From Cordylochernes scorpioides (taxonomy: Eukaryota > Arthropoda > Arachnida > Pseudoscorpiones > Chernetidae), in assembly GCA_030710605.1 (NCBI GenBank), contig CP092886.1, positions 51,204,390-51,268,389 of the forward strand: 64,000 bases of DNA. Direction: 5' to 3'. The notes below the pieces were generated by a model. That model was not told the DNA's origin, ran no database searches, and worked only from the letters and a program-made list of their open reading frames with translations. Below are positions 1-64,000 of the stretch, piece by piece; within the stretch, counting starts at the first letter, position 1, and each line of letters opens with the position of its first letter. Made by a program: the position numbers and the translations under genes.

Positions 1-130
1 AACCCGGCGCCATAGGGTGGCGTGATTATAGGAACCAATCAGGACGCTCCACCTTATGCGAGCGTCCAATATAAAAGGCCCAGAAATTAGAAAAAGGAGG
101 GTAGTTGTTTTCAGAGCGACGCCGTTAGAC
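1..130 (+). promoter_or_regulatory. Pol II promoter-like block at window edge
   Basis: The block has a CCAAT box at 35-39, a 7-bp inverted repeat (GGACGCT at 42-48, AGCGTCC at 61-67), a good TATA box (ATATAAAAGG, 69-78) and an initiator-like TCAGAG at 111-116. It is richer in GC than what follows. No open frame I trust lies downstream. It could be the promoter of an LTR or of a host gene cut off by the window edge; I cannot tell which. Confidence 0.35.
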
Positions 131-759
131 GGTCGGCTAGGGCATCCGCGACAGTCTTCGTCCGTGGTCTACCTCTACCTTCTTGGAGTTACCATCTAGA
201 CCTGCCTCTGTCTCTTGCTGTCCCAGTGCGGGAATCCCATCACGCACCCACTACCACGACTGCCCAATACATTCCACAACGGGATTACTACATATATATT
301 AAGAAAAAGGCAAATATATGTGTGTGCCAAAAGAGTCATTTCTCCCTTTAAAAATGCATTGTTTAATGAATTTTTGTTCATCCCACCATACAGAGCACAT
401 ACTGTTTGTGATAAATAATGCGCTATAACATCATCTTGAGCATCGTTTTTTTTTAATTCTAGCGATTTCATAACTCCTTCTTTATACTGATAAAGGCCAT
501 AGCACGATGGTCACAAGTAGGCTTTTCTGAATTTGACAAAGTTGGGAGGGTTTTGCGTGAACCCATTCAGAAAAAATAATTGTATGCTCTAAATATTTCA
601 GTTCATTTGACGTTGCATTATCACTTTTGGAAAATAATAAATATTTTATGCTAATTTATACCATTTGGATATAAGAGTAAAAATTATCTTTCCCTATATA
701 CCAGCCAGTATCAAAATTCTGTTTTCATAAAAAGATTTTAAAACACATTAAATAATATT
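131..759. other. Unassigned, AT-rich
   Basis: No gene is supported. Short frames on both strands at 196-471 overlap each other and show no domain. Near 330-356 a stretch (aaaagagtca, tctcccttta) resembles 43500-43520 and the 60.2-kb tandem repeat, so parts are probably decayed repeat. Confidence 0.5.
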
Positions 760-900
760 TAGAAAAAGGCATCTCCTTATCGTGCAACTGAAAGTTGCTG
801 ATGGCTTGCGCCATCTATTGGAATAAATATCAATAATTCCGATAGATGGCGCAAGCCATCAGCAACTTTCAGTTGCACGATAAGGAGATGCCTTTTTCTA
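760..900. repeat. Foldback element, 65-bp arms
   Basis: Arms 760-824 and 836-900 are reverse complements with one mismatch, around an 11-bp spacer. The arm begins TAGAAAAAGGCAT and ends at the motif gcgccatct. The same arm sequence occurs at 28685-28745, 29034-29070 and 31440-31500. The flank 898-952 is the reverse complement of 28632-28686, so this is a ribozyme-less relative of the repeat at 28.6-29.1 kb. Each arm carries AGATGGCGC (844-852 plus; 808-816 minus). Confidence 0.85.
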
Positions 901-1786
901 AATGTATGCACCTTATCCCAGTACAATATCACATTTGTACTATTTTTTCACATTAAATAATATTAAAAATATTATTATCTTTATTTTTTTCTATTGTATT
1001 TTCATATTAAATAATATATATATATATATATATATTGATAGTTCCATGTCTTCAAAGGTTTTATTTGTATGATATTAATTTTTAAATATTTTCTCTTTTT
1101 TTTTTTTTTTTCAACTTATAATTTATTTATAATTTCACGATATTATTTTAAATTTATTATATATATATATTTATGTTTTAATTTAACAAACTTTGCAAAC
1201 ATTTTATATGCTTTGTGTTTTCGATAAAAATGTTAGTTGATAATTTCTTCAATATATAAAGTCATTTTTATTTTACTTTTATATAAAAAATTATTTCTAC
1301 AAGCACATGATACAAAATAATTGTAAATATAAAATAGGCGTTATTGTTAATATTCAAAATATTCAAACCCTTATTTTACTCAATCTAATTTGTATATAAT
1401 ATATATATCAAATATTTTCGCCACATTGTGAATATAGGCAAAAAATATTTAAAACTTAATTCTATTGACGTTATGTAGCGCTGAGTTTGTTTTTGATATT
1501 AATAAGTTATAATACCTTGAAAAAGGTTGGCGTTCAGCCACAACTTGAATATTGGTAAATAAATTATAGTCTGATCCAAAATATACTCTTGAAAGGAGAT
1601 GTTATATTTTTAGATTCATAATATATATTAAAAAATAAAAGAAATTATTTAAAACAACCATAATTAGATAGTTTAGGATATATTCACATATTTTTAATCT
1701 TTATTCAATTGCTATAATCATAAGGGTTGTATATGCATGCTAAGACGGAATTTTTAGTGTCAAATGAACTACATATTTTTATAATA
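901..1786. other. AT-rich spacer with microsatellite and relic
   Basis: No gene is seen. It contains a (TA)n run around 1013-1035 and, at 1515-1565, a decayed half of the foldback family found intact at 59096-59292 (shared core aaggttggcgttcagcca). Confidence 0.55.
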
Positions 1787-4025
1787 CAGGGTGATCCAAA
1801 AGTCCCGCACAACTTTAAAAATTAATAACTCCGCGAATATTTGCGCTAGAGCAATGCGGTAAACACCATTGTGTTCAGAATGCAATGGGATTTTTTATGG
1901 CAAATATTGAAAATTTCGAAATTGATTTTAGTTACAATTTCATTCCCTAGATGGCGCTGTACCAGAATCAGAAATTAAGCGGCCAAATTGTTTGATTAAT
2001 TGAAAAGTATAACTGATCTACACGTATTTTTCATTTTTGTATACCAGGAAAGAATCCTAATAATATCAAATCGTTAATTAATAAAGCACCATTTCGCCAA
2101 AAGTTAGAAGAAATGGTTAACGATTTTTAAATACAATCTGAGATATGTAAAATAGGTATATGCAAATTAAAACATGTAGCAAAAAATATTTATATTTTTG
2201 ATAGAGTTTTGTCAAATATATTGAATGTTTGAAAAACATAGCTGAATTCAATACACGATTTTTTGAAATGTTAATATAGTACCAAAAATTATAATGGTAC
2301 TACTAATAGGATTTCTTGCTATAAGGAATGTGTAATTTCTTGAATAATTGGCGACACTCGACTATTTAACTGGAAATTTGTCATGATCCAACAAATGAAA
2401 TATAGATGGGAGTGACAAAATACATTTGTCGTACTTTATCCCGAATATCCTATGGGCTTGTCAAATGTTATCATTGTTTATTATACTGTACACGATTTTT
2501 AAAAATGTATCCCCTCAAATAAATATAATTTTTGAATCAACCATTTGCGTTGAAAAACGTGGTAGTAAAATCATTTTGTATTATTTTTTTTGCCCAAAAT
2601 TTCTAAAGGTGGGGGGTTACAGAGAATATTCCTTATGCTATTTTTTTTAATGAGCGAAAAGCGATAAATTAAACATAAGGGGTAAAATTGTGTGTACAGT
2701 GTTATTCGAGAAGTTATAACACTTTGGTCTGCACGACATAATATAAGATGTGAGCAAATGACAAACAAACAAAAATTACTTTTCACAAATAAAAAAAGAG
2801 ACAAGATATGAGGAGAGAATTTATTTACCCATAACCCAACACAAAGAGCTGCAAAACATTGGTAGATAATATAATACATGGAAGCTTTTATAACACATGA
2901 GGTAACTGCCTTCTCTCTTGTATTAGGTCAGAATCCTTGTTCAATGTGGCGACATTCATTCTCAAACACCGCCTGCAGACGATAGATGACAGAATGGACA
3001 GCATTAAATAAAATATCTGATGAAATTGATGAAACGTGCCGTCTGATAGAAGCCTTCAACATGACCAATGTGGTAGGCCGGCATCGATAAACACGCGACT
3101 TAATGTACCCCCATATCCAAAAATCGCAAGGCGTCAAGTCTGGTGATCTTGAAGGCCACTGGTGTATAAAGTGGCGACTTATCACACGATCTTCACCGAA
3201 CGTATCCTTCAGCAATTGTTTGGCACCGCGGGAGATATGAGGAGGTCCTCCATCTTGCATGAATGTTATTTCGCTCAGTGCTTGTCTGTCCTGCAATATG
3301 GGGATAACCTTTTCTCTCAAAAGTTGAACATAACGTTCACCAGTTACAGAAACGGTTTTAAATGTTCTTCCATTTATTTCTTCAAAGAAAAATGGCCCAA
3401 TAATAAAAGAAGAAGTGAACCCACACCAAACTATAACTCTGGGCTGATGAAGTGGCATTTCTTAAAAATTCCTAGGGTTTTCTGTTGCCCAAATGCGGCT
3501 GTTTTGAGTGTTAACTTCTCCGTTCAGAGTAAATTGAGCTTCATCTGTCCACAGAACATTCAACAGCCAGTTTTCATCAATATCAATTTGCCGGAAAACC
3601 CATGAAGCGAATTCTTGACGCTTCTCAAAATCGCCGACTTTTAGCTCGTGAAGTCTTTGAATTTTTTTACGGGTATTTTTTAAGAAAAATTCTTAGTGCT
3701 CTCCAAACTGTTCCATACCAAATCCCCGTTTGTCGAGCACTTACTTCTCCATACGTGGATAACGTTTCAATAGCTTCAACATTCTGCGAAACCGTAGCAA
3801 CCCCTGACTTGCATGTCGATGGTCTTCCACTCCGAGATTTTGCTTCCAGAGATCCAGTCTTCTCCAAAGTTTTTTATCATTCGCCTTAGAGAGTAGCAAC
3901 TCATGGGTCCTTTACCGCTTCGAATACCTTTAAAGGTACGAAACGCTTGTAAAGCTTCAGTGGCAGATTCTGAATTGCAATAAAAAAATTTCACCAAGAG
4001 TGATTTATGCTGTAGTGATGGTAAA
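1787..4025 (-). pseudogene. Mariner copy A transposase, broken
   Basis: This is a Tc1/mariner-superfamily transposase, a DNA cut-and-paste enzyme that inserts at TA. The C-terminal 176 codons (2928-3458) are open and hold MQDGGPPH and RSPDLTPCDFW, the second and third catalytic aspartates. By hand count 42 residues separate them, more than the 34 of classical mariner. The helix-turn-helix half (about 3600-4020) is split between frames. The original start codon region is deleted where an LTR fragment abuts (about 4025-4033). The stretch 1787-2660 is terminal inverted repeat and 3' UTR and is almost identical to 15360-16230 in copy B. Confidence 0.85.
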
Positions 4026-4032
4026 ATAAATT

Positions 4033-4135
4033 GTTGTGCATGTAAATAGATGAAGATTATTTGAATTTTTCAAAACCTCATTATGTAAAAATATATGTGT
4101 ATATAAATTGGATATTTGTTGTTGGCCGAACCAAT
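4033..4135 (+). repeat. Gypsy LTR fragment
   Basis: It starts TGTTGTGCATG and matches, in reverse orientation, the LTRs at 34827-34980 and 38099-38237 (shared gatgaagattatttg, then attatgtaaaaatatatgtg). The match stops near 4130. It is probably a truncated or solo LTR lying between mariner A and the LINE. Confidence 0.65.
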
Positions 4136-4236
4136 AACCATACACACCTCATCTCGTTAACGGAATAATGTTCTTTGTCTGGTCTGCCTTTTTTTACTCT
4201 CTTTGGAGTAGATTTGTTTTTTGATAGTTTTTATTT

Positions 4237-5390
4237 ATGGAGCTGAACCAGTATGATGGCGGTGGTGGAGGAAGTCAGCAGGCCAACAAGCGGCCGCGTT
4301 CTGAGGACGAAGACCTCCTCCCGTCTTCCCATCACCAATTTAAATTCAACAGCACGGCGAACTTGTTCAAATTTGAGTGCCAAACCTTCGAAGCGATCAT
4401 TGCCGACACCAGCCTGGACTCCCCCGAAAAAATACAGATGGCCACCAAAGAACTGATACTGACTCTCGTCCAAGAGGCAGAACTTCTTCTTAAGGACGCC
4501 TTCAAGGGAGCCAGTCTAGGAAAACCCAATCCCACAGCCAACGTCCCGATTCCCTCCACCTCTTTCGCCTCGGTAGTGGCAGAGAAAGACAAGCCGGTAA
4601 AGCCTGCACCTCCGAAACCCAAAGCGAAATCCACATTTGTGAATCTGGCTCCTTCCTTCGAATCGCATGTCGTCGTCAGGTCGGCTAACCCCAAAGCAAC
4701 CCAAGGGAATTTTTGAGGGAAATTCAAAAGATTCATCCTTCCCTAGCGCCATCAAAACACGTGGTAGCGTCCATCAACACCAGCGGCGAGGTGGTTTTCC
4801 AGCCCAAAACAACCCAAATGGCAAAGTAGCTGGCCACTGGGCTGACCTCCCTGCCAACGGGCCTAAGCTGCCCCGAGTGCCCGGTTATCCTACCAAGATA
4901 CTGCCTCTTCAGAGTGGACGGGGAGGTGCGGGACGATGAGATATGCGAGAGCTTCCGCTCCAACCACTCCGTGCAGTCACTCCTGGAAAAGCGTGAAATC
5001 AGGGTAGTCCATCGATCGAATAATGCGGCACACAGCACTAGTACAGTGTTCATCGAAGTGGACAACCAAGTCGCCGAAATCCTCGGTCAACATGGACGTA
5101 TTCCTGTGGCGGGTCTAGTGCACAGGTATGAGCGCAGTCATACTTTAAAGCAATGCTTCCGTTGCTGTGACTTCGGCCACCGCGCTTCTGCCTGTCCAGC
5201 TGCCCATCCAATCTGCTATCGCTGCGGCTCTGCAGAGCATGAAGGCATCCGATGCTCGGTCGAGCCAAGCCAAAGCCGCTGCTGCCGCTGCAAAAAAAAA
5301 AAATCTGGAGCTCCCATCAACCACTTTGCCACATTATCTACCTGTCCCTTTGTAAAAGAGAGAATAGCCCGAACAAGAAACAATGTCTAG
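4237..5390 (+). pseudogene. LINE ORF1 (gag-like), frameshifted
   Basis: It starts MELNQYDGGGGG with a glycine/serine-rich and acidic N-terminus (4237-4716), shifts frame near 4700, and continues in other frames to 5390. At 5140-5320 it has CCHC-type knuckles (CFRCCDFGHRASAC; CYRCGSAEHEGIRC) and a third cysteine cluster. The family role is to bind element RNA and form the RNP. ORF2 begins at 5383, overlapping the ORF1 stop by 8 bases, as is usual for this group. A run of nine A at about 5291 may be a slippage site or a mutation. Confidence 0.8.
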
Positions 5391-6134
5391 GCCATTGCGT
5401 GTCCTGCAGGTGAAAGCTAGAAAATCACCAACTGTCATTCTTGAAATTGCAAATTTGGCAAATTCGACACAGGCCGACATCGTGCTCCTGCAAGAACTCT
5501 CAAATAACTTCTTCTGGCCCACACGTGGGTTTCAGGCATTTTTTTTGTCCCAGGCGCCTACATCCCCTCGGGAATTGTGGCACTTAGCAACCTTCATCCC
5601 ATCCCTCTAACCTCCCCAGACACCGCCATAACCTCCATAGCCATATGTCTAGAGCAGAGCATCATCGTGGTGCACTCGGCCTACTGGCACGGCCTTAGAG
5701 CTGCCGATGATTTCATCCCTCTTCTGGAAGATACGATAAGACGGGCCTCTCTTCCAGTGATCCTGGGTATGGACACTAACGCCCACTCTCCTACCTGGGG
5801 CATCGGTGCGAGGTTGGACTTCCGGGGTGCTAATCTTGAAGAGTTCGCCAGCTTCAATGATCTTCATTTCTTGGAACCTCCTGTGGACTCGACCTGGTCA
5901 AATGGGCCTTTATCTTCTTCTATAGATGTAACTCTGGCATCCAGCTCACTGGCTATCCATGTCACTAGAGGTTTATTAGATGAGATGGCCTTCACTGACC
6001 ATATACCTATCTGGACTACATTCCTAGACATGGTCAATAACGAGACAAACTGCTCCTGGGTTGAATCCTCATGTAAAGAACAGACCTTTAAATCCTTCCT
6101 CAACTCTTCTCTCCACCAGGTAACTACCTTATTA
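5383..6134 (+). pseudogene. LINE ORF2 endonuclease part
   Basis: This is an apurinic-type endonuclease that nicks the target for reverse transcription. Visible motifs are VLLQELSNNFF (QE), MDTNAHSPTWG (the D-x-N-A-H-S metal/active motif) and FTDHIPIW (SDH-like). One frameshift near 5560 separates the first block from the rest. The frame runs into a 15-bp target duplication (6120-6134) of the inserted LINE and resumes in register at 8098. Confidence 0.85.
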
Positions 6135-8097
6135 CAACAACAACAAAAACCTTTATTAAGACACTATTGTCTTACAAGGGGATTCCCCTAAAAGGTTATA
6201 TATGTACATGAGTGAGGAGGAAAAGCAATTTAGAGGGGAGGTAGAGCAATCAGCCGTTGTCTGGGAGTTGAGCACTTCTTCCCTCATTTTGTCAATCGCC
6301 TTGAAAAATTTTAAATATTTATAAACAAATGTTTTATCCAGCTGGAGAGTAGTAAAAATTGTATATACATGTTGTTCATTATAGTGAGTTAGCCCCGAAA
6401 TTTCGCGAATTTCCAGTCTCTTTTCCTGTAGGAATGGGCAATGGAATAGATAATGAACCAAATTTTTTGGATGCCAGCATTGCAGAAGTAGAAATTTAAA
6501 GGGTCGCTGTTCCAAAATCCCGTGATATCCTCGGGGGAAAATAGCCATATAATCCTTTGACGGGCTATTTTCAAAGAGAGGTTTGATAGTAAGTAGTCCT
6601 CCGTCATAAAGGAGCTACTTAGAGATTGATAGTGAATACAATGAGTTGAGTTTTGTATCTTAGCTCGGTCAAATTGGAGTAGCTGGTCCACTGTGGTTTG
6701 AACTATTCTAGGCATTTCTCCTCGCAAAACCATATAATCTTCACAGTTCTTAAGAAAAGAAAAACCCCAAGAGTCAATGATGTTATTCAGGTTATAAATA
6801 AAGTTGTTGCCCGCTTTTCCCAAAATTGAAACTTCCTAGAGCTGGAACAAGCAAACATAAGGTAATCTTGTCCTGTCCATTTTTAAAATCCGTATCTAGA
6901 ACTTTAGAATCAATTTCGTAATGTTTAATTCAAGGGACATCCTTTCGGTTTCTGTTCGTAAGATATAGCCCGGAGTGTAAATTTGCGAAGGTCAAGAAAT
7001 CGCCGTAAGAAAAATATCCTGGATCTGGTTTACAACTCCTATCTGATTCGTCGCCCACAGTGGGGCCGAGTATAATAACGTGGATAAAACTATGGAGTCA
7101 AGTAATTTCATCACTGCTCCGAACGATATGGTTCTTGACTTAGATAGTATTCTCCATACTGCGTTTGTAGCAATCAATGCTTTGCTTTTAAAGTGCTGCG
7201 CCACGTAAGGAGTTGGATTCTTGATTGTTAAGGGGTAGCCAAGATACGTATATTTTGAGGTAACTGTCAAAGGTTGTTGGCCCCAAAACCAAACGTCAGA
7301 TCTAGCCAAGCGGCCTCCATTTCGAAACGCTACGATTTTAGACTGGAATTGGTTCAGAGTTAAACTATTTTCCTCAAAATATTTTTTATTAAATTAATCT
7401 TTATTTGGATATTTATCTTGTATTCACCACGGAAGACTATATCATCCGCGAACAGGAGCAGGTGTATAGTTCCATGGCCCGGTAAGTATATACCTGGCAG
7501 GTCAGAATCATCCAGTGTAGCAACCAGATTGTTATTGAAAATAATAAATAAATACGGTGAAAGAGGTTCACCCTGAAGAACACCTGATTGTATTTTGATA
7601 AATTCTGTAAAAGAGCCGCTCCATCTGACCGCTGCCATCATTTGAGCATAGTAGTTCTGTTTCTACAGGTAAACTCCGTATAAAAAGTATAATTGTATAA
7701 CGAATCTAAAGTTTTACGAAGGAGCCTCTTTTATAAAAGAGGCTCCTTCGTAAAACTTTAGATTCGTTATACAGTTCTGTATAAGTTTGATAAATCGCCC
7801 ACTTAAACCAACAAGCGCAAGCTTTCTCCATAATAGTAGATGTGGAACTGTATCAAACGCTTTTTAAGATCAACAAAGAATGTGTAAAGTTTCCTCCTTT
7901 TGCGGTTTAATGTCATTTGAATTAGTGACGTAAGCGTGAAGATATGGTCTTTGCACGAGTAGCCCTTTCTGAATCCTGCCTGGTTTTCCGCTATGAGTTT
8001 TCTATTTTCAATCCAATTACTTAGTCTATTTTTTAAAATGGATGTAAAATGTTTTGACAAGTTGCTTATAAGGGCAATGCCCCTATAATTTGATGGT
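6135..8097 (-). mobile_element. Inserted 5'-truncated LINE, minus strand
   Basis: It is flanked by GTAACTACCTTATTA at 6120-6134 and 8098-8112, a clean 15-bp target duplication. From 5' to 3' on minus: reverse transcriptase NYRGIALISNL and AGFRKGYSCKDH (7803-8100), GVLQGEPLSPYLF and LLFADDIVF (7360-7641), thumb region (6992-7309), then a C-terminal cysteine/histidine-rich region (6156-6823, CWHPKNLVHYLFHCPF). Frameshifts and a palindrome break the frame. The 3' end has (CAA)n-like sequence at 6135-6150 (GTT on minus). It belongs to the CR1/Jockey assemblage. Confidence 0.85.
7694..7773. repeat. Perfect 80-bp palindrome
   Basis: Positions 7694-7733 and 7734-7773 are exact reverse complements with no spacer (centre tctttta/taaaaga). 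It interrupts reverse transcriptase coding sequence of the inserted LINE. Confidence 0.95.
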
Positions 8098-9680
8098 GTA
8101 ACTACCTTATTAAACGAGGCCTCTAGCCCAGAAGATATTGACAGGGTGGTCCTCCTTCTGACTTCCATCCTGCAATCAGCTTGTGACTCTTCCATGGGGA
8201 GACGCTCCAATACTACAAGACCGTCAAAGCCGTGGTGGACCCCCGAACTGAGTCGGATCAGAAGGTTGGTTATCTCCCCCTGCTGTTATAGTCAGAAAGT
8301 CCGGTGTTCTATTAGGAATTTCTTCCGCGGTTTATACCGAGCGTGCCATAATCGACTGAAGGCGGCTATACGGAAAGCTAAAAGTAAATCCTGGTTTAAT
8401 CTCTGCAAGGAGGTGTCATCCGCATACTGGAGTGACATACATCGATTTATCGCCCGGGGCCGCGGCTCCCCCCGAGGTCCGCCACTTCTCAAACATGATA
8501 ACGGCTCTCTTTACAATCCTCATGAGACTTGCCAGACCCTGTTAAATCACTTTTTACTACCTGACACCAGACCTCACCCGCAAAGGAATGCAATTTCTGC
8601 TCACCCAGACGAACCTGAATTCAAACCCTGGGAAGTTTTGCGAGCCATTCATCGCTGTGGAAAAAGGAAAGCCCCGGGCCCTGACGGTCTTGGTTCAAAA
8701 TGCCTAGACCTGGGCGGCCCTTCCTTGCAATTCCTGCTGGCCGAATTGTTCACCAAATGCCTTCGTAGGGGCCACTTCCCCCGTCAATGGAAATAAGGCC
8801 GCCTCATACTTCTGTCTAAATCCTCCAATTCAGCCACCAGTCAGCTGGAGAAATACAGACATATTACTTTATTGAACACTATGGCCAAAGTATTTGAGAG
8901 ATGTATCCTGGCCCGACTTCAGAGGCTCGCGGATCGTCATGGATGGTTCTTTGAAGATCAATACAAAACCGTATTGGGTACCGTGAATGGTCGTTCAGCG
9001 GAAGATGCACTGGCGAGTATCACTCAATTAATTGAAGAAAGACAAGCTCACTGGAGGAAAACTCTTGTCATCAGCTCGGACATCAGTAAGGCCTTCGACA
9101 CTGTTTGGAGGCCGGCAATCATTCAAAATCTTGAACGTCTAAATTGTTCAGAGTCTATTACCTGTTTAGTAAAAAGCTTTTTTGGAAGACCGGAAGGTTT
9201 CTTACTCAGTTTGGACAGCAACAGAATGTACGTCCTCCCAACTCGGCACTCCCCAGGGTTCAGCGCTAAGTCCTTTCCTGTGGAACATAGTTGCTCGGAC
9301 CATCTTCACCCTTCCCTCCATCATAGATAGCCGATTAATAGCTTACGCGGACGACTTCACCCTTATGACTCAGGTTCGTAGTCGCCTGCCGGTCTCTGCC
9401 ACTAACACCTTCTTGGAGAGGTTGACATCTTGGTGCACGATAAATGGTCTTAATATAAACCCCATTAAGACTCAAGCTTGCCTGTTCCAATGGCGTAATG
9501 TCCACCCCAACTCCGAGACAGGGCTTAGAGTCCTTGGTCAACCTTTAAACATCAAGAAGACCGTCACAATCTTAGGAGTGGAGTTTTACCAGACCCGCGG
9601 ATTTGTCGCCCACCTACGCAAGATCACACGTAGATGCAGATCAATAATCCCACGACTCACCCACACCATACAGGGTAAAT
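8098..9680 (+). pseudogene. LINE ORF2 reverse transcriptase part, broken
   Basis: It continues the ORF2 of the LINE that begins at 4136. The linker (8146-8450) is followed by RT: KRKAPGPDGLGSKCL (8665-8710), a stop at about 8794, the finger block (8872-9130, FEDQYKT, SSDISKAFDTVW), then in another frame GTPQGSALSPFLWN and AYADDFTLM (9250-9370, catalytic aspartates). At least three disruptions are visible. The YADD box is intact. Confidence 0.85.
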
Positions 9681-10835
9681 TTGGAATCTTCTTTTCAGCT
9701 GGACGGAGCGTCAGCATGGGGAGGTCGTGCTCTCTCCAGCGAAGGCATTAGGCAACTTAGGAGCCTTTACTGCAATTTTGCGAAACGTGTACTGAGAGGA
9801 GGTCCTTACACACCTACAGTCTCAGCCATCTCCATCACCGGCAGCCCTCCTTTCGATATTATTGTTAGGTCTCGTACGGCGTTCCTGAAGGAAATCAATG
9901 AAGGAAATTTTGAATCTAGACCAGGCCCTGCTTCTTTGCCATACCCTCCAGATAGACGTCAATTGTCTTTCAGTCTAAACATCGAGGAGATAACAACACC
10001 TATAATATTTACAGACAGATCAAAAAATGAGGCTGGGGTGGGCGCTGCAATTGTTCCCTCATCAGAAGATCAGCAGCCCGTTCTCTTACGGCTCCATCCC
10101 GACTGCACAGCCTTCCAGGCTGAACTTCTGGCAATCCGCTGGGCGGTCCGTCTGGTGAAGGAAGGTTATGCAAGAAATGCGATCACTATCGCGTCGGATT
10201 GCAGATCAGCTCTGTCAGCCATATGTACGTCAGGTCCAGTTCGATCGACATTAGTAGCTAAGATTATTCTCGTACTGAACACCAACCAAAACGTAAATCT
10301 GTGTTGGGTGCCGGGACACTGCGGCATCGACGGAAAGGAAAGAGCAAACAGAGCTGCTAAGAACGCGGCCGTTTTGATCTTAGAGCCATCATTTTCCATT
10401 CTGCCTAGAAGCCTGGCCCGTAACCACTCACGCGCGGCAGCCCTAGACGCATGGACGGAGGTTTATTGCCGGGACCACTACAACAGACATCTGAGGAGAA
10501 TAGCCCATACTCCAGACCGGCTGCTCCAATTCCTCCCTAAGGTCTGTCCTGGAGAAGTCACCACCACCTTACTTACAGGACATGGCCATGTTCGGGCAGA
10601 CTTGGTTCTCTGGCGTCCTGGGGAAGACCCATCTTGCCCACATTGTATGGAGGAACAACAGACTGTGGACCACCTTCTATTCAGATGCCCTGCTTTCATG
10701 CAACACAGAATGAAGACAGCTCTGCTGCTTGGGAAGACCTCCTTCGACCCAGTCTCGTTGGCTGGACTCCCGGGTTCTCTGCAGGCATGGAACTTCTTGA
10801 CCAGCTGGTTCGGCTCTGCAATTGGCTCTATATAA
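9681..10835 (+). pseudogene. LINE ORF2 thumb, RNase H and C-terminus
   Basis: This is an open stretch of 384 codons that is the C-terminal third of ORF2, not a gene of its own. The RNase H domain spans about 9990-10370: IIFTDRSKNEAGVG (first D), FQAELLAIRWA (E), IASDCRSAL (D), LCWVPGHCGIDGKERA (H). It ends with a zinc-like CPHCMEEQQTVDHLLFRC motif (10635-10690). RNase H in a LINE points to the I/Jockey/R1 group. It is the best-preserved part of the element. Confidence 0.85.
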
Positions 10836-10861
10836 ATATAATCTAGAGTAACTGGTTTCTA

Positions 10862-11254
10862 CTAGTTAGCTTGACAGCCCGGGCAGTTGGCGTTTCTTGC
10901 GCTCCAGGGGCCTGGGTTATCCTTATTTCTCTCTCTATATTCTTGGAAGACGGGGCAATTTAGCAGCAGATGAATAGAAATTTGTTCCTCACATCCACAG
11001 AAGCATCTTGAATCCTGCACTGCTTTGATGAATTTTAAAAAGCTTCTAAAATTCCCGTGATTTGTAATAAATTGAGAGTTGTGGAAATTTGCCCGAAAAT
11101 AATTCGGAATATTAGCGGGAAAGAAACTTTGAAATGTTTGGTTAGTATTTTTCTTCAATAGTGTAATTTTATATTTAATCAAATTTTCAATTATATCTGG
11201 AATATCCAAGTCGCGTATCGCTTTTGATCCTCGATCGATAATTATTTTATTCAA
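10862..11254 (-). pseudogene. LINE ORF2 C-terminus
   Basis: This is 130 open codons with a terminal cysteine/histidine motif (CFCGCEEQISIHLLLNC), the same C-x2-C...H...C layout as the C-termini of the other LINEs here. RNase H is not visible upstream; it is lost or decayed. Confidence 0.65.
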
Positions 11255-11272
11255 GCACGTTGTCGTTGATTT

Positions 11273-11542
11273 TTATTTGACAAATCCATGTTGTCTGGAG
11301 CTCAAAAGATTATTACTTTCATAAAATTCATAAATTCGATTTTTCAAAATTTTTTCGAAAATTTTTGAAAGATTTGAAATCAATGAGATAGGTCGATAAC
11401 TTTTTGTTGATTCTAAATTAGATTTATGTGGTTTAGGAATTATCTTTAGAGCTGCTATTTTCCATTTCTCCGGATAATACCCCTTTTTGAATACATTTAT
11501 AAAATAGTTTGCATAACATATGCTTAATTTTTGGGTAAGCAC
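11273..11542 (-). pseudogene. LINE RT fragment
   Basis: It holds the RT finger region: EKWKIAALKIIPKP, YRPISLISNLSKIFEK and SSRQHGF. The catalytic YADD part that should follow is missing, so an internal deletion joins the fingers to the C-terminus. Confidence 0.75.
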
Positions 11543-12600
11543 ATTTGATCATATTGTGGCGAAGAAATATTTTATTATTTAATTTAATATAATTCAATGA
11601 AAATACTCAACAGATTATAAAAAAATATATTACTCTGTATTTGTGAAATCATCTTTAAAATATTTCTTTGCTTGCTTGCTTAAGATTCCCTAGCTGTAGA
11701 TAGTTTTGCTGACTTGTTAATAATTGTCGACTCGTCGTTGTGACGTCATCAATAAATTATTTTATATCTTAGGATATTTCAAGGCTTGATTTCTACGCTA
11801 CAATATTGTTACCTATGTTGTCTAAACCTGGAGCTTTTTAAACATCAGAATTAGAAATGATATTCATTATTTCTTCTACTTCAATAAAAATTATGCTTGG
11901 ATTATTCATTCGTGGCTTAAAAGTTCTAATTATTTGTTGTTGAAAATTGTCCAATTAGGATCGTCTTCAGGAATTAAATCGTCCATTAATATGGTCATTG
12001 TTTGCTCTTTTAGATATTCTGGTGAATTGTCAATTATGGGAATTCCATTCTTTACATTTGAGGATCTTAATTTATTGAAGAACTTATAAGCATTACCAAA
12101 TGGATTATCTGTGTAATTTTCTTCAATAACGTTTCGCCAGTTGCATTGGTGTATTTGTTTCTTGCCAACTTGAATGTATTGTAACTGATTGTTTTATGAC
12201 GATAATACTAGTTTCTAATATAATGAAAATGATTTTTTATTATTTCCTGTTCATTAGTCCACCAGTCAATTCTGGAAACATGTTTATTAATGGGGGATTT
12301 AACCTTCGAAGATTTATATGCTGCTTCTCTCAATAAATTCATGAGTGCGTTCACTATCCCATCAATGTCTTCCTCATCTTTCACTCTGCTTATATCAATT
12401 CCCAGTTTTTTGTATCTTGTAATGATATGTTATTAGAAAAATTTGCCCAATTCGCATTTTTTTCAAAGTGGAAATTTGATTATTGAATAAATGACCATTC
12501 TTTAACCTGATATCAAATTTAACAGCAAAATGGTCGGAAATATTAGTCAAATCAGAGGTATGCCAGTTGTTTATTAAACTTAGTGAGTGTTTATTCGAGA
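11543..12600 (-). pseudogene. Decayed LINE linker with an AT-rich insert
   Basis: The part at about 11820-12600 still translates in pieces as the linker between endonuclease and RT on minus. The stretch 11550-11815 is AT-rich, has no coding signal and looks like inserted or decayed sequence. No other gene is present. Confidence 0.45.
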
Positions 12601-12840
12601 TTGTGAGATCAATTATACTTACTCTCCGCGGCAGGTGGGTGTTTTTTCAGGTTATGTATAAAGAGGTTACATTCGTCTATAATAGGTTGTAATCTATATC
12701 CATTAGAGTTTATAACATTGTCAAACCATATAGTATGTCGTGAATTAAAATCACCGCAAAGGATTACAGGTTGATTTATATACGTTTTGAACAGATCTCT
12801 AATGAATTTTTGATGAACAGGTTTATAAGTATTCGGGTGC

Positions 12841-12969
12841 AAAGTCGAACTGCTTTTCACATGTGTAGACATGTGGTGCACTTACAGTAAAAGCAGTCGC
12901 TAACTACCCACCATGATTATCATGGCCTGTACCACGTGTACTAGGGATAAGCAAAAAATAATAATAATA
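12841..12969 (+). repeat. 5'-truncated SINE
   Basis: It matches the body of the SINE at 63661-63785 (shared gtcgaactgcttttcacatg, ggtgggtagttagcg as complement, gcttatccc) and ends in an A-rich tail with (ATA)n. The target site ataagtattcgg is present on both sides, so this is a retrotransposed copy lacking its tRNA head. Confidence 0.75.
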
Positions 12970-13234
12970 ATAAGTATTCGGATGAATGTATAAATTAGAA
13001 ATAATTAATTTTGCTTTAACTGTAGAAATAGATATTGTTGTACAAAAATAATTTGTGAATTTTTCCTCTTTGCTGAACTTTATATTTTTATTTAAAATTA
13101 TAGTTGCCGTATATTTTTCCCCAGTTTTATTCGAACATATAATTTGAGAGTCCATATAATAAATAACATTTTCATGTAAAACATATGGTTCTTGAATCAA
13201 AAGAATGTCAGGTGAAGGATATTCACATATCAAA

Positions 13235-13325
13235 CAAAATGTTAACGCGGGATTCGATCCCGGTTCATGACTGTCTGGAAACGAGGGTGTTACCCACTCG
13301 TCCTTGTCAGGTGGGTCATCTCTAG
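13235..13325 (-). repeat. tRNA-like SINE head
   Basis: Read on minus it has a T-arm with a Pol III B box (GGGATCGAATCCC) and a D-arm-like region, related to the heads at 63890-63975 and 21347-21430. It sits inside LINE endonuclease codons. It lacks a proper acceptor stem, so it is not a functional tRNA. Confidence 0.6.
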
Positions 13326-13431
13326 TGCTGGCCTGTAGTTTACTTATCGCAGTAAAACTTTTTCTTACATTTTGTTGAATACATCTCACATTTTCAATCA
13401 TATAGGATATTAATCTATTTAAGATTAAGCT

Positions 13432-13902
13432 TTAAATTGTATTTGCTACATCATTTTCCTCGTATATTTGTAAATATTGTGTCCTTTGGATAATTTTGTC
13501 TATTTGTGATTTGTAAATCGGGCATTCACTTGAATTTGATTTATGGTTTGTAGAAAGGTTTTTAAATTTAGGGTGCTTAGAGAAATTGTGACGATTTGGC
13601 GCTTCAATACAGTTGTGGCTACCCTGTACACCGCATATTTTACATATTTTAATGTTTTGGCAGTCTTTTGTTTTATGGTTCGGATTAAATTCAAAACAAT
13701 TTTGGCATTGTCTTACAAATATTCTGTCTTGTGTAGAACATCGCTCAAAATCGGTGTATATCTCATTACCCATTTTTCTTAAAATTTGGTAAACTTTAGT
13801 AGTAACTTTTAATACTATATTGTGATATGCAGAGTTAAATCCCATTCGCGGTACGAGACAAGCGATGCCAAACACCTCCGCACAGTTGGCTTCAGAAGCC
13901 AT
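13432..13902 (-). pseudogene. LINE ORF1 (gag-like) fragment
   Basis: This is 156 open codons with zinc knuckles CQNCFEFNPNHKTKDC and CKICGVQGSHNC, and a third cysteine site. It is the C-terminal part of an ORF1 RNA-binding protein; the N-terminal part is cut off at the junction with mariner B. The stop is directly upstream of the ORF2 start region. Confidence 0.75.
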
Positions 13903-13904
13903 AT

Positions 13905-16230
13905 ATCGATTATGCTTTTTTTAATTCATTTGAAAAATTCAACTATCCCTGATCATTTATTTTACTCTGGGATGCCGTCACTACAGGATAAAGTACTCTT
14001 GGTGAAATTTTATTATTGCAATTCAGAATCTTCCACTGAAGCTTTAGGAGCGTTTCGTAACTTTAAAGGTATTCGAAGAGGTAAAGGACCCATGAGTTGC
14101 TACTCTCTAAGGAGAATGATAAAAAATTTTGAGAAGACTGGATCTCTGGAAGCAAAACCTCGGAGTGGAAGACCATCGACACGCAAGTCAGTGGCTGTTA
14201 CGGTTTCGCAGAATGTTGAAGCTATTGAAACGTTATCCACGTATGGAGAAGTAAGTGCTCGACAAGTTTCTCGACAAACGGGGATTTCGTATGGAACAGT
14301 TTGGAGAGCTCTAAGAATTTTTCTTTAAAAATACCCGTACAAAATTCAAAGATTTCAGGAGCTAAAGGTCGGCGATTTTGAGAAGCGTCAAGAATTTGCT
14401 GCATGGGTTTTCCGGCAAATTGATATTGATGAAAACTGGCTGTCGAATGTTCTGTGGACAGATGAAGCTCACTTTTCTCTAAATGGAGAAGTCAACACTC
14501 AAAACAGCCGCATTTGGGCAACAGAAAACCCTAGGATTTTTACAGAAATGCCACTTCATCAGCCCAGAGTTACAGTTTGGTGTGGGTTCACTTCTTCTTT
14601 TATTATTGGGCCATTTTTCTTTGAATAAATAAATGGAAGAACTTTTAAAACCGTTTCTGTAACTGGTGAACGTTATGTTCAACTTTTGAGAGAAAAGGTT
14701 ATCCCCATATTGCAGGACAGACAAGCACTGAGCGAAATAACATTCATGCAAGATGGAGGACCTCCTCATATCTCCCGCGGTGCCAAACAATTGCTGAAGG
14801 ATACGTTCGGTGAAGATCGTGTGATAAGTCGCCACTTTATACACCAGTGGCCTTCAAGATCACCAGACTTGACGCCTTGCGATTTTTGGCTATGGGGTAC
14901 ATTAAGTCGCGTGTTTATCGATGCCGGCCTACCACATTGGTCATGTTGAAGGCTTCTATCAGACGGCACGTTTCATCAATTTCAACAGATATGTTATTTA
15001 ATGCTGTCCATTCTGTCATCTATCGTCTGCAGGCGGTGTTTGAGAATGAAGGGCGCCACATTGAGCAAGGATTGTGATCTAATACAAGAGACAAGGCCTC
15101 CAAGGGACAAGTTAACTCATGTGTTATATAAGCTGCCATGTATTATATTATCTACCAATATTTTGAAGCTCTTTGTGTTGGGTTATGGATAAATAAATTC
15201 TGTCCTCATATCTTGTCTCTTTTTTATTTGTGAACAGTAATTTTTGTTTTTTTGTCATTTGCTCACATCTTATATTATGTCGTGCAGACCAAAGTGTTAT
15301 AACTTCTCGAATAACACTGGTGCACACAATTTTACCCCTTATGTTTAATTTATCGCTTTTCGCTCATTAAAAGAAATAGCATAAGGAATATTCTCTGTAA
15401 CCCCCCACCTTTAGAAATTTTGGGCAAAAAAAATAATACAAAATGATTTTACTACCACGTTTTTCAACGCAAATGGTTGATTCAAAAATTATATTTATTT
15501 GAGGGGATACATTTTTAAAAATCGTGTACAGTATAATAAACAATGATAACATTTGACAAGCCCATAGGATATTTGGAATAAAGTACGACAAATGTATTTT
15601 GTCACTCCCATCTATATTTCATTTGTTGAATCATGACAAATTTCCAGTTAAATAGTCGAGTGTCGCCAATTATTCAAGAAATTACACATTCCTTATAGCA
15701 AGAAATCCTATTAGTAGTACCATCATAATTTTTGGTACTATATTAACATTTCAAAAAATCGTGTATTGAATTCAGCTATGTTTTTCAAACATTCAATATA
15801 TTTGACAAAACTCTATCAAAAATATAAATATTTTTTGCTACATGTTTTAATTTGCATATACCTATTTTACATATCTCAGATTGTATTTAAAAATCGTTAA
15901 CCATTTCTTCTAACTTTTGGCGAAATGGTGCTTTATTAATTAACGATTTGATATTATTAGGATTCTTTCCTGGTATACAAAAATGAAAAATACGTGTAGA
16001 TCAGTTATACTTTTCAATTAATCAAACAATTTGGCCGCTGAATTTCTGATTCTGGTACAGCGCCATCTAGGGAATGAAATTGTAACTAAAATCAATTTCG
16101 AAATTTTCAATATTTGCCATAAAAAATCCCATTGCATCCTGAACACAATGGTGTTTACCGCATTGCTCTAGCGCAAATATTCGCGGAGTTATTAATTTTT
16201 AAAGTTGTGCGGGACTTTTGGATCACCCTG
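13905..16230 (+). pseudogene. Mariner copy B transposase, broken
   Basis: It lacks its 5' terminal repeat; about 65 bp upstream of the ATG (13971) remain. The helix-turn-helix half is open from MPSLQDK to IFL (13971-14328), with SARQVSRQTGISYGTVW as the second helix-turn-helix. A stop follows at 14326-14328. Further on are WTDEAHFSL (first catalytic D), a stop after FFFE, MQDGGPPH (second D) and RSPDLTPCDFW (third D), then a frameshift. The 3' repeat ends at 16230 next to TA. It is nearly identical to copy A. Confidence 0.85.
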
Positions 16231-16287
16231 TATATAAGATTACCATTTCATAAACGCAGCTGCCATTCTTTTTAATGTTTTCATTAC

Positions 16288-16500
16288 CTAACTCAAATAG
16301 GAATCTTCAATCTCAGAATGAGACTTAAAGAAGGTTGTCTTTAGGGCCTTCCTCAACGGCCCAAACAAGAGAAAACCACAGAGGTCTGAATTGTATGGCG
16401 AGTGATCCATTACCTTCCATATGAAATCGATATGAATAGTTAATATGACACCTCTGGTCAACTGTCCTCTTATGTTGTCCATTCCTAAGGCGTCAATAAC
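16288..16500 (-). pseudogene. Old mariner transposase relic
   Basis: Minus-strand codons read GVILTIHID, then WKVMDHSPYNSDL and LLFGPLRKALKTTFF, matching the layout of the second and third catalytic blocks of mariner/SETMAR-type transposases. The second aspartate block has lost its HDNA core. No terminal repeats were found. It is different from the other mariner family in the window. Confidence 0.6.
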
Positions 16501-16502
16501 GG

Positions 16503-17159
16503 AGTGAGTGTCACAGTAAAAGCTTTCGAAAATTTTGGCGTACCTTTTGGAGTAAATGTGAAATCCAAAATTCCTCGAAGAAGACGAATCCCCCAAATTC
16601 AAATGCTGTTCCCAAAGCCGTATTCTGGGCTGATTTTGCTCTTATATAATAATCTTGAGATTCATTCGGATCATTTCGTCTTTAACCCCACATATTTGAT
16701 TAGCGTAGAAAAAGATATGTAGACGCAGGTTCTTGATAGACAATTTGCAACATATACTCCTTTTTATCAATTAAACATTACTCTTGGGTTATTTCCGTCA
16801 TTTAAGAATCTAATTACTAAGCGTCTGGTTCCAACTTGGAGCCTTGCATCTTCCTGAAGTAGCGATTTTTATAAACTCTTGTGATCGGAATATATTATTG
16901 AACGTGATAAATCTCTAAGTGGTTTAAGGATTACTTAATTTCAGCAAATTATGTTTACCGATTTTTAGTTTGGTTTAACTTTATATACACACTCACGTTT
17001 TAAATTTACAATTAAAAATACATAATATATTTATATCAATTAGTTCTGGATGACCTAGAATAGAGTTAACAGAAGATATGTTTATAAAGCCTCAGATATC
17101 AGTGTTGTATATTAGTGTTTTGTTTGTGTGAGGGATATTTATGTAGATTATTCATAACT
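16503..17159. other. No gene seen
   Basis: AT-rich sequence with only short unsupported frames (for example 16504-16722 plus, which overlaps the mariner relic on the other strand). Confidence 0.5.
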
Positions 17160-17225
17160 GTCTTTCTAAACCTCTGGGAGGTTTTACCACTGATGAGACA
17201 GGCCTTTCCACTATTTTTTACCAGC
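17160..17225 (+). repeat. Relic of ctgatgag foldback family
   Basis: It contains cctctgggaggttttacca followed by CTGATGAG and acaggcct. The same core is in the foldback centre at 31813-31858, in reverse at 24165-24200, and decayed at 59655-59680. Confidence 0.5.
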
Positions 17226-17304
17226 ATCGACATTCTGAAGAGAGTATAATAATGAATTTTTTAAAACATCTTTTTAACTTATTGATTTTGTCTCAAGAAC
17301 ATTT

Positions 17305-17465
17305 ATATTCGTGGTTAACTTTTCTTGATTTATCAAGAAATTGGGTTGACAAAATATCACGGAGCAAGTTAAATGAACATTTAGTTCATTTCTGCTCCAC
17401 TAGATGGCGCTCTTCCATCAAGAAAAGCTCATGTGAGCCTGGTCAGGATATGCCTCTTTTGTTTC
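17305..17465 (+). repeat. Ribozyme-family repeat, half copy
   Basis: It runs from cgtggttaacttttcttga through tatcaagaaattgggttg, the CTCF-like CCACTAGATGGCGC (17397-17410), to ggtcaggatatgcctctttt. The hammerhead normally found upstream of cgtggtt is missing. Confidence 0.8.
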
Positions 17466-18690
17466 TATATATTCATATATGTATTTAATTTTTGTGTTTC
17501 ACTATATTGGCAGTTGTTCATTTAGAGGTATGTTCTTATCTCAAATCTACATATAACTCTCTTAAGAATCCTTATATTTCAAAAAAACAGAAAGTTCTAA
17601 ACTCTAATACTACAAACAGAATTAGAAGTCAAAGGAAAAAACGTGAAGAATTTCCATTTTTTTGTCAGGCCGAGGTTCTAACGAAGGCGAGCCACCGCGG
17701 CCAAATTAAGGCGCGGACTGAACCTGATTAACTTTAGTTTTGTGGCCTGGGCCCTAATTGAAATAGGCTCCGTGGGATGGCCTCTTGTTGAGCGCCATTG
17801 GAATGGGCCGTTAGTTAATTGGAGAGAGCTCTTTCACTCCAACTCACAAACTATACAGACTTTGAAGTGAAGTAAATAGACAATGCCTACAAGTTAATAT
17901 AGAAATTATTCAATGGTGTTAGCGTAATTAAGAAAATATTTTATATAAACCATGTCTAATTTGAAAAAAATATATATATTTCTTTATTATATTTTCATAC
18001 TAAAATTCCTTCGAATGATAAGCACTAAACGTAAATTGTAAAAATAAAAAAGGGTGTGTGTTTTGTGTTGTGTGTATGTGTGTTATGTGTGTGTATGTGT
18101 GAAATTACCAATGCTTACATATTACAATTGGTATACAAAATATATGCTTAATAATATTATAATTTATTTGATTTTTCATAACATTTTGAATTGGTTCTTT
18201 AGAGGGGGGTGTATTTATTCACATGCTAGTTTAACTTAGTATGCATAGGGAGTAAGCTGATTACATGTTGCGGCAGCGTATACGCGCTATATGATTATAA
18301 ATGCTGAGTATCTCATTACGCACGCACATAGTTTTTTGGTCTTACTAGAATTACCCAATTAACATTTCCCGTAGATAATTTACTACTAGCTTTTTCCATG
18401 TTGGCTTCATTCAAGGAGGAGCTGAAATCAGACGATTATTCAAAATGGCATCAACAGATCTACGGATGAATAGAGTTATGTTGCTTTTACTTTGGATACT
18501 ACATTTTCATTTTACGTTGTTCGCACATTCTATTTTGAAAACGGCCCAAGAAGTTGATACCACTATAATATATAACCGTATCTATGTGTGTTTATACTCC
18601 TATTTCACATTAGTTCTATGAATTAGTGTGTAGTGTGTGTGTGGAAAAACAATAAAAAATGTAAAAGTGTCAGGTGTTGATATTAAAAAT
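17466..18690. other. No gene seen; microsatellite
   Basis: Mostly AT-rich. A GC-richer block at 17660-17850 has no open frame that I can assign. A (TG)n-like tract lies at 18053-18102, including tgtgtgtatgtgtg. Confidence 0.5.
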
Positions 18691-18837
18691 AAAAGAGGCA
18701 TATCCTGACCTGACTCACATGAGCATTTCTAGATGACAGAGCGCTATCTAGTGGAACAAAAATAAACTAAACGTTTATTTAACTTGTTCCGTTATATTTG
18801 GCCAACCCAATTTCTTGATATATCAAGAAAAGTCAAC

Positions 18838-18876
18838 CACGAACGCGTTTCGTGTTGTTGGCCCTCGTCAGCGTGG
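18838..18876 (-). ncRNA. Hammerhead-like core, decayed
   Basis: On minus: CCACG, then CTGACGA, a stem II region whose 3' side has changed (AACAC in place of AGCCC), then GAAAC and GCGTTCGTGG. Stem I (CCACG with CGTGG) and the conserved core are intact. Stem II is broken, so activity is doubtful. Confidence 0.55.
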
Positions 18877-18922
18877 CCTGGAAGCCACTAGGACCAAATT
18901 TTGGCCGTAGAGGTACAGTTTG

Positions 18923-18966
18923 CACCACGCTGAATACGGTCAACAGCCCGAAACGCGTTCGTGGTT
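18923..18966 (+). ncRNA. Hammerhead-like core, decayed
   Basis: ACCACG and CGTGGT form stem I perfectly and GAAAC is present. The catalytic box reads CTGAATA instead of CTGANGA, so a core G is lost. Confidence 0.5.
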
Positions 18967-19112
18967 GACTCTTGATTTATCAAGAAATTGGGTTGGCCGA
19001 ATATCACGGATCAAGTTAAATAAACGTTCAGTTTATTTTTGCTCCACTAGATGGCGCTCTGCCATCTGGAAAAGCTCATATCTGCATGGTCAGGATATGC
19101 CTCTTTTATTTT

Positions 19113-19635
19113 TAATATATATGTATATCGTATATATATCATTATCGTGTAACTATTTTACTACGTATCATTATTTATGTTTTGTGTGATAGTACTCTAA
19201 TCTTTTACTTATCTACTTTCAACATTAGCTGTAATTACCATTATTCGGCTTAATATAAACTATCATAAACATTTATATATCAGCATTATACACTTGTAAT
19301 CATCATATCGTTCCTTATAGAGGAAAATAAAACATATTGATTAGAATTGGTGTAACACAAGGTTGCAAATACCATTAATTTGATAAATACGTCTATATTC
19401 AGTTTCTCTCTTTCTATACCGATTCTCAGAAGGATGATCAGTATATAAGGGTAGTTTCACTGTATCATATGTACATGATTGGAAATAGAGGGCTTTACAC
19501 TCAGAAGGAATTGGTAGAATCTCATTAAACTTGACATTACAATGTGCACAGGCTATTACATATACCAGATGAATAAAAAATGAAACAATTTAAATTTAAA
19601 CAAATTTCTTGAGAGACGTTTCGCATACAAAATTT
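19113..19635. other. No gene seen
   Basis: AT-rich, no supported frame and no repeat that I recognise. Confidence 0.5.
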
Positions 19636-19790
19636 ATGAAAATTATAAACTATTTTAGACGCGTAAGATTCTTTTTGAAATTAAAAAGACGGAGACGCTT
19701 ACATTTAATTTCAAAAAGAATCTTACGCGTCTAAAATAGTTTCTAATTTTCATAACAGATGGCGCGCTAGTGCATCATAATACAAAATTT
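19636..19790. repeat. Foldback, 48-bp arms, gatggcgcgct family
   Basis: Arms 19636-19683 and 19706-19753 are reverse complements with one mismatch around a 22-bp spacer. It is followed directly by aacagatggcgcgctagtgcatcataat, split copies of which occur at 21603-21630, 31700-31725 and 59763-59780. Confidence 0.85.
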
Positions 19791-19916
19791 AATCATTTAG
19801 TTAACGCCATAAGAAGTTAATTTGAGCCTAATTCGATTTTTAGAAAATATTCTTCTGCGTTAGCAGTTTCTATTTCCACAAGTGTCTATATACCTAAACC
19901 ATCACACCAAACGATA

Positions 19917-20640
19917 TCTACTTATATATTTGCCTTATTCTGTCTGTTTGTCTGTATGTCTGAAGCTCACGGATAGAATGCGCGCCCATTGGCTGCCAGC
20001 GGACACGTGGCCTCTCTGCCCCCCTCTAGACAACCCTGTTATCAGCTGTGCGATACATACACCTGTCTATAGCGGCCACTCTAGACAACCCTGTTATCAG
20101 CAGTGTGCTACATCCACCTGTCTAAACAGACCACTCTGTCTATAGCGGCCACTCTAGACAACCCTGTTATCAGTTGTGTGATACATCCTCCTGTCTATAC
20201 AGACCACCCTGTCATAGCGGTCACTCTAGGCAACCCTGTTATCAGCTGTGTGTTAAATTCACCTGTCCATACAGACCACCCTGTCTATAGCGGTCACTCT
20301 AGGCAACCCTGTTAACAGCAGTGTGATACATACACCTGTCTATACAGACCACCCTGTCTATAGCGGTCACCTTAGGCAACCCTGTTATCATCAGTGTGTT
20401 ACATTCACCTGTCTATACAGACCACCCTGGCTATAGCGGTCACCTTAGGCAACCCTGTTATCAGCAGTGTGATACATCCACCTGTCTATACAGACCACCC
20501 TGTCTATAGCGACCACTCTAGACAACCCTGTTATCAGCTGTGTGATACATCCACCTGTCTATACAGACCACCCTGTCAATAGCGACCAACGTTTTTCGCA
20601 CTCGGGTAAACCCCGGGCGTTGCCCGGGCCTTTCTTCTAG
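19917..20640 (+). mobile_element. Non-autonomous Helitron with minisatellite
   Basis: The 5' end is TCTACTTATATAT after an A (19916), followed by gtctgtttgtctg, typical of arthropod Helitron 5' ends. The 3' end has a GC-rich hairpin (CCCGGGC GTT GCCCGGG, 20611-20628) 8 bases before the terminal CTAG (20637-20640), followed by T. The A/T insertion context and the lack of a target duplication fit rolling-circle elements. No Rep/helicase is coded. Confidence 0.8.
20028..20590 (+). repeat. 73-bp minisatellite, about 7.5 units
   Basis: The marker caaccctgtta recurs at 20031, 20086, 20159, 20231, 20304, 20377, 20450 and 20523: a first step of 55 and then 72-73 bp. Each unit includes tatcagctgtgtgatacat and ctgtctatacagaccaccc. 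Open frames across it (19882-20582) are a by-product of the period and are not genes. Confidence 0.95.
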
Positions 20641-20723
20641 TCATTAATAGAAGATGTTTAATTTGTTCAATATTCTACAAATTTGCCTCGTTTTAAAGGA
20701 TAAATCAATCTGAATCGATATCA

Positions 20724-20823
20724 NNNNNNNNNNNNNNNNNNNNNNNNNNNNNNNNNNNNNNNNNNNNNNNNNNNNNNNNNNNNNNNNNNNNNNNNNNNNN
20801 NNNNNNNNNNNNNNNNNNNNNNN
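20724..20823. other. Assembly gap (100 N)
   Basis: Exactly 100 N, the usual placeholder for a gap of unknown size. Confidence 0.99.
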
Positions 20824-21346
20824 ATACGGTTGTTAAATATCCATATATATTTACAACACCACAATGATAGATACCATATCATATCGCGCAGAGAAATATG
20901 TTACAATCGATATATGTATATGCCTGTAGTACAATACATTACTTTTATCTCACACGCCTTCCTTTTTAAACCTATTCAATAACTCTCTTCAGACAAGTGC
21001 GTGCATGTAATATTTATGTGTTTTTAAAATCCATTCAAATGGAGTTTCTAATCTATGATCAATATAAGAGAAACTTGATTTCAAGCCAGATAAACATTCA
21101 CGAAAGTATTCACATTACCATTGATATATAACATATGTAATTGAAGAGCCCTAATTATTCAAACTCACTATGGAAATTTTGATACTTAGCTTTCTTCCGA
21201 GAAATTATTTTCATTCTGCTCCGCTATAAGCTCCGTTCTACTGTTCTCTTCTAAAATAACTTTATTCGGTGCCGCTAAAATAGAGCAGCTAATCTTATGT
21301 TAATTTTAATTAATAATAAATACGGGTTCTTCACATATTAAAAAAA
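20824..21346. other. No gene seen
   Basis: AT-rich, no supported feature. Confidence 0.5.
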
Positions 21347-21430
21347 AGTGTCCAATCCGGGATTCGATACAGGTTCATGGCTGTCGGAAATCGATGACTC
21401 CATTCTACACGCAATATAGGCCCCCATTCG
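21347..21430 (-). repeat. tRNA-like SINE head, decayed
   Basis: It shares aaaaaagtgtccaat and cgggattcga at one end and gcccccattc at the other with the SINE head at 63890-63965. The middle, corresponding to the anticodon arm, has diverged. Confidence 0.6.
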
Positions 21431-21469
21431 TGATTATAACATTTTAGAGCATTAGTAGCTACATTGTAT

Positions 21470-21640
21470 AGGTATTTTATCGAATTTCGAAACTATTATA
21501 GACTATTATATTAATGGGATTAATTTTTCATTGCATTAAGGACAGTAAAAATTGCTTATTTTCAAAAAGAATCATACAAGTCTATAATAGTTTCGAATTT
21601 TGATAACAGATGGCGCGCTAATACATCATAATAGTAATTT
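21470..21640. repeat. gatggcgcgct foldback relative, decayed
   Basis: It contains tttttcattgcattaagga and cagtaaaaattg as at 31765-31900, a short inverted pair (cgaaactattatagac at 21486-21501, gtctataatagtttcg at 21579-21594), then ataacagatggcgcgctaat (21604-21623). Confidence 0.7.
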
Positions 21641-22666
21641 GAAACAATAATTGAAACTAAAGAGATGTCTATGTAAATAATATCGAATGCAGCTATAAAA
21701 CAGCATTACAGAATAAGGATGTCAAACGTTAGCTGTCATTAACATAAAACGAATAAATATGCTTAATATCAAAATAATCCATGAATACAACTCTGAAATA
21801 AATGTGTTTTTATAGAGCATAGATAGAAAAATAAAATATTTTTATTATTACAAAACGAAAGAACTTTATAGAACTTGGGCATTTTTGCTCAATGAAAACA
21901 TTGGTCAAATCAGCAAAACGTCGTCTCGTCATAGTAAAAAAGAAATCTGCAAACGAATAAATTCTGCACCTAATATTGTCCGCACACAACATAGGAATAT
22001 ATTTCAAATGATTATTATAATTTGAATATAGTATCAAGTTCATCGCAAAACTTTTCCTTCTCAAGAAATTTATTAAAAAGCTAACTTTGGAGGAATATTA
22101 ATATTTGTGATTTCTTTTTTAACTAAAATATATGTGAATATAAACAGGTATATTTCCTTCATTTCCGTGTAAAACTTGCTATTTATCTTCAAGGGCCAAA
22201 TTTCAGGAAGTTTTGCCTTTTAGCATGTATATCGGGATTCAGACAATAACTCTAAAATATATTTGATACACAATGACCTTTATTGAAGACACACGAGCTA
22301 ACCAAGTGTCAACATTTGCTTTTGTCTCATTGAAAAAAGGAAACAGACGACCGGCGACATAAAAAAATATACTTCCTCAAGTTTTGTCCATGAGTGTACA
22401 GTTATTCAAATTACTTACCTTTGATATTTCCTTCACAAATAATATTCTGCAATTCCTTATTGAATTAAATGTCCAGTAATTATCCGTTACTCTGGATTTC
22501 AATATGTAAAAACTGTAAGGAGGACAATTTTACTATAAATACTGGTTCTGCGTTTTGATAGGTTCCATAGTTAGTCGGTAGAATTGTTGTGAGAAATAAC
22601 AAAACTCAAAGACTTCTATCAATATTTTAATAAAGAAATGGTTTGCGAAGAACACGTGGGTGATTA
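21641..22666. other. No gene seen
   Basis: AT-rich. The minus-strand frame at 21810-22064 has no recognisable domain and low-complexity composition; I do not support it as a gene. Confidence 0.45.
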
Positions 22667-23054
22667 TCTATATATATAAAAATGAATGTATGTGTGTGTG
22701 TGTCTGTTTGTCCTTTATGCCTGACCAAACTACTCATTGGAACGCCATGAAACTTTGGGAAGTTATTTAGTATAGTACTGGGAAGGTTTCTAGCAAATAA
22801 AATTTTTGAAATAACTTTTCGCTTTAAAATAATAAAGATAAATATTCTAATTTATCTGTTATAATTCAACAATCTGCTCTAAATATTATCATGATGATAC
22901 GATGATTTTGTAATGTAGAAAATTAGGAAAGACAAAATTCAGGATGACACGGCAATTCATTTGAGACAAGAATAATGATACAATTCCAAGGCAAGATACT
23001 TTTCCTTTAACTTCCAATTACCGAGGGAACCAATTAATATTGATTTTATTCAAC

Positions 23055-23699
23055 TTATATCAATTAAGAAGGATCAGAAGATGAGTTTCTTTTATTGTAT
23101 GAATGCTACGAGCTTTCGGGCAAAAGCCCTTCGACAGGCAAAAATATAACTATACTAAGAATGATAACGATTTATTATGTCTCGTGCCAACAGTGTCCTG
23201 CCACCTATGTGGGAGAGACCGGTAGAACCATCGCCATCAGAATGTCCGAACACACACGCAACATCACCAACCGAGATACCCGTTCCCTTATTTTCCAACA
23301 CATTGCATCTTCTGGCCATTCCTTTGACACTGCTAACCCAACCATTCACTACAAAAATATCTCCAACCTACACCAGAGATTGGTTCTGGAATCCATAGTT
23401 TCATCCAAGCTACACAGCATAAATAGAAAAATTGACATCCCCGCAGCCTACACAAACTACATTTAAACCTCCCACATGTTTATTCAATAGCCCAAACCAC
23501 GCGCCGTCTCGTGGTTTCAGACTGCAGATTTAATATTTACTTTTCTCAAAAAACGGTCTTCTGTTAAGATTAACATATATAAATCGTTATCTTTCTTAGT
23601 ATAGTTATATTTTTGCCTGTCGAAGGGCTTTTGCCCGAAAGCTCGTAGCATTCATACAATAAAAGAAACTCATCTTCTGATCCTTCTTAATTGATATAA
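23055..23699. repeat. 122-bp inverted repeats around GIY-YIG ORF
   Basis: The arm 23055-23176 recurs inverted at about 23578-23699 with very few changes. The inner part of each arm contains the pair gaagggc...gcccgaaagctcg, the same stem arrangement (complement gctttcgagc...gctcttcaacgg) as in the foldback at 28142-28404. Confidence 0.85.
23095..23466 (+). CDS. GIY-YIG endonuclease domain of a Penelope-like element
   Basis: The domain proper starts near 23166. YYVSCQQCPATYVGETGR holds the Y-Y...Y-V-G core preceded by a CxxC pair. RMSEHTRNI supplies the catalytic arginine region and SSGHSFD a histidine. A CxxC in front of a GIY-YIG, with RxxEH and GHxF downstream, is the layout of the endonuclease at the C-terminus of Penelope-like retroelements. 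The reverse transcriptase that should precede it is absent; the first 23 codons are read from the inverted repeat. The frame is open for 123 codons and ends at a stop before the second repeat. Confidence 0.75.
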   Translation: MYECYELSGKSPSTGKNITILRMITIYYVSCQQCPATYVGETGRTIAIRMSEHTRNITNRDTRSLIFQHIASSGHSFDTANPTIHYKNISNLHQRLVLESIVSSKLHSINRKIDIPAAYTNYI

Positions 23700-23841
23700 C
23701 TTACTAGAATAGTCTTTACCTTTATTCAACTTATCGAGTATTTTTCAAGGGACCGGGAAAAAAATGTTCACTTTATCGAGAGATTCGTTAGACAAACCTT
23801 TACTCGGGTAAAACCCGGGCGAAGCCGGGTACGTCCGCTAG

Positions 23842-25724
23842 TATGTAATAAATTAGCAGAACAATGTTTGCCTTCTTCACGAATTATCCGTGATTATGTC
23901 AATCCTTCGGATTCTCTCTCATCTTTCATTTCTGATTCTTCCAGCCACTACACTATCATGTAGCAATAATGGTTTATGTGTCCTGATTGGTTTCTACCAT
24001 AATATTATGAACCTGGAGTTGTGGATCGTTCTTTATCGCCACCTCAACATTCTGAACTATTGTAATGAGTCAAGATGCATTGTTTTAATATATTTAACTC
24101 GATTCTTTTCTCACATAATTTTTTTTCTTGTCTTAGCTCCGATGATTGGGAGTACGTAGCTGATCAAAAGTTAACCCTCCCAGAGGTTTCGCTCCTTTAA
24201 GCCACCATGCTGCTCTAATATAAAATTAAGGTATTCGACGTAAACATCCTGCAATAGAGAGGACTTCTTGGTTAGCGTATTTAAGATAATTATGGGTATA
24301 TATCCTTAGAAATAATATTTATAAATACCTGCATTAAGAGATACTTTAACGCAAATATGCCACGAAACGCCGAAAAAGCGCGCCATCTATATTTAGAAAA
24401 CGAAACTATTTCCAAGCGATGCATATTATTTATTGTCCTTCTTCTCATCTAATGAACCTGGATAAATTTTAGTACTACGAAACATAATAACGGTATACCA
24501 ACATTTGAAAATTATCCCGCCTGTGTTTCTTTTGAACGAAAAATCGAAATTTATTTTAAGGAGAAATAACGATTATTTCTAACCTTAGGGATGAAGTATG
24601 AAAGGATGAATTGTGAAGAGTAAGGATAAACGGAAAAATAAAATGTCCAGGGATGGGAATAATTTTTAAATGTTGTTTTAAAATCATAAGCCGCATTATA
24701 TTGAATTATAAAATAAATGTATAATATATACGAAGAGATATTAATATTTCCCTCCTCTATATACAACATTTAGAATAATATAGCCAATTCATATTGAGCT
24801 TACCTTCTGCATTGTGTGTGAATAATAAAGAACTAGTTATGTTGGGGAATCTCCACAAATTTGAGAAATTCAACACAAAAACACTGTGCTTATTAATTTA
24901 TTCGTTAGCCAAGCCTGAGCGTGGAAAGAATTTCGTTTTAAATTTCGAGTTTTTCTCTCTGAATAATAAATAACTTCACGACTAGCTTTGAAAACTGTTG
25001 TTTTTAATAGAGATATTCACAATTATCTGTCAAATTTTGAACGTTTTAATTCTTAATAAAGGCGCAGATTACAAAAATGAAAAAAGTCTGGCGTATCAAA
25101 TAACGCCCATATTAGTTGCAGTTTTCTTCTGCTCCGAGTTAATTAGTCAAATATAACGAGAACAGAGAGATCTAAAGATGACATTTCACTCAATTAAAAA
25201 AACTGAATTTTTTTTTCAAACGAGGAGTGATCATTTGATGTAAATTACTTCTTAGCTTAATGTTTTGATAACTAGACTGGCTTGTTTGAGAACACACACA
25301 TATATAAATTGTTAAAAATTAGAAAAAGTTGTTATTACTGCTTGAGAATCATTAAACAAATTTATGAACAAAAAAAAAACATTTTTTTGTTAATATGTCA
25401 GTTTAGCAAGCTAAAACTGAACACTTAAATTATCATTTATTATATATGTATATATTATATATAATATTTTACATTAATAAAGCTGAATAGATTGTTGTAA
25501 ATATAAGTTTGAAGCTATTTAACACTGCACTTATTTGTTTTCAAGTAAAAGAAGCTTCCTATTGTCTTTAAATCGATGATAATTATGCGGAAGCACTGGC
25601 TTATCAGTGGAGAACCTTTCCAGCAGTTTTGCCAATTTAAATAACCATCTAATATTGTATTTTGTTATATATATATGTGTGAAAAGTAAAAATAATTTTT
25701 AAAAAGATTTTGTTATTAAAATCA
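23842..25724. other. No gene seen
   Basis: AT-rich. It contains a reversed core of the ctgatgag foldback family at 24165-24205 (ccctcccagaggtttcgctcc) and an isolated GCGCCATCT at 24380-24388. The frame 23890-24159 is hydrophobic and unrecognised. Confidence 0.5.
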
Positions 25725-25916
25725 AAAAAGGCATATCCTGACCATGTTCACATAAACTTTTAGATGGCGCTCTGGCTTTGATAAATCAAGAAAACGGGTT
25801 GGCCAAATATCAGGGAAAAGGATAAATCAACGTTTAGTTGATTTCTCTTCCAATAGATGGCGCTCTGCCATCTTAAAGTTCATGTAAACGTGGTCAGGAT
25901 ATGCCTTTTTGATTTT
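25725..25916. repeat. Ribozyme-family foldback lacking the ribozyme
   Basis: The two halves face each other: ggcatatcctgaccatgttc at the left and its complement ending ggtcaggatatgcc at the right, around tgataaatcaagaaaacggg. Both carry AGATGGCGC (25762-25770 and 25855-25863), in the same orientation. The hammerhead centre is gone. Confidence 0.8.
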
Positions 25917-25922
25917 AATATA

Positions 25923-27435
25923 CACTGGTCCGCAAAATTAAAGGAACAACACATGTTTAAGAAAAAGAAAAGTTATATTAAGGGATATATATCAGGTTTT
26001 GGTATATTCAAAAGCTTCCATGAATTAAGAGAGTATGTAAAACAGAAAAACAAATAAAGTTGTTCCCAATATGCAAAATACCACCGTCTACGTTGACTCC
26101 GCCTCCAGCACGTGCCTGAGTCTTTTCAAAGCGTCCTAATTTTACGATCCACTAGATTTTTATTGAACCTTTTTGTTTTTTAAAGTTTTCATGGCTTATA
26201 GGCAACATTTATCACAAGAAAAAAAAGGCAAACTATTGGAAGGATGGAAGCAGGCCAATCACAGGCAGAAGTAGCAAGATGGTTTGGAGTGACAAGAAAC
26301 GTTGTCTCAAGGCTTTGGAAAAAATTTCAAACGACAGCTAATGCTGCCAGAACACCCGGACAAGGACGGCCAAGGGTCACAACGTTAAATCAAGACCGTT
26401 ATTTGAGTCTCCTTGTGCGTCGCAATAGAAGAATAACAGCATCGCAACTACGAAGTGACCTCAATGCAGCTACAGGAGTCTTAGTATCAACTGATACAAT
26501 ACGCAGAAGGCTTCACAAGAAGGACCTCTATGCTCGACGACCCATAATTTGTGTGCCATTGACACCACCTCAAAAGAGAGCAAGGAAACTTTGGTGCAGA
26601 TAACATGTCGCCTGGAATCCAGATGAATGGAGGTGTGTAATGTTCACTGATGAGTCCATATTCTCTCTAAACAGCGATTCTCGTCTTGTCTTTGTCTGGA
26701 GAGAAGTAGGAACCAGAAATAATCCCCGGAATATGGTTGAAAGGGATCCCTACAGAAGCTAAGGTTTTATGGTCTGGGCTGGAATCTTCTTGGGCGGTCG
26801 CACAGCACTCCATATTTTTCGGCAAGGAACCCTGACTGGACAGAGGTATCGGGACGAGATCTTGGCAGCATATGTGATGCCTCAAGCATTGGAAATGGGA
26901 GAAAACTTTCTTCTCTAAAGGATGATAATGCCCGTCCACATAGGGCTGGTGTGGTCGACACTTTTCTCCAAAACCATGCAATTGCTCGGATGAATTGGCC
27001 AGCTCTATCCTCAGACCTAAATCCCATTGATCATGTATAGGACAACCTAGGACGGCGGATCTCATCCCTATAACCCCATCATAGAAACACTCATGAGCTA
27101 GAAACAGCCTTAACACAAGAGTGGGCGTTGATTCCACAGGAGCTGATAAACTCCCTAATTCTTAGTATGGGTCACCGATGTAGAGCCTGTCTATCAGTTA
27201 AAGGCGATCACACCCCATATTAACAACAATATCCAAGATATTTATGCACTGACTGCAACAAGATCATAACTTGACCGGGTAATTTGCATAAAATACGTGT
27301 TAGAAATCTTTGATTTTGGGTATTCTAATCAATAATGGAATAATAAATTTGTGTATAAAATTTAATTGATAAATGTTCAATAAAATTTGAGATAAATGAA
27401 AAAATATGTTGTTCCTTTAATTTTGCGGACCAGTG
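25923..27435 (+). mobile_element. Tc1-family transposon, 1.5 kb
   Basis: The terminal repeats are CACTGGTCCGCAAAATTAAA at 25923 and its reverse complement ending at 27435, each next to TA. One decayed transposase gene lies inside. The length and the terminal sequence fit a standard Tc1 element, complete at its ends. Confidence 0.9.
26191..27215 (+). pseudogene. Tc1 transposase, broken
   Basis: It starts MAYRQHLSQEKKGK at 26191, then shifts frame near 26240. The next frame has QAEVARWFGVTRNVVSRLW (helix-turn-helix) and GQGRPRVT (GRPR-type AT-hook) before a stop at 26602. MFTDESIFSL has the first catalytic D. In another frame are DDNARPHRAG (second D) and LSSDLNPIDH, where the usual terminal E of the DD34E triad reads D. 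There are at least two frameshifts and several stops. The spacing of 34 residues between the last two catalytic positions is my count. Confidence 0.9.
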
Positions 27436-27459
27436 TATATATATATATTCTGATATGTA

Positions 27460-27650
27460 TATGGTACTGGGACGTTGCATTCTACCGTTGTTACCCCAAT
27501 CTTGCCAACATCGTCTAATAACCTCATCACTTCGACACAGATGTCGCGCGATAAGTCGATTCTATTAAGCAGACTTTTGCAATCTGATAGCACGACCTCT
27601 TTCAAACTCTGACATATGTTCGTGAAGAGAACGAATCTTTCGAAGAGTCA
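27460..27650 (-). pseudogene. Tc1-like transposase N-terminal relic
   Basis: Minus-strand codons read SLHEHMSEFERGRAIRLQK, then after a frameshift CRSDEVIRRCWQDWGNNGRM, the usual N-terminal helix-turn-helix of another Tc1-type transposase. The rest of that element is absent; its 3' side abuts the complete Tc1 element. Confidence 0.75.
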
Positions 27651-28141
27651 TTGATACAGTAGAAATAGGCTTACTGTAAAAAAATAAACGAAAATTAAAA
27701 AAATCAACTCGTGCCACGCCGAATATTGAGTCTAGAATGCTCGTGCTGGATGCACAGTTCAGATGCCATGAAGCTTTTGCCTTGCATAAATCGGCCACCA
27801 AATTTCAATTATTTACGTGTTTGCTCGTAACTTCTTTATATACATATTTTCATATAAATCGGACATCTTGGTGCGTCGATTTATTTTGTTATAGAATATA
27901 AATATATTGTAAATCGTTTTTTTGATTTTTAAAATTAGGTATTGTTTTAATCCTCTCTAAATATATATTTCTGTACAACTCTGTGAAATCGGCTGCCAAA
28001 TAGCGCCGCTTTAAAAAATATAAAAAAATCATTGTGGTTCTTTTAGACTGACACAAAACTGTTTGTAATTATGTAAATTGGTAAGCAATGATTTTATTTT
28101 TATCTTCACACCTCGAGTCAGGTATTTCTTTATTAAATCAT
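27651..28141. other. No gene seen
   Basis: AT-rich, no supported feature. Confidence 0.5.
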
Positions 28142-28404
28142 ATTATTTGAAAAATTAAAAATTAAAACAGGTAAATAGTTTCTTTTTATTTATATTGCAA
28201 GCTTTCGAGCAATTATACTGCTCTTCAACGGGCGGATATTCTTTGTACAAACTCTAAATAAAATATATACACTGTAAAATTGAAAACTTTTTGTTATTAG
28301 CATGTGCTCTCCGCCCGTTGAAGAGCAGTATAATTGCTCGAAAGCTTGCAATATAAATAAAAAGAAACTATTTACCTGTTTTAATTTTTAATTTTTCAAA
28401 TAAT
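28142..28404. repeat. Foldback, 94-bp arms
   Basis: Arms 28142-28235 and 28311-28404 are reverse complements. The inner part is gctttcgagcaattatactg followed by ctcttcaacgggcgg. It has the same stem logic as the Penelope-associated repeats at 23055-23699. Confidence 0.85.
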
Positions 28405-28631
28405 TCTGGGTAACTTTTGCTCACATAAATCATATTATCTTCAAAAATATACTTGAAGTAATATATTTTGAGAATCTTCTCATGGGTTATTATGGATTAT
28501 TATGCATCTTTTGACCAGACACAACACCAGCCTTTACACAGGCCTTGTTTATTACCTCAGTTCTGAAAGCGAAGTTGATCATTAATATGTCCAAAGGTTC
28601 CTCCCGCAATTTTGAATTATATATATATATA

Positions 28632-29064
28632 TGTGAAAAAATAGTACAAATGTAATATTGTACTGGGGTAAGGTGCATAAATTAAGAAAAAGGCATCTAC
28701 TTATCGTGCAACTGAAAGTTGCTGATGGCTTGCGCCATCTATCGGAATAAATATCAACTATTCTCGTTGATTTTTAATTATTCCAGAATTGGCCAAATAC
28801 CCATTCTTTATTAATCAAGAAAAGCTAACCACGGACGCGTTTCGGGCTGTTGGCCCTCATCAGCGTGGTGCAAGCTGTATCTCAACGACCAAAAAATTGG
28901 TCATTAAGGCATCCTAAAAAATCATAAAACGGGTAGTTAAGGTCAGAATTGCGTTAGAACGCTACAAAATGTGAAAAAATAGTACAAATGTAATATTGTA
29001 CTGGGATAAGGTGCATAAATTAAGAAAAAAACTTTCAGTTGCACGATAAGTAGATGCCTTTTTC

Positions 29065-29070
<6 letters not shown>
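28632..29070 (-). repeat. Retrozyme-like repeat with direct-repeat ends
   Basis: A 54-bp block (tgtgaaaaaatagtacaaat onward) starts at 28632 and again at 28970, a 338-bp step, so the copy is just over one tandem unit. Inside lie AGATGGCGC (minus, 28732-28740), the tatcaagaa hairpin segment and an intact hammerhead on minus. After the second block comes an inverted copy of the ctttcagttgcacgataag arm. Confidence 0.85.
28824..28876 (-). ncRNA. Type I hammerhead ribozyme, intact
   Basis: Read on minus, stem I has two parts: AGCT with AGCT, an internal loop, then ACCACG with CGTGGT. The core CTGATGA is followed by stem II GGGC/GCCC with a CAACA loop, then GAAA. A tiny stem III (AC with GT, two-base loop) leads to the GTC cleavage triplet directly before CGTGG. 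Every conserved hammerhead core base is present. The short stem III and the loop in stem I match what is known for hammerheads of Penelope elements and metazoan retrozymes. Self-cleavage is inferred, not shown. Confidence 0.88.
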
Positions 29071-29100
<30 letters not shown>

Positions 29101-29228
29101 TATCCTGACCGCGCACATAAGCTTTTTAGAAGAAAGAGCGCTATCTAATGGAAAATAAATAAATTAAACGTTGATTTAACCTGTTACCTGATATTTGGCC
29201 AACCCATTTTCTTGATAAATCAAGAAAA

Positions 29229-29280
29229 GCCAACCACGAATGCGTTTCGGGCTCTTGGCCCCCTTCAGTATGGTTCAGGC
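29229..29280 (-). ncRNA. Hammerhead-like core, decayed
   Basis: GAAAC, stem II (GGGC with GCCC) and CGTGGTT are present, but the catalytic box reads CTGAAGG, so a core A is lost and stem I is only partial. Confidence 0.5.
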
Positions 29281-29407
29281 TGTACCACTACGACCCAAAT
29301 ATTTTGGTCACAGAGGCTTATTGAGAAATAAAGAAATGTGTATTTAAAGGGTATTAAAGGCAAACTCTCGTAAATACGCTGAACATGTGGGTAAATGTAG
29401 AGGTACA

Positions 29408-29452
29408 GCTTGCACCACGCTGACGAGGGCCAACTCCCCGAAACGCGTTCAA
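29408..29452 (+). ncRNA. Hammerhead-like core, stem I broken
   Basis: CTGACGA, stem II (GGG with CCC) and GAAACGCGTT are intact. The base-pairing partner of ACCACG has become aaagtt, so stem I cannot close. Confidence 0.5.
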
Positions 29453-29610
29453 AGTTCAATTTTTTTTTTAATCAAGAAATGGGGTTGGCCAAATATCAGG
29501 GAACAGGTTAAATCATTGTTTAGCCGATTTTTGTTCCACTAGATGGCGCTCAGCCATCTAAAAGGCTCATGTGAAAGGTATGGATATACCTATATAGCTT
29601 TTAATATCGA

Positions 29611-30150
29611 TACCTGACCTTTTTATATGCCTTTTATATAGTAAAGTAGTATATATATGAAAATAGCTTAAACTATATTTATTTATATAAAAATGCTTAT
29701 GCATTAGATCACTAGTTTCATTATTTTTGAAAAGATAAAACTAGAGAAAAAGGTACAATTTAAATATCTGTCACAATAATTTGTTTTTTTCTTGCACATA
29801 TTTTTCTATTTTCATTCATTTAAAGGCATGTACATTAGTTATAAGTATTATCTTTTAACTCACACATTTGTTGAACTTCTTTTTTATCGCATAAACCTAA
29901 TTCAATTTAAATATTCTCTTTTCTTTATGGAAAGTTGTCAGTTTCTTTGTAAACAAATTAGTTAGTAAATGGATTCTATTTTTAGGATTCTTTAAATAAA
30001 AAGACGAATAATTGTTAATTTTGGCAAATTTAGTAGTAGTATAAATGAAGAAAATTTATCGAAAAGTGACATATTTGTCATCAACTCTAAATTTAAGTGG
30101 AATGGATACTCTATATAAAATTAATAGAGAAAACCCATTAGAGGGGTTAA
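29611..30150. other. No gene seen
   Basis: AT-rich, no supported feature. Confidence 0.5.
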
Positions 30151-30161
30151 GAGATACTGTT

Positions 30162-30520
30162 TATGTTTTTGTTGTCGTGTCCAACGAAGAGCCTCATATC
30201 TCTCCATAAATCTCTATCACAGCAGCAGCAGCAATGTCCACCATCTTGGGTGTGTAAAGCTGCTGCTCTGGGTCCATGTCAATTTTCTGCAAAGCTGCGG
30301 CCATTGCTGGGCATGAGAATATGTGAGTAGGTGTTAGTTGCACACCAGGACAGTTGTTACATGTCCTATAGGTTCTTGTGCCATCTGGATGTATTGTCAT
30401 TACTTTGTAGTGTTTTGTTCTGTGTCTTGTTATGGTGTTTGTAATTATTCTCTCAGAGTTTATTTCGCATATTTGATCTTTTTTGTTTAATTATCTTGTA
30501 TTTTTCCGAAGAATCAGCGT
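30162..30520 (-). mobile_element. LINE 3' tail with 11-bp target duplication
   Basis: GAGATACTGTT at 30151-30161 and 30521-30531 flanks the copy. It codes the last 68 codons of ORF2 (30194-30400), including CNNCPGVQLTPTHIFSCP, a C-x2-C...H...C zinc-like end. It is the same family as the LINE tails at 33140 and 46324. Strong 5' truncation on insertion is usual for LINEs. Confidence 0.9.
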
Positions 30521-30809
30521 GAGATACTGTTGAATAATTAATAGATAGAAATATATTTGATACACACACAGCCTTGAAAGAATTAGCGAGAGCAAGACTT
30601 TCTTATGCCGATTCGCACGATATGAAAGAGGTCCAATAACTAAATACAACAAACTCACAACGATGATTTTATATTAAATCCAGCCTTCGTGATTTTGACG
30701 GAAGGGACGATATTTATTTTTAAAGAACAATAACCCTTCTCCCCCGCAAGAAAAAATTACATATATATATATATTTGAAAATAGAGTAATCCATAAATAA
30801 ATCTTTAAT

Positions 30810-30876
30810 TTAAAAGGCATATATTGGATCAAAATATCATTTATTTTGATCCAATATATGCCTTTTTAATTAAATA
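30810..30876. repeat. Short foldback, about 26-bp arms
   Basis: aaaaggcatatattggatca occurs on both sides as reverse complement. The outer ggcatatattg resembles the ends of the 59096-59292 element, so it may be an internally deleted copy. Confidence 0.75.
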
Positions 30877-30934
30877 TATATATATATCTATGTAAAAACA
30901 GAATAGAAAAAATGAAAAGGTAAGGTGTTGATAT

Positions 30935-31197
30935 AAAAATAGAAAAGGTATAACCTGACCAGGAGCACAAATGCTTTTCAGAAGGCAGGGCGCCATCTGG
31001 TGGAACAGAAATCAACTTAACATTGATTTAACCTGTTCCCTGATATTTGGCCAACCTAATTTCGCAATATTTATCAAGAAATTGTTTTGGCCAAATATCA
31101 GGGAACAAGCTAAATCAATGTTTAGTTGATTTCTGTTCAACCAGATGGCGCTCTGCCTTCTGAAAAGCACATGTGCTCCTGGTCAGGATATACCTAT
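30935..31197. repeat. Ribozyme-family foldback lacking the ribozyme
   Basis: The arms face each other around gcaatatttatcaagaaattg. The left arm carries CCACCAGATGGCGC on minus (30990-31003), a full CTCF consensus, and the right arm a one-mismatch copy (31138-31151). In this element the two CTCF-like motifs point away from each other. Confidence 0.85.
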
Positions 31198-31239
31198 TTA
31201 TTTTGAATATATATCTATAAGGGCGATTTCACGCCCTTC

Positions 31240-31505
31240 CGACCTAAATACTTGTTTCATGGTTTTTCAAGATGCCCCAAATACCAGCATTTTTGGTCAT
31301 TGAGGTACAGCTTGCACCACGCTGAGGAGGGCCAACAGCCAGAAACGTGTACGTGGTCAGCTTTTCTTAATTAATCAAGAAACGGTATTTGGTCAATTCT
31401 GGAATAATTAAAAATCAACAATTCGTCGATATTTATTCCGAGAGATGGCGCAAGCCATCAGAAACTTTTAGTTGCACGATCAGAAAATGCCTTTTTTCTC
31501 ATATA
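31240..31505 (+). repeat. Retrozyme-like repeat
   Basis: It is the same family as 28632-29070: a gcatttttggtcattgaggtac lead, a hammerhead, tcttaattaatcaagaaacgg, AGATGGCGC (31443-31451), and the end tagttgcacgatcagaaaatgcctttttt. Confidence 0.8.
31309..31362 (+). ncRNA. Hammerhead ribozyme, likely functional fold
   Basis: Stem I is AGCT/AGCT and ACCACG/CGTGGT, as in the intact copy. The catalytic box is CTGAGGA, allowed because position 7 is variable. Stem II is GGGC with GCCA, losing one base pair next to the core. GAAA is followed by ACGTGTA, giving a two-pair stem III and cleavage after GTA. Confidence 0.75.
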
Positions 31506-31679
31506 TATCCATATAAATTCTTCTATTAATATAATTCCTTCTATCAATCTAAACAAAAATGTGCAATGTATTTTAACTTTTGTGTCTTTTTAAAGAGATA
31601 AATGCAAAAATAATGTAAACAAATTATGCGTATAATTTACAGGTTTTTGATAAAATGTGAAAATAAAAATATATTTATA

Positions 31680-31960
31680 CTTAATACAAATTATGTTACG
31701 ATGCACTAGCGCGCCATCTGTTATCAAATTACAAAACTATTTTAGAGGCGTAATATTATTTTTAAAATAAAACAATTTCTACTGTCCTTACTGCAATGGA
31801 AAAATTAACTGGCGAAACCGCTGGGAGGGTTCACCACTGATGAGCCAGGCCCTCCCTTTAATTTTTCCATTGCAGTAAGGACAGTAAAAATTGTTTTATT
31901 TTAAAAATAATATTACACACACACGCGCCTCTAAAATAGTTTTGTAACTTAATACAAATA
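31680..31960. repeat. Foldback, gatggcgcgct family
   Basis: Arms at about 31735-31805 and 31865-31945 are reverse complements over aataaaacaatttctactgt and ccttactgcaatgg; the right arm has a (CA)n insert near its outer end. The centre is gaaaccgctgggagggttca, ccaCTGATGAG, ccaggccctccc, with a GGGAGGG/CCCTCCC hairpin. GCGCCATCT lies at 31711-31719. Confidence 0.85.
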
Positions 31961-32304
31961 TATACGTATATATATATATATATTTCTTCTTTTTTTCTTC
32001 TTTAATATTCACACATCGCTAATAATATTTAACGTATTCTGATAGTAATTTTTATTATAATATTTTCATACACAAATTCCCCCTTCCCCACCCACCTCCT
32101 TTGTATTTATTAACATTTATTTTAAATGTAAATATTTTAACTTTAAATGTCGTTTTTTTTGTAGACAGAGGCAATTTGTTTTTTATTTTTCACACTTGAT
32201 TATTTCGTGTGTCTTCAATAGAGGTGACTTTGTATCAAATATCTTTCAAATTTATTCTCCGAATCCCGTTAAACATGCCAGAAAGTAAACTTACTTATGT
32301 TTTG
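31961..32304. other. No gene seen; (TA)n tract
   Basis: (TA)n at about 31966-31983, then AT-rich sequence up to the truncated end of the Gypsy element. Confidence 0.45.
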
Positions 32305-32566
32305 TCCATGAGCATATATTTATTAGGAGAGATTACCGCGGGACGGCAGAAGAAATTGCAGACTTTTTCTTGCAAAAAGTTGTATTACGACACGGCGCAC
32401 CCAAAACAGTAATATCTGACCGGGAGAGCTGCTTCTTGAGTAAACTATTCAAACAAGTCCTAAAGATATGCAATACGCTCCATAAGAAAACGACGAGTTA
32501 TCATCCCCAGACTAACGGCCAAACGGAGAGAATGAACCGTACACTCGCTGATATGATGGCCATGTA
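32305..32566 (+). pseudogene. Gypsy integrase, left part
   Basis: It contains HGAPKTVISDRESCF (second catalytic D) and YHPQTNGQTERMNR (catalytic E), the D35E core of a retroviral-type integrase that inserts element DNA. A frameshift near 32340 separates the first codons. It is cut by the mariner at TA 32565-32566. Confidence 0.88.
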
Positions 32567-33480
32567 CAGGGTGATCCAAAAGTCCCGCACAACTTTAAAA
32601 ATTAATAACTCCGCGAATATTTGCGCTAGAGCAATGCGGTAAACACCATTGTGTTCAGGATGCAATGGGATTTTTTATGGCAAATAATGAAAAATTCGAA
32701 ATTGATTTTAGTTACAACTTTATTCGCTAGATGGCGCTCTACCAGAATCAGCGATTCAGCGGCCAAATTGTTTGATAAATTGAAAAATATAACTGAAAGA
32801 CACGTATTTTTACTTTTTGAATACCAGGAAAGAACCCTAATAATATCAAATGATAAATTAATAAAACACCATTTCGCCAAAAGTTAGAAGAAATGGTTAA
32901 CGCTTTTTAAATACAATCTGAGATATGTAAAATAGGTATATGCAAATTAAACATGTAGCAAAAAAAAACTGATATTTTGGATGGGGTTTGCTGGAATCCT
33001 CTCAGCTAGTTAAATTTCGAAAATAATAATTTTCTAATTTTTAAAATTCAACTCTCTCTCAGTATCGATTATATTTATTTTAATTCATTTGAAAAATATT
33101 TATCTATCTCTGATGATTTATTTTACTCTGGAATGCCGTTGTTGTTTTTGTCGTGTCCAATAAAGATCCTCAGATATCTCCATGCATCTCTATCACAGCA
33201 GCAGCAGCATTGTCCACTATCTTGGGTGTGTAAAGCAGCTGCTCTGGGTCTATGTCAATTTTCTGCAAGGCTGCAGGCATGAGAATATGTGGGTATGTGT
33301 TAGTTCCACACCAGGACAGTTGTTGCATGTTCTATAGGTTCTTGTGCCATCTGGATGTATTGTCATCCTTTATAATGTTTTGTTCTAAATCTTGTTATAG
33401 TTTTGTCATTTATTCTCTCAGAGTTTATTTCACATTTTGATCTTTTCTTATTTTTGTTAAATTATCTTGTATCTTGCAAA

Positions 33481-34560
33481 AGCATTAGCGTCAAATAATG
33501 ACATTTGTTCTTTCCTTTGGCTCAACTTTCTGGCTTCCTTTGCAAATTCAACTGCCATTTCATTACCCCCGATCCTAACACTTGCAGGAATCCATTGTAG
33601 AATGCAGTTATTATCCAATGATATCAGTTGAGTAAGTAACGAATGTATTTTTTGTGTGATTATAGTATTGCCCTTCTGAATTGCTTCTAGATCGGATATG
33701 AAGTCGTTGTACGGTATATACGGTTAAGGCATACATCAAGAGCTTTCCAGATTGCTGTCAGTTCCCAAGTGAAGTTTGACGAAATCTTTCTTGCTCCTTC
33801 TTTGATTTTGATGTATGTTCCATCTTGCAGTATTATGTTAATTCCAGCCCCTCCATTACTTATGGTAAGGTCTAATGATCCATCTATATATGTTGTTAAA
33901 TAATTTATCTGATCGCATAAACCAATTGTGTCAAGTCCTTTCTTTTTAAGTATGTTTTTGTTCTCTTTTTTTTTTAATTGCAGGGTTCATTCAGGTTAAG
34001 ATTGATGATTACATTTGATGGCAATGGAGTAGGAAATATTGGTTATCCTCGAATTTGAAATTCATTATGTTTCATATTTATGCTCTTTCTAATATTGTTG
34101 TCGTACTGAGGTGTTGAAGATCTTTTGCCTTTCTTTTTGTGTCCAGTTTAAATAGGTTCTATGGGATATGTGTTCGGTTTCTTTAGTTTTTAAGCTATTG
34201 GTGAATTTTATTGTTTTTATTGTCTTCTGCTTTCGAGTAGGTCTAGACCACATTCTCTCTGAATTTTCTAATTGTTGGTATTTTATACAGAACCAGTGAT
34301 TAATTTGGCCGCTTTTGCTTGAACACTGTCTAGTCTTCTTTTAAGTGATGAACTTGAGGGAGGCCAAACAGGTGTTGCATATTCCATTATTGGCCTTATT
34401 AAGGTGATATATGTTGTTCTGAGAATTTTGGGTTTTGCTCCCCAATTTGTTCCACATAGCCTTCTCAGAATGTTTAGGTTTCTGGTAGCTCTATTTGAGG
34501 TGCTAATTATGTGTTCTGTAAATCGCAATTCCTCATCAAGTATCACACCTAGGTAATTTG
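33481..34560 (-). pseudogene. LINE ORF2 thumb and RNase H, decayed
   Basis: The RT C-terminal part reads EHIISTSNRATRNLNILRRL and RPIMEYATPVWPP (34283-34546). The RNase H region (33481-33960) is recognisable by comparison with the better copy at 46547-47137 but is full of stops. The C-terminal zinc-like end lies at 33170-33380. Confidence 0.75.
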
Positions 34561-34826
34561 GAGATCATATTTTATCAATTATATGGTTGTTTATGCTTAT
34601 TTTGGAGTTAAATTCATGCCTTTTTTCCTGTCAGTGAAGGAGACCTATAGGTTTGTGTTTATTGGGTTTATTGTAATTTTGAGTTTCATTGCCCACTTCT
34701 CCAGTCCTCTCATTGATGTGTTCAGTAATTTTCTGATGTTTCTATACTGCTACTTGTGTGCCATATGGCTATATAATCTGCGTAACAGGCAACTTTTGTG
34801 TCTTCAGTGAGGATGGATGTTGTTAA

Positions 34827-34980
34827 GGTAGTGTCGTAATTAGATGTACAACAACTCAAACTTGACCATGACTCTTTTTTTTGCTCTTATTCTTTTCGTT
34901 TGGCCAACAAAAAATGTCCAATTTATATACACATATATTCTTACATAATGAGACTTTAAAGAATGCAAATAATCTTCATC
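34827..34980 (-). repeat. 3' LTR of the second Gypsy
   Basis: It matches 38099-38237 (shared gtgtcgtaattaga, ctcaaacttgaccatg, gtccaatttatatacacata). It has an extra 30-bp stretch with T-rich sequence at 34875-34905 and lacks the last 16 bp next to the polypurine tract. Confidence 0.8.
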
Positions 34981-35374
34981 TCCCCCCTTAATAATACTCC
35001 AGTCGGTCTGGGGGTTTCCTGGCTCTCTGAGGTCTAGGACTGCGGACGGGCACTTGCACAGCGGCAGGCTCCGGTTTTAGGAGTGCAAGAGGGCACGTGC
35101 ACAGCAACAGGCCCTGGTTTAGGAGTGCAAGAGGGTACGTGCAGAGAAGCAGTCTCCTCCTTGTTTCCTGATGTAATTCTGGAACCTCCTCTTTACTTTA
35201 TTTCTGACTTCCACCTACAGGCTTCTCTCCTGATGTTCGAGGAAGTATCAAATTTCTTGTCTCCACTTGTTTCTTTCTCACAGGTCGCAATTGATTGATA
35301 TGCCTCTTATACACGACGCCCTCGCAACTTATATGGTAGTGACGGTAGCTCAATAATTTCAAAATGGTACCTTT

Positions 35375-36091
35375 TTACCGTTTAGGTCCAGTTGCATAGT
35401 TGCGGAAATAAACCTCGCAACCTGTAGTAAACTGCTCCTGCCTTCTTACGGCCTCATGAAATACCTCTCGCGGATTTCCCATCTTGGTATTAAATTCGAG
35501 AATCTTGATCTTAAACTTCTCTTCATTAGCAGTTCCGCGGGGGAATTCCTTTATTACAGTTTGGGGGAATGCTCTATGAGCAAATAGGAATATTTGTAGA
35601 TTCGTCTCTAAATCATCCTTCCTATTATTCTTTCTCAAAAGTTTTTTAAACTCTCTTACATATCTCTCAGCTAAAACATTTATACTGGGATTATTCGGAC
35701 TGGTCTTAGTGTGTCGTATACCATTCATTTTGGTAAATTGCTCGAATTCACCGGAGACAAACTGTCTTCCGTTATCTGTAACCAAAATTTAGGGCAATCC
35801 AAATCTGGCAAAAATTTCTCTAACATTATTTATAATCGTTTTGCTGGTAATATCTTTGATGATAAAAATTTCTATCCACTTTGAGTATGCGTCCACGAGA
35901 ACCAAAAACATTCTTCCCATGAACGGACTCGCTAGATCAAGATGAAGTCGATGCCACGGTTTTACGGGCCAAGTCCATTCCAAGATGGTAGCCGGGGGCA
36001 TGCTTGCCGATTCTTGGCATACTCTACATTCTCTAGTTAACTCCTCAATGTTACTGTCTATGCCTGGCCACCAGAAAATACCGTCTGGCAA
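35375..36091 (-). pseudogene. Gypsy integrase, broken
   Basis: It contains a zinc-binding region (CRVCQESASMPP), then HRLHLDLASPF (first D), VDAYSKWIEIF, VTDNGRQFVSGEF (second D) and NPSINVLAERYVREFK (catalytic E). One stop at 35786-35788 separates the two halves. It ends with a short chromodomain-less tail. Confidence 0.85.
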
Positions 36092-36182
36092 TCATCTTCA
36101 TTTTAACAATCCCCATGTGTATTTTATGCAAGTCATTTAAAATTAAAGATCTTAATTTTTGGGGAATTACCACTCTTTCACG

Positions 36183-36860
36183 TCATTGAAGACAACCAAA
36201 CTCCAAACTTAATTCCTCATTGATCTTATAATGAGGAGCTAGTGGGTTTTCCCTCGGTACCCTTGTGAATTTCCAGTTGCCTTCTCTAACATTGCTTGAT
36301 ACTATAGACAGTATTTTATCTTGGGGCGTCTCATATGCCACCTCCATAAAAGAGAACGGTACCTCATTCAACTTCCTGAGAAGAAGTACCTGGTCTTCAT
36401 CAAGAGACTCCCTGACACTCGATTCTAAAGGAAGACGTGACAATGCGTCAACATCGGAATTATCACTAGTTTTTCGAAATTCCACAGTTTAATTAAATGC
36501 AGCTAATTTTAAGGACCATCTTTTAATTCTGGATGATGCACATATGGTAATTGGTTTATGAGGTGAAAATATATGAATTAAGGGTCGGTTGTCTGTGACC
36601 AATACAAATTTTCGTCCCAGTAAGTATTGTCTGAATTTCTCAACGCCAAAAGTTATGCTCAACGCTTTCTTTTCTAGTTGAGAGAAACGTTTTTCCACTT
36701 CAGTTAATGTTCTAGAAGCAAAAGCTATAGGGCATTCTTCCTTTCTACCATTTCTATGACTCAGAATTACGCCTAGTCGATAGTCCATTAATAATGATTT
36801 ACATTTTTTAAATAACATTCGATATTCTTTCGTCCAATTCCATCTACAATTTTCATTCAA
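36183..36860 (-). pseudogene. Gypsy RNase H and linker, broken
   Basis: RNase H (36489-36860): GVILSHRNGRKEECPIAFAS, then EKKALSITFGVEKFRQYLLG and FVLVTDNRPL. The linker (36183-36485) has DVDALSRLPL, the usual end of RNase H in Gypsy elements. Confidence 0.82.
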
Positions 36861-36869
36861 AAGTTGATA

Positions 36870-37463
36870 GAATAGCGCTAAAATGTTTGCTATATTCTTT
36901 ATGAATCTATAATAATAAATTAAGAGTCCTATGAAAGATCTTAATTGCGAAATATTATTTAGGTTCAGGCGCCTCTATCACTGCTTTAATTTTATTTTCT
37001 AAGGGATATTTATCCATTTTAAACCATAAATATTCCACCGATTTCTTTTTAAATTTACATTTATATTTGTTTAACTTTAAACCTTTTTCTAGCAATCATC
37101 TAAACACTAGATCCAACTTTTGTTCATGATCTTCAGGGTCTTTTCCTGCAACCAAAATATCATCTATGTATCAGGCCACACCTGGCAAATCAGCAAATAG
37201 ACCTTCCATAATCCTCTTAAATATATTTGGTGCTACCGCTACGTCATATGGTAGTCTTTTATAAGAAAACAACCCCTTTGTTGTGTTTATATTAACAACA
37301 GCTTCGGCTTCTTCCGCTAAAATTACTTGTAAGTAAGCCTGTGATATATAGGCCTAGAGTCGAAAGTACGATGCTGGTAGATAATTTCGAAAAGATCTCA
37401 TCGATCGATGGATGGAATGGGATACCTAATTCTATTGCTTTATTAGCTGTACATCTCTTGTAT
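36870..37463 (-). pseudogene. Gypsy RT, decayed and deleted
   Basis: Only pieces of RT remain in several frames, for example the LPYDVAVAPN-like region at about 37210-37260 and a QAYLQV-like region at 37325-37340. The catalytic YxDD box reads as YIDD in pieces near 37160. Part of the protease is missing. Confidence 0.5.
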
Positions 37464-37970
37464 TTATCTCCGCCAGTTCGAACGAGATCGCCACTGCAAA
37501 ACTTTATCCAGAGTGACATCGTCGTTTTCTTGTAGTAGCTTCTTTTGCAGGCTTTCCAACTTGATTCCAGCCACAAAACAGTCTCGCATCATGGTTCCCA
37601 GCATATCGCCGAAATTACAATTTATTGCTAAATGTTTCAATTCTCTAAGATATTCCGAAATTGATTCTCCTTCCTGTTGAATTCTCTTTAAACATCTGCA
37701 TCGCTGTGGTATCATTTTCTTCTTTGGATCCAAATGCAGTTTAATTCTTAGAATGAGAGTATCAAGGGTTGATCTTTCATTAGACCAGGAAGAAAATGTC
37801 GTTTCCCTGCTTCAAAGTTTCAGAATCTGGTAGCGAGGTAAAAATCAGCACTTTAATCTCCTCCTTCAGATGCCAAAAAGAAAGCCTCAAATATTTGTAC
37901 AAAAAGATCGAAGTGTCCTCCACTGGGCTATAGCTTCTAAAAGGTACTAATAACTTTGAACTTGTCATGC
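37464..37970 (-). pseudogene. Gypsy gag fragment
   Basis: It starts MTSSKLLVPFRSYSPVED at 37968 and, after frameshifts, has QEGESISEYLRELKHLAINC, typical of the capsid region of Ty3/Gypsy gag, before a CxxC-containing end that runs into the RT remains. Confidence 0.75.
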
Positions 37971-38098
37971 TGATCTTTTCTACTCCTTTGTTTTCTTGAT
38001 CCAGATAGTTTAAAAGATGTAGTTGTTATACTTGCGTAGGCGCCGTTTTCCTCAACTTTTTACTGGCTCTGTAGATCGCGCATCCTCGTCGCCACTTT

Positions 38099-38237
38099 TG
38101 TTGTGTCGTAATTAGACGTACAAGAGCTCAAACTTGACCATGGCCAACAACAAATGTCCAATTTATATATACATATATTTTTACATAATGAGGCTTTAAA
38201 TAATACAAATAATATTCATCTATTTACATACACAACA
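38099..38237 (-). repeat. 5' LTR of the second Gypsy
   Basis: TGTTGTG (38099-38105) and CACAACA (38231-38237) are perfect inverted ends. In the sense of the element (minus) this is the upstream LTR. Confidence 0.85.
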
Positions 38238-38810
38238 GTTAATATATAGCGAGAAGAGTAGAGGACTGAGCACAGATCCCTGAGGTACACCAGCCCATGT
38301 TCTTCTGTCCTTGGAAAATGTTCCATTGACCCGAACCTTTATCCTTCTTCCCCTTAAGAAGTCTGCAATCCAAATTAAGGTTTTTCCTCTTACTCCGATG
38401 TTGTGCAGCCATTCAAACACTCGACCAAAAGCTAAGGTCATATCCAGGAATACGGCCGTTGTCTTCTTTGGCGGTTTTTCCTAGAAATCTATTATTGATT
38501 GACAGAAGTAGAACAGTTTATCAGTTGTACAGTGTCTGGATCTTTAGGCAGTTTGGTAGAAGTTTATTTTATTATTGTTAGTGAGCCAGACTATGAGCCT
38601 TGAGTGGATAATTCATTCTGTTATTTTACAAAGTATGCTGGTAAGAGAAATTGGCCGATAGTTCTTGCATTCCTTGGCATCTTTATTTGGTTTCAGTATT
38701 GGCACTATAATTGATATCTTACAATTTTTTGGTAGTTTACCAGTTTGCCATGAAATGTTCAGTATTCGTAGGAGTTGATTTTTAGCTTTGTCTCCAAAGT
38801 GTTTAATCAT
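38238..38810 (-). pseudogene. LINE RT, broken
   Basis: It contains KNYRPISLTSILCKI (38613-38660), IWIADFLRGRRIKVRVNG and WAGVPQGSVLSPLLFSLYIN (38240-38330). The coding order is interrupted by the Gypsy insertion just after this point. YADD is missing, on the far side of the Gypsy and decayed. Confidence 0.85.
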
Positions 38811-39455
38811 TTGACCAAAGATTAGATCATCTCCTGGTGACCTCTTGGATTTAACTTTCCTATTGATGAGTTTAGCTCATTCAGTGTGAAGTCTCTCGAG
38901 TAAATATCTTGTTGGTGGTAATTTATTGCTTGTTTAACTAACCTGTTTGCATTATTTTTAGAGTCCTGCCTCCATTTGTATAGCTGAGTCTGGAAGTGCT
39001 TGAAAGATATTCAGCAATTATTTCAGCCATCTGTTTGTTCGTTCTCGCTATTCATATCGGTTAGAGTATTAGAGGATTAGTGTTGGTTTTGATTGTTTTA
39101 TAACACTAATTATATTCCAGTGATGGCTTTCCTTTTTTTGGACCCATTTTTTTCGCAGAATTCTGCTCATTTTTCTCTCTCTTGTTTGAATATCCAAATT
39201 TCTTGTTCTATTTTGTGACTAATTTCAATGAGTTCCTTTATGATATCCTCTGATTTATTTGTTTTAAGAATTTCATTGATATTGTCTCTCTCTGCAATCA
39301 TTGCCTCGATATTCTGGTCCTTCCAGTTAAGTATTCGCTGGTCTTTACGTCTACCTCTAGGTATCGATACCTTTGCAGCTCTGGATATGTTCGAAGAGAA
39401 TTTTTCCAATTTTTTGTCAATCGTTCTGTGATTTAATTCTTCGTTGCACAGTTCT
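38811..39455 (-). pseudogene. LINE ORF2 linker
   Basis: It holds the lysine/glutamate-rich linker between endonuclease and RT (39167-39409: RAAKVSIPRGRRKD, NWKDQNIEAMIAERD). It is parallel to 54546-54952 in the other copy. Confidence 0.7.
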
Positions 39456-40389
39456 TCAAGCTTTTCTGTGAATTTTTTCCAGTGTTCTTTTATTCTGTTG
39501 GAAATTCACAATTTTGAATTTTAGGGTTGTTAAAATTGGTCTGTGGTCACTGATTGCACTTTTCAGAATTTTCCATTGTGTGGTGGGTGCGATGTTGTAA
39601 TTTATCGCTGTGGTGTCTATTGCGGATTCTGTGCCTGTGGACTTGGATAGATAGGTGTTCTTTTCGTTATTTAACGGTGTAAGGTCGAGGTCGGTTAGCA
39701 TGTCCTCAACCTGCTGACCGTTGTTATCCTGGACAGGTGATCCCCAAGTTGGTCTTTCGGCGTTAAAATCACCAAGTATGATTGCGATATCCGAAGACGC
39801 TTCACTTAATGTCTCAATCAGGCCTGCATTGATGCTAGTATTATCGTGGTGATAAACATTTATGATTGGAATTGTTTTATCTGTAAGATAGATTTCTATT
39901 GCCTGAGCCTCTGTCGTGCTTTCTCTAGGCTTACTCTGATTATAGGCGATTTCCTAGAGTTTTAATCAAAACGGCAAGTCCTCCTCCGAATTTTCCCGGT
40001 CTGTCCTTTCGTAGTGTTGTATAATCTTTGATATTGAATCTCAGATTCTGATTCAATTTTGTCTCCTGAGGACAAGTAATATGTACATTGTTGTCACAAA
40101 GAAGACAAGTCAGCTCTTTATTTTCCTCTGGGTACCATTTATATTGAGTTGTAGTAGATTGAATTGTGTCCTCTTAGTAGATTTCTCATCATGAGCTCGA
40201 GCTGCAGCTCCTGACGCGGCGGTTACCCCGGACGCGGTAGCATTACTGGAGATATCAGTTTTGCTCTTCATTTGAAAATGGGTGCCGTTGCAACGTTAGT
40301 CATCTTGGAAACGAACCAGAATTTGGTCAAATATTCCAAGGGTCCAGGGGGGACCGCAAGGAGGTGTGGTCGGACTTCTCCCCTTCCCC
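39456..40389 (-). pseudogene. LINE endonuclease, broken
   Basis: On minus the start region (about 40220-40080) reads FNLLQLNINGTQRKI and QETKLNQNLRF. Further on come the DFNAER-like block (39740-39775), LTDLDLTPLNN, and SAISDHRPILTTLKF (39500-39590, with the SDH motif). The 5' end at 40389 has no ORF1. Confidence 0.8.
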
Positions 40390-42601
40390 CTGGAATGCCG
40401 TCACTACAGGATAAAGCACTCTTGGTGAATTTTTTAAATTGTGATTCAGAATCTTCCACTGAAGCTTTACGAGCGTTTCGTTCCTTTAAAGATATTCGAA
40501 GCGGTAAAGGACCAATGAGTTGCTACTCTCTAAAGCGATTGATTAAAAGTTTTGAGGAAACTGGGTCTCTGGAAGCAAAACCTCTGAGTGGAAGACCATC
40601 GACATGCAAGTCAGTGGCTGTTACGGTTTTGCAGAATGCTGAAGCTATTGAAACGTTATCCACGTATGGAGAAGTAAGTGCTAGACAAGTTTCTCGACAA
40701 ACAGGGATTTCGTATGGAACAGTTTGGAGAGAACACACATTTAGAATTTTTCTATAAAAATACCCTAAAAAAATTCAAAGTTTTCACGAGTTGAAAGTCA
40801 GCGATTTTGAGAAGCGCCAAGAATTCGCTGCATGGGTTTTCCGGCAAATTGATATTGAAGAAAACTGGCTGTCAAATGTTCTAAGAACAGATGATGCTGA
40901 CTTTATCTAAAGGGAGAATTTAACATTCAAAACTGCCTCATTTTGGCAACAGAAAACCCTAGGATTTTTACAGAAATACCACTTCATCAGCACAGAGTTA
41001 CAGTTTTGTGTGGGTTCACTTCTTCTTTTATTAGTGGGCCATTTTCTTTGAAAAGTCAATGAAAGAACTTTTAAAACCGTTTTTGTAACTGGTGAACGTT
41101 ATGTTCAACTTTTGAGAGAAAAGGTTATTCCCATATTGCAGGACAGACAAGCACTAAGCGAAATAACATTCATGCAAGATGGAGGACCTCCTCATATTTA
41201 CCGCGGTGCCAAACAATTGCTGAAGGATACGTTCGGTGAAATTCGTTGATAAGTCGCCACTTTATATACCAGTGGCCTCCAATATCACCAGACTTGACGC
41301 CTTACAATTTCGGTTATGGGGTACATTAAGTCGCGTTTTTATCGATGCCGGTCTACCACATTGGCCATGTTGAAGGCTTCTAACAGATGGCACGTTTTAT
41401 AAATTTCAACTATTTAATTGTGATTATTCTGTCATCTATCGTCTGCAGGCGGTGTTTGAGAATGAAGGGCGCCACATTGAGCAAGGATTGGGACCTAATA
41501 CAAGAGAGAAGGCAGTTACCTCATGTGTTATATTTTGCAGCTCTTTGTTTTGGGTTATGGGAATAATAAATGCTGTCCTCACATCTTGATTCTTTTTTTT
41601 TTCTGTGAACAGTAATTTTTTGTTTGTCATTTGCCCACATCTTATATTATGTCGTGGAGGCCAAAGTTTTATAACTTCTCGAATAACACTGGTATGCACA
41701 ATTTTACCCCTTATGTTTAGTTTATCGCTTTTCGCTCATTAGAAGAAATAGCATAAGGAATATTCTCTGTATCCCCCCCCCCCCAACTTTAGAAATTTTG
41801 CGCAAAAAAAAAAATACAAAATGATTTTACTACCACGTTTTTCAACGCAAAAGGTCGATTTAAAAATGATTTTTTTTTTGTGGGGATACATTTTCAAAAT
41901 TATGTACAGTATAATAAACAATGATACCATTTGACAAACCCATTGGATATTTGGAATAAAGTACGACAAATATATTTTGTCACTCCCCTCTATAATTCAT
42001 TTTTGGATCATGACAAATATCCAGTTAAATAGTCAAGTGTCGCCAATTAGTCAAGAAACTATACATTCCTTATAGCACGAAATCCTATTAGTAGTGCCAT
42101 CATAATTTTTGGTACTATATTAACATTTCAAAAATCGTGTATTGATATCAGTAGTTATTTTCAAACATTCTATTTCACAAAACTCCATCTAAAATATAAA
42201 TATTTTTTGCTACATATTTTAATTTGCATATACCTATTTTACATATCTCAGATTGTATTTAAAAATCGTTAACCATTTCTTCTAACTTTTGGCGAAATGG
42301 TGTTTTATTAATTTATCATTTGATATTATTAGGGTTCTTTCCTGGTATTCAAAAAGGTAAAATACGTGTCTTTCAGTTATATTTTCAATTTATTAAACAA
42401 TTTGGCCGCTGAATCTCGGATTCTGGTAGAGCGCCATCTAGCGAATAAAGTTGTAACTAAAATCAATTTCGAATTTTTCATTATTTGCCATAAAAAATCC
42501 CATTGCATCCTGAACACAATGGTGTTTACCGCATTGCTCTAGCGCAAATATTCGCGGAGTTATTAATTTTTAAAGTTGTGCGGGACTTTTGGATCACCCT
42601 G
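40390..42601 (+). pseudogene. Mariner copy C transposase, broken
   Basis: From the ATG at 40394, MPSLQDKALLVNFLNC runs to the second helix-turn-helix SARQVSRQTGISYGTVW, with a small insertion before IFL and a stop (40755). WTDEAH is mutated. MQDGGPPH is kept (41172-41195). SPDLTPYNF replaces the third aspartate by N. The 3' repeat ends at 42601. Confidence 0.85.
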
Positions 42602-42603
42602 TA

Positions 42604-43144
42604 TATCGATGAGAGACATCAGAATTGGGACGAGATTCTTCCATTCGTAACTTCCGCCTATAATTCGTCCATACAGGATACTACCGGCTATTCACCATAC
42701 TTCCTAATCCACGGACGAGAGCCAATGACCTTCTTAGATTCGACTTTTGATATGCCAGAGCTCTCAAAGCAAAAATAACATGATGAATATGTATTGAACC
42801 TCTTAGAAATAATAGAAGGTTAAAAAGAAATATCAACCCCTAAATCTTTATCCAGACGAAATAAATTCAAACAGACATATGATAGAGCCCACAGAGAAGT
42901 TAAACATTCCATCAATTATCTGGTATTGATTTGGACACCAATAAGGAAAGTGGGAAGAGCGGACAAACTACAAAGAAGATACGTCGGTCCTTACCAAATA
43001 CTGCGACAGACATCACCAGTGAACTACGAGGTCGTGGAAATTGTAGAGGGAAAAAGGGAAAAAAAGAGACAAATTGTAGGTGACAAGAATGAAACCATAT
43101 AGATCACCAGACTTGAGGAAAGTATTTTTCAAGAGGTGGAGTAA
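42604..43144 (+). pseudogene. Gypsy integrase, right part
   Basis: It continues from 32566: DERHQNWDEILPFVTSAYNS and TGYSPYFLIHGREP (42608-42730). After stops it has a GPY/F-type C-terminal module (LQRRYVGPYQILRQT, 42965-43010) and ends before the LTR. The GPY/F module marks the Ty3/Gypsy family. Confidence 0.85.
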
Positions 43145-43470
43145 TGTTGGCGCGCTGTTGGAGTCTTTAATTTACATGTCACATTTTAATTTACTGTCTA
43201 CATCTTTTGTTTAACTTTTTACATCTTATGTATTTTTATTAACTTTCATGTATAATTGTTTTCACATAAATTTGTTTTGTATAATTATTTTTCATAATTT
43301 GTATCGTTAAATTTGCAGACTTTTTTTTCTTGGAGATTATTTAAGACAATAATATTTAGTTAGAAAGGGCTTTTTCTCCAAACCATTAGTTTTTAAATGA
43401 ACGTTAAAGGTGTTCTCGGATTTTTACTCCCAGTACATCAGGTCACCATCGCAACAATATATATACGTAA
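43145..43470 (+). repeat. Probable Gypsy 3' LTR
   Basis: It begins TGTTGGCG straight after a purine-rich tract (43130-43141). The right end cannot be fixed because no second LTR is in the window; the stretch to about 43440 is compatible with an LTR ending in ...ca. Confidence 0.5.
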
Positions 43471-44539
43471 AATTGCAGAAGGATGATAGTCATGTGCCAA
43501 AAGAAGCACTTCTCCCTTTAAATGTGCATCAGAACGATGGCACTATTGCCTCACCTTATTAAAACACTTTACTAGCGATGATAATGGATGAGCCACAATA
43601 CCAGTTTAGGAAAATTCAGACAAAAGGTCCACCTGTATTCCATACTTTGGGTCTATGGTTTTTTTACTAGGGTGATGAGCGAGAGTGCTTCGTTCTGATT
43701 CAATTTAAAAGGAGAGCTTAGTTATATGAATATAATCCTCTCCTGCAACTTTGTGTTATGTATGTGTGAGTCTATTCTTATATATATAATTCACTAACAA
43801 ATTAGAGGAAATTACTTCTAGACTTTTTAGCTTCGTTGCAAGTAATTTATATGAAGAAGTTTGAAACTTATTTTTACTGGGCAACTTATTTTTACTTTGG
43901 CGCATTGCAGTTGAAGTAAGTAAAAGATAAGAAAGCAAATATATTAATATTATTTCTAAATAAATTCCTGAACACGCATTTAAATATCTATGGATATTAT
44001 ACCTTGGGATATAACATAAACCTTGGGAACCCAGCGAGGAAAATATCCTCATTTTGCCTCACACATGTCGTAATATTTTCTCGTAAATCTAAATTAAATT
44101 TTTATTTATTTCAGAAATACGTTTCTCCATTTTATCTGTGTATTTTAATTCTATATCCACAAATACTTGATTTAATTAAAGTTTCATTATATAATATAAA
44201 TATGGGTTTTTCCGTCAAAACAATAGAATTATATTTGTGAACAATATTTATTATATTGTAAATATATTGTTCCCTACTAATTAGTGTGTGTGGGTGTTAC
44301 ATCACCTATGGCTGTAGAGGTTTTTCCTTGTCTTTTTAGAACAGACCTAGTGTGATTTCAAAGAACAAGTTTGATTAGCAATGAAATTAGAGAACAATAA
44401 TGAGAGACTTATAAGAGACAATGAGTTCTCAACACACAATATATCTTGAAAATATATATCACACTAATGATCTACTTCGCGATAATGTATCTTTAAATAT
44501 AATATTTCAAGAAAAACACATTTCTCTACAATTTGCGTG
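43471..44539. other. No gene seen
   Basis: AT-rich. Frames at 43756-44052 and 44004-44240 overlap on opposite strands and have no domain. Confidence 0.45.
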
Positions 44540-44815
44540 CACGTTAAAGTTACTGATGGGTTGCGTCATCTATCGGAAGAAATATAAACTAATGGTTTAT
44601 TTTTTAAAATCCCAGAATATTGGTCAAAGTTTATCTTGCTGGACCTCATCAGTAAGGTTCAAGTTGCATTTCAAGAACCAAAATATTTTTTCCAAGAAGT
44701 GTATTGGAATAAATATTCTGAAATAATTAACAATCGACGATTAATTCATATTTATTTCGGCAGATGGCGCAAGCCATCAACAACTTTCATTTTAACGATC
44801 AGGATTTGCTTTAAT
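44540..44815. repeat. Diverged retrozyme-like foldback
   Basis: The left arm (acgttaaagttactgatggg, tgcgtcatctatcgg) and right arm (cggcagatggcgcaagccatc, aacaactttcat) are diverged reverse complements of the 760-900 family. A degenerate reversed core (ggacctcatcagtaagg) is at 44641-44658. AGATGGCGC lies at 44762-44770. Confidence 0.7.
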
Positions 44816-45429
44816 TCTCCTCTAACGAAAATAAATAAGACAATTTGAGAAAAGTAAAATACCTGACTTATATATAAGGCGTAAAAAATAAAGAAAAAAA
44901 TATTACATATTTACATATCTACAAAAAGGTTTTAGCCGGCCAAAGTAAAACAAAAACAATGGGTTTATATAATACAAAGCGGCGCTATCTGGCGGCAGAC
45001 TTCACAGAGTTGTTCTAGATCAAATAATTCAAGATAATATTTATTATATAACATATATTTATTAGAATTCGTGTTCTATTGGCGATTTGTTTTATCGTGA
45101 AATATCCTGCATAAGAACTTTCAAGCACATCGGAAGATTGAGAGTCGCACGCACACATATTAAATATATATAAAGAAAAATATCTCTGGAAGCTTCTATT
45201 TTAACTTAATTTTATCCAGGGAGGTTTAATTTGGTAAATTATTGAATTAATTTTTATTGTAAATAATAGAAGATTATATTTAAGGTAAATTTACTAAAAA
45301 GGTTTTATATAAATACGTAAATATATATTACGTAATTTAAACAATGTGATATGTATGTAATAAAGTATGACGTCTTTTCTAGTCGTCTCAAAGTGACACC
45401 AGCTTGCCACCAGACACCCGGGGGATCCA
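44816..45429. other. No gene seen
   Basis: AT-rich; a gcggcgctatctggcgg motif at 44980-44996 may be a decayed CTCF-like site. Confidence 0.45.
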
Positions 45430-45771
45430 GAGAGAGACAAAAAGGGAGTTGGTCCGGATGTTGACAGTTAGTTAGGTTACAGTAGAAATTTTCGGACAGG
45501 GCCCGCTCAGTGCTAGGTCTCACGGCGGCCCTCGTGGCCGCCGTTTTGGTCCTCTCTGTCTCCGCGGCTTCAGGCTGGACGCCGAGCTTTCCTCAGTTAA
45601 TCCTCAACTTTCCCCTGGTCCTGGTGCCACGTGAGACGTACTAGGAGAGCGTCTTTTGATCCCAAACTTTGTCCTTACTGTCCCGTACGGACTTCCCAAT
45701 CTGCACGCCTTGCCACTCAACCCCGACTGCTTCCAACTCACTTGTTGGCTTACCCGGGTTTACGACATATA
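45430..45771. other. GC-rich unassigned block
   Basis: It is much GC-richer than its surroundings and contains an inverted cggcggccctcgtggccgccg (45520-45543). It ends exactly at the TA target of mariner copy D. Frames on either strand are short and have no domain. It may be an LTR, a LINE 5' UTR or host sequence. Confidence 0.4.
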
Positions 45772-46323
45772 CAGGGTGATCCAAAAGTCCCGCACAACTT
45801 TAAAAATTAATAACTCCCCGAATATTTGCGCTAGAGCAATGCGGTAAACACCATTGTGTTCAGGATGCAATGGGATTTTTTATGGCAAATAATGAAAAAT
45901 TCGAAATTGATTTTAGTTACAATTTTATTCGCCAGATGGCGCTCTACCAGAATCAGAGATTCAGCGGCCAAATTGTTTAATAAATTGAAAAATATAACTG
46001 ATCGACACGTATTTTTCCTTTTTGAATACCAGGAAAGAACCCTAATAACATCAAATAACAAATTAATAAAACACCACTTCGCCAAAAGTATGAAGAATTG
46101 GTTAACGATTTTCAAATACAATCAGAGATATGTAAAATAGGTAAATGCAAATTAAAACATGTAGCAAAAAGAAAATTGATATTTTAGATACGGTTTGTTT
46201 CCGAAGATAATAAATTTCTAATATTTTTAATTCAACTCTCACTCAGTGTCGATTATGTTTATTTTAATTCATTTGAAAAATATGTATCTATCTCTGATAA
46301 TTTATTTTACTCTGGAATGTCGT

Positions 46324-47140
46324 TGTTGTTTTTGTCGTGTCCAATAAATAGCCTCAGATGTCTCCATGCATTTCTATCACAGCAGCAGCAGCAATGTCCA
46401 CTATCTTGGATGTATAAAGCTGCTGCTCTGGGTCTATGTCAATTTTCTGCAAGGCTGCGGGCATGAGAATATGTGGGTAGGTGTTAGTTCCACACCAGGA
46501 CAGTTGTTGCATGTTCTATAGGTTCTTGTGTCATCTGGATGTATTTTCATTCCTTTTTATTTTTTGTTCTAAGTCTTGTTATAGTTTTTGTCAGTTTTCG
46601 CTCAGAGTTTATTTCACATATTTGATCTTTTCTTATTTTTTGTTTAATTATCTTGTATTTTGCCAAAGCATCAGCGTCAAATACTGACATTTGTGCTTTA
46701 TTTTGGCTCAGCTTTCTGGCTTCCTTTGCCAAATCAACTGCCATTTCATTACCCCCGATCTCAACACGGGCAGGAATCCATTGTAGAATGCAGTTATTCT
46801 CCAATTATTCCAGTTGGGTAAGTAACGAGTTTATTTTCTGTGTGATTCTAGTATTGCCCTTCTGAATTGCTTCTAGAGCGGATATGGAGTCGCTGTATAT
46901 TAAAATTCCTTCTGCTTGATGCAGGGATGGTTGGTTAAGGCATAAATCAAGAGCTTTCCAGATAGCTGTCAGTTCACAAGTGAAGTTTGACGAAATCTGT
47001 CCTGCTCCTTTTTTGATTTTGATGTTTGTTCCATCTTGCAGTATTATGTTAATTCCGGCCCCTCCATTACTCAGGGTAAAGTCTGAAGATCCATCTGTAT
47101 ATGCTGTTAAAGGGCGTGGCCTAGCATTTTTTATCAAGAA
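46324..47140 (-). pseudogene. LINE RNase H and 3' tail in copy D
   Basis: RNase H is well kept: LTAYTDGSSDFTLSNGGAG (first D), NFTCELTAIWKALDLC (E), LIYSDSISALEAIQ (D), then LQWIPARVEIGGNEMA (46547-46804, where the usual H of the GH motif reads R). The tail at 46324-46550 matches 33140-33400. It is joined to the mariner at the same base as in copy C. Confidence 0.85.
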
Positions 47141-50100
47141 TTTGTACTATGAGGACATAGCCGTTAATATTACAAACACATTAGACCTCGAAGCCCAAGG
47201 TATCAAAGTCTACCTCAATCAAAACAAAGCCATCAACATATACAATATGTATCACCCTCCAAACAATACATTTATTGACTATGGAACAATGGCTCAATTT
47301 CTTACAGACAACACTATTATTGTAGGTGACCTTAATGCCAAACATCAACTATGGGGATGTTCTACGCCAAACCCAAGAGGCAAAATACTATCAAACATAT
47401 TTGACGACAATGCCTTCATGTGCTTAAATGATGGGAATCCTACCCATCATTCCTACAATCTATAATACTGCACAAGCCCTTGATATAAGTTTTTACTATC
47501 CTGACATTTTCCACAAATGCAAATAGCAAATATTAAAAAGTCTTGTAAGTGATCATTTGCCTAATTTGATAGAAATTAGCACCAAGACCAAAACTAGCTC
47601 AATTAAGAAAAATTCTGGAACTTCAAAAAGGCTAATGTGGTATCTTTCGAAAACACCATTATTAAAGCAGCCAAAGTTTCAATACCAAGAGGTAATATTA
47701 AGAAATGGATTCCAAATTATACACACCAGGCAAAAAATATTCAAACGATCATAACTAAAAGAAATGAACTACAAAAAAAGCTCACCCAAAACCAAACAAA
47801 TTGTATAACTGAACTGAACATTGTGATTGCAAAAATAAAAAGATTATACGTAAATGTAAAAAGGGAAAAATGGAAACAAACTTGTGAAAACCTGAACCCA
47901 AGAAACCCAAATACAAAACTTTGGAATTTGGCAAAACAAATTGACAGAGCCCAGCCACAAACTGAAAACACAAATATGATTAAGAATACAGATAGTACAC
48001 CAGCAACTAATTACAAAATTGCTGCCAATCTTTTAGGTAATTCATATCAAATAAGTAGTAAAATCAAGGTTGAAAAAAGAAAGATTATTCATGACTGTAA
48101 AATATCACCAGCACTCATAATATTTTCCATGAAAAAAATCATTATGAAAAAGCTAGCTTATGCATAAGAAAACACTGACCTAAACAAGACTCCTGGGCCA
48201 GATGGAATCCATGGCCGAATGATATCAAACTTGGGCAAAATTGGCAAAGAAAGACTTCTTAATATTTTCAATAACTCCTGAAAACTGGAAAATTGCCTCA
48301 AGACTGTAAAAATGCAACAATAAATCCCATTAAAAAACTTGACAAATCTGCTGATGACCCAAAAAACTACCGACCTATCTCCCTAACAAATATTTCTGCA
48401 AATTAATGGAAAAATTATACTCAGACGACTCACCTACCACCCCGACACAAGAAATCTCTTACCAGAAGAACAATATGGATTTAGGAAAGGACATGGGACA
48501 ATAGACCAACTCTTATTTTTCACACAAAAGGTAAAAGTTGCACAAAACAAACAAACCAACTAACCACACCATAGCTGCTTTTTAGACCTTACACAAGCTT
48601 TTGATAAGGGGTATGGAAAAACAAGTTAATTACAAAATTATACAAACATTTCAAAATTGATGGAAAAGCTATCACTTGGATAAATGATTCCCTTAAAAAT
48701 ATATAAATCAGGGTCAAATATAATGGCACTCTATCTAAAACATTCAAATTGTACCAAGGATTACCACAAGGATCAATCCTTAGCCCAACTCTCTTCGCCC
48801 TATTTATAGCAGGCATAGAAGAAAAAATTTCACATAAAACCAATATTGGACTTTTCGCTGATGACATTATTCTATGGAGTAGCAACACTAACTGGAAAAA
48901 AGCTGAAAGAGATTTGAACAAGACTCTTCTCCACCTAGAAAAATTTGCTAATAAACATAAATTAGAATTTAACCCCCAAAAATCTGAAACCTGTCTTTTT
49001 ACTACCGATAAGAAACTATACAAAATAAGACCAAATATTATTCTGAAAGAACAACAATTGCAATATAATAAACATCCTAAATATCTCGGCTACACCCTGG
49101 ATCCAGAAATTAACTCCAGTAAGCATATTGAAGGAGTTGTTAGAAAAGGAAGAGACCGACTAAAAATCTTGAAATATATTTCAGGAAAAGTGGGGAGCTG
49201 AAGCAACAACACTAAAATTAACTTACACATCTCTAATGAGACTTATCTTGGAATATGGATATTAAATCTATGGTACAGCATCTGAAACAAATCTAAAAAC
49301 ACTGGAAAGGATACAACTAAATGCAGCTAGAATTATTGCAGGTTTTCGAAATACCTGCCCTAATGATATTGTACTTTACGAGGCAGACATTATGCCCTTG
49401 AAGGATAGAATAAGCTACAATCTGCCAAAATATATAAACAAAATCAAGAGTTATGAAAACAAACACAGAACTTTCAATTACATACTTAATTGGGAACCCA
49501 ATATAAGACTCAAAAAAGAAGGCCCTCTCCACCTGGCCAAAAGAAATAGATTTTTAAAATATAAAGTGGAAAAAAATTATTTAGCTGAAAAAATATCTCC
49601 ATGCGAACCACTAACAAAATGTTATTTTTAATGCCACTTCAAATGAACCCACCAACAGACGATACCAAAATCCAGAATACTTAAAACAATTATCATTAGA
49701 AATAATTAATATAAAATTCCTAAAAATGCAATAACTATCTATACCGATGGTAGCAGAGACGAGTTGGGACACACTGGCAGTGGCTCTCTCATTAAAACCA
49801 CAAATGGCAATGAGAAAATAAACAGAAGGAATCCAGAATTTTGCTCAGTCTTCAGATCAGAACTTATAGCCATCTATGAAGTCTTAAAATCCATCAGAAA
49901 CATTAAACATCACGATATATGGATTATTACTGATAGTAGAAGTGCCATACAACACTTGAGTCACACAGGGTATCTTAGAGAGAAATTAAGCAGGAACATA
50001 ATTGGTTATCTCCAAAAACTCTCAATACCTAAAAATTTCACCTTCAATGGATACCCTTACATGTTAGCATTGAAGGCAATGAAGCTGCTGATGCGCTAGC

Positions 50101-50405
50101 GAAAAAAGGCACAAAAGAACCCTTGCTACAGAAAAATAAACTTACTTTTAAAGAAATAGAAACAGTAGCCAAAATAAACAAGAACTGGAGGATCCCACCT
50201 AAGCACAGTTGGTATACCCTAGAAGCAGATGGCCACCCAGACCTTTAGGTCCACAAGCCGGCATGCGAAGCATACCCTTCGCTGCTATTCTGTTCAACTC
50301 ATAAGCCAAGTAACGGTATCCAAGCTAGTGCTTGGACATTGTACCTGGAAACACCCCCTCCCAGACAACGTGTCTGGAAGGATTTCTATACCGGTGGCCT
50401 TTAAT
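47113..50405 (+). mobile_element. Jockey-type LINE, plus strand, inserted in copy D
   Basis: 5' truncated in the endonuclease: GRGLAFFIKNLYYEDIAV, then IIVGDLNAKHQLWGC (47320-47355). Next are a linker (47637-48167), RT pieces TPGPDGIHGR, NYRPISLTN, QYGFRKGHGTIDQL, LPQGSILSPTLFALFI and LFADDIILWSSN (48180-48890), the thumb (to 49631), and RNase H pieces (49743-50100: IYTDGSRDELGHTG, SELIAIYEVL, IITDSRSAI). There are many frameshifts. The GC-richer end 50225-50405 is its C-terminus. Confidence 0.85.
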
Positions 50406-52768
50406 CATAGCAAAATAGGAAACTATCTACTGTGTCCAGCAGGGACCGCGGGGAGGCAGCCCCCGGTCGAATCTGTTCACTCACAGGTGAGGAAAAGCTC
50501 AGCTGCCACGTCGTGGGCTTTCTCAAGAAGCTTTCTGTGATTTCTCAGCAGCTTACTCTTGATCGCGCCCCTCGCCCTCCTTCTCTCTTCCTGCACACCC
50601 ACTACCCTTGGACAATCCAAGACGTAGTGGCGTGCATTCATATCCCTTTCTCCATAGACGCAATCAGGGTTTCTCTTAATTTTAAATCTGTGGAGACTTG
50701 CGGAAGAGCCCATGTCCCGAACTACCCTAATGAGTTTGTGGGACATTACCTTACAGAGGTACTTGGGTGTTGTTACCCCATTGAATACCTCTCTCCCCTT
50801 CACACGGTTCCTCCATCTGTCCAACCATAAGTCCTGGACGTGCCCCATGATCCTCCTATAAACTTCTTTCTTGGTCACTGGGGTCCTCAGTGATCTACCT
50901 CTAAAGCATCCTGCCTTAGCGATCCTGTCTGCGAACTCATCACCTTCGATGAGGCTGTGTCTCCTAAACCAAGGAAGCTCCGGAGCCCGCGTCATCATCT
51001 CCAGCTCCTGGATTATTTGCCGCGCGAGTTGCCCTTTCTCCAGATTGATGGCGACGAGGGCCGACATACAATCTGAATAGAGGCGGTCCGGGTTGAAGTT
51101 CTTCTCGGCACACACTCTGAGGGCTACCCTGATCGCAACCAGCTCGGCTGAAAAGACCAATTCGTCCACTCTGAGTGTTAAACTTTCTTGGAAGATCAGC
51201 TCTCCATTAGTGAATATTACTACCCCAGCTCCAGTATTGGTTCCAGACTTACTACAATCAGTGAAAACCTCCGTGCCAATCCCTGTCGGCCCTCCAGGAC
51301 TCCAATTCCACTTTAGCAACCAGTGCGGAGGCTTCGTTGGATCCCTCTTCTATTCCAGGGCCCCCGCTTCAAGTCCCAGGGCATCTTCCCTGTTCTCCCA
51401 GATCTTCTGTCTGATGGTCTCCTCCTCTAGTTTCAATCCTAGGGGTATAAACCCAGCGAAGACCAAAAAGGCCTCACTGCTGGAAGTGCGATATCCCCCT
51501 GTGATTCTGAGTGCCGCTGTCCTCTGCACTATCTCTAGAGTTTTTGCCACCTTCTGATCCCTGTTATACAGCAGGATTGGCTCGACACAGGAGAGGCAGA
51601 GGTTGCTAAAAATAGGACCCTCCTTCTCCCCCCCCCCTGTTGAGAGCCAACCAGGAAAGGCCTGCACAACGCCTCCCTGCCTCTCGCCACCATCTCCTCC
51701 GCCTGGTATTGCCAACCCACCTTGTCATCAATGACCACCCCCAGAATGGTCATCCTATTGACCACGCTACCCTCCGTCCTTCCATCCGGATAGCCGGCTT
51801 GTGTTCCCATTTGATCCCTTTCCTTTTAGTTCTTATGTCCCTAGGCTTAAAGCTGAGGGCTTTAGTTTTGGAGACATTGAACTTAAGGCCCAGATCGAGA
51901 GAATTTGGAGAGAAGTTCCAACACACTTCTCAGCCTTCGCTCTCGAAGCAGCCTCAATGATGAGGAACTGCTCGTCAGCATAGAGAACCAGCCTGGCTCC
52001 CTCAGGGAGCTCCTCCTGGAAAACGGTGTTTACCAGGATATTCCACAGAATAGGTCCGCAGCAAGAGCCCTGGGGGCAACCCCTAGCACAGCTTCTTTCC
52101 AACTTCCGCCCACCAAAACTGAGGCTAATCCGTCTATCCCTCAGGAAGTCACGAATCAAGCTTCACAAATTATCAGGACAACCCATGTCCATCAAATTTC
52201 TCATCAGCTTGTTCCAGCTCATGGAGTTGAACGCGCCATCAATGTCCAGGGCCACGAAAAGAACCCAAGCACCCTTATTTAAGCCCATCTCAACCCCCTC
52301 TAACACCTCGTTCAGAGCTGTGGTTGTGGACTTTCCTTCCCTAAAACCATGTTGGAAAGAGGAAAGAAGCTCATTACTCTCTAGCCAATGCTTCAGTCGC
52401 TGAGCTAGTAGGCTATCCAGGACCATACCTAGACACACTAGTAAAGAAAGCGGACTATAATCATTAGGAGAATTACCCTTTCTACCAGACTTTTCGAGAA
52501 GCACTACTCGGGCAACCTTCCATGCCTCAGGAAATGCACCAGTGTCCAGGCACCTATTGAATAACCTGGAAAGAAGCGATGGGTGCATCCTTACCAGGGC
52601 TTTCACGACCGTGTTATCGATCCCTTCGGGACCAGGAGATTTCCTTTTCCAGAACTTGAAAGCCGTCAGTTTCACCTCATTCTCAGAAAAGAGCGGAACT
52701 ACCAAACCACAAGTGGTCAGAGATATCTCGTCCTCTGGTTCCTCGTTTCCGAAGTGCCGATCCAAGTT
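50406..52768 (-). mobile_element. R1-type LINE fragment, minus strand
   Basis: 5' truncated within ORF2. On minus: KRKSPGPEGIDNTVVKAL and NDYSPLSLLVCLG, FQHGFREGKSTTTALNE (52163-52765), RGCPQGSCCGPILWN and LYADEQFL (51833-52159, where the usual YADD reads YADE), the thumb (51350-51810), then RNase H. The RGCPQGS...GPxLWN box is typical of the R1 clade. Its GC content is far above that of its neighbours. It was probably inserted recently into, or next to, the plus-strand LINE. Confidence 0.85.
50477..51319 (-). pseudogene. R1-type LINE RNase H and C-terminus
   Basis: 280 open codons: EVFTDCSKSGTNTGAGV (first D), VFSAELVAIRVALRVCAEK (E), LYSDCMSALVAIN (D), then LPWFRRHSLIEGDEFADRIA, where the usual H of the PGH motif is changed. 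It ends with CVYGERDMNARHYVLDC, a zinc-like C...H...C end. It is the longest open stretch in this element, although the upstream RT is broken. Confidence 0.82.
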
Positions 52769-55270
52769 GTTTTTATTTTGTCTTCTGCTTTCGAGCGAGT
52801 AGGTCTAGAACACATTCTCTCTGAATTTTCTCATTGTTGGTGGATGAAACAGCACCAGTGATTATTTTGGCCGCTTTTGCTTGAACACTGTCTAGTCTTA
52901 CTTTTAGTTATGAGCTTGAGGGAGCCCAGACCGGTGTTGCATATTCCATTATCGGCCTTATTAAGGTGGTATATCTTGTTCTGAGAATTCTGGGTTTTTC
53001 TCCCCAATTTTTTCCACAAAGCCTTCTCAGAATGTTTAGTTTTCTGATAGCTCTATTTGAGGTGCTAATTATGTGTTCTGAAAATTCCAATTCCTCATCA
53101 ATAATAATTAAAATAATTTTGTTGACATCTTGTCAATACATGCACAGTCTGCACTATTAAAAAAAGATAATATGCATTATATACACTATGTACAATGAAT
53201 ATGGCGCCTCTGCCAGCGCTGCAGAATTTGGTGGAGAATCGCCAGTGGGTCTCCAGCGACACCACGCATTTTGCGATCTACGATGAATACGTAGATCGCG
53301 TATTTCGCCGCTTAGGAGATGATGATGGCGTGGTCCTCGAGACCAACTTGAAAGATCCAGGACTGCAGTATCACACCTAGGTATTATGGATTTCTAATTT
53401 TATCAATTATTTGTTTGTTTATGCTTATTTTGTGGTTATATTTATGCCTTTTTCCCTGTGAGTGGAGAAGACGCATAGGTTTGATTTTATTGGGTTTATG
53501 GTCATTTGGAGTTCCATTGCCCACTTCTCCAGTCCTCTCATTGATGTGTTCAGTATTTTTTACGATTTTTCAATGCTGCTACTTGTGTGCCATATGGCTA
53601 TATCATCTGCATAACAGGCAACCTTTGTGTCTGCAGTGAGGTAAGGATGGAAGTCGTTAATATATAGCAGATAGAGTAGAGGACAGAGCACAGATCCCTG
53701 AGTTACACCAGCCCATTGTCTTCCTTCCTTGGAAAATTCTCCATTGACCCGAATCTTTAACTTTCTTCCCCTTAAGATGTCTGCAATCCAGATTAAGGTT
53801 GTTCCTCTTACTCCGATGTTGTGCAGCTTTTCACGTAATTTATCCCTCCACACTCGATCAAAAGCTGAGGTCATATCAAGGAATAGAGCCGTGGTCTTCT
53901 TTGGCGGTTTTTCCTGGAAAGAATCTATTATTGATTGACAGAAGTAGAACAGTTGATCAGTCGTACAGTGCTGGGATCTATAGGCAGTTTGGTAGAAGTT
54001 TATTTTATTATTGTTAGTGAGCCAGACTATGAGCTTAGAGTGGATAATTCGTTCTGGTATTTTACAAAGTATGCTGGTGAGAGCAATTGGCCGATAGTTC
54101 TTGTATTCCTTGGCATCTTTGTTTGGCTTCAGTATTGGCACTATAATTGATATATTCCAATTCTTTGGTAGTTTACCAGTTTGCCATGAAATGTTCAGTA
54201 TTCGTAGGAGTTTATTATTAGCTTTGTCTTCAAAGTGTTTAATCATTTGACCAAAGATTAGATTATCTCTTGGTGACCTCTTGGATTTTTTTATTGATAA
54301 GTTTAGCTCATTCAGTGTGAAGTCTCTCGAGAAAATATATTGTTGATGGAAGTTTCTTGCTTGTTTAACTAACTGGTTTATATTATTTTTAGAGTCCTGT
54401 CTTCATTCGTATAGTTGAGTATGGAAGTGCTTGAAAGATATTCAGCAATTATGTCAGCCATCTGTTTGTTCTCGTTCTCGCTGTTTTATTCATATCAGTT
54501 AGAGTATTGTAGGATTGGTGTTGGTTTTGATTGGTTTCTAACACTCTAATCATATTCCAAGTGTTGGCTGTCCTTTCTTGGATCCATTTTTTCGCAGAAT
54601 TCTGCCATTTTTCTCTTGTTTACATATCCAAATTTCTTGTTATATTTTGTGACTAATTTCAATGAGTTCCTTTCTGTTTTCTTCTGTTTTATTTTTTTAG
54701 GAAGTTCATTGATATTGTCTCTCTCTCTGAAATCATTGCCTCGATGTTGTGGTCCTTCCAGTAAGGTATCCACAGGTCTTTACGTCTACCTCTAGGTGTC
54801 GATGCTTTTGCAGCTTTTGAAATGTTCGAAGAGAATTTTTCCAAGTTTTTGTCAAGCGTTCTGTAATTCAATTTTTCGTTGCACAGTTCTTCAAGCTTTT
54901 CTGTGAATTTTTTCAAGTCGGCTTTCCTAAAGTTCCATGTTCTTTTATTCAAATGGACATTCTCAATTTTGAAGTTTAGGGTTGTTAAAATTGGTCTGTG
55001 GTCACTTATTGCACCTCTCAGGATTTTTCATTGTGTTGTGGGTGCGATGTTGTAATTTATCGCTGTGATGTCTATTGCGGATTCTGTGCCTGTGGACTTA
55101 GATAGGTAGATGTTCTCTCCGTTATTTAACGGTGTACGGTCGAGGTCGGTTAGCATGTCCTCAACCTGCTGACTTTTGTTATCCAGGACAGGTGATCCCC
55201 AAATTGAACTTTTGGCGTTAAATTCGCCGAGTATGATTGTGATATCCGAAGACGCTTCACTTAATGTCTC
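52769..55270 (-). pseudogene. LINE thumb, RT, linker and endonuclease in copy D
   Basis: This continues the LINE of 46324-47140 beyond the two nested LINEs. The thumb is at 52908-53090. After the orphan insert comes RT (53560-54246: KNYRPIALTSILCKIPERI, LFLDMTSAFDRVW, WAGVTQGSVLCPLLYLLYIN, ACYADDIAIW with intact YADD), open for 228 codons. Then come the linker (54546-54952) and an endonuclease part (55028-55265: ITIILGEFNAKSSIWGSP). It stops at the deletion junction with mariner. Confidence 0.85.
53100..53367 (+). other. Orphan exon-like insert in LINE
   Basis: Sister LINE sequence (34530-34555) reads continuously through tcctcatcaagtatcacacc; here about 268 bp is inserted at that point. The insert has an AT-rich 5' half, then a GC-richer frame (53195-53380) starting MNMAPLPALQNLVENRQW and continuing with DEYVDRVFRRLGDDDG, which looks like real protein. 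I do not recognise it. It could be a captured host exon or the end of an unknown element. Confidence 0.55.
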
Positions 55271-55278
55271 TATTGTGT

Positions 55279-57134
55279 GTACCCATACAAAATTCAAAGA
55301 TTTCACGAGCTGAAAGTTGGCGATTTTGAGATGCGTCAAGAATTCGCTGTATGAATTTTCCGGCAAATTGATATTGATGAAAACTGGCTGTCGAATGTTC
55401 TGTGGACAGATGATGCTCACTTTTCTCTAAACGGAGAATTTAACATTCAAAACAGCCGCATTTGGGCAACAGAAAACCCTAGGATTTTTACAGAAATGCC
55501 ACTTTACCAGCCTAGAGTTACAGTTTTGTGTGGGTTCACTTCTTTTATTATTAGGCCATTTTTCTTTGAAAAATCAATGGAAGAACTTTTAAAACATTTT
55601 TTGTAACTGGTGAACGTTATGTTCAACTTTTGAGAGAAAAGGGTATTCCCATATTGCAGGGCAAAAGCACTAAGCGAAATAACATTCATGAAAGATGGAG
55701 GACCTCCTCATATCTCCCGAGGTGCCAAACAATTGCTGAAGGATACGTTCGGTGAAAATCGTGTGATAAGTCGCCACTTTATATACCAGTGGCCTCCAAG
55801 ATCACCAGACTTGACGCCTTGCGATTTTTGTCTATGGGGGGTACATTAAATCGTGTGTTTATCGATGCTGGCCTACCACATTGGCCATGTTGAAGGCTTC
55901 TATCAGATGGCACGTTTTATCAATTTCAACAGATATATTATTTAATGCTGTCCATTCTGTCATTTATCGTCTGCAGGCGGAGATTGAGAATAAAGGGTGC
56001 CACATTGAGCAAGGATTGTGACCTAATACAAGAGAGAAGGCAGTTACCTCATGTATTATATTATCTACCAATATTTTGCAGCTCTTTGTGTTGGGATATG
56101 GGGATAATAAATGCTTGCCTCACATCTTGACTCTTTTTTTGTGAACAGTAATATTTTGTTTGTCATTTGCTCACATATTATGTCGTGCAAACCAAAGTCT
56201 TATAACTTCTCGAATAACACTGGTACACACAATTTCCCCCCCTTATGTTTAGTTTTCGCTTTTCGCTCATTAGAAGAAATAGCATAAGGAATATTTTCTG
56301 TACACCAATAATTTTAGAAATTTTGTGGAAAAAAAATAATACAAAATGATTTTACTACCACGTTTTTCAACGCAAAAGGTCGATTTAAAAATTATTTTTA
56401 TTTGAGGGGACACATTTTTTGAAATTGTGTACAGTATAAGAAACAATGATAACATTTGACAAGCCCATAGGATATTTGGAATAAAGTACGACAAATATAT
56501 TTTGTCACTCCCCTCTATATTTCATTTATTGGATCATGACAAATATCCAGTTAAATAGTCAAGGGTCGCCAATCAGTCAAGAAACTACACATTTCTTATA
56601 GCAAGAAATCCTATTAATAGTGCCATCATAAATTTTTGGTACTATATTAACATTTCAAAAATTCGTGTATTGATATCAGCAGTGTTTTTCAAACATTCAA
56701 TCTATTTCACAAAAACCCATATAAAATATAAATATTTTTGCTACATGTTTTAATTTGCATTTACCTATTTTACATATCTCTGATTGTATTTGAAAATCGT
56801 TAACCAATTCTTCATACTTTTGGCGATATGGTGTTTTATTAATTTGTTATTTGATATTATTATAGGGTTCTTTCCTGGTATTCAAAAAGGGAAAATACGT
56901 GTCGATCAGTTATATTTTTCAATTTATCAAACAATTTGGCCGCTGAATCTCTGATTCTGGTAGAGCGCCATCTGGCGAATAAAATTGTAACTAAAATCAA
57001 TTTCGAATTTTTCATTATTTGCCATAAAAATTCCATTGCATCCTGAATACAATGGTGTTTACCGCATTGCTCTAGCGCAAATATTCGGGGAGTTATTAAT
57101 TTTTAAAGTTGTGCGGGACTTTTGGATCACCCTG
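55279..57134 (+). pseudogene. Mariner copy D transposase, C-terminal part
   Basis: It starts at PYKIQRFHELKVGDFE, so both helix-turn-helix domains are lost. WTDDAHFSL, KDGGPPH (Q to K before the second D) and RSPDLTPCDFC remain, with several frameshifts. The 3' terminal repeat ends at 57134. Confidence 0.85.
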
Positions 57135-57149
57135 TATATAAAGAAGCTA

Positions 57150-57385
57150 CTGGGACCAAAAAAATATTTTTTGGTCGCAGTGGTTCAGCCTACTCCACGC
57201 TGACGAGCGCCAAAAGCGCGAAACGCGTTCATGGATGGCTTTTCTTGATTTATCAAGAAATTGGGTTGGCCAAATATCAGGGAACAGGCTAAATCAATGT
57301 TTAGTTGATTTCTGTTCCACCAGATGGCGCTCTGCCTTCTGTAAAGCACAAGTGCTCCTGGTCAGGATATGCCATTTTTAATATT
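57150..57385 (+). repeat. Ribozyme-family repeat
   Basis: It lies 14 bp beyond mariner D: a ttttttggtcgcagtggttc lead, a hammerhead, gatttatcaagaaattgggt, the full CTCF consensus CCACCAGATGGCGC (57317-57330), and the end ggtcaggatatgcc. Confidence 0.85.
57187..57240 (+). ncRNA. Hammerhead ribozyme, good fold
   Basis: Stem I is AGCC/GGCT, an internal loop, then CCACG with CATGG (one A-C mismatch). The box is CTGACGA. Stem II is a perfect GCGC/GCGC with a CAAAA loop, then GAAA. Stem III is AC/GT with a two-base loop and cleavage after GTT. Stem II has changed from GGGC/GCCC in the other copies, with pairing kept. Confidence 0.78.
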
Positions 57386-58099
57386 CTAATAAGTAAATAT
57401 TAGGGTGAAGAGTTTGTCTATTTCGAGGTGTTACTAACTTTCGAGGAATAAACTACTCTTCAGCTGAAAAATCTAAAAACAAATGAGAGATTGATGCTAT
57501 CAAGACTGATATGATTATATACATATTCGAATATATCTAGGTAAATATCTCTCAAATACAATTATATTATATATTTATATGCTTATTTTAACAAAATCAA
57601 GCAATCTTTCTAGAATTATTGTTATTCTGTGCGCTTATATAAATTATAAGTAGAAAATGAACTTTCTGTTTGTGTGTTGTTTAAATATAGTTATAATAAT
57701 ATTTATAATATAAAATAATATAGACAATAAATTTGTGGATTTGTATTCCTCATATTTTCAGAAAATTCAGTTGAAGAGTGACATTGTTAAAATTATTGTT
57801 TGGATTAATAAAAAACACACATTTCAATTTTTTATTGAAAATTTTTATAATGTGAAATATTTATTTGCAATGGTTACCTTTAATTGAAAGAATTTAAAAT
57901 CGTGTTGGAATATATATATTGTTTTTATAGAGGGAAACATGTATATACAATGTTTTTACCTTTAATTGAAATAATTTAAAATCGTGTTTGAATCTATATA
58001 GTATTTTTATAAAAGGAAAGTTGTCTACATAATGGCTTTTAGCCTCTAATTGAAAGTATTTAACATTGTGTTTGAATATATATATATAATATATATATA
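57386..58099. other. No gene seen
   Basis: AT-rich. Around 57880-58080 three diverged copies of a tttaattgaaagaatttaaa unit occur about 70-75 bp apart; a fourth is at 58353-58375, beyond the next repeat. Confidence 0.5.
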
Positions 58100-58315
58100 T
58101 TAAAAATAAAGAGAGCATATCCTGACCACGAGCACATGTGCTTTTTAGAGGCAGAGCGCCATCTAGTGGAGTAAAATAAACAAAACGTTTATTTAACTTG
58201 CTCCGTGATATTTGGCCAACCCAATTTATTGATAAATCAAGAAAAGCCATCCATGAACGCGTTTCGCGCTGTTGGTGCTCGTCAGCATGGAGCAGGCTGT
58301 ACCACATATATATAG
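58100..58315 (-). repeat. Ribozyme-family repeat, minus
   Basis: It runs from gagagcatatcctgaccacg through the CTCF consensus on minus (58156-58169) and ttgataaatcaagaaaagcc to a hammerhead. It interrupts the local tttaattgaaag repeat. Confidence 0.85.
58245..58298 (-). ncRNA. Hammerhead ribozyme, good fold
   Basis: On minus, stem I is AGCC/GGCT, an internal loop, then CCATG with CATGG, all paired. The box is CTGACGA, stem II GCAC with GCGC (one mismatch), then GAAA, stem III AC/GT and cleavage after GTT. Compared with 57187-57240, the stem I mismatch is repaired here (CCATG). Confidence 0.78.
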
Positions 58316-59095
58316 TGTTTTATTAGGGGGAAATGTATATACAATGTTTTTTACCTTTAATTGAAAGGATTTAGCATTGTGTTTAAATGTAAAATGGACC
58401 TCGATATGTGTTTAATAAAAGTCTCTTGCACATTTTCAGACCTATAGCTCTCAATGGAAAGTGTTTATATATAATTATTGTCATACTATATATAAATATT
58501 GTCAGGTATTAACTCGGGCAACGTTACGACGTGAGAGGCAGATTTATACAATAACACGTGTAAAAGTGAATATACAACACATACCTCAATTCCTATGATC
58601 CTGTATATTCATTGATTTTCAATATTCGCTAATTATGGAAATATTCATTTTTATTCAAATACCATAATGGCTCAATGTCTTTCCTAACACTCCAGTTCAG
58701 TTATACCTGTCATTTTATGACAAATTATATAATATATTACCATTAATTATCATAACCCCCCTCCCCCCATCTGTAAGTTAATCCAGGATTATTACATAAT
58801 TAAACATCCGGTGGTTTTATCATCCTGAAGGAATAAATTGTCTTTAGACACTAAATCTCTTTTAAGATTGATTTTAACGTTAGAATTTTTATCTATCACG
58901 CGTGAAATGCCATATATATTTCTTATATAATTTAAATCAATAAAAAACGCAATTTTCGTCTCTTTTTTAAATAAATTTCACGAAACGATTTTGTATTAGA
59001 TAATTATTTTGATGTCTCAAATATACTTCGCAATTGGTATAATAGCTCTCTCTCTCTCTCAATATATATTATAACAATTTATAATATATATAAAA
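58316..59095. other. No gene seen
   Basis: AT-rich, with a (TC)n tract at about 59046-59060. Confidence 0.5.
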
Positions 59096-59292
59096 GATAG
59101 TAAAAAGGCATATATTGAATTGAATAAAAGATTTATTTGCCAATATTTCGGCTGGCTGAACGCCAACCTTTATCGAGGCATTACATTTTTCCATTTTTTT
59201 ACATGTAATGCCTCGATAAAGATTGGCGTTCAGCCAGCCGAAATATGACAAATAAATCTTTTATTCAATCCAATATATGCCTTTTTACTATC
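59096..59292. repeat. Foldback, 88-bp arms
   Basis: Arms 59096-59184 and 59205-59292 are reverse complements with a few differences. The inner part on the plus strand is tcggctggctgaacgccaac, ctttatcgaggcattac: a stem-loop followed on minus by GAAATATTGG, a layout seen at Penelope-like ends. Relics are at 1515-1565 and perhaps 30810-30876. Confidence 0.85.
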
Positions 59293-60039
59293 TAATGATT
59301 TAAGTATGGATTGCTCTATTTTCAGAACGATATATATATATATATATCTTCTTTTTTAAATTCAATCTGCTCTCAATATTAAATGCCAATGTTGTAAAAA
59401 GGACAGCACTTTTGTCTGCCGGGAAAGATGAGAGGGTTATGTGGAATCAATTACTTTAAAAAGGTGATAAACTCTGGGTTTTTTTCTTTTATTGTAGTGC
59501 TAGGTACCTCTGTTAAAGATGACCATTAGAAATTATTTTATCCTTAGTAAAATAGATATCACGAAATTGGACATTTATTCTGACTTCAAAACAGCTCTTA
59601 ATTCTTTTTCCCAAAAGAATAAAACGATATTACATAAGTTTATCAAACATTACTATTGATGAGCAAGCCTTTCCAATATTTTTCATCGCGGTAAGGACAG
59701 TATAAGTTTATATTTTGTATAAAAGAAACATTTGTGCTGAAATCCTTTCATTTTCTATATATAGATGGCGCGTTATTGCTTTATGTCAAATATTGTTTAT
59801 TGATCACCTTTTTTCTTTAAATTCCTCTCATCTAAATCCATAACAATGTATTGTTAAAATAAATTTTCACATAACTAATGTGTAGGTAATACCCAGTGCA
59901 GTATTATTTCAAAATATCATTTCTGAATATCTTTATGTTTTAGATGGCAGCTTCTTAGACGAACAAAATGATCTCATGTCAATTTATTTAAAAGGTCAGT
60001 ACCAAACTTGTCGTCATAACATTGAATTGTTTTTCTCTA
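59293..60039. other. No gene seen; foldback relic
   Basis: A decayed copy of the gatggcgcgct family lies at 59650-59785 (attgatgagcaagcctttcc, gcggtaaggacagtataag, then atagatggcgcgtta). The rest is AT-rich and unassigned. Confidence 0.5.
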
Positions 60040-60845
60040 AAATTAATAGATAAGATGGTGCTATGTCTAGGAGAGGACTCTCTCAAGGTGGGGGAGCCTT
60101 CCTCGCTTGTGAAATTTATACATATATTAACATACAGTTTGACCTTTTGTCTGAATTCGCCAAAACTGGTGTTGTGGCTCATTCTTTATGATCACTAAGT
60201 AAAGTTTATTTTACTCAGGTGATTCATAGTGCATCGTTTTGATGCGCAAATAAAGGGAGAAGTGCCTTTTTGGTACATATTATATATATTTCTGTATATA
60301 TCCCCATAGATAAGATTACATGGTGCAATAGCTATATCTATGAGAACTCTCTCAAGGTGGGGAGCCTTCCTCACTTATGAAATTTATACATATATTAACA
60401 TACAGTTTGACCTTTTGTCTGAATTCGCCAAAACTGGTGTTGTGGCTCATTCTTTATGATCACTAAGTAAAGTTTATTTTACTCAGGTGATCCATAGTGC
60501 ATCGTTTTGATGCGCAAATAAAGGGAGAAGTGCCTTTTTGGTACATATTATATATATTTCTGTATATATCCCCATAGATAAGATTACATGGTGCAATAGC
60601 TATATCTATGAGAACTCTCTCAAGGTGGGGAGCCTTCCTCACTTATGAAATTTATACATATATTAACATACAGTTTGACCTTTTGTCTGAATTCGCCAAA
60701 ACTGGTGTTGTGGCTCATTCTTTATGATCACTAAGTAAAGTTTATTTTACTCAGGTGATCCATAGTGCATCGTTTTGATGCGCAAATAAAGGGAGAAGTG
60801 CCTTTTTGGTACATATTATATATATTACTGTATATATCCCCCTCT
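60040..60845. repeat. 268-bp tandem repeat, three copies
   Basis: The marker ctctctcaaggtgggg starts at 60078, 60347 and 60615, giving steps of 269 and 268 bp. The second and third units are almost identical. The first is diverged at its start and carries a G/C difference in the marker. Each unit has tttgaccttttgtctgaatt and cgttttgatgcgcaaataaa. Confidence 0.93.
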
Positions 60846-61085
60846 ATATATAATATCCTTTGTTTATCTTTTTGTTATTATCTTCTCTCAATTTTCCAGT
60901 AACCATTGATTAGAAGTCATTGAAAATGATTAAATTGTCATAATAAAATTAGGTGCTGTGTAATCTATGGTAAAGATATATTTTATTTCAATATAAGAAA
61001 TTTGCGATCAACCATTAAAAAAGAGTTTTAAAATTTCGCAATAAATTTGTTTATTAACTAGAACAGCTAGCTTTCGAACTTCGCT
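60846..61085. other. No gene seen
   Basis: AT-rich, no supported feature. Confidence 0.5.
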
Positions 61086-61760
61086 CTTTATCGTGCAAAT
61101 TATCGAACTAATGTAGGAGGGTTGCGATATCTCCACTTCTGGATTGTGAAATATTGTCTGGGGTCTAAACGTCCCGTCTGGCTGCTGGTGGCGTCCTGAC
61201 ATGACCTGTCTTCGAGGACTCTGGATTCCTCGGTACGCTTCTGAGACGTGTCTAAATAAAGTACAACTTGAGCTGAGTGGTAGCCTGAACTCCTCTTCTC
61301 GGCTTGCTAAAGATCTGGAAAGCTACCACCTAAGACATTCTGGCGCTGGACCACCGGACACTGATGCCATCTCAGCTCTGGGGCTGTTAGAAACTGAAGG
61401 CTCCTCCGACCTCTTGACTTCTAGCCTACGCACGGCGGACTAGGGCGCGCGTTGCGAGACCTCGATGGTCTTATATTGTCCCCTCCTGCGTCTATCGTTG
61501 TTTATGTCGTAGCATTGACCGACATCTGCTGGCGGCTGATTGTAGAGAACCCGCGCGGGTCATTTGTGGTAAACAACATCGGCGAGGCAATCTCACTGCG
61601 CGGGACGGCCTCGCCGTAAAGAGATAACCACCCAGACAACCCGTCGATTATTGGAGCAGCCGCGCTAGGAGACTTAAGCCTAGAAGGGAAGATAATCCTT
61701 ATGGATTAAACACTGTCTGGAGTAGGATTCTCTGTCAGTGGGCGAGGCTAACTAATATAA
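61086..61760. other. GC-rich unassigned block
   Basis: It has a sharp rise in GC. Frame 61201-61443 (+, 80 codons) starts MTCLRGLWIPRY and shows no domain I know; it contains an AATAAA at 61253-61258. It may be an LTR or element end, or an exon of a host gene. Its composition is unlike its AT-rich neighbours but like the block at 45430-45771. Confidence 0.35.
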
Positions 61761-62665
61761 ATATGTAAAATATATCTGACCTATATGTCCATATTCAATA
61801 TTCCCTATTATTCAATATTTTTGAAATACATTATTTTTATATATTTTATTTAACATTGACTTTTATGTAAATAGAACTATTTTCAATCTTTCATTACGCA
61901 AACTAGATCCACTCACATTTAAATCTACTGCATTCCGACCAGACCTGTTCTGCTATAAATAAACACACAAGAAGAGGCTGTGACATTACCAGAGTTCAGG
62001 GGCGTATACAGCCTCAGACGACAAACTCTCTCTTCATAAATTAGGCGGAAAACTGGAAGAAAAATGAACTAAAATTCTGCCTACAAATTTTATAGTGTCG
62101 GCAAAAAAGGCAAAGTTAAATCCAGTACATAATTAGAGGCGAGTTTCCCTCGGGAATAAATCCATTTTCATAATATAGAAGGTAAAAAATTAAACCCCTA
62201 ACACTTTTTATAGTCTTCTCTTTACCAAATGAGTGTAATCGAATTTTTTAGATATATAATGAAAATTAATTTTCAATTAGATGTATTTGAGTGAAAAAAC
62301 CAAATGGGGTGTAGGTTCCATTTAGAAAAAGTACTGGAAGCAAAGTGGTGGCGTGAGTTGGAAACAAACTCATTATGGACCCGGTCGATTCGCTGATGGA
62401 TCTTCGCGCCAACCAGATCTTAATGGAATAGCGCAACAAAAGTTTGCTCTTAGCGCTCGCCAAAAAGTGCGCGCTCAATTTAAAACCTTCTAATTTATTT
62501 ATTTATAAGACGATCGGCGCCCCCGATTTAAATTCTACATCTTTTTCAACTTGTCTCCTTTATTCTGAGATAGACGTCTCACAATTTCTATAAGGTTTTG
62601 GCACGTGCCGATTACAAATATAAACATATTTTATAATTTGAGTCAAAAGGCGATCCATCGATTAA
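61761..62665. other. Unassigned
   Basis: AT-rich with a GC-richer patch at 62330-62470. The minus frame 62266-62478 (70 codons) has no recognisable domain. No repeat was identified. Confidence 0.4.
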
Positions 62666-62928
62666 GTTTATATAAAAGGGCGTACCTGGAGCCGTTAAGG
62701 AAAATTATATTTTTTTTCATAAAATATTTCGAGAGATTGCTCCCGCTTTATCAATTTATCGCACAGTAAACTTAATTTACAAATTATTGTAGATTTATTT
62801 TCATGTGATCTACAAGAATTTGTAAATTAAGTTTACTGTGCAATAAATTGCTAAAGAGGGAGCAATCTCTCGAAATATTTTGAGATTTTTTTTTCTTTAC
62901 GGATCCAGGTACGCCCTTTTATATAAAC
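62666..62928. repeat. Foldback, about 110-bp imperfect arms
   Basis: The outer ends are gtttatataaaagggcgtac at 62666 and its complement ending at 62928. The inner arms contain tttcgagagattgctccc and acagtaaacttaatttacaa with complements on the other side. A TATA-like tataaaagg occurs at each outer end. Confidence 0.85.
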
Positions 62929-63659
62929 ATATTTTATATTGTTAGTTCAATTTGTACATCCAATTTTGTTCAAGGTTCAAAAAGCTATATTATTTTTTTC
63001 AGACCCGGCTATATGTATTGTGGATATTGTTTGGATCTTGGTAAGAATAAATAACCAGATATTCTATATTTCATCTCTCTATAGCAGTCAGTGTAATCAG
63101 CCGAGGAGTGAACCTCCTCCTTGTTCACGAAGATGTGCGCGGGCGTCTGAAAAATGTGATTCGCCAAATCCGACTCTAATGAAGTGTGAAAACGGAATGG
63201 GCCGAGGAACTTGCCCGAGGCACTAGACCGAGCGGCCATCTCGAAAATTGAGGAGTGTTGAGGAGGTTATCAATTTAAGTTGAAGGGGATTTCTGCTCTT
63301 CTCTACTTCTGTAAATAAGTCTGTTTGGCGGTACAAACTGTCGATGGCCCATAACAAGGCCGAACTCGGAATTAAGCACTTTTCTATAAAAATGTTTCAA
63401 GGATCCTCGATTCTTGCCCAAATCCACCATAAAACAAGTTACAAATGTGTATCGATGAGTGAGTTGAATTTACCTTTGAAAAAGTTAACTAAAACAAAGT
63501 AGTATTTCATTCATTATAAATTTAAGATAATCTCCCTGCATCTAAAGGCATATTTTCTATATGACTATGATCTTGAAACTAAAGCTCGGATCTTAGAAGG
63601 TGCCAACAAATACCTCTTTACGAGAACGAAGAAATAACAATATTTCGAAAAATGTTTTT
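62929..63659. other. Unassigned
   Basis: The region 63100-63260 is GC-richer (cgaggagtgaacctcctcct hairpin at 63103-63122). The frames 62939-63226 (+) and 63009-63239 (-) overlap each other and have no domain. At 63355-63382 a stretch resembles the internal part of 5S rRNA (see rejected items). Confidence 0.4.
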
Positions 63660-63980
63660 TTTTTTGCTTATCCCTAGTACACGTGGTACAGGCCATGATA
63701 ATCATGGTGGGTAGTTAGCGACTGCTTTTTACTGTAAGCGCACCACATGTCTACACATGTGAAAAGCAGTTCGACTTTGCACCTACAAATGTGCCAGAGC
63801 CCCGTTTGGTTACTTGCATTCGCTGGTGGGGTTGGACTTTTGCAAGAATCGGGGGGCCATTGGAGCATTTTTTTTAAACAGAAAAAAGTGTCCAATACGG
63901 GAATCGAACCCGGGTCGTAGTGGTTGAAAACCAAAAGGTTCAACGAGTCTTCCACCGACCCCCCATTCCATCGAAAAATG
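63660..63980 (-). repeat. tRNA-derived SINE, nearly full length
   Basis: On minus: a tRNA-like head (63980-63890) with the B box GGTTCGATTCC and a D-arm region, a body including gtagacatgtggtgcgctta, and an A-rich tail (a T run at 63653-63664 on plus). The body is shared with 12841-12969 and the head with 13235-13325 and 21347-21430. SINEs of this kind depend on LINE enzymes for movement. Confidence 0.75.
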
Positions 63981-64000
63981 TGAAACCTCTGAAGCCAGTT

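What the first reader, a model, noticed from the sequence alone, without database searches (positions are those of the whole stretch)
1..64000. 25 copies of a CTCF core motif spread by unrelated repeats
The exact 9-mer AGATGGCGC (or its complement) occurs at 844, 1949, 17402, 19049, 19757, 21608, 25762, 25855, 29541, 31143, 31443, 32729, 44762, 45934, 57322, 59763 (plus) and 808, 16060, 24380, 28732, 30990, 31711, 42431, 56965, 58156 (minus). Chance predicts about 0.5 in 64 kb on two strands, less in AT-rich DNA. Six copies (17397, 19044, 29536, 57317 plus; 30990 and 58156 minus) match the full 14-base CTCF consensus CCASYAGRKGGCRS. They sit in at least three unrelated repeat classes: ribozyme repeats, other foldbacks and mariner terminal repeats. 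Mammalian SINE B2 elements are known to spread CTCF sites; I know of no such case for retrozymes or mariner in arthropods.
Basis: partly seen in the sequence, partly recalled or inferred. Interest (0 to 1): 0.9.

Follow-up and report, generated by a model that had tools for sequence, protein, structure and literature searches.

The report
CTCF-like sites carried by mobile elements
Three kinds of mobile DNA element in this animal genome carry the same short sequence, which looks like a two-part landing site for the genome-organising protein CTCF, so they may have scattered well over a hundred thousand such sites, although nobody has yet shown that CTCF binds them.

Summary
In detail: all 25 AGATGGCGC copies and 6 CTCF 14-mers are where stated. 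Genome-wide there are 272,513 copies against 4,288 reversed. Window copies lie in three families: retrozyme-like hammerhead repeats R1 (14), foldback repeats R2 (5), mariner-like terminal sequences M (6).

New here: 158,176 copies (58%) also have TAGTT exactly 20 bases upstream, against 2,779 one base further out. AGTT at -19 is where published CTCF test sites have AGTT of the upstream motif read by fingers 9-11. Of 52 offsets, that motif fits the families best at its native spacing. The genome encodes a CTCF with conserved core fingers. In 92 long-gap R1 copies not picked for the motif, AGATGGCGC is the best conserved of 50 nine-base windows.

Against: R2 lacks CC in the core; only 4-6 of 9 upstream positions match; CTCF finger 9 differs and finger 11 was not read; the 9-mer was preselected; single copies decay; occupancy is untested.

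Best reading: CTCF composite sites used and spread by unrelated elements; probable, not proven.

The parts
844..852 (+). core motif, R1 (F2 subfamily), right half of an inverted dimer
808..816 (-). core motif, R1 (F2), left half of the same inverted dimer (motifs point outward)
17402..17410 (+). core motif, R1 (F1); 14-base CTCF consensus from 17397
19049..19057 (+). core motif, R1 (F1); 14-base CTCF consensus from 19044; in inverted dimer 18680-19118
25762..25770 (+). core motif, R1 (rearranged copy, foldback 25714-25920)
25855..25863 (+). core motif, R1 (F1)
28732..28740 (-). core motif, R1 (F2)
29541..29549 (+). core motif, R1 (F1); 14-base CTCF consensus from 29536
30990..30998 (-). core motif, R1 (F1); 14-base CTCF consensus; left half of inverted dimer with 31143
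31143..31151 (+). core motif, R1 (F1), right half of inverted dimer
31443..31451 (+). core motif, R1 (F2)
44762..44770 (+). core motif, R1 (F2)
57322..57330 (+). core motif, R1 (F1); 14-base CTCF consensus from 57317
58156..58164 (-). core motif, R1 (F1); 14-base CTCF consensus
19757..19765 (+). core motif, R2 (F5), directly 3' of palindrome 19634-19755
21608..21616 (+). core motif, R2 (F5)
24380..24388 (-). core motif, probable R2 (stands alone; flank read by eye as R2)
31711..31719 (-). core motif, R2 (F5), next to palindrome 31722-31954
59763..59771 (+). core motif, R2 (F4)
1949..1957 (+). core motif, M, 164 bases inside terminal end at 1785
16060..16068 (-). core motif, M, 164 bases inside terminal end at 16232
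32729..32737 (+). core motif, M, 164 bases inside terminal end at 32565
42431..42439 (-). core motif, M, 164 bases inside terminal end at 42603
45934..45942 (+). core motif, M, 164 bases inside terminal end at 45770
56965..56973 (-). core motif, M, 163 bases inside terminal end at 57136
57200..57224 (+). hammerhead core words (CTGACGA...GAAAC) of R1, 122 bases upstream of the motif at 57322
   Evidence: Rfam HH9 57184-57249 at 27 bits, gathering 52
29420..29444 (+). hammerhead core words of R1, 121 bases upstream of the motif at 29541
28839..28863 (-). hammerhead core words of R1, 123 bases upstream of the motif at 28732
   Evidence: Rfam HH9 28814-28879 at 26.5 bits, gathering 52
58261..58285 (-). 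hammerhead core words of R1, 121 bases upstream of the motif at 58156
   Evidence: Rfam HH9 58236-58301 at 21.5 bits
18847..18871 (-). hammerhead core words of an R1 arm whose motif has decayed (AGATAGCGC)

Best explanation
Three mobile-element families that do not resemble each other overall each carry one copy of a two-part CTCF binding site. R1 is a retrozyme-like hammerhead repeat (352-base units in the one array read, also inverted dimers); R2 a short foldback repeat; M a mariner-like element with terminal sequences of about 425 bases shared between copies. The site is core YAGATGGCGC (read by CTCF fingers 3-7) plus AGTT 19 bases upstream, the register of the motif read by fingers 9-11. 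I infer that the elements keep the site because CTCF binding helps them, most likely by holding their transcribed region open in chromatin or acting at their promoter. Amplification then scattered about 158,000 two-part sites and 270,000 cores. Shown: the motif, its fixed spacing, its three carriers, its conservation within R1, and a CTCF gene. Inferred: that CTCF binds, that binding helps the element, and that host chromosome folding is affected.
For: Motif and consensus counts far above the reversed control. TAGTT at -20 with Y at -1: 158,176 against 3 reversed; one base further out 2,779 against 0. AGTT at -19 is the most widely shared fixed-offset 4-base word of R1, M and R2 (0.63, 1.0, 0.60 of 27, 8 and 15 contexts). 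A 5-base run in register in three sequences (F1, M and F5 majority sequences; F4 lacks it) has p = 0.0001 against random genome sequence. CTCF test sites in PMC11194110 (passages) have AGTT or AGTA at the same -19. Slid over 52 offsets against 110 sites, their TGCAGTTCC fits best at -22, its native spacing, by mean and by worst family. Position -1 is C or T in 106 of 110 sites and in 92 of 92 distinct R1 rows chosen by flanks; in those rows AGATGGCGC is the most conserved 9-column window of 50 although it holds a CpG. CTCF gene: 60% identity to human over fingers 1 to early 8; by my reading the helices of fingers 3, 4, 5 and 7 are the same or nearly so, and finger 10 keeps QKQLL. TAGATGGCGCTC stands in a CTCF site quoted in PMC5739101 (passage). 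R1 anatomy: hammerhead words 121-123 bases upstream of the motif on the same strand; four units at 352-base spacing in L122.
Against: No occupancy data. No assigned R2 copy has CC at -5/-4 (0 of 24), and its F4 subfamily mostly lacks AGTT (1 of 5). Only R1 meets the full core. Mean matches to TGCAGTTCC are 3.8, 6.0 and 4.3 of 9 (R1, M, R2); the variant TGCAATACC ranks -22 only fifth; a shuffled site does as well in 34 of 3000. In the CTCF gene the helix of finger 6 is partly and that of finger 9 clearly different from human, and finger 11 runs off the piece read, so the upstream half of the site rests on finger 10 alone. Upstream of the core R2 does not resemble R1 or M beyond TAGTT (F1-F5 p 0.47, F5-M p 0.50; F2-F5 p 0.05), and all identical columns in F1, M and F5 together give only p 0.04. 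R1 and M may share an ancestral upstream stretch (p 0.011 and 0.004), so independent acquisitions may number two. Copies decay: 55 of 92 R1 rows keep the exact core (these are atypical long-gap copies, 2 rows cut off), and 41 of 55 model hits spanning the site (F1 and F2 models may count a copy twice). An older fourth repeat (R3) usually reads AGATGGCGT, with 0 of 8 exact.
Confidence: 0.55

Rival explanations
1. Hitch-hiking. A GC-rich 9-mer happens to lie in three very abundant families, amplification did the rest, and no protein maintains it.
For: Families were found because they hold the 9-mer; among many repeat families some word will be shared. 79 of 85 motif sites taken without regard to family fall in the three families (17 of 17 random, 8 of 8 and 54 of 60 on C1), so enrichment outside them was not seen. 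Copies decay.
Against: AGTT at a fixed -19 and Y at -1 were not used to find the sites and recur in all three families. The 9-mer is the best conserved window inside R1.
Confidence: 0.2
2. A shared site for another host factor (another zinc-finger protein, YY1, or a promoter factor such as the snRNA-promoter complex), used as a promoter module.
For: The site sits at a constant place in R1 and M. The genome has many C2H2 proteins (407 matches to the typed fingers). The core resembles the YY1 core (recalled). Fingers 6 and 9 of the CTCF here differ from human.
Against: YY1 prefers A at -1 (recalled); that base is C or T in 106 of 110 sites, and two non-repeat sites with A at -1 look by eye like gene starts (L051, L079). 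Upstream stretches of 11 of 42 listed U1 genes hold no such core; several of the 11 are near-identical copies and two (L111, L118) have R3-like sequence upstream by eye. The -19 spacing fits CTCF.
Confidence: 0.19
3. An RNA hairpin (AGATGGC...GCCATCT) in the element transcripts is what is conserved; the DNA word is a by-product.
For: F1 copies can form AGATGGCgctctGCCATCT and F2 GATGGCgcaaGCCATC.
Against: In many F1 copies the partner reads GCCTTCT or is pushed away by CT repeats while the core stays; M lacks the partner.
Confidence: 0.04
4. The families share one ancestral 30-70 base module by descent or capture, later bound or not by CTCF. Not exclusive of the best explanation.
For: R1 and M resemble each other upstream in register (16 of 30 for F2-M, p 0.004; 15 of 30 for F1-M, p 0.011). 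R1 and, by eye, R2 have hammerhead-like words roughly 115-123 bases upstream (where L040 shows an R2 copy).
Against: R2 shares little but TAGTT and the core with the others; with the motif masked the families do not join at the thresholds used.
Confidence: 0.1

Closest known systems
Mammalian SINE B2 and other repeat-borne CTCF sites (recalled)
   Same: A repeat carries a CTCF core and amplification multiplies candidate sites.
   Different: Here several unrelated families, among them retrozyme-like repeats and a mariner-like element, carry core plus part of the upstream motif; no occupancy data.
CTCF site in the Drosophila R1 rDNA retrotransposon (PMC3024428, passages)
   Same: CTCF site inside an arthropod mobile element, bound in ChIP.
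   Different: One bound site out of 46 tested, in a site-specific rDNA element, not a genome-wide dispersed set.
Metazoan non-LTR retrozymes (PMC7229834, parts 1-3 of 6)
   Same: Type I hammerhead words, ~350-base tandem units, dimers to multimers.
   Different: The parts read mention no CTCF site; several R1 copies here are inverted dimers.
CTCF two-part sites (PMC10287918 and PMC11194110, passages)
   Same: Core plus upstream motif at a set spacing; a one-base longer spacing is also tolerated.
   Different: The upstream half here is TAGTT rather than TGCAGT or TGCAAT; R2 lacks CC in the core.

Membership tests
CTCF binding site | 14-base core consensus CCASYAGRKGGCRS | tested here: inconclusive
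   Met by 6 of 25 window copies, all R1; 60,893 genome-wide; R2 and M majority sequences do not meet it.
CTCF binding site | Upstream motif at the native spacing | tested here: inconclusive
   AGTT at -19 in 78 of 110 sites; TGCAGTTCC fits best at -22 of 52 offsets but with only 3.8-6.0 of 9 matches; TGCAATACC ranks -22 fifth.
CTCF binding site | A CTCF protein with conserved core-reading fingers in the genome | tested here: met
   Fingers 1 to early 8 in L029, end of 8 to 10 in L037. Fingers 3, 4, 5, 7 and 10 alike; 6 and 9 differ; 11 not read.
CTCF binding site | Bound by CTCF in vivo | not testable with these tools
   No ChIP or CUT&RUN data at hand.
Metazoan non-LTR retrozyme (R1) | Type I hammerhead ribozyme | tested here: inconclusive
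   Core words in 5 copies of the window, 4 of them with the motif at 121-123, and in 4 of 4 units of L122; Rfam HH9 hits stay below the gathering score; the energy fold of one unit does not show the full hammerhead.
Metazoan non-LTR retrozyme (R1) | Tandem units of 150-450 bases | tested here: met
   Four units at 352-base spacing in L122, the one array read.
Metazoan non-LTR retrozyme (R1) | Self-cleaving RNA and circular RNA | not testable with these tools
   No transcript data.
mariner-like element (M) | Inverted terminal repeats at both ends of one element | tested here: inconclusive
   Six ends in the window share the outer 27 bases and a motif at 163-164, but no element with both ends was seen.
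mariner-like element (M) | DDE transposase | tested here: inconclusive
   Helix-turn-helix DUF4817 hit in one open frame; the C-terminal piece has no Pfam hit.
Known element class for R2 | Any class | not tested
   Palindromic copies; hammerhead-like words in permuted order by eye, no Rfam hammerhead hit in one copy; no class assigned.

The most novel reading that the evidence does not exclude
Unrelated RNA-based and DNA-based mobile elements in one genome have converged on, or exchanged, the same two-part CTCF site because CTCF is a host factor they depend on; as a result this genome holds an enormous set of repeat-borne CTCF sites, with outward-pointing pairs made by inverted retrozyme dimers, reshaping its chromosome folding.
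Probability: 0.3. Interest if true: 0.85.

Novelty: new variant of a known kind. Interest (0 to 1): 0.62.

Why it matters
If CTCF does bind these copies, retrozyme-like elements gain a candidate host factor, and this genome gains a massive repeat-made set of candidate boundary sites. It would make testable whether CTCF serves mobile elements directly, since two unrelated modes of replication would use the same site, and whether repeat-borne sites change chromosome folding outside mammals.

Tried and rejected
Promoter of the snRNA type as the meaning of the site: 150-base pieces around the start of 11 of 42 listed U1 matches hold no such core. Telomere repeats at five contig ends to place the host: none found, uninformative. 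Rfam on one R2 palindrome and on six R3 loci: no hammerhead hit, only low-value hits to other families. Open-gap pattern for R1: I set the gap too long (85-115; the usual gap is 81), so it caught only 158 long-gap copies. Composite pattern first sent one base off, kept as an off-register control; 59 of its 100 listed places, counted by eye, are R3. Family counts use a crude rule: whatever was not M or R2 counted as R1, so unassigned sites are in there. Test of core variants that CTCF tolerates against variants it does not (two patterns): not completed. Open-interior pattern for M: not answered. Random triples sharing a 9-mer were set aside as a test, because the families were preselected. Literature: the 9-mer search gave 239 papers, 30 listed, none on point by title; searches joining hammerhead with CTCF (2 papers) and CTCF motif with mariner (1 paper) listed nothing on point; others: seen as listings, from which five papers were opened.
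Full report
OBSERVATION. The window lies in a 2.62 Gb genome of 24 contigs. The word occurs 272,513 times there, the reversed word 4,288 times. CCASYAGRKGGCRS occurs 60,893 times, reversed 970. An unselected set of 20 stretches (198,948 bases) holds 17 copies against 0.32 expected from dinucleotides. The window is rich (25 against a genome mean of 6.7) but its carriers are the ones found elsewhere.

CARRIERS. With the motif masked, 50 contexts fall into groups of 27, 14, 8 and 1 at score 34 (at score 40 three of the 14 stand alone). R1 (F1 and F2 subfamilies) has hammerhead core words 121-123 bases upstream of the motif on the same strand. On C1 one array read in full has four units at exactly 352-base spacing, each with one hammerhead and one motif. 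This fits the metazoan non-LTR retrozymes of PMC7229834 (parts 1-3 of 6 read), although Rfam's hammerhead model scores below its gathering cut-off. Several R1 copies in the window are inverted dimers, with motifs pointing outward where both are intact. R2 (F4 and F5) is a short, often palindromic repeat that ends some 20 bases after the motif, judged by eye from where copies diverge. M is mariner-like: six of six terminal ends in the window share the outer 27 bases, and the motif sits 163-164 bases inside, reading inward; about 425 bases are shared by copies that differ further in. No M element with both ends was seen. Of 85 sites taken without regard to family (17 random, 8 and 60 on C1), 42 are R1, 34 R2, 3 M and 6 unassigned; by eye two of the six look like distant R2 and two like gene starts with A before the core.

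IS SHARING THE 9-MER A TEST? No. The families were found because they hold it. Random triples of sequences of similar length shared any 9-mer in 122 of 4000 trials and a GC-rich one in 1 of 4000, but with many repeat families to choose from that is not decisive. The useful question is what else they share.

WHAT ELSE THEY SHARE. Among 4-base words at fixed offsets, AGTT at -19 is the most widely shared by R1, M and R2 (0.63, 1.0, 0.60). A five-base run in register in three sequences (F1, M, F5) has p = 0.0001 against random genome sequence; F4 lacks it. Genome-wide, TAGTT at -20 with Y at -1 occurs 158,176 times (reversed 3), and only 2,779 times at -21. Reference CTCF sites in PMC11194110 (passages) read TGCAGTTCC, eight bases, CCAGC, AGAGGGCAC, so their AGTT also lies at -19. 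That paper assigns the upstream motif to fingers 9-11. Slid over 52 offsets against 110 sites, TGCAGTTCC fits best at -22, its native place, by mean and by worst family; a shuffled version reaches the same worst-family score in 34 of 3000. Against this, the variant TGCAATACC ranks -22 only fifth, and matches are 3.8, 6.0 and 4.3 of 9. Y at -1, as in the CTCF consensus, holds in 106 of 110.

CONSERVATION. In 92 distinct R1 rows picked by flanks and not by the motif (atypical copies with a long gap), AGATGGCGC is the most conserved 9-column window of 50 (mean 0.938), although it holds a CpG, and -1 is C or T in 92 of 92. Even so only 55 of 92 keep the exact core, and of 55 model hits spanning the site in the window and random sample 41 do (F1 and F2 models may count a copy twice). 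So the source lineages look constrained and the single copies do not.

THE PROTEIN. A further exon holds the end of finger 8 through finger 10: finger 10 keeps QKQLL, finger 9 differs, finger 11 runs off. So the reading of the core is well supported, that of the upstream half less so. A second copy lies 36 kb away next to a gap and may be an assembly duplicate.

RIVALS. YY1 is disfavoured by the base at -1. A snRNA-type promoter box is disfavoured by 11 U1 upstream stretches without the core, some of them near-identical and two with R3-like sequence by eye. An RNA hairpin is disfavoured because the partner strand is broken in many F1 copies while the core stays. Hitch-hiking of a chance word, another zinc-finger protein, and an ancestral module shared by R1 and M remain open. 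A fourth, older repeat with hammerhead-like words (R3) usually reads AGATGGCGT and, in the copies fetched, has TAGTT at -21; it was found through the off-register pattern, so it is not independent support.

VERDICT. That CTCF binds them and that the elements profit is inference. Repeat-borne CTCF sites are known in mammals (recalled), and one site in a Drosophila element was bound in ChIP (PMC3024428, passages). What would be new is the carriers, the two-part site in unrelated families, and the scale; the searches that joined these topics were listings only. The species was not identified.

Noticed in passing
G000:C19:7265915-7266553 and 7302233-7302871 (L029, L030): Two CTCF-like gene copies 36 kb apart with the same finger stretch, the second beside a run of N; real duplication or assembly duplicate.
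   Followed up: partly
L103-L106, L108-L110; L019:2502-2629: A fourth, older repeat family (R3) with hammerhead-like words upstream and GGTCAATAGATGGCG[TC]; 0 of 8 unselected copies have the exact 9-mer.
   Followed up: partly
window 31680-31960: R2 palindrome centre holds hammerhead words (GAAAC, CTGATGAG) in permuted order with a 5-base stem, by eye; no Rfam hammerhead hit.
   Followed up: partly
window 23068-23466: GIY-YIG fragment (Pfam E 0.00085, below cut-off), possibly from a Penelope-like element.
   Followed up: no
window 60060-60841: Tandem array, 2.9 copies of a 268-base unit, 98% alike.
   Followed up: no
window 7696-7771: Palindrome scoring as a microRNA-like hairpin on both strands, below the family's cut-off.
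   Followed up: no
G000:C1:2288015-2332157: Local series of motif copies with two interspersed upstream variants (TAGTTCAGATATCACATAAC and TAGTTTGAATCCCTCATAAC), perhaps a young array.
   Followed up: no
L048: Unassigned, GC-rich site AAAACTAGATGGCGCGCCCTCTGGAGG that reads as a CTCF-like core on both strands; possible single-copy CTCF site.
   Followed up: no
G000:C24: Contig 24 (180 Mb) is out of size order and may be a sex chromosome; the window on it is about 3.8 times richer in the motif than the genome mean. Density by chromosome was not measured.
   Followed up: no
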